19,849 nt of DNA, from the NCBI GenBank assembly GCA_945787295.1, contig CALZHQ010000033.1, forward strand, positions 38,531 to 58,379, given 5' to 3'. Positions 1 to 19,849 of this stretch are shown one piece after another. The notes under the pieces were generated by a model. The model was not told where the DNA came from. It did not search any database and saw only the letters and a list, made by a program, of their open reading frames with translations. The DNA is from an uncultured Desulfuromonadales bacterium (GTDB taxonomy: Bacteria > Desulfobacterota > Desulfuromonadia > Desulfuromonadales > Geopsychrobacteraceae). The position numbers and the translations under genes are program-made. The stretch's first letter is position 1; each line of letters opens with the position of its first letter.

Positions 1-386
1 ACGAACAAGGCCGCATCCAGCTGCGCTGCCAGTAACGGGGCCAGCGCACCACCAAGGTCGTTATGCGCCAACAATAACAGTGCGGCGCCTTGTGCCCTGG
101 TGGCCATGGCTATCAACTGGCCTTGCAGATCAAGTGAGTCGGCCTGCTCAGCAGGCCCATCAATCAGGGTAAGCTTATCGACTCCGTAGGGCGCCATCGC
201 TGCGATGGCCTCATCGGATGCACCGGCAAAACCAAGCACTGACCAGTTGGCGTCAAGAGTTTTTGCCAGCCGCGATGCTTCCGACAGAATCCCTTTACCA
301 TAGTCGTCCAATTCGCCATCAGGCAGGTCGACAAACACCAGGATTTCAACCGGTTGTCCGGCATGCTGAACTTTACCGGCAGCCAT
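1..386 (-). CDS. etfA: Electron transfer flavoprotein alpha subunit, N-terminal part (partial)
   Basis: The first 128 residues of an ETF alpha/FixB-type protein are present; the gene runs off the left edge, so its FAD-binding C-terminal domain is not visible. The fragment shows the Rossmann-like N-terminal ETF fold pattern: ILVFVD near residues 15-20, an adenosine-nucleotide region, and AHNDLGGALAPLLAAQL near residues 105-121, which matches the conserved GRDLAPRLAARL-type segment of the family. The ATG overlaps the stop of the upstream flavoprotein gene (TGATG), so the two are translationally coupled. ETF passes electrons between flavin dehydrogenases and a membrane quinone oxidoreductase. 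Trimethylamine dehydrogenase, a relative of the upstream protein, donates to ETF, so the pairing suggests that OYE/FadH protein to ETF is the electron route. A beta subunit would be expected beyond the edge. Confidence 0.85.
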   Translation of the reverse strand, partial: MAAGKVQHAGQPVEILVFVDLPDGELDDYGKGILSEASRLAKTLDANWSVLGFAGASDEAIAAMAPYGVDKLTLIDGPAEQADSLDLQGQLIAMATRAQGAALLLLAHNDLGGALAPLLAAQLDAALF

Positions 387-2347
387 CAGATTGTCCTCCC
401 AACTTCGTGACCTTCCCAGATCGCCATATCGACCTTGCGGGGAGCCACGCAGTCACCGATGCGATGGAGTTCCTTGACCTTGCCTTTGAGGGCAAAGTAA
501 AGATCGTCATCGACGGCCTGGCCCATTGCCAGAACAACTGAATCATAGCCGCTCCACTCGTCCCAGACGTTGGAGTAGACGTTGAAGCCTTTGATGGTTT
601 TCTCACCGATCTCGCCGGAAACTTCCATCACCGCGATGTCTGGAGTAAAGGTTACTCCTTTACCCAATAATCTCTGGCGGGTCAGGTAGAGATCCTGGGT
701 CGGGCCAAGTTCGGCACCGATGAACAGGCTGGAGCAGATGATATGAACGGTTTTGCCCTGATCAGCGAGGTATTCAGCTGTCGCGGTCGCCCGATGATGG
801 CCATCGTAGTCGATCAGACAGACCTTGTCGCCAACCTCGACTTCCTGATCGAGGACTTGCCAGACATTACAGACGCCCGGTCCGTCGGCACCACCAACCG
901 GGTGCGGTTTCGGTTTACTGCCGGTGGCAACGATAACGGTATCGACATCAGCATTGAGTATCTGCTCAGCAGAAACTTCGGTCTCCAGTTCCACTTTGAC
1001 CCCGGCCTTGTCAACCTGCTCTTTCTCATTGCGAACAATGACGCCGAATTCGTCGCGCCCCGCCCCCTTCATGGCGGTCAGAACCTGTCCACCGAGGGTA
1101 TCGTTACGGTCGAGCAGAGTGACATCATGGCCACGCCGGCCAGCCATCTTCGCCGCCCACATGCCACCGGGACCACCACCAACGACCATCACCTTTTTCT
1201 TTATCGGGGCTGGCAACAAGGTGCCTTCGCCCCATTTTTTCTCCAGACCGACCGCCGGATTCTGCACACAACCGAGACTCCGGTTGATTCCCATGCGACC
1301 GATACAGCCCTGGTTACAGGCGATACAGTAGCGGATATCTTCCAGGCGACCTTCCAGAGCTTTTTTCGGCAGGAAGGGATCGCAGATCAGTGCCCGACAC
1401 ATGCCGATCATGTCGGCCTGCCCGGCGGAGAGAACCTTCTCGGCCATCACCGGGTCGTTGATGCGCCCAGTACAAAAGACCGGCAGTTCAACATTTTCCC
1501 GGACCCCGGCGGCCAATGGAATGGTGTAGCCCAAGGGGGTATGCATCGAACCTTCGACCAGGTAGAGGTTATAGAAGGTGGCGATCGACAGGTCGACAAA
1601 ATCGATCAGGCCACTCGCTTCGAAAAGCGCGCAGATCTCCTGCACCTGGGCCAGGTCGAGTCCGCCGGGAATCATCTCGTCGGCGCACATCCGGATACCG
1701 AGTGTAAAGTCGTTGCCGACCGCCTTGCGGACTGCTGAAATAAACATCAGTGGCGCGCGCATGCGATTTTCCAGGCTGCCGCCGAATTCATCATCGCGGT
1801 GATTGGTCAATGGTGAAAGGAACTGCCGGGCCAGACTGGAGTGGCCGAACTGCAGCTCGACACCATCAAAACCACCCTGGCGGACATGTTCGGCACTGAT
1901 GGCAAAATACCGGCAAACTTCTTCGATATCCTCAACCTCCATCGCCTTGGGGGTTTCGCGGAACAGCACATCGGGCACCGGGCTCGGAGCCCAGACCGGC
2001 AGACGCGAAATGCTGCCGTCACACTGCTGGCCGTTGTGATTGAGTTGACAGAAGATCTTGGTGTCGTATTGATGAACGTAATCGGTAATCTTCCGAAACC
2101 CGGGAATGACTTCGGGATGGAATGCCTCGACCAGTTTCTCATAGGCAGTGTCGGTGGGATGGACACTCATCTCCTCAGTGGTGATCAGGCCCGCGCCACC
2201 CTTGGCCCGCTCTCCCCAGTAATACATGTGCCGCTCGCTCGGCATACATTTTTCGGCAAAATTGGTCAGATGCGGCTGGAAGGAGATACGGTTCTTCACT
2301 TCCACTTTACCGAGTTTCTGCGGCGAAAAAAGATTTTCGAACATCAT
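386..2347 (-). CDS. FadH/OYE-family iron-sulfur flavoprotein of the mycofactocin cluster
   Basis: A 653-aa protein with the architecture of 2,4-dienoyl-CoA reductase and trimethylamine dehydrogenase. It has an N-terminal TIM barrel binding FMN (about 1-335), a 4Fe-4S motif with Cys at 341, 344, 348 and 360 (CIACNQGC...C), then an FAD/NAD-type Rossmann domain starting at VVGGGPGGM near residue 388. The barrel contains the usual QLNHNG and FGHSS...QFLSP segments. It follows mftC by 57 bp and is coupled to the ETF gene downstream. Mycofactocin loci are known to carry two dedicated FadH/OYE subfamilies, and I place it there on context and sequence feel. Its physiological substrate is unknown; reoxidation of mycofactocinol or of a client dehydrogenase is an inference. 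Two adjacent ATGs compete for the start, and CAGGAG lies about 9-12 bases upstream. Confidence 0.85.
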   Translation of the reverse strand: MMFENLFSPQKLGKVEVKNRISFQPHLTNFAEKCMPSERHMYYWGERAKGGAGLITTEEMSVHPTDTAYEKLVEAFHPEVIPGFRKITDYVHQYDTKIFCQLNHNGQQCDGSISRLPVWAPSPVPDVLFRETPKAMEVEDIEEVCRYFAISAEHVRQGGFDGVELQFGHSSLARQFLSPLTNHRDDEFGGSLENRMRAPLMFISAVRKAVGNDFTLGIRMCADEMIPGGLDLAQVQEICALFEASGLIDFVDLSIATFYNLYLVEGSMHTPLGYTIPLAAGVRENVELPVFCTGRINDPVMAEKVLSAGQADMIGMCRALICDPFLPKKALEGRLEDIRYCIACNQGCIGRMGINRSLGCVQNPAVGLEKKWGEGTLLPAPIKKKVMVVGGGPGGMWAAKMAGRRGHDVTLLDRNDTLGGQVLTAMKGAGRDEFGVIVRNEKEQVDKAGVKVELETEVSAEQILNADVDTVIVATGSKPKPHPVGGADGPGVCNVWQVLDQEVEVGDKVCLIDYDGHHRATATAEYLADQGKTVHIICSSLFIGAELGPTQDLYLTRQRLLGKGVTFTPDIAVMEVSGEIGEKTIKGFNVYSNVWDEWSGYDSVVLAMGQAVDDDLYFALKGKVKELHRIGDCVAPRKVDMAIWEGHEVGRTI

Positions 2348-2404
2348 GGTTCCAGTCTCCTGATAGATCGTTCAAGGGCGACTTTTCCGGTCGCCGCAAA
2401 AAAG

Positions 2405-3448
2405 TCAAGCAGCTGTTTCTTCTGCTTTCGCGTCGGCGATCGAAGTGACGCAACGCTCAAGACACTCCGGGTCGCCCCCCTCAATGTCGTCTTTCAAGTG
2501 ATAGGCAACCGCCGGGCAACCGCCATGACACTGATCAAATCGCTGACAGTCTTCGCAGGAATGAATCCGCAGCCCACGGAACGATTCGAAAATCTCTGAA
2601 CTGTCCCAGATCTGCTTAAAACTGTTCTGGCGTAGATCCCCTGCTTCGAAGCGGTCACTCTGCAAAAAGGCACAAGGGTAAACCTTGCCGGTCGGGCTGA
2701 CACAACAGGTCAACTTACAGGCACCGCAAAGATTCAACCCCAAGCCTTGCCGTTCCTGTGAGGTCAGCGAGAAAAAGCTGTCGCCGGTACGAATATTCTC
2801 GTTTTCTGCCAACCACTCTGAAAAGGCCAACAACTGTGTCGGGTTCGGTCGCAACTCTTCCCAGTTGTCCGCTCCTCGACCCGATGGCCGGAAACGGCTG
2901 ATCCGCAGGGTCACGCCAAGCTCATTGGCGAGCGCTTGCAGATCCTGAATTTCGTCGGCATTGTCGCGGGTCAGTACAGTGTTGATACTGGTCGGGATCG
3001 GAGAGCGCGCTAATAACTTGAGCGCATTGAGCGCGTCGTCATAGGTACCCTTGCCACGGATTGCTTCGCAGGTTTCTTTTTGTGCGCCGTCTAGGCTGAC
3101 CTGGATAGCCACCATATTGGTGCGGGAAAGCTGCTTGATAAGTTCCTGGGTAATCAGCGTGCCGTTGGTCGAAATGCAGGTCATGATCCCCCGATCGTGG
3201 CAGGCATCGATAATCTGCATAAAATCGGGGCGCATGAACGGCTCGCCGCCACCGAAATTTATCTGAAAAACTCTTTCCTGGTACAGTTCCTCGACCAGGG
3301 CAAGGGCTTCTTCTGTAGTGAGTTCGCCTTCTGCTGGCTCAGCGGATGAAGACAGGCAGTGACGGCAGCGCAGGTTACAGGCCAGGGTCACTTCCCAGGT
3401 CAGGTTCACCGGCGAGCGCAAGCCTTGCTCGACAAATCTATTGCTCAC
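2405..3448 (-). CDS. mftC: Mycofactocin radical SAM maturase MftC
   Basis: A 347-aa radical SAM/SPASM enzyme. The cluster motif CNLRCRHC (C24, C28, C31) lies in the context LTWEVTLACNLRCRHCLSSS, which closely matches known MftC proteins, as do GGGEP, the segment LRISRFRPSGRG and the segment TGDSFF. The C-terminal SPASM region holds Cys-rich motifs (CGACKLTCC, CEDCQRFDQCHGGCP, CLERC) for auxiliary iron-sulfur clusters. MftC oxidatively decarboxylates the C-terminal Tyr of MftA and then cross-links it to the preceding Val. I chose the GTG at 3448, which overlaps the end of mftB by 11 bp and sits behind AAAGGGGG. The longer reading from 3496 adds 16 residues that do not look like the family. Confidence 0.93.
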   Translation of the reverse strand: MSNRFVEQGLRSPVNLTWEVTLACNLRCRHCLSSSAEPAEGELTTEEALALVEELYQERVFQINFGGGEPFMRPDFMQIIDACHDRGIMTCISTNGTLITQELIKQLSRTNMVAIQVSLDGAQKETCEAIRGKGTYDDALNALKLLARSPIPTSINTVLTRDNADEIQDLQALANELGVTLRISRFRPSGRGADNWEELRPNPTQLLAFSEWLAENENIRTGDSFFSLTSQERQGLGLNLCGACKLTCCVSPTGKVYPCAFLQSDRFEAGDLRQNSFKQIWDSSEIFESFRGLRIHSCEDCQRFDQCHGGCPAVAYHLKDDIEGGDPECLERCVTSIADAKAEETAA

Positions 3449-3686
3449 GGAGGAACCCCCTTTCCAGCAGTTTGCTGATAAAATTCTGCAGCACACTTTG
3501 TTGCTGCTCGGTTAATCCCGCCGGAAGTTCATCCCTGCTGCGTACCGCTTCGAAATAGTCCGGAGCAAGGAGACCGCCGGTTTCGGCAAAGAGAAGGCGC
3601 GGCCCCCGTAAATCGTAAAACAGGAGGCCGAACCCTTCCTGCCGCACACGGCAGGCGGGATGCAGCTTGATGCCTGCCGCAGCCAT
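3438..3686 (-). CDS. mftB: Mycofactocin precursor chaperone MftB (PqqD-like)
   Basis: An 82-aa protein of the RiPP recognition element type. The N-terminal pattern LHPACRVRQEGFGLLFYDLRGPRL fits the PqqD-like winged fold that binds the leader of MftA and presents it to MftC. The ATG at 3686 lies one base after the mftA stop, and the end overlaps the mftC start, so mftA-mftB-mftC are tightly coupled. An in-frame ATG at 3728 would give a 96-aa version, but those extra codons lie inside mftA in another frame, so I reject it. The ribosome site is weak (GGGG about 10 bases upstream), which fits coupling to mftA translation. Confidence 0.9.
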   Translation of the reverse strand: MAAAGIKLHPACRVRQEGFGLLFYDLRGPRLLFAETGGLLAPDYFEAVRSRDELPAGLTEQQQSVLQNFISKLLERGFLREQ

Positions 3687-3687
3687 C

Positions 3688-3807
3688 TCAGTACACCCCG
3701 CAGATGCCGTCGATAGCGAGCTCTTCAACCTGGATTTCTTCCAGAATCTGCGGCTCTTCGTTACAGGTTTCAGTCTCCTCGTTTTCTACTTCATACTTCT
3801 TTTCCAT
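3688..3807 (-). CDS. mftA: Mycofactocin precursor peptide MftA
   Basis: A 39-residue peptide rich in Glu that ends ELAIDGICGVY, the diagnostic C-terminus of mycofactocin precursors (IDGxCGVY). The last two residues, Val38 and Tyr39, become the redox cofactor core after decarboxylation and cross-linking by MftC. The leader has an acidic EEIQVEE stretch just before the core. A strong ribosome site, AAGGAG, lies 7 bases before the ATG at 3807. The peptide also contains a second Cys (C15) in the leader, which I do not recall as usual. This tiny gene would be missed by ordinary length cut-offs. It opens the operon mftA-mftB-mftC-FadH/OYE-etfA. Confidence 0.95.
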   Translation of the reverse strand: MEKKYEVENEETETCNEEPQILEEIQVEELAIDGICGVY

Positions 3808-3872
3808 CTTCTTTCTCCTTTTGATTGTTTTCTATACGCAACTGATTGTTACGTCGTTGTATGGCTCATAAT

Positions 3873-3887
3873 GCAATGGCAGTGCCA
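3873..3887 (-). promoter_or_regulatory. Sigma-54 promoter (-24/-12) of the mftA operon
   Basis: Reading the minus strand, the element is TGGCAC-TGCCA-TTGC, which matches the sigma-54 consensus TGGCAC-N5-TTGC in both blocks with the correct spacing. Transcription would begin near 3861, giving a leader of about 55 bases before mftA. Sigma-54 promoters need an ATP-hydrolysing enhancer-binding protein; candidate enhancer dyads lie at 3960-3976 and 4015-4031. Confidence 0.85.
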
Positions 3888-3959
3888 GAACAAAACAATG
3901 GTTTACCACTGGATATTAAGCAGTTAGACTGGTCGAAAAAACACCTACAGGTGAGACAG

Positions 3960-3976
3960 TGTGGAGATATTGGACA
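3960..3976. promoter_or_regulatory. Enhancer-type dyad a (mft operon)
   Basis: TGTGGAGATATTGGACA, an imperfect inverted repeat TGTGGA-N5-TGGACA. On the minus strand it is followed by CTG, as other copies are. It lies about 75-90 bp upstream of the sigma-54 element of mftA. It is nearly identical to the copy at 19383-19399 (TGTAGAGATATTGGACA). Confidence 0.65.
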
Positions 3977-4014
3977 CATATGTGACTTTCAGCACGACTG
4001 CACACCCTGGCCAC

Positions 4015-4031
4015 TGTAGATAATTTCTACA
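4015..4031. promoter_or_regulatory. Enhancer-type dyad b (mft operon)
   Basis: TGTAGATAATTTCTACA, a dyad with perfect 6-bp arms (TGTAGA/TCTACA) and a 5-bp centre. It lies about 130 bp upstream of the mftA sigma-54 element, within the usual range for binding of a sigma-54 activator. Confidence 0.7.
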
Positions 4032-4159
4032 ATGAGCATTTAATCCACAAACAGAAATAGAACTATGGTTGTCGTAGTGGGAATTTTTTCTACAAACAGG
4101 AATATAAATCGCAAATAAATTCCAATGACTGTTTTTATCACCAAATAAACAGGTTTTTT

Positions 4160-4672
4160 ATGATGCAAATAAATTCCCACTGTTCTTACTGTGGACGCAG
4201 GTTCCCAGCAGCGACACCCTGGCCGAGAATCTGCCCAGGCTGCGGAAACACCAGCTACCTGAATCCGTTACCGGTCGTGGTTGTGCTGCTACCGATCGGC
4301 AAAGGGTTACTTGTCATCCGCAGGAATATTGAACCCCAAAAAGGCACCTTGACCCTTCCGGGTGGCTATTTGGATTTAGGCGAGACCTGGCAGCAAGGCG
4401 CAAGCCGGGAGTTGGAAGAAGAAACCGGCATCGCTGTCGCGGCAGAACAGATCAAGCTGCACGATGTTCAGAACGGACTGGATGACACCCTGGTCATTTT
4501 TGGCTTGGCGAGTACACAGTCAGCGGATTGTTTCAAGCCTTTTTCTTCTGCTGAAACCCAGGAGGTTGTTCTGATTGAGAAACCGATAGAGTTGGGTTTC
4601 CCGATGCATACCGAAGTCGTTAGGAGATTTTTTACCGACGCCAAAGACAGCCCACAGCGATTGAAGAGCTAA
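4160..4672 (+). CDS. NUDIX hydrolase with N-terminal zinc ribbon
   Basis: A 170-aa protein. The N-terminus has two Cys pairs (C8, C11 and C25, C28: CSYCG...CPGCG) typical of the zinc-ribbon NUDIX group. The NUDIX box follows as G-x5-E-x7-REL-EEETGI (from GYLDLGE to EETGI, about residues 72-95), with all metal-binding Glu residues present. Such enzymes hydrolyse nucleoside diphosphates linked to another group; the substrate here cannot be read from sequence. The ORF begins with two ATGs, and the ribosome site is poor. A decayed second copy of its 3' half lies at 7038-7289. Confidence 0.88.
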   Translation: MMQINSHCSYCGRRFPAATPWPRICPGCGNTSYLNPLPVVVVLLPIGKGLLVIRRNIEPQKGTLTLPGGYLDLGETWQQGASRELEEETGIAVAAEQIKLHDVQNGLDDTLVIFGLASTQSADCFKPFSSAETQEVVLIEKPIELGFPMHTEVVRRFFTDAKDSPQRLKS

Positions 4673-4754
4673 CTTGAGACTGCAGTGAGAAATTTGCGTT
4701 TCCACGCGAATCACGAGGATAAGACCGAACGCATTATCGGACGACAGAAAAAAA

Positions 4755-5603
4755 TCACCCTGAAGTCTTTTGTCCAGTTAGGATCACTAGCGCAATGCCA
4801 CTGAGGATTGTTATCGAAGCCAAGAGAAGGCGTACGGTTATAGGTTCCCCCAGGAATACGATGCCCCCCAAGGCCGCAATCACAGGAACGCTGAGCTGGA
4901 CCGTTGATGCGTTGGTGGATTTTAAAGCAGGTAATGCCGCGTACCAGATGGCATAGCCGATTCCGGAAGCCAGTGCGCCAGAGGTAACAGCGTAGCAAAG
5001 TCCGGCATTATCCAGAGATGCATTGCTCAGCGTTAAGGCACTAAACACAACTGCGATTGGAACCGCGCGCAGGAAATTCCCCGTCGTTACCCCGATAGGG
5101 TCGCCCGTACCCTTCCCGCGCAAAGAATAGATGCCCCAGGCAAATCCAGCAACCAACATCAATACGGACCCTGGCAGCGGTGGTGTCAAGAGACCTGGCA
5201 GCAGCAGACTGACAAGGCCTCCGCAAGCGATCACAAAACCGACCAGCTGCAGGCGTTGAAGACGCTCTCCCATCCAAACGGCAGAGCCGATCATTGTTGT
5301 CTGAACAGCGCCGAACAGCAGCAGCGCTCCGGTTGCCGCAGGCAGGCTCACATAAGCAAAAGAAAAACCGGCTGCATAGACAAATAACGCAAATGCCGAT
5401 ACCCAGTTGCCTCTGCCAGTCTTGGTATCTCGCCGCAGATGCAGCATCAACCAAAGCATCAGCGCTCCAGAGATCACTCGAATCGTAGTAAAACTAAATG
5501 GGTCGATACTGGTATGCTTGAGCGCTGCCCGGCAAAGCAGTGAATTACCAGCAAATGCGACCATGGCTAGCGCCGTCAGGACAATTATGCGTGCATATGC
5601 CAT
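4755..5603 (-). CDS. DMT-superfamily (EamA) transporter
   Basis: A 282-aa membrane protein with about ten hydrophobic segments arranged as two EamA repeats. The first repeat opens with ALAMVAFAGNSLLCRAAL, and the second ends with GGIVFLGEPITVRLLLASITILSGIALVIL, a pattern close to the typical LGE...GAxLI ending of EamA permeases. These export or exchange small metabolites across the inner membrane; the substrate cannot be told. It converges with the NUDIX gene. The ATG at 5603 has a GAGAAG ribosome site about 5 bases upstream. Confidence 0.88.
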   Translation of the reverse strand: MAYARIIVLTALAMVAFAGNSLLCRAALKHTSIDPFSFTTIRVISGALMLWLMLHLRRDTKTGRGNWVSAFALFVYAAGFSFAYVSLPAATGALLLFGAVQTTMIGSAVWMGERLQRLQLVGFVIACGGLVSLLLPGLLTPPLPGSVLMLVAGFAWGIYSLRGKGTGDPIGVTTGNFLRAVPIAVVFSALTLSNASLDNAGLCYAVTSGALASGIGYAIWYAALPALKSTNASTVQLSVPVIAALGGIVFLGEPITVRLLLASITILSGIALVILTGQKTSG

Positions 5604-6076
5604 TGTCTTCTCTTTATCATGCAGCAGGCACCAAGCTGTTGCCCAGCCGCTGAGATAGCGGGTGGGTTGAATCGTTTCCTCTAATTCTTATCCTCTAAAT
5701 TAGAAGAACCTCGTAATCCATTCGCCAGGATCGCTCTGTGTTTACTCAATCTTGTCTTTCCGAGCCGTTAGCTTAGATGCTTTTCCGGTAGATTGGCAGC
5801 GTTAACGTAATCAGTAGTCAGGTTCCAGCTGAATCAGTCCGACCCTCTTTCCTTAAACGTATCTTGAAACAGTCAAAATCTTCGACGAGATCGTCTGTTC
5901 TTGTCAGCTTAACCCCAGTATCGATCAACGCAAGTCCCCAACCGCATCTAATATACAACTTATAACGCATGCACGCTTGCGCAACATCTTTGAGGGTGTA
6001 TAGTTTAGACTATTAATGGTATTAATTATCTCAAGAGGGATAGCGCACTCTGTCTGCTGCTCAATAAGGAGGGCAA
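5604..6076. other. Long intergenic region with little recognisable content
   Basis: About 470 bp of AT-rich sequence between the divergent EamA gene and the next plus-strand unit. It contains a 7-bp inverted repeat with an 11-bp spacer at 5680-5704 (TCTAATT...AATTAGA), which could be an operator for the EamA gene. It also holds a short minus-strand reading frame at 5818-5970 that may be a gene relic. I see no RNA gene or mobile element in it. Confidence 0.4.
5818..5970 (-). pseudogene. Possible relic of a coding region (50 codons)
   Basis: A 50-codon frame reads MRYKLYIRCGWGLALIDTG and onward to KIRLRKEG. The GWGLALID stretch is reminiscent of the ATP-binding part of RsbW/GHKL-type kinases, but the frame is too short and lacks a ribosome site. 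I regard it as either a remnant or chance. Confidence 0.2.
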
Positions 6077-6250
6077 ACGAATCTCTTAAAGAACAGTCTG
6101 AAATCTGTCACAACGGGGCGCCAGATCACCCAATCATCAAGGGATGGCGGTGCAAATCAGGATCTGGATGATCTTCTTCTGATTGATGTTGATGAAAATA
6201 AGACGTCCCCCGTTGACGAGTCTGTAATAAATGCTGCGGCAAGACACTGA
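6077..6250 (+). CDS. Possible small protein of unknown function with ACG start
   Basis: A 57-residue frame begins at ACG, 5 bases after a very strong ribosome site, AAGGAGG (6066-6072). It reads TNLLKNSLKSVTTGRQ at the start and contains an acidic DLDDLLLIDVDENK segment. No ATG, GTG or TTG fits the spacing. ACG is either a very rare start or a mutated ATG, which would make this a silenced gene. A shift of frame near 6240 would continue into DFEQRIQDLNVHPVSQDVLINVLKLKEEV in the frame that opens at 6231, which also looks coding-like. I do not recognise the product. Confidence 0.3.
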   Translation, partial: TNLLKNSLKSVTTGRQITQSSRDGGANQDLDDLLLIDVDENKTSPVDESVINAAARH

Positions 6251-6339
6251 TTTTGAACAGAGAATCCAAGACTTGAACGTCCATCCAGTGAGTCAGGACG
6301 TGTTAATAAATGTTTTAAAACTGAAGGAGGAGGTCTGTC

Positions 6340-6705
6340 ATGCAAGAATTAAAACCTGTATCAGTCCGCATGCTTGGTACCCTGCACAGATTGAGAAAAG
6401 AAAAGGGCTTGCAACCATATCTCGAAATCACCCTCGCTACATCTGGCCGAAAAGCATCCGATATTGCAATGGATCTGAATTTACCGTTAAACGTGATCGG
6501 TTCCATTTACTGCAATCATATCCCCGCTGATATCTACCATATGGTCCACCCAGGAGACCGGATAGCCTTTGTCCCCAAGAGCGTTCCAGGCCCTCACCAA
6601 AGATATCAAGGTTTCCCATGGATTAAAGAAGCTGTCATGCCTGTAGCAGGAGAAGAAGCAATGATTACACCACTGGTGGCAGCCACAAGCACCTCCATGG
6701 CCTGA
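6340..6705 (+). CDS. MoaD/ThiS-like ubiquitin-fold protein
   Basis: A 121-aa product whose first 85 residues fit the beta-grasp ubiquitin-like fold of MoaD/ThiS/Mut7-C-type proteins: VSVRMLGTLHRLR, a central ASDIAMDLNLPLNVIGSIYCNHIPAD, then MVHPGDRIAFVPKSVPGPH. MoaD and ThiS carry sulfur as a C-terminal Gly-Gly thiocarboxylate. That Gly-Gly is absent here; the segment instead ends in a PGPH motif followed by a tail of about 30 residues of odd composition. A sulfur-carrier role is therefore unproven. The ATG is well supported by AAGGAGGAGG ending 6 bases upstream. A terminator follows at 6775-6806. From about 6662 a different frame also reads as plausible protein (GGSHKHLHGLTEQLMKMAE), so the true 3' end may be shifted. 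Confidence 0.6.
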   Translation: MQELKPVSVRMLGTLHRLRKEKGLQPYLEITLATSGRKASDIAMDLNLPLNVIGSIYCNHIPADIYHMVHPGDRIAFVPKSVPGPHQRYQGFPWIKEAVMPVAGEEAMITPLVAATSTSMA

Positions 6706-7037
6706 CCGAACAGCTTATGAAAATGGCTGAAATCAAATCCACCCCCCACCTGCAGCCAGAAAATACTTTTAGATAACCACCTTCACAAAAATGAGGGTGG
6801 TTTTTTAAGCGATCCAGCGCGCCTTAGGTAACCGATGCTTTTTTCATGCTCCGCTTATCAAACCCTACCTCTCATCATTAACCAATCGGCAGAAACACCT
6901 TGAACTGAAATCTTTCATAGCGTCTAAGCGCACTGCAAGTCAGCATTTAACCATTCCCCACCATCTTTTCTGGCAAAGAACGACTCCCAGATGTGTCCAA
7001 GGATATTCGGCGGCCTGCCGTGACCGGTTTCAAAGAG
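6706..7037. other. Intergenic region after the MoaD-like gene
   Basis: About 330 bp with no supported gene apart from a possible out-of-frame extension to about 6774. It contains the terminator at 6775-6806. The rest is unremarkable AT-rich sequence leading into the NUDIX relic. Confidence 0.5.
6775..6806 (+). terminator. Rho-independent terminator
   Basis: Stem AACCACC/GGTGGTT with a 14-base loop, followed by a run of T, downstream of the MoaD-like gene on the plus strand. Confidence 0.85.
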
Positions 7038-7289
7038 TTAGGCGAGACTCGGCAACAAGGCGGCTCGAGCGGGAAGAAAATTCCGACAGCGCAGTAGCGG
7101 CGCAACAGATCAGCCTGTACGATGTTTAGTACGGACGGGATACGGTGTCATAATTATCGGCTTGACGAGGTGGCAGTCAGCGGACCGTTTCAGTCCTTTT
7201 TCTTCCGCAAAAACCCAGGAGGCTGTACAGATTGAGAAACCGGCAGAATTGGGTTCTCCGTTGTCTACAGACGGGGTCTTTAGAAAGCA
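7038..7289 (+). pseudogene. Decayed copy of the 3' part of the NUDIX gene
   Basis: This segment aligns along its length with 4376-4630 of the intact NUDIX gene, beginning at TTAGGCGAGAC, through GATGTT(C/T)AG, to CAGGAGG and ATTGAGAAACCG. It has lost the reading frame near 7068-7085 through a deletion and has an internal TAG near 7120. Its last 44 codons are open and run straight into the MFS gene: QSADRFSPFSSAKTQEAV against QSADCFKPFSSAETQEVV in the parent. It is a remnant of an old tandem duplication. Confidence 0.85.
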
Positions 7290-7293
7290 TGAA

Positions 7294-8484
7294 ATGAAAC
7301 CTCTCCATTCCAACATCAAGAAACTTTACCTCTTCTCTTTCCTGCAGATGAGCCTGTTCCCGATGGCTATCATCACGCTCTTCTGGAAAGATCAGATCGG
7401 CCTGAGCCTGACCGAAATCCTTCTTCTGCAAGGTATTTTTTCTATCGCCATGGTGATCATGGAGTATCCGTCCGGCTACCTGAGTGATCGGATCGGTTAT
7501 CGAGCTGCATTGAATTTTGCCTCCTTGCTCGGCATCATAGGCTGGGGACTATATTCCTTCGCCGATTCTTTCACTCAAGTCCTGATTGCCGAAATCATCC
7601 TGGGCATTTCAATCTCTTTTATCAGCGGTTCGGACAGCGCACTGCTTTATGAAAGCCTGAAATCCGAAGGGCAGGAACAATTATATTCCCGCCATGAAGG
7701 TCGGATGAATGGATTTGGTCAAACCGGCGAAGCGTTTGGAGCCATTTTTGCCGGACTCCTTTACGCGGCGGCACCGCTGCTGCCCTTTCTGATCCAGGCA
7801 GCCATCTGGGTGCTGGCCCTGCTCCTGACCCGCACCCTGATCGAGCCAGAGCGGAAACTCAAACCGCCGACCAGTCATCTTGCCGAGGCCTGGAGGTCAA
7901 CCAGATACGCACTGCTAGAAAACAAGCGCCTGCGCTACACCATCCTTTTAAACCTGGTGCTTGGAATGGCTTCCTTCTATCCAGTCTGGTTGATTCAACC
8001 CTACATGCAGGACGGCGGCGTTCCGCTCGCCTGGTTCGGGCCGATCTGGGCGGGCGCCAACCTGAGTGTCGCCCTGTTTGCCCTGGCCAGCCACCGCAGT
8101 CATCTAAAGTTAGGCGACCGGCGCATGGTGCTGCTGTTCATTCTGTTGATCATCTCAGGCTACCTGGGGCTCGGGCTGCTCGGTGGACTCTGGGGCTTCC
8201 TGTTCTACTACTTTTTGACCAGCATGCGCGGCCTGCGCGGCCCGATGTTGCTAAACCATGCCCAGCAGGAGATACCCTCTGCCAATCGGGCCGGAATTCT
8301 TTCGTTGCAATCGCTCTGTTTCCGGTTCAGTTTCGTCTGCACCGGCCCACTGATCGGGTTACTGGCCGACACCCTGGGAGTTCAGCAGACGTTTATGTTG
8401 CTCTGTTATGTGTTTGCCGTGGTTTTGCCTCCGGTGGCTTGGTTGTTCCTTAAGCAGCAGCACAATCCCCCTCCCAAGCAATAG
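7294..8484 (+). CDS. Major facilitator superfamily transporter
   Basis: A 396-aa membrane protein with about twelve hydrophobic segments. The loop between helices 2 and 3 carries the MFS motif A, GYLSDRIGYRAAL, and helix 4-5 has GSDSALLYESL, a pattern of drug- or metabolite-efflux MFS proteins. Substrate unknown. The open frame extends upstream to a TTG at 7162, but the extra 44 residues are the relic of the NUDIX duplicate. I place the start at ATG 7294, just before MKPLHSNIKKLYLFSF. Its ribosome site is weak (AGAAAG), so a different promoter or start may have been captured after the duplication. Confidence 0.85.
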   Translation: MKPLHSNIKKLYLFSFLQMSLFPMAIITLFWKDQIGLSLTEILLLQGIFSIAMVIMEYPSGYLSDRIGYRAALNFASLLGIIGWGLYSFADSFTQVLIAEIILGISISFISGSDSALLYESLKSEGQEQLYSRHEGRMNGFGQTGEAFGAIFAGLLYAAAPLLPFLIQAAIWVLALLLTRTLIEPERKLKPPTSHLAEAWRSTRYALLENKRLRYTILLNLVLGMASFYPVWLIQPYMQDGGVPLAWFGPIWAGANLSVALFALASHRSHLKLGDRRMVLLFILLIISGYLGLGLLGGLWGFLFYYFLTSMRGLRGPMLLNHAQQEIPSANRAGILSLQSLCFRFSFVCTGPLIGLLADTLGVQQTFMLLCYVFAVVLPPVAWLFLKQQHNPPPKQ

Positions 8485-8702
8485 GATTAATGTCTTTTGC
8501 CGGGTGACTTAAAAAATGACATATCCTTGCCATATTCACACATTTACTATCAATGAAGCTGCCACAGACTGTTTTCGGATTTATCACCTAGCCTTTGGAG
8601 CGCTAATTGCATTTATTTATCACTGACGATCATGCCTCTGCAGCGCATATCTGCCGATAATTTTAAATATCAATCCAATAAATCTTCGGAGGTCATCAGC
8701 AA

Positions 8703-9584
8703 ATGAAACGAATAACTGTCCTGTTCATCTTAAGTGTCGTTTTTCTTTCCGCATGTGCCAGCAGCAAATGGGTTCGTCAACCGGTCGTCCAACAACATGA
8801 ATTTGTCGTCAGTCTAGAACAGCACCAGGAAAATGGAGGTACCGTTCAGCAAAAATATCAGCATCCGTATAAGTTAGATTTAGCTGTTTTAGAAAAGCTG
8901 CTGGGAGATTTGACCTACAGCGAAACATTCGGGCTGATGAACGAAAAGAGAAAGAGTCCGGTCTTCCAGACGGTTGAAATTCACCGGCTGGCACCCGTTC
9001 TAGCAAAGACACTGTCCAAAGCCGATCCCGGTCAACGGATCCGTTTTGCCTCCTTTAACAATGAAGAGGCCTTGATATTTTCGATCAGCCGTAAAACAGA
9101 AGGGGTCATATTTATTGAGCCCAATGGACAGTTAAATATAGCATTTAATTTTATCAATTCCGACCGCCATGCGGGCGAAACCTCTGCCTTTCAATACAAC
9201 TATTCCACTAGCGATCCATTAAAAATAAAAACTTCGGATACTCCCATATCAGCTACCGCCCCTTATATCGTATTGCACAAGTTTGAAACCGGCAAAATAG
9301 CCCCAATGTGGGTAGAGGCAGATCTCGACAGGCTGAAAGAATCCGCCAACACTGAGACTAATTCTACCGTCAGGACAATTGAAGAAATTCCCCCGGCAGT
9401 CGCACCAAAGACAAAAGACCTCGACACGCCAGTAGAGAAAACGGCGCCACCCCAAGCATCTGGAGATGTGCTTGAAGACATCAAGAACAAACTTAAATAT
9501 TTAAAAGAGCTGCTGAACGAAGGGCTTATCTCCGAGAAAGACTATAATGCGAAAAAAATGGAACTCCTGGACAAAATCAATTAG
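8703..9584 (+). CDS. SHOCT-domain lipoprotein of unknown function
   Basis: A 293-aa protein with a lipoprotein signal peptide: MKRITVLFILSVVFLSAC, lipobox LSAC, modified Cys18 followed by Ala-Ser, which favours the outer membrane. The central part (about 30-215) is a mixed alpha/beta region that I do not recognise. A Pro/Thr-rich linker follows (about 220-255). The last 35 residues, DIKNKLKYLKELLNEGLIS and onward, form a SHOCT domain, a short C-terminal helical module seen in many bacterial proteins and thought to support oligomerisation. GGAGG lies 10 bases before the ATG. It stands alone, with a small hairpin after it. Confidence 0.82.
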   Translation: MKRITVLFILSVVFLSACASSKWVRQPVVQQHEFVVSLEQHQENGGTVQQKYQHPYKLDLAVLEKLLGDLTYSETFGLMNEKRKSPVFQTVEIHRLAPVLAKTLSKADPGQRIRFASFNNEEALIFSISRKTEGVIFIEPNGQLNIAFNFINSDRHAGETSAFQYNYSTSDPLKIKTSDTPISATAPYIVLHKFETGKIAPMWVEADLDRLKESANTETNSTVRTIEEIPPAVAPKTKDLDTPVEKTAPPQASGDVLEDIKNKLKYLKELLNEGLISEKDYNAKKMELLDKIN

Positions 9585-9639
9585 CCCTTGTCTTCGCGCA
9601 GGGTAGTTGAAATATTTTTACGGTTTTATAACCAATAAA

Positions 9640-9660
9640 AAGACTCTGATGAAAAGTCTT
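9640..9660 (+). terminator. Weak hairpin after the lipoprotein gene
   Basis: Stem AAGACT/AGTCTT with a 9-base loop, followed by only a few T residues. It is a possible terminator of the SHOCT lipoprotein gene. Confidence 0.35.
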
Positions 9661-9666
9661 CATTTA

Positions 9667-9745
9667 GCCACCAAGACATCAAGGTGCGAAGAGAAACAAA
9701 AACCAGGAATCGGGGTTTACTTGGTGCTCTTGGTGTCTTGGTGGC
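9667..9745. repeat. Long inverted repeat (GCCACCAAGACA type)
   Basis: Arms of 17 bp, GCCACCAAGACATCAAG and CTTGGTGTCTTGGTGGC, pair with one mismatch around a 45-base loop. Hairpins built on this phrase recur between genes in many bacterial genomes, so this is probably a dispersed intergenic repeat rather than a local regulatory site. Only one copy is in the window. Confidence 0.7.
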
Positions 9746-9788
9746 AATAGCCCATGTTTGAGTTATAGGACCGTATTTGTAAGACAAA

Positions 9789-9842
9789 GATTAAACGTCA
9801 AAAGCCCATGGATACCATATCCTGGGCTTATGACGTTTAATC
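9789..9842 (-). terminator. Strong hairpin, probable terminator of gldA
   Basis: Arms GATTAAACGTCA-A-AAGCCCA and TGGGCTT-A-TGACGTTTAATC pair almost perfectly around a 14-base loop. On the minus strand TTTGTC follows, and the gldA stop lies 46 bases upstream. The hairpin may also stop plus-strand transcription. Confidence 0.65.
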
Positions 9843-9887
9843 CTATGGTTGCCGACTCCCCTTTTCCCCATGAGTTTTCAGCTGTGG

Positions 9888-11000
9888 TTAGGGAAGTTTT
9901 CCTGCCTTAAACTCAACCCCAAGCGCATCAGCCGTCCAGATTGCAGCTTCAACCATAGCAGCAGTCACCGGAAACCAGGTTGCATGAATAGTCTCCCCCT
10001 CTGCGACCGCGGTTTCGGCAACAGTCCGGATATCTTCTGCTGATGGGTTGGGCAGATTCAGTTCTTCCAGACAGACCGGCAAGCCGACACTGAAACAGAA
10101 CTCCTGGACTTCGCGAATCTCCCTGGATGATCGCCCCTCCATGACCAGTTGAGCAAGCAGACCGAAGGCTACCTTTTCCCCGTGCAGCTTTTTTTGCGTC
10201 GCAGGCAAAGTCGTCAGCCCGTTGTGAATAGAATGCGCACCAGCATGGCCACCATTTTCTGAACTGAGACCGCTGAGCAGTGTATTCGCCTCAACGATCG
10301 ACTCAACGGCCGGCGTGACCACTTTCCGCTGCACCGCTATTTTTGCCTGTAGCCCTGACTCCAAGAGAGTTTCATAACAGAGGCGGGTAATAGCCATGAC
10401 GGCCAGGGTGGGGGTTTTGCCACCGGAAAATGAATTGGGCTTACCGCTCCGCGTGACAGTACCAGACTCCCAGAAACCGGCAACAGCATCCCCCATTCCG
10501 GCGACCAGGAACTTTGCCGGCGAATTGGCAATAATCGTCGTATCGACGAGAACGCAATCAGGGTTTCTGCGCAAGTAGAGATAGCTCTCGAACACGCCTG
10601 CATCGGTATAAACGACCGACAAAGCAGAACAGGGCGCGTCGGTTGCAACGGTGGTGGGGATGACAATGACCGGCAGATTCATTTCGTGCGAGACCGCTTT
10701 ACCGGCATCGATCGAGGCACCGCCACCCAGGGCAATAATGATATTTGCGCCTTGCGCTCCGGCAAGTTCGACCAGACGACTGATTTCCCGGCGGGAAGAG
10801 ACACCCTGGAATTGCTCCTGGCCATAGGAGAGACCTTTCTCCTTCAGGCTTTTCTCAATTGTCGCGCCGCAGATCGACAAAGCAGTTCTGCCGCCGATGG
10901 CAAAAGCGCTGTTCCCCAGACGCACAGCGTGCTCGCCAATCTCAGCAAGGGTTCCTGGGCCCTGAACATATCGACTGGTTGACAGCAGTATTCGGCTCAT
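9888..11000 (-). CDS. gldA: Glycerol dehydrogenase (GldA family)
   Basis: A 370-aa NAD-dependent dehydrogenase of the iron-containing ADH superfamily, GldA branch, of the usual length. It has the nucleotide motif GGGASIDAGKA (92-102), PTTVATDAPCSALSVVY (115-131), and metal ligands matching the zinc site of GldA: D171 (GMGDAVAG), H256 (GAHSIHNG) and H273 (KLHGEKVAFG). The predicted reaction is glycerol to dihydroxyacetone, with other vicinal diols possible. The ATG at 11000 follows AGGGGG by 4 bases. It lies 62 bp after the histidine kinase gene on the same strand and ends before a strong hairpin. Confidence 0.9.
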   Translation of the reverse strand: MSRILLSTSRYVQGPGTLAEIGEHAVRLGNSAFAIGGRTALSICGATIEKSLKEKGLSYGQEQFQGVSSRREISRLVELAGAQGANIIIALGGGASIDAGKAVSHEMNLPVIVIPTTVATDAPCSALSVVYTDAGVFESYLYLRRNPDCVLVDTTIIANSPAKFLVAGMGDAVAGFWESGTVTRSGKPNSFSGGKTPTLAVMAITRLCYETLLESGLQAKIAVQRKVVTPAVESIVEANTLLSGLSSENGGHAGAHSIHNGLTTLPATQKKLHGEKVAFGLLAQLVMEGRSSREIREVQEFCFSVGLPVCLEELNLPNPSAEDIRTVAETAVAEGETIHATWFPVTAAMVEAAIWTADALGVEFKAGKLP

Positions 11001-11062
11001 AAAACCCCCTTATTTGATTTCTGAAATAAATGACTCGGCAGACAACGATAATCCAGTCGCTA

Positions 11063-13009
11063 TCATCCGGGAGAAATTGGTAGCAATACGGTAAATTGCG
11101 ATCCTTCTCCCTCGCGGCTGGTCAGATTAATATCTCCACCATGCCGTTTGACAATATCATAGGTCAGGGCTAAACCGAGCCCGACACCTTGCCCCACCTC
11201 TTTGGTGGTAAAAAACGGCTCCCAGATCCGCTCGACCAGTTTCTTATCGATTCCACAGCCATTATCCCGAATCACAAGAGAAACCATTAAATCTTCAGCC
11301 TGATCGGTTATGACTTTTACACACCCATTTTCCTCGATCGACTGGTAGGCATTGATCAGCAGATTCATGCAGACCTGGCGCAGGCTGGAAGGGTCGCCGT
11401 GAATCCGTGGCAGGTTCGGTTTCAGGTCTGTACTAACTTCGACCTGTTTGTAACTCGAATGATAATGGAGCAGTTCAAGGATTTCCCGCACAATCAGATT
11501 CAGGTCAACTTTTATGGGGATTCCGTCTGATTTACGGCCGAAACTGAGCAGATGGTCGATGATCCCTTTGCAGCGGTAGGACTCACTGATGATCATCTCC
11601 AGGTAGCGAGGAAAAACATCCAAACGACTATCTTCTTGCAAGCCGGCTTCATCCCGAAAGCGGCGCTGCAACGCCTCGGCAAACCCCGCCACCGAGGTCA
11701 GAGGATTGTTTATTTCATGCGCAATCCCGGTTGCCAGCACACCGATACTCGACATTTTCTCCGCCTGAATCAGATGCATTTCTTGGTGTCGTTTTTCAGA
11801 AACATCGCGAAAGAAAACCAGCGCCCGGTTTTTTTCGCCCAGCGCGTCACGAATCGGCGTTGCTGTGACATCCAGATATCGGGTGCCCTGATCTCCTATT
11901 TCCCACGTCAATGAGGTGTCCATCCGCTCCCCCTTTAATGCCCGTTCCACAGGGCAATCCTGCGGAAGAGACTGCTGCCCCGGATGAAAGATCTCCTGGC
12001 AAGATTTGCCATGCAGAGCGGACTGGGAGAAAAACTGTGAGCCGATACTATTTCGATGCTGAACGTTCCCTTCTTGGTCATAGACCATGATGCTGTCACT
12101 GATCGAATCGAAGATCGCCTGCAGTTCGTTGGTTTTGTTCTGCAACGCAGCTTCGGCCTGCTTTCTCGAGGTTATATCCTGTGTGGTTCCGTAAAGACGG
12201 ATGACCTTGCCGGCGCTATTGACCATCGGTTCAACGATCGAATAAACCCATCGTTCGGTGCCATCGGGAAACAGCAGCCGATGTTCGATCTCATAGTTTC
12301 TGCCATGATCGATACCAAGACTCAGATGGTACATCACCCGGTCAACGTCCTCCGGGTGGACCACGCGGGCAAATGCTTCATGGGTGGTGTCTTCTGATCG
12401 CAGGTGCAGAATACGCAGCAGTTCAGCTGAAGCCTTGACATTCCCGGTGTCCGGGTCGAAGCTCCAGGAACCAACATGGGTCATTTCCTGGGCTTTGGCC
12501 AGGTTATATTCACTCTCTGCCAAAGCCTGTTCAGCACGTTTTTTCTCGGTTATGTCGACCAGAACTGCCAGGCATTCCTGCCCGGCATTGGTCATTTTAG
12601 CCTCAATCCGTACATAGAGAGCTTCCTGGTCAGGTTTTGCGAGGCGCAGCCGACACGTCTGTTTTTCCTGACTTGTAAATACCGTCTGCAGAAAACCGGT
12701 AAAGACAAAGCAGTCTTCTGCGGCAACAAATCGTTCAAACATCTCATTGACGAGTCGGGAGTTAGGCTCACCGAGCAACTTTTCCCCCGACAAATTGACT
12801 GATTTGATCACTCCGGCATGATCAATGGTGAAGTATCCAACCGGAGCAAAATCGTAAAGAAAAGCGTAGACATTCCGAGATCTCTCCAGCTCTTCCTGGG
12901 ATTTCCGCAGTTCCTCAATTTTGCACTGCAGCTCGAACTGGCTGGCCTGAGATTCTGATAGCTTTTTCAAGGCACCCCTCTCTACTTTACCTAGTGCTGT
13001 CTCGACCAT
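11063..13009 (-). CDS. PAS-domain histidine kinase, NtrB-like, cytoplasmic
   Basis: A 648-aa kinase without membrane segments. An N-terminal coiled coil (about 20-45) precedes three PAS domains: about 50-155, 170-285 (ending in a PAC segment LYGTTQDITSRKQ) and 295-408. Then come HisKA with the H-box GIAHEINNPLTS (His431) and a HATPase domain with N, G1 and G2 boxes (NLLINAYQS, DNGCGID, GVGLGLAL). The H-box and FFTTK segment resemble NtrB-type kinases, which often partner sigma-54 activators. No response regulator lies next to it. The frame is open to a TTG at 13045, but I prefer the ATG at 13009, 8 bases after the stop of the upstream small gene. A TTG at 12970 behind GAGAGGGG is a third option. 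Confidence 0.85.
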   Translation of the reverse strand: MVETALGKVERGALKKLSESQASQFELQCKIEELRKSQEELERSRNVYAFLYDFAPVGYFTIDHAGVIKSVNLSGEKLLGEPNSRLVNEMFERFVAAEDCFVFTGFLQTVFTSQEKQTCRLRLAKPDQEALYVRIEAKMTNAGQECLAVLVDITEKKRAEQALAESEYNLAKAQEMTHVGSWSFDPDTGNVKASAELLRILHLRSEDTTHEAFARVVHPEDVDRVMYHLSLGIDHGRNYEIEHRLLFPDGTERWVYSIVEPMVNSAGKVIRLYGTTQDITSRKQAEAALQNKTNELQAIFDSISDSIMVYDQEGNVQHRNSIGSQFFSQSALHGKSCQEIFHPGQQSLPQDCPVERALKGERMDTSLTWEIGDQGTRYLDVTATPIRDALGEKNRALVFFRDVSEKRHQEMHLIQAEKMSSIGVLATGIAHEINNPLTSVAGFAEALQRRFRDEAGLQEDSRLDVFPRYLEMIISESYRCKGIIDHLLSFGRKSDGIPIKVDLNLIVREILELLHYHSSYKQVEVSTDLKPNLPRIHGDPSSLRQVCMNLLINAYQSIEENGCVKVITDQAEDLMVSLVIRDNGCGIDKKLVERIWEPFFTTKEVGQGVGLGLALTYDIVKRHGGDINLTSREGEGSQFTVLLPISPG

Positions 13010-13017
13010 GGTACTGG

Positions 13018-13212
13018 TCAGGTTCCTGCAAAACTGGTCGCACAAATGTTTTTCAAACTATTCGCCTTGGCACCACAATGCTTACACTCTACAACCGGCC
13101 GGTCAGAAAGGTACTTAATGCTTTCAGCTCGTTGTTGGGCAATCAGAGTACACATATGTTTATGAACGTCACTGCTGTCGCAGATACAACTTTCGTAACC
13201 ACCAGTAATCAT
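13018..13212 (-). CDS. Small zinc-ribbon-like protein (copy 2)
   Basis: A 64-aa protein with HM-C (H19, C21) and VECKHCGAKANSLKNIC (C43, C46, C57), a probable zinc or iron site. It is paralogous to the protein at 13879-14130: both share SDRP-V-ECKHCGAKANS-KNIC. The ATG at 13212 is supported by AGGTGG 8 bases upstream; a GTG at 13224 is in frame but less well placed. The two copies flank the thiol peroxidase gene. Its function is unknown; the conserved Cys set and the neighbour suggest a redox or metal role (inference). Confidence 0.8.
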   Translation of the reverse strand: MITGGYESCICDSSDVHKHMCTLIAQQRAESIKYLSDRPVVECKHCGAKANSLKNICATSFAGT

Positions 13213-13265
13213 TACTTTAACCACCTGTTTGCTTCTTTATGCGGATATCAGTCACAAAGATGTTT

Positions 13266-13773
13266 TCAGTATGCACCGCAGATACCGTCACCAGGAACCT
13301 CTTTGGTGACAATCTTCTGGAACATGCTGGATATAGCGGATAACATTGTCGGCATCAACGATGAAAATTGATCGTGCTGTCAGTTTCATCTCCTTGATCA
13401 ACACCCCGTAGGCAAGAGCAAATGAGCGCTCCTGATAATCGGAAAGGATACTGACCCGCTCGACACCAGCTGCTGCGCACCAGTTTTTCTGGGCAAAAGG
13501 AAGATCGAGACTGATCGTCAGAACCACGACATCCTCAGGAAGGCCAGCAGCCTCCTGATTGAACCTGCGCATTTCGGTATCGCAGACAGGCGTATCGAGT
13601 GATGGAACTGAGCAGATGATTTTTGTTTTACCCGCAAAATCAGCAAGCGTTACTGGTGTTAACGCAGTATCTACAACCTGAAAGTCGGGAGCCTTGTCGC
13701 CAACCTTAAGCTCAGGCCCAAGCAGGGTCACAGGATTGCCCATAAAACTGGTCACCGTTGTCCGTTCTGGCAT
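13266..13773 (-). pseudogene. tpx: Thiol peroxidase (Tpx), apparent frameshift near the 3' end
   Basis: A 2-Cys peroxiredoxin of the Tpx family. It has the peroxidatic Cys64 in SLDTPVC, resolving Cys99 in NWCAA, and the family signature TARSIFIVDADN. Start ATG 13773 follows AAGGAG by 8 bases; a GTG at 13782 is less good. As written, the frame ends at 13288 with the unnatural tail DCHQRGSW (161 aa). Dropping one base near 13312-13317 restores the family reading VPEIVTKE and carries on to EVPGDGICGAY and a stop at 13266 (168 aa, the normal Tpx length). The catalytic part is intact, so the enzyme may work either way. Sequencing error, true mutation or recoding cannot be told apart here. Confidence 0.85.
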
Positions 13774-13878
13774 GGCTAACACTCCTTTTGAAAAAGGGAC
13801 CTGAGTCGCAATGAATACGTCCCCGGCGTTTCACATCAGCTTGGAATCTTCACTCTTGATATCCGCAAATGCTTATTA

Positions 13879-14130
13879 CTATTCGGTTTTTCTGGACCCG
13901 GCATGCGGTTTGCCGATCTCATCAAGACCGACAATGCCGTGGCCACCTTCAATATTGGGTGCAGCAGCACCCAAATGAGCAGCGCAGATATTCTTGATGC
14001 TATTCGCTTTGGCACCACAATGTTTGCATTCGACCAAAGGCCGATCAGACAGAAGTTCTATGCAATCGGTCTTCCCCCGCAATTTGAGTGCGCACATATG
14101 GTTGGAATGATCTTTACTGTCACACGGCAT
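13879..14130 (-). CDS. Small zinc-ribbon-like protein (copy 1)
   Basis: An 83-aa protein with HM-C (H11, C13) and VECKHCGAKANSIKNIC (C35, C38, C49), like its paralogue at 13018-13212, plus a 34-residue Gly/His-containing C-terminal tail that the other lacks. AAAGGA lies 6 bases before the ATG. It sits 33 bp after the CoxE-like gene and about 105 bp before tpx, so it may be transcribed with both. Metal binding is likely; function unknown. Confidence 0.8.
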   Translation of the reverse strand: MPCDSKDHSNHMCALKLRGKTDCIELLSDRPLVECKHCGAKANSIKNICAAHLGAAAPNIEGGHGIVGLDEIGKPHAGSRKTE

Positions 14131-14163
14131 TGGAAATCCTTTCAGATGAAGTGATTATGATTT

Positions 14164-15555
14164 TTACCAGTGACTGCGGGCGTCTGGATCGAGAGCCGGT
14201 GTCACTGCGCCAGCGCCACGGGTGTAGTAATCGCGGTAATCGTGATCCTGTTCTTCCTCAACCTTTGCGATCGAGCGTTTGGAGCGATGTTCGTCCTCCA
14301 GGTAGATATTACGGAACAGGTCTTCGACAATCAGGTTTAACTCTTCGACACTTTTGACCACATCGACCTTGTCACAATAGGCGCCATAGGTCTCCATCAG
14401 ACAGTCACCCCGTTTCCACAGCGAGCGGTCTTCCGGAGTCAACCAGAGCATATAACCAGCTTTCTCGCGCAGTTGCTCGAGCACCCAAGCGTTGGCTTTA
14501 TTATAATTGTTACGTGCATCACCAAGAAAAATCACCGCCGGTTTGCCGCGCAGGTTTTCCAGGAACTTTTCTTTGAACGCCAGGAACACCTTGCCGTAAT
14601 CACTGTTTTCATCCAGATCGACAATCTTGCCACTGTCGATATTCTCCAACATGGCATTGATCGGGGTATTGTTGAGCATTTCGGTAATTTCTGCCAGCTC
14701 CGCGTTAAAGATGAAACTGCGGACATCCATCATCCGGTTGTGCAGAGTATGCAGCAACAGCAGCATGAATTGGGCGGCATGGCTGACCGAAAAACTGACA
14801 TCACAGAGCACCACCAGACGTGGCTTCTGTTTGCGCTTGCGGCGCAGGGCCAGCAGAAAAGGAACCATGCCGTTACGGTAATTTTTCTGGATGGTGCGGA
14901 CGACGTGAATTTTGCCGCGATTTTCCATGTTTTTAACCCGCCGAACATCTTTTTTCAGGCGGAGCAGCATTCGCGCGACGGCATCTTCCATCTCGTCGAC
15001 TTCCTGCTGGGTAAAGGTCATGTCGCGCTGTTGACCGCTCGGCTGCTTAAAAGCCATGGTGATAGGATTCTGCGGCATCCGCATCGATGGTCTGGACGCA
15101 TCCAGTGAGCCGCGATAGCCCTTCATTCGCACCTGGATCTCAGAACCGTCAAGTTGGTCAAAATCGATTTCTCTAAGTTGTGAAAGATCCTTGATGTCTT
15201 CAGGATTCAGACCAGCATCAACGCCCGCCAATGACATTTTATTATTGACCATTTCGGGGTTGGTGCCGAGCATCTGCTCCCCTTCCATGCCACTGATTGC
15301 TTCGTGCAGCAAATCTTCGGGAGCAACGCCCATGCCTTCTGGATAATTCCTGAAAAAGCGTGCGAAGACCTCATCAAAAACGGGAATATCGTGGACTTTC
15401 TTCACCAGCGTCAAGCGTAATAGTGCGTGCACCGAGTCACGCCCGCCAAGTCCGCCATGAGCCAGGGCACAGACGGCATCTAGGCTCTCCCCCGGAGAGA
15501 CTCGGAGCCCTTCCCGTCTCAGGTCAGCCACAAATCTGGTGATGATTCGTTCCAC
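14164..15555 (-). CDS. CoxE-like VWA-domain protein
   Basis: A 463-aa protein. The C-terminal half is a von Willebrand A domain of the CoxE type, with MIDAS motif CDVSFS (D252, S254, S256) after a basic segment RRKRKQKPRLVVL. The N-terminal half is helical with Met-rich stretches. MoxR ATPases and their VWA partners act as chaperones that insert metals or mature cofactors; in carbon monoxide dehydrogenase clusters CoxD and CoxE mature the active site. The start is GTG at 15555, only 2 bases after the MoxR stop (TGA-tc-GTG), so the pair is coupled. The nearest enzyme upstream is the iron alcohol dehydrogenase, a possible client (inference). Confidence 0.85.
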   Translation of the reverse strand: MERIITRFVADLRREGLRVSPGESLDAVCALAHGGLGGRDSVHALLRLTLVKKVHDIPVFDEVFARFFRNYPEGMGVAPEDLLHEAISGMEGEQMLGTNPEMVNNKMSLAGVDAGLNPEDIKDLSQLREIDFDQLDGSEIQVRMKGYRGSLDASRPSMRMPQNPITMAFKQPSGQQRDMTFTQQEVDEMEDAVARMLLRLKKDVRRVKNMENRGKIHVVRTIQKNYRNGMVPFLLALRRKRKQKPRLVVLCDVSFSVSHAAQFMLLLLHTLHNRMMDVRSFIFNAELAEITEMLNNTPINAMLENIDSGKIVDLDENSDYGKVFLAFKEKFLENLRGKPAVIFLGDARNNYNKANAWVLEQLREKAGYMLWLTPEDRSLWKRGDCLMETYGAYCDKVDVVKSVEELNLIVEDLFRNIYLEDEHRSKRSIAKVEEEQDHDYRDYYTRGAGAVTPALDPDARSHW

Positions 15556-15557
15556 GA

Positions 15558-16460
15558 TCAGCTCAATTCTTCAGCAGCCAGTTCCGCCACTTTTCCTAAA
15601 TCGGCCTGGTGCTTGGAAATCACCCCGACAGTGTTGGCAACCACATCCGGAGTCAGTTTACTGATATGCAGAATCGATAACACCTCGGCCCAATCGAGGG
15701 TTTCTGAAACGCTGGGCGGTTTGCGCAGATTGAGTTCACGCGCCTTGCGCAAAAAGCCGACCATCTGGTGAGCCAGTTCGTCACAAACATCAGGAAAACG
15801 GGCGCGAACGATCTGCACTTCACGTTCTTCCTCCGGGTAATCGATATACAGATAAAGACAGCGCCGCCGGAGGGCGTCGGATATCATCCGGGTACCGTTA
15901 CTGGTAAGGATCGCTAACGGTTTTTGTTTCGCTTCGATCACTCCCAGTTCCGGAATCGACACTTGAAAATCACTCAGACATTCCAGCAACAAGGCTTCAA
16001 ACTCATCATCGGAACGGTCGATCTCATCGATCAGCAAAACCGAACGTTTTTCTGAAAGAAAGCTGCGCAGGATCGGCCGTTGGACCAAAAAATTCTGCGA
16101 GAAAAACATACTTTCTTCGTTAGCCAACTGCTCAACAGCATCGCGCAGGTCGACAGTGCCGCAAAGATGATTATCGAGCTGGGTCCGCAGCATCTGGGTG
16201 TAAAGTAGCTGCTTGCCATATTCCCAATCATAAAGAGCTTTGCCTTCGTCGATCCCCTCGTAACATTGCAGGCGTACAAGAGGGAAATCCATAACCTCGG
16301 AAAGAGTCTTCGCGAGACCAGTCTTGCCGACCCCGGGCGGCCCTTCTATCAGTATCGGTTTCTCCATGCGCAGAGCGAGAAAAACCGCCGTAGCGATAGC
16401 TTCATCTGCAATATAGCCTCCAGAGCGGAGCAGTTCACTAACGTCTTGTTCGGTCATCAT
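15558..16460 (-). CDS. MoxR-family AAA+ ATPase (CoxD-like)
   Basis: A 300-aa AAA+ protein with Walker A GPPGVGKT (40-47), Walker B VLLIDEIDRS (about 140-149), sensor 1 LTSNGTR and the arginine region SDALRRRCLYLYIDYP typical of MoxR proteins. It works with the VWA protein encoded directly downstream. The frame opens at a TTG (16466); ATG codons at 16460 and 16457 are better placed behind AAGAGG. I use 16460. Confidence 0.88.
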   Translation of the reverse strand: MMTEQDVSELLRSGGYIADEAIATAVFLALRMEKPILIEGPPGVGKTGLAKTLSEVMDFPLVRLQCYEGIDEGKALYDWEYGKQLLYTQMLRTQLDNHLCGTVDLRDAVEQLANEESMFFSQNFLVQRPILRSFLSEKRSVLLIDEIDRSDDEFEALLLECLSDFQVSIPELGVIEAKQKPLAILTSNGTRMISDALRRRCLYLYIDYPEEEREVQIVRARFPDVCDELAHQMVGFLRKARELNLRKPPSVSETLDWAEVLSILHISKLTPDVVANTVGVISKHQADLGKVAELAAEELS

Positions 16461-16516
16461 GATCAACCTCTTGCTGTAGGTATCGGATATATTTTTCTAT
16501 TCTACTACAAATGAAA

Positions 16517-16560
16517 GAGCCGCTGACACCAGGAGGGGAATCCCCAGGGGCCAACGGCTC
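16517..16560 (-). terminator. Hairpin after the alcohol dehydrogenase gene
   Basis: Outer stem GAGCCG/CGGCTC and an inner perfect GGGGAATCCCC palindrome. On the minus strand it is followed by TTTCATTTG, a weak T-run. It lies 36 bases after the Fe-ADH stop and before moxR, so it is a probable terminator or attenuator between them. Confidence 0.6.
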
Positions 16561-16595
16561 CTCACCTCAGCTTAGAACGTCTGTTTCAGCATGAA

Positions 16596-17741
16596 TTACA
16601 TGCAGCCCTTGAAAACGGAGCGCATGTTTTCAAAGCCGATATCGACCGGATTTCCTTCGGAGCAGATATCAGCTGCTGCGAAGCCCAGGTCGTCCTTCAG
16701 CTCCTGGATCATGTCGATGAACATTTCACCAGCCTTCATATCGGAAATACCGTCGGTATTGATTCCGGCGGCACGAGCCATCATGGCGAAGCGCTCAGGG
16801 CAGGCCGGCAGGTTGAGACGACAGACATCGACCATGGCGATGGCGTTACACAGGCCGTGCGGAGAATCATAGAGGCCGCCCATGGCGTGTGCCATACTGT
16901 GGACGATCCCGAGACCGGCGCTGTTGAAGCTGTAAGCTGCGGCCATTTCAGCCCAGACCATTTGCTCAATCGCTTTATCGTTGTTCCGGTTGCTCGCCGA
17001 CTGGCGCAGGTTAGCAAAAATCTCGGAAATCGCCCAGAGGCCCGGACCGTAGGCGGACTGGACACAGAGCCGTGAGGCGATTGCTTCAACCCCATGGGCC
17101 AGAGCGTCCATGCCAGTGTAAGCAGCCAAGTCGCCAGGCATGCACTGATGAAGCAACGGATCATTGACCGCTTTACTTGGGGTGCAGTTCGGATCAAACA
17201 GAGCCATTTTGTACATTTTCTCGGTGTGATTGATGATCGAGAAGCAGGAAACTTCGGAGCCGGTCCCGGAGGTGGTATTGATTGCCAGGTGCGGAATTTT
17301 GTTCGGCTTGGTCGCTTTAAAAGCGCCTTCAAAGGAGCGGACATCCTGACCATCGTGAGCGTGGACCAGCTTGATCGCTTTACAGCAGTCCGTAGTACTA
17401 CCGCCACCGATGCTGATCAGGCCATCAAACTTGCCTGCGGACAGCATCTTGGCGCCTTCCATAACCTCGAAATCTTTCGGGTTCGGAGTCCCCTTGGCAA
17501 ACACTTCAGTCTCGACGCCGGCATGCTTGAGAACGCCCTGAATGGTCTCGATGATACCAGTCCCTCTGAGGCCGGTGGTGACAATCATCGCCCGGGTCAT
17601 ACCCAGAGCTTTGGCATCGTTACCAACCATGGTATGGGCACCCCAGCCGATATTTACCGACGGGTAAGCGTGCTGCATTTTGATCGGATACTCTTGTCTT
17701 TCACCGTTGAGGGTCCGTTTTGCATCTTTAAAATGGGGCAT
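16596..17741 (-). CDS. Iron-containing alcohol dehydrogenase
   Basis: A 381-aa group III (iron-dependent) alcohol dehydrogenase. It has the cofactor motif GGGSTTDCCKA (112-122), TTSGTGSEVS (156-165), and metal ligands D212, H216 (GMDALAH), H281 (IVHSMAH) and H295 (SPHGLCNA). It is close in type to methanol/ethanol dehydrogenases of this family, some of which in other bacteria depend on mycofactocin and keep their nicotinamide bound. A very good ribosome site, AAAGGAGG, precedes the ATG. A sigma-54 promoter and an enhancer dyad shared with the mft operon lie upstream. I infer that it is a mycofactocin-linked alcohol dehydrogenase; substrate not known. Confidence 0.9.
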   Translation of the reverse strand: MPHFKDAKRTLNGERQEYPIKMQHAYPSVNIGWGAHTMVGNDAKALGMTRAMIVTTGLRGTGIIETIQGVLKHAGVETEVFAKGTPNPKDFEVMEGAKMLSAGKFDGLISIGGGSTTDCCKAIKLVHAHDGQDVRSFEGAFKATKPNKIPHLAINTTSGTGSEVSCFSIINHTEKMYKMALFDPNCTPSKAVNDPLLHQCMPGDLAAYTGMDALAHGVEAIASRLCVQSAYGPGLWAISEIFANLRQSASNRNNDKAIEQMVWAEMAAAYSFNSAGLGIVHSMAHAMGGLYDSPHGLCNAIAMVDVCRLNLPACPERFAMMARAAGINTDGISDMKAGEMFIDMIQELKDDLGFAAADICSEGNPVDIGFENMRSVFKGCM

Positions 17742-17935
17742 GGTGTTTCCTCCTTTTAGGGATTTGTACTCATACTATCGGTTAGTTTTGAGTACGTGAT
17801 AATTGTCTTACCAGCGGGAACCGAGCTGCCCTTGAGACTGGCAATAACCTTGTTTTACCCGATCCACCAAACATCAACTGATTGGTCTGAACTCTGTGTC
17901 ACCAAGGCTCATCGACAATCTGGTAAATTGATATA

Positions 17936-17950
17936 GCAAAGCCAATGCCA
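17936..17950 (-). promoter_or_regulatory. Sigma-54 promoter of the alcohol dehydrogenase gene
   Basis: On the minus strand TGGCAT-TGGCT-TTGC, one mismatch in the -24 block and an exact -12 block with correct spacing. Transcription would start near 17925. Confidence 0.8.
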
Positions 17951-18080
17951 ATTAAAAACATCGTTCTAAATTAAGCATTTACCAGCTTCCAGAAGGAATT
18001 TCGGGGAAATTCACATTAAGTGGCTGGGGAGGAAAGAAACACATTCCCAGAGAAAGGCTGAACCAACCGGACCCATAGAC

Positions 18081-18097
18081 TATGGAGATTATCTACA
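18081..18097. promoter_or_regulatory. Enhancer-type dyad d (alcohol dehydrogenase)
   Basis: TATGGAGATTATCTACA followed by CTGGGG. It matches the shared dyad in the right arm and 5 of 6 bases of the left arm (TATGGA against TGTGGA), and lies about 131-147 bp upstream of the sigma-54 element. The CTGGGG extension is the same as at 19438-19454. Confidence 0.6.
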
Positions 18098-18176
18098 CTG
18101 GGGAATTTTGCATCGAAAGAGGCGTGGGAGAAACGGCAGAGAGCAGTGAAAAAATCAACCGCAGGATAATAATCGA

Positions 18177-19274
18177 TCAGTTTTTATTGTTCCAGCGCAT
18201 CACCGTATGCCTTTGCTGGCAACGATCTTCCGCAACCAGAAAATCGCCAAAGCTCCCCCAGGCACGCCCCATACAGCCACCGGCGCAACTCTGAAGAAAT
18301 GCGCATTCCCGACATTCAGGGATTGCTGCCACCCGCTGACGACTGACCTGCTGCAGCGACGACCAGAGCGAAATCCCCTCAATCAGCGCGGCGGGAAGGC
18401 CTGTTGCAAAGACCCCTGCAACGGAGTACTGATCGGCATGGCATAGCAAACACGGGTAAAGAACTCCCTTTGCGGTCAAGTAGGGGGTTCTGATGAAACG
18501 GCACCCAGTCCCGGAACTTTTCGTGCCACACCACTCCAACGCTGCAATACAACCGAATTTTGCGTACAGCTGCTGAAATTTTTGGTCTTCAGCGTAGCGC
18601 TGCAGCAAAGCTGGATACTGTTCAGGATCAGGCGGAGCAATGACATCCTCCTCCCCTGCCCGACCGCAAACAACCAGCGAACCGCTGGTTATTGAACCGA
18701 TACCGAGCTGTTCGGCCAGCAGGAACAGATCTGGCAGTTCCTGGAGGTTATGTCGCATCTCGGTAAAGAACAGCGAGACATTCGCACCAAAACCATGCTC
18801 GACCAGAGAGCGAACGCCTTTCAGCGCCTGCTGAAAAGTCCCCGCGCCACGTACCAGATCATGCGTTGCGGCTTTGGCGCCATCGAAGCTGATCTGAATA
18901 TTCAAATCTGCCAGCCTGAGTTCGCGCAATGCCTGCAGATCTTCATCGTCAAACAGCATACCATTGGTCTGCAATAAAACCTGTAAGCCGGCAGCTCCAG
19001 CCAACCTCATCAGCTCGAGCCAGTCGGGGTGCAACAATGGCTCTCCTCCGGTTAATCTGATTGCTGAACCGCCGAGCGCAGCAAAATCGTCAATCACCCT
19101 TTGCACATCCTGCTTCGGTACCCATGAAACCGAAGAATCAGGCCCGGAATCAACCCAGCAATGCGCGCAACGCAGATTGCACTCTCCGGTAATGGCGATG
19201 GTCAGCAGCTCGGGCAGAATTAAGCCTTCATGCCTAAACTGCTTTTCAATTTCATTTTTTTTCATATGCCTCAT
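18177..19274 (-). CDS. Radical SAM/SPASM protein, probable cofactor or peptide maturase
   Basis: A 365-aa radical SAM enzyme with CNLRCAHC (C32, C36, C39), the SAM-binding GGEPLL segment, QTNGML, and QISFDG. A C-terminal SPASM-type region has Cys motifs CGTKSSGTGC, YPCLLC and CRECAFLQSCAGGC for extra clusters. It is not a second MftC: it lacks the LTWE and SGRG signatures and the overall match is low. The neighbouring MOSC gene raises the chance of a role in molybdenum or tungsten enzyme maturation; the shared enhancer dyads instead link it to the mycofactocin operon. The ATG at 19274 has AAGGA 9 bases upstream. No precursor peptide was found next to it. Confidence 0.85.
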   Translation of the reverse strand: MRHMKKNEIEKQFRHEGLILPELLTIAITGECNLRCAHCWVDSGPDSSVSWVPKQDVQRVIDDFAALGGSAIRLTGGEPLLHPDWLELMRLAGAAGLQVLLQTNGMLFDDEDLQALRELRLADLNIQISFDGAKAATHDLVRGAGTFQQALKGVRSLVEHGFGANVSLFFTEMRHNLQELPDLFLLAEQLGIGSITSGSLVVCGRAGEEDVIAPPDPEQYPALLQRYAEDQKFQQLYAKFGCIAALEWCGTKSSGTGCRFIRTPYLTAKGVLYPCLLCHADQYSVAGVFATGLPAALIEGISLWSSLQQVSRQRVAAIPECRECAFLQSCAGGCMGRAWGSFGDFLVAEDRCQQRHTVMRWNNKN

Positions 19275-19308
19275 CACTGCTATTCCTTAAGGCAGCATGG
19301 TAACAAAT

Positions 19309-19323
19309 GCGACCTGAATGCCG
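19309..19323 (-). promoter_or_regulatory. Probable sigma-54 promoter of the second radical SAM gene
   Basis: On the minus strand CGGCAT-TCAGG-TCGC. The invariant GG and GC are kept with correct spacing, but the match is weaker than at the other two promoters. Transcription would start near 19297, about 23 bases before the ATG. Two good enhancer dyads upstream raise confidence. Confidence 0.55.
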
Positions 19324-19357
19324 GGCAACAGCCGCAAATCACTAACCAACAAGCGCG

Positions 19358-19389
19358 CTCTACAGTTTTTACAGATAGGAACTGTAGAG
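19358..19389. repeat. Inverted repeat CTCTACAG ... CTGTAGAG
   Basis: Perfect 8-bp arms separated by 16 bases. The right arm is the left half of dyad e and the left arm adds a further TCTACA half-site, so this may extend the activator binding region. Confidence 0.5.
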
Positions 19390-19399
19390 ATATTGGACA
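19383..19399. promoter_or_regulatory. Enhancer-type dyad e (second radical SAM gene)
   Basis: TGTAGAGATATTGGACA, differing at one base from the copy upstream of mftA at 3960-3976. It lies about 60-76 bp upstream of the sigma-54-like element. Confidence 0.65.
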
Positions 19400-19423
19400 A
19401 CAATTCAGTTCTTGCGGAAAAAC

Positions 19424-19468
19424 GCGAAACGCCCCGATGTAGACAATTTCCACACTGGGGCGTTTCGC
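19424..19468 (-). terminator. Terminator of the MOSC gene with an operator in its loop
   Basis: Perfect 12-bp arms GCGAAACGCCCC and GGGGCGTTTCGC around a 21-base loop. On the minus strand GTTTTT follows, which gives a classic rho-independent terminator 73 bases after the MOSC stop. The loop contains dyad f. Confidence 0.75.
19438..19454. promoter_or_regulatory. Enhancer-type dyad f (second radical SAM gene)
   Basis: TGTAGACAATTTCCACA followed by CTGGGG, a near-perfect copy of the shared dyad, about 115-131 bp upstream of the sigma-54-like element and inside the loop of the terminator hairpin. Confidence 0.65.
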
Positions 19469-19540
19469 AACAGTTCTTGCTATTGGTTTTGCTCAATCTG
19501 GCACTGTACCAACAAGAAGCTGGTATAGACCCAGGGAATG

Positions 19541-19849
19541 TCAAAGCACCTGAACAGGAGATCCGGCGACAACCTGGCCACCACGCAACACCTTGGCAAA
19601 AATACCTTCTTTAGGCATCACACAGTCGCCTGCCTGATGATAGATGGCACAACGGGTATGGCACTCCTTGCCAATCTGTGTGACTTCAAGCAAGGCGCTA
19701 CCCAGCTCAAAGCGTGTTCCCACAGGAAGTGCAACCAGATCGACTCCGCTGGTGGTGATGTTTTCAGCAAAGGCGCCGGCATCGACAGTCAAACCCAACT
19801 GCCGCATCTTCTCAATACTCTCATCCGCCAGCAAGCTGACCTGACGGTG
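19541..19849 (-). CDS. MOSC-domain protein (partial at right edge)
   Basis: The C-terminal 102 residues of a MOSC-domain protein; the start lies beyond the window. Visible motifs are AGAFAENI, LPVGTRFELGSALLEVTQIGKEC, then CAIYHQAGDCVMPKEGIFAKVLRGG, with the conserved Cys of MOSC proteins near KECHTRC. MOSC domains bind sulfur or molybdenum-cofactor related groups, and single-domain versions sit in molybdopterin biosynthesis operons in related bacteria. It ends 73 bases before a strong terminator, so it is not in one transcript with the radical SAM gene downstream. Confidence 0.85.
   Translation of the reverse strand, partial: HRQVSLLADESIEKMRQLGLTVDAGAFAENITTSGVDLVALPVGTRFELGSALLEVTQIGKECHTRCAIYHQAGDCVMPKEGIFAKVLRGGQVVAGSPVQVL

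Follow-up and report, generated by a model that had tools for sequence, protein, structure and literature searches.

In Geobacter-like bacteria, including the source of the stretch of DNA analysed here (19,849 nucleotides, hereafter the window), the mycofactocin genes and the gene of an iron-containing alcohol dehydrogenase (ADH) are very probably co-induced by a single AtoC/NtrC-type two-component activator which, judging from comparative sequence data, would act through dyad enhancers and sigma-54 promoters (Table 1). The preliminary description had proposed one enhancer-binding protein for mycofactocin synthesis and its client dehydrogenase, and this proposal is now supported by conserved sites, by the co-occurrence of a regulator with mycofactocin (mft) genes and by a held-out test. 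MftA, MftB and MftC all score above their curated cut-offs, which identifies a mycofactocin biosynthesis locus, and in relatives the glycosyltransferase MftF is encoded downstream (for example at L004; TIGR03965, 376.9 bits, cut-off 280). Among the 18 window proteins scanned, neither a TetR-family (MftR-type) regulator near mftA nor an AtoC/NtrC-type activator was found. The divergent neighbour of mftA is a nudix gene.

Table 1. Genes and putative regulatory sites of the window, in order of position.
Feature	Position	Strand	Remarks
Mycofactocin-system OYE-family oxidoreductase 2	386..2347	(-)	TIGR03997 959 bits, cut-off 793
mftC, radical SAM maturase	2405..3448	(-)	TIGR03962 359.9 bits, cut-off 265 (longer N-terminus scanned)
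mftB, chaperone	3438..3686	(-)	TIGR03967 61.7 bits, cut-off 33
mftA, mycofactocin precursor, 39 aa	3688..3807	(-)	TIGR03969 43.5 bits, cut-off 25
mftA -24/-12 element, TGGCACTGCCATTGCA	3872..3887	(-)	perfect consensus match; cross-species conservation
mftA enhancer dyad C, TGTCCAATATCTCCACA	3960..3976	(-)	
mftA enhancer dyad B, TGTAGAAATTATCTACA	4015..4031	(-)	
mftA enhancer dyad A, TGTGGATTAAATGCTCA	4033..4049	(-)	added to the preliminary list
Three-PAS histidine kinase	11063..13045	(-)	HisKA, HATPase_c, PAS
MadC/CoxE-like VWA protein, ADH unit	14164..15555	(-)	PF05762; NF047783 163 bits, below cut-off 600
MadB-like AAA ATPase, ADH unit	15558..16466	(-)	NF047784 305.5 bits, below cut-off 475
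Iron-containing alcohol dehydrogenase (ADH)	16596..17741	(-)	PF00465
ADH-unit -24/-12 element, TGGCATTGGCTTTGCT	17935..17950	(-)	one mismatch to TGGCAC-N5-TTGCW
ADH enhancer dyad B, TGTAGATAATCTCCATA	18081..18097	(-)	147 bp before -24 element
ADH enhancer degenerate dyad A, CGATGCAAAATTCCCCA	18099..18115	(-)	added to the preliminary list
rSAM2, second radical SAM gene	18177..19277	(-)	PF04055; probable start 19265 (MKKNEIEK)
Weak -24/-12-like sequence before rSAM2, CGGCATTCAGGTCGCA	19308..19323	(-)	three mismatches; function doubtful
rSAM2 upstream dyad C, TGTCCAATATCTCTACA	19383..19399	(-)	
rSAM2 upstream dyad B, TGTGGAAATTGTCTACA	19438..19454	(-)	
rSAM2 upstream dyad A, TGTTGCGAAACGCCCCA	19456..19472	(-)	added to the preliminary list

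All five dyads of the preliminary description are present at the coordinates given there. The strict form TGTAGA-N5-TCTACA, allowing three mismatches, gave 8 matches against 4.76 expected, and 19 of 200 shuffles had as many; the -24/-12 list for the whole window (up to two mismatches) held 11 entries against 12.3 expected, which is background. The degenerate form TGTMSA-N5-TCYACA, which was derived from the dyad sites themselves, gave 19 matches against 6.5 expected, a number reached in none of 200 shuffles (palindromes counted on both strands). Because the strict counts were not significant, motif counts in the window were dropped as evidence and comparative data were used; with the window list at background, the -24/-12 elements of mftA and ADH are convincing only through their cross-species conservation. 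That full dyads are missing from the insides of genes, as had been claimed, holds by matrix: the mftA upstream region aside, scores of at least 11 occur at only four places in the window, all of them rSAM2 or ADH sites. Looser letter counting finds one 11/12 match, at 2149-2165 within the OYE gene.

The comparison excluded 8 of the 71 MftC loci, in which the match or the start was cut (L054, L060, L066-L071), as well as 6 more with an unreadable mftA start, and MftC matches on plasmids (457 records, all below 60% identity) were set aside. A near-perfect TGGCAY-N5-TTGC lies 72-105 bp upstream of mftA in 45 of the 58 upstream regions (the window and 44 relatives), with a best sigma-54 score of at least 20 out of 21; this score is our own weighting of the sigma-54 consensus, which PMC2725144 also prints. 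Dyads A, B and C precede the element in the same 45 rows. With positions left free, their offsets to the -24 box cluster at 88-94 bp (dyad C), 143-149 bp and 161-167 bp, and dyads B and C are 55, 56 or 54 bp apart in 37, 6 and 2 rows, respectively. The 18-bp spacing of A and B rests on this free clustering and on exact pairs, because the script that tabulated the B-C spacing itself placed A 18 bp from B; 4 of the 45 rows have a poor dyad A, scoring below 7 bits. The promoter is missing from 13 of the 58 rows; most of these bear the titles of other groups, L047 being an exception with the title Desulfuromonadales.

Such conservation could in principle mean no more than that one intergenic region has been inherited from a recent common ancestor, its sequence and spacing kept without function. 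All mftA rows come from related genomes and are homologous to one another, and the dyad matrix, built from the 45 mftA promoters, scores its own training sites. Nevertheless, the sites and their 54-56 bp spacing are kept while MftC identity drops to about 70%, and a model trained only on mftA sites finds the same sites before the unrelated ADH, AOR, ErcA-like and porin genes. We regard descent without function as extremely improbable.

A sigma-54 element of the mftA type, with the dyad array ahead of it, lies 196-241 bp before the start of ADH in all 21 orthologs read; most of these loci had been chosen via an enhancer or regulator match, but the enhancer model excludes the sigma-54 element. 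A site at the offset matching ADH dyad A (162-166 bp) was seen in 5 of 8 relatives. The window ADH scored 297.5 bits against TIGR04266 (NDMA-dependent methanol dehydrogenase), below the cut-off of 625, and is likely a mycofactocin client. A riboswitch in the ADH leader was considered and rejected, with no Rfam match in four sources and no convincing consensus structure.

The preliminary description had placed rSAM2 in the same regulon, with a sigma-54 element of its own. Of the three units and their elements, those of mftA (perfect, 45/58) and ADH (one mismatch, 21/21) stand, and sigma-54 control of rSAM2 is not well supported: dyads are found upstream of rSAM2 in 18 of 22 rows, and a sigma-54 score of at least 19.5 in a single row (L133). 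The window element, having three mismatches, is absent from the two-mismatch list, and from these mostly unconserved sequences a -24/-12 element of rSAM2 is not established. No NCBIfam cut-off was reached by rSAM2 among the best 25 of 76 families. The proposal that rSAM2 is no sigma-54 unit at all, being transcribed by read-through from the regulator gene or from a sigma-70 promoter while its dyads repress rSAM2 or serve another gene, would fit the varying order and distance of these dyads, which in several relatives are inverted to C-B-A or are found no more than 60 bp from the start. It fits less well with the window itself, where mftA and rSAM2 carry an identical A-18-B-55-C array and the rSAM2 element retains the GG and GC of -24/-12, or with genome G083, seen apart from the 22 rows, where the element is perfect. 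We consider the matter evenly balanced; this proposal is compatible with the main explanation, under which mftA, ADH, AOR and the regulator operon would stay sigma-54 units.

The genome-wide checks proposed in the preliminary description were run in relatives of the window organism, using an enhancer model trained on 41 mftA A+B sites only; of the 45 training rows, L036 (cut upstream) and L011, L019 and L065 (poor A sites) were dropped. This model also picks up ADH, AOR, rSAM2 and regulator-operon sites. In 42 genomes it found 20 places other than mftA at E<=0.005, 16 of them no more than 20 kb away from mftC or the regulator gene; the others were an AOR-like gene and an ADH promoter, both on short contigs, one place before a tungstate operon and one inside an ORF. 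This search used stricter filters, its E-values are rough, and it listed only part of the matches up to E = 1, so that weaker regulon members may be missed. In a single-contig genome of 5.14 Mb, 4 of 5 distinct matches at E<=0.1 fell within 17.4 kb. The expected enrichment near sigma-54 elements is thus seen both before mftA and ADH and in the clustering of dyads at the mft/ADH/regulator locus.

An NtrC-type regulator near other sites had also been suggested as something to look for, and one was found. In relatives, the candidate is a response regulator of the AtoC/NtrC type with PF00072, PF00158 and PF02954 above cut-offs (L002:1392-2750); against the curated AtoC model NF008469 it reached 402.5 bits, below the cut-off of 714. 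A regular expression found the GAFT[GS]A motif in 29 of 33 orthologs. One ortholog at >=66% identity is present in 38 of 42 mft genomes, the next listed paralog having at most 46%; genomes G001, G016 and G026 are without one, perhaps through incompleteness. Regulators found by motif search near mft at L037, L046 and L062 were dropped at 37-39% identity, and the one at L040 proved to be a true ortholog, sharing 70% identity with the L002 gene, which had itself escaped the motif search. Dyads scoring at least 12 were found in 22 of 30 regulator neighbourhoods of roughly 4.3 kb each. The window's own regulator gene is predicted to lie just past the right end, beyond MOSC and probably moaA.

Across 141 genomes, regulator and mftC occurred together in 36, mftC by itself in 3, the regulator by itself in 6 and neither in 96 (Fisher p 8.5e-24, genomes counted without regard to phylogeny). 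We assign the dyads to this regulator, as a prediction, on co-occurrence and position. Alternatively, the sigma-54 promoters could be real while the dyads bind another protein, such as a repressor or another Fis-type activator, with the neighbouring regulator simply syntenic. Activators of sigma-54 are numerous (9-25 matches per genome at E<=1e-80), the rSAM2 dyads without a -24/-12 element hint at more than one mode of action of the binding protein, and at L137 and L139 (two genomes) single dyads adjoin another activator, about 40% identical. Against this, model matches track the regulator: in held-out genomes at E<=0.01 they were found in 9 of 10 with the regulator and in 0 of 19 without it. 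The 19 were taken, by listing order, from the 96 genomes with neither gene, and two further mft genomes of the taxonomic order, G050 (with the regulator) and G118, were left out. G106 has the regulator and no match at E<=0.1, and 3 of the 19 regulator-less genomes have matches at E 0.011-0.072. Occurrence of the dyad at background frequency, which would have spoken against the preliminary description, was not what these genomes gave. The regulator's own ErcA-like operon, too, carries dyads and a sigma-54 score of at least 19 upstream in 4 of 4 rows read. We consider binding by another protein improbable.

The preferred reading remains that of a single AtoC/NtrC-type activator, and the sites, spacing, promoters, synteny and co-occurrence read from these genomes are consistent with the following scheme. 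The activator (receiver, sigma-54 AAA+ domain and Fis-type HTH) would bind TG-N13-CA dyads; at mftA, three dyads stand at fixed spacing (A-18-B-55-C), some 90 bp upstream of the -24 box, and would each load one dimer; together the dimers would suffice for one AAA+ hexamer, which would remodel the RNA polymerase-sigma-54 complex at the promoter. In the ADH unit, dyads A and B would serve, placed as far away as at mftA. Further predicted targets of this activator are the AOR gene, where AOR is preceded by a promoter of its own, the operon that encodes the activator itself (ErcA-like/kinase/regulator), a porin and, with less certainty, rSAM2. Phosphorylation may come from two related kinases. One is encoded directly upstream of the regulator in all 30 loci read; the three-PAS kinase of the window shares 50-61% identity with it over about 370 residues in 24 loci so labelled and is a candidate for a second input. 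Alcohol, as the presumed signal, would jointly induce the cofactor, the alcohol dehydrogenase and aldehyde-oxidising enzymes.

A tungstate operon (molbindin-tupA) was tried as a general member and rejected, as dyads with a sigma-54-like element were found in G005 only, in a scan of about 1.5 kb flanks covering the 22 genomes, of 24 searched, that gave a TupA match; TupA is a possible lineage-dependent member on this sequence evidence. Speaking against outright rejection, a single dyad lies in the same position, about 330 bp before tupA, at L166, L167 and L170, without a strong -24/-12 element, and at L160/L179 (one genome) a sigma-54-like element downstream of tupA has a dyad 91 bp ahead of it. 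Nine off-locus matches (L132, L135, L136, L140, L141, L145, L151, L214, L217) were not counted as members because they were inside ORFs, lacked a promoter or contained no matrix dyad.

The arrangement recalls known systems. NorR binds a three-site enhancer upstream of norVW, three dimers forming one AAA+ hexamer at one sigma-54 promoter; three dyads likewise precede one sigma-54 promoter here, whereas in NorR a GAF nitric-oxide sensor replaces the receiver, and dyad sequence and spacing differ. In Pseudomonas aeruginosa, ErcA/ErcS take part in alcohol signalling; in both cases the genes of an Fe-ADH-like protein and a histidine kinase occur together in a regulon for alcohol oxidation, which is a predicted one here. 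The Pseudomonas pathway, however, ends in non-sigma-54 regulators, and the two ErcA-like proteins scanned here reached 409.8 and 414.7 bits against the ErcA model NF041833, below its cut-off of 550. The control of mycofactocin genes described in PMC8728441 is by a TetR repressor in mycobacteria: MftR of Mycolicibacterium smegmatis binds a 27-bp operator and responds to long-chain acyl-CoA. A palindromic operator upstream of mftA controls the mft cluster there and is predicted to do so here; unlike MftR, the regulator here is a predicted sigma-54 activator that has a receiver domain and would act from a three-dyad enhancer. DVU2394 of Desulfovibrio vulgaris, another of the former deltaproteobacteria, is likewise a response regulator and controls the operon of an alcohol dehydrogenase (PMC3333781), a role that is predicted here. 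Fe-ADH genes of Geobacter, the same enzyme family, were linked to mycofactocin with a predicted dependence in PMC3023750, in the main text of which the word 'promoter' was not found; the putative promoter, enhancer and activator are added by the present analysis. A presumed link of Gmet_1046 to a regulator was wrong; the literature calls Gmet_1046 an ethanol dehydrogenase.

A more speculative reading, which we think unlikely, gives the ErcA-like Fe-ADH, whose gene accompanies those of the kinase and activator, the part of an alcohol sensor: it would itself employ mycofactocin or respond to the redox state of the cofactor, forming a cofactor-feedback two-component switch. If true, mycofactocin would be made when a mycofactocin-linked dehydrogenase reports alcohol, and the switch would co-induce the cofactor together with its client enzyme, the tungsten-dependent oxidation of aldehydes, genes for pterin cofactors and a porin; tungstate uptake would be added in at least one lineage. 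For the regulon as such, the predicted control would couple cofactor synthesis to one particular Fe-ADH, to a tungsten aldehyde oxidoreductase and to pterin genes, and suggests what mycofactocin does in metal-reducing bacteria. The dyads provide a DNA signature usable to find further client enzymes, and a named regulator would allow direct tests, in cultured relatives of Geobacter, of the physiological role that mycofactocin plays outside actinobacteria.

The genes in the window are listed in the table below. The contig is Desulfuromonadales-like: the eight best matches of its MftC were 89-93% identical, one of them labelled at its source as coming from a Desulfuromonadales bacterium. The preliminary description had placed five dyads and three -24/-12-like elements upstream of mftA, the gene for the iron-containing alcohol dehydrogenase (ADH) and a second radical SAM gene (rSAM2), and all of them were recovered in place. 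Two further dyads were found, each 18 bp from a known one, so that mftA and rSAM2 share the array A-18-B-55-C, in which dyad C lies nearest to the -24 box; the window ADH has dyad B plus a degenerate dyad A. Within the window, the counts of the strict dyad pattern and of the sigma-54 pattern were near chance, and a degenerate dyad pattern was above chance but had been derived from the same sites. Such counts, taken from the window only, are weak proof. A diverged repeat of the nudix protein's C-terminus was also seen at the start of the ORF that leads into the MFS transporter, an arrangement that looks like the duplication or insertion of a segment between the two.

Features of the window and their coordinates
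Feature	Position	Strand	Remark
mftA-mftB-mftC, OYE-family oxidoreductase, start of etf gene		minus
further dyad, mftA array	4033-4049
nudix	4160-4672
small protein	6340-6705		no Pfam match
start of ORF running into MFS transporter	7162-7290		diverged copy of nudix end
three-PAS histidine kinase	11063-13045		between mft and ADH/rSAM2 genes; no response regulator adjoining
ADH, MadB-like AAA ATPase, MadC/CoxE-like VWA protein		minus	about 13 kb from mft genes
ADH gene	16596-17741	minus
ADH leader (about 190 nt)	17742-17934	minus
rSAM2, then end of MOSC gene	18177-19277 (rSAM2)	minus	beyond ADH unit
further dyad, rSAM2 array	19456-19472

We therefore turn to relatives, of which 71 MftC loci were collected and an alignment of 35 MftC proteins was used. 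The MftC start was present in 63 loci and mftA could be placed in 57 of these, giving 58 rows with the window. In 45/58 rows the best sigma-54 match scored 20 or 21 out of 21 and lay 72-105 bp upstream of mftA. The 13 rows lacking this promoter were, by record title, L047 (Desulfuromonadales), L048-L050 (Deltaproteobacteria) and others from Anaeromyxobacter, Desulfobacteraceae, Desulfatitalea, Dehalococcoid/Chloroflexi and Spirochaetes; one of them, L055 (Desulfobacteraceae), was a near miss, with a score of 19.5 at -83. The mftA dyads fell into three narrow distance bins upstream of the -24 box (88-94, 143-149 and 161-167 bp). Dyads B and C exceeded 7 bits in 45/45 rows and dyad A in 41/45, with a B-C spacing of 54-56 bp in all 45. 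The averaged dyad is TG-N13-CA, its centre consisting almost entirely of A and T, a shape that would fit a Fis-type helix-turn-helix dimer.

At ADH, TGGCAY-N5-TTGC[TA] was present 196-241 bp before the start codon in 21/21 distinct orthologs, window included. These were the orthologs with enough upstream sequence, mostly collected around enhancer, mftC or regulator matches; the sample is thus non-random, yet no locus was picked for its sigma-54 element. Eight relatives were scored for dyads, a ninth row (L022) being left out. A dyad was found 135-148 bp before the -24 box in seven of them and a second, at 162-166 bp, in five. In the one relative without an ADH dyad (L024) the stretch ends there, and a longer stretch from the same genome (L148) has a dyad at 147 bp. 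When the leaders of 20 ADH orthologs were compared, a block AAC-N3-GTT followed by GGAGGTG was common to many; the leader matched nothing in Rfam, and no consensus structure found for it was convincing. Compared with three orthologs (L008, L065, L002), the window ADH is short of some 20 residues, in frame, close to the C-terminus; the deletion may be natural or stem from an error in the assembly.

A Pfam scan of 18 window proteins detected no sigma-54 activator domain. An NtrC-type regulator, which the preliminary description had suggested seeking near other sites, was found in relatives: an AtoC/NtrC-type response regulator lies just upstream of the ADH unit (L002) or of rSAM2 (L040). A single ortholog, at 66% identity or more, was present in 38/42 mft genomes; it was a contig-end fragment of 73% identity in G022, and in G001, G016 and G026 the search of the 42 genomes found no ortholog. 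Among the matches listed, the next paralogs reached at most 46%. The locus is also present in a cultured relative, Geobacter argillaceus (L033/G029). A histidine kinase preceded the regulator in 30/30 neighbourhoods examined, sharing 50-61% identity with the orphan kinase of the window in the 24 labelled by a match to it. In 29/30 the gene after the regulator was MOSC, rSAM2, ADH or a radical SAM gene with a weak match; in L144 this last gene was confirmed as MoaA by a TIGR02666 score above cut-off. Dyads scoring at least 12 occurred in 22/30. In five longer stretches (L142, L144, L147, L149, L213) an ErcA-like Fe-ADH gene precedes the kinase; dyads and a sigma-54 score of at least 19 were found upstream of it in 4/4 rows, which suggests that the regulator activates its own operon. 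Of 141 genomes of the order, 36 had both mftC and the regulator, 3 mftC alone, 6 the regulator alone and 96 neither. Two of the six regulator-only genomes (G095, G107) have, where a contig ends, an array of the mftA type, and G095 has mftA as well; their lack of mftC is therefore probably an assembly gap. Two genomes (L137, L139) have one dyad each next to another sigma-54 activator, of 39-40% identity. Comparison makes the AtoC/NtrC-type response regulator the candidate activator; in the genome of the window it is predicted to the right of position 19849, after moaA and followed by its kinase and an ErcA-like gene.

A model of the A+B dyad pair, built on sequence only from 41 mftA sites, was used to search 42 genomes, and 20 places other than mftA were found at E<=0.005. 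Sixteen lay no more than 20 kb from either mftC or the regulator; two were on short contigs, before a tungsten aldehyde oxidoreductase (AOR)-like gene identified from its first residues (L218) and at an ADH promoter (L133); one was upstream of a molbindin-TupA tungstate operon (G005) and one within an ORF. The whole-genome scan proposed earlier was also run on a held-out set of 29 further genomes, none contributing training sites: at E<=0.01 matches occurred in 9/10 genomes with the regulator versus 0/19 without, and at E<=0.1 in 9/10 versus 3/19, the best of the latter at E 0.011. In G083, a single contig of 5,136,364 bases, 4/5 distinct matches at E<=0.1 fell inside one 17.4-kb stretch, at mftA, ADH, rSAM2 and a divergent ErcA-like/porin region.

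Several dyads lay near tungstate or aldehyde genes. In G005 (L134), the genes for a molbindin-like protein and TupA (2302-3727) have two dyads (2001-2037) and a sigma-54-like element upstream. In three genomes (L166, L167, L170, near 1168) tupA is preceded, at about 330 bp, by one dyad and no sigma-54-like element, and in G010 (L160 2382-2519) a dyad 91 bp before such an element, downstream of tupA, is possibly a further unit. In G032, about 6 kb from mftA, two dyads spaced by 18 bp (L219 2010-2044) lie near genes that by eye resemble those for a molybdenum aldehyde oxidoreductase and for an aldehyde dehydrogenase.

The predicted regulon comprises the mftA operon, ADH-AAA-VWA, AOR with its own dyads (L004, L005, L010, L142, L146, L218), the ErcA-like/kinase/regulator operon and the porin. 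The element TGGCATCTGCATTGCA precedes AOR in L004, L005, L146 and L218, and in many Geobacter-type loci AOR sits close behind mftF, inside the mft cluster. Upstream of the porin the sigma-54 score was 21 in 3/5 rows, one of these porins being only 29% identical. In such a pathway, alcohol would be oxidized to aldehyde with mycofactocin as carrier and aldehyde to acid by the tungsten enzyme, for which moaA may supply the pterin. In G002 (L146 2253-4420) the AOR-type enhancer and promoter are present twice; between the two lie what by eye resembles a transposase gene and one of the two copies of a small methyltransferase-like gene. The end of the small window protein resembles the product of L220 1520-1831, a gene directly before AOR-type dyads, and both contain a PGPH stretch; the window protein may be a ThiS/MoaD-like AOR partner.

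The description of rSAM2 as a third sigma-54 unit held only in part. Dyads were found within 420 bp upstream in 18/22 rows, and a link to the same putative DNA-binding protein as mftA and ADH is well supported. A sigma-54 score of at least 19.5 was seen in 1/22 rows (L133), and, besides these rows, a perfect element precedes rSAM2 in G083 (L213). Several relatives have the dyads less than 60 bp from the start or in C-B-A order. Given the rare element and variable placement, a third sigma-54 unit is unproven and its promoter doubtful. No NCBIfam cut-off was reached by rSAM2 among the matches listed. In the Anaeromyxobacter-like L050 and L051, a relative of rSAM2 lies between mftF and the AAA-VWA genes, a gene order that suggests a role in the mycofactocin/ADH system.

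In the open-access literature searched, mycofactocin never appeared together with sigma-54, rpoN or aldehyde ferredoxin oxidoreductase. Among the parts of these sources available, MftR is given as the known control of mycofactocin genes (PMC8728441), Fe-ADH genes were tied to mycofactocin in Geobacter by Haft 2011 (PMC3023750), an alcohol dehydrogenase is among the genes with predicted promoters in a Geobacter sulfurreducens RpoN paper whose available text leaves mycofactocin unmentioned (PMC2725144), as does that of a 2025 sigma-54 survey (PMC12316311). The regulon first described from the window is right in substance, with support beyond the window alone. By type, the predicted system is a two-component regulon working through sigma-54; its mycofactocin target and the fixed three-dyad enhancer are the new features.
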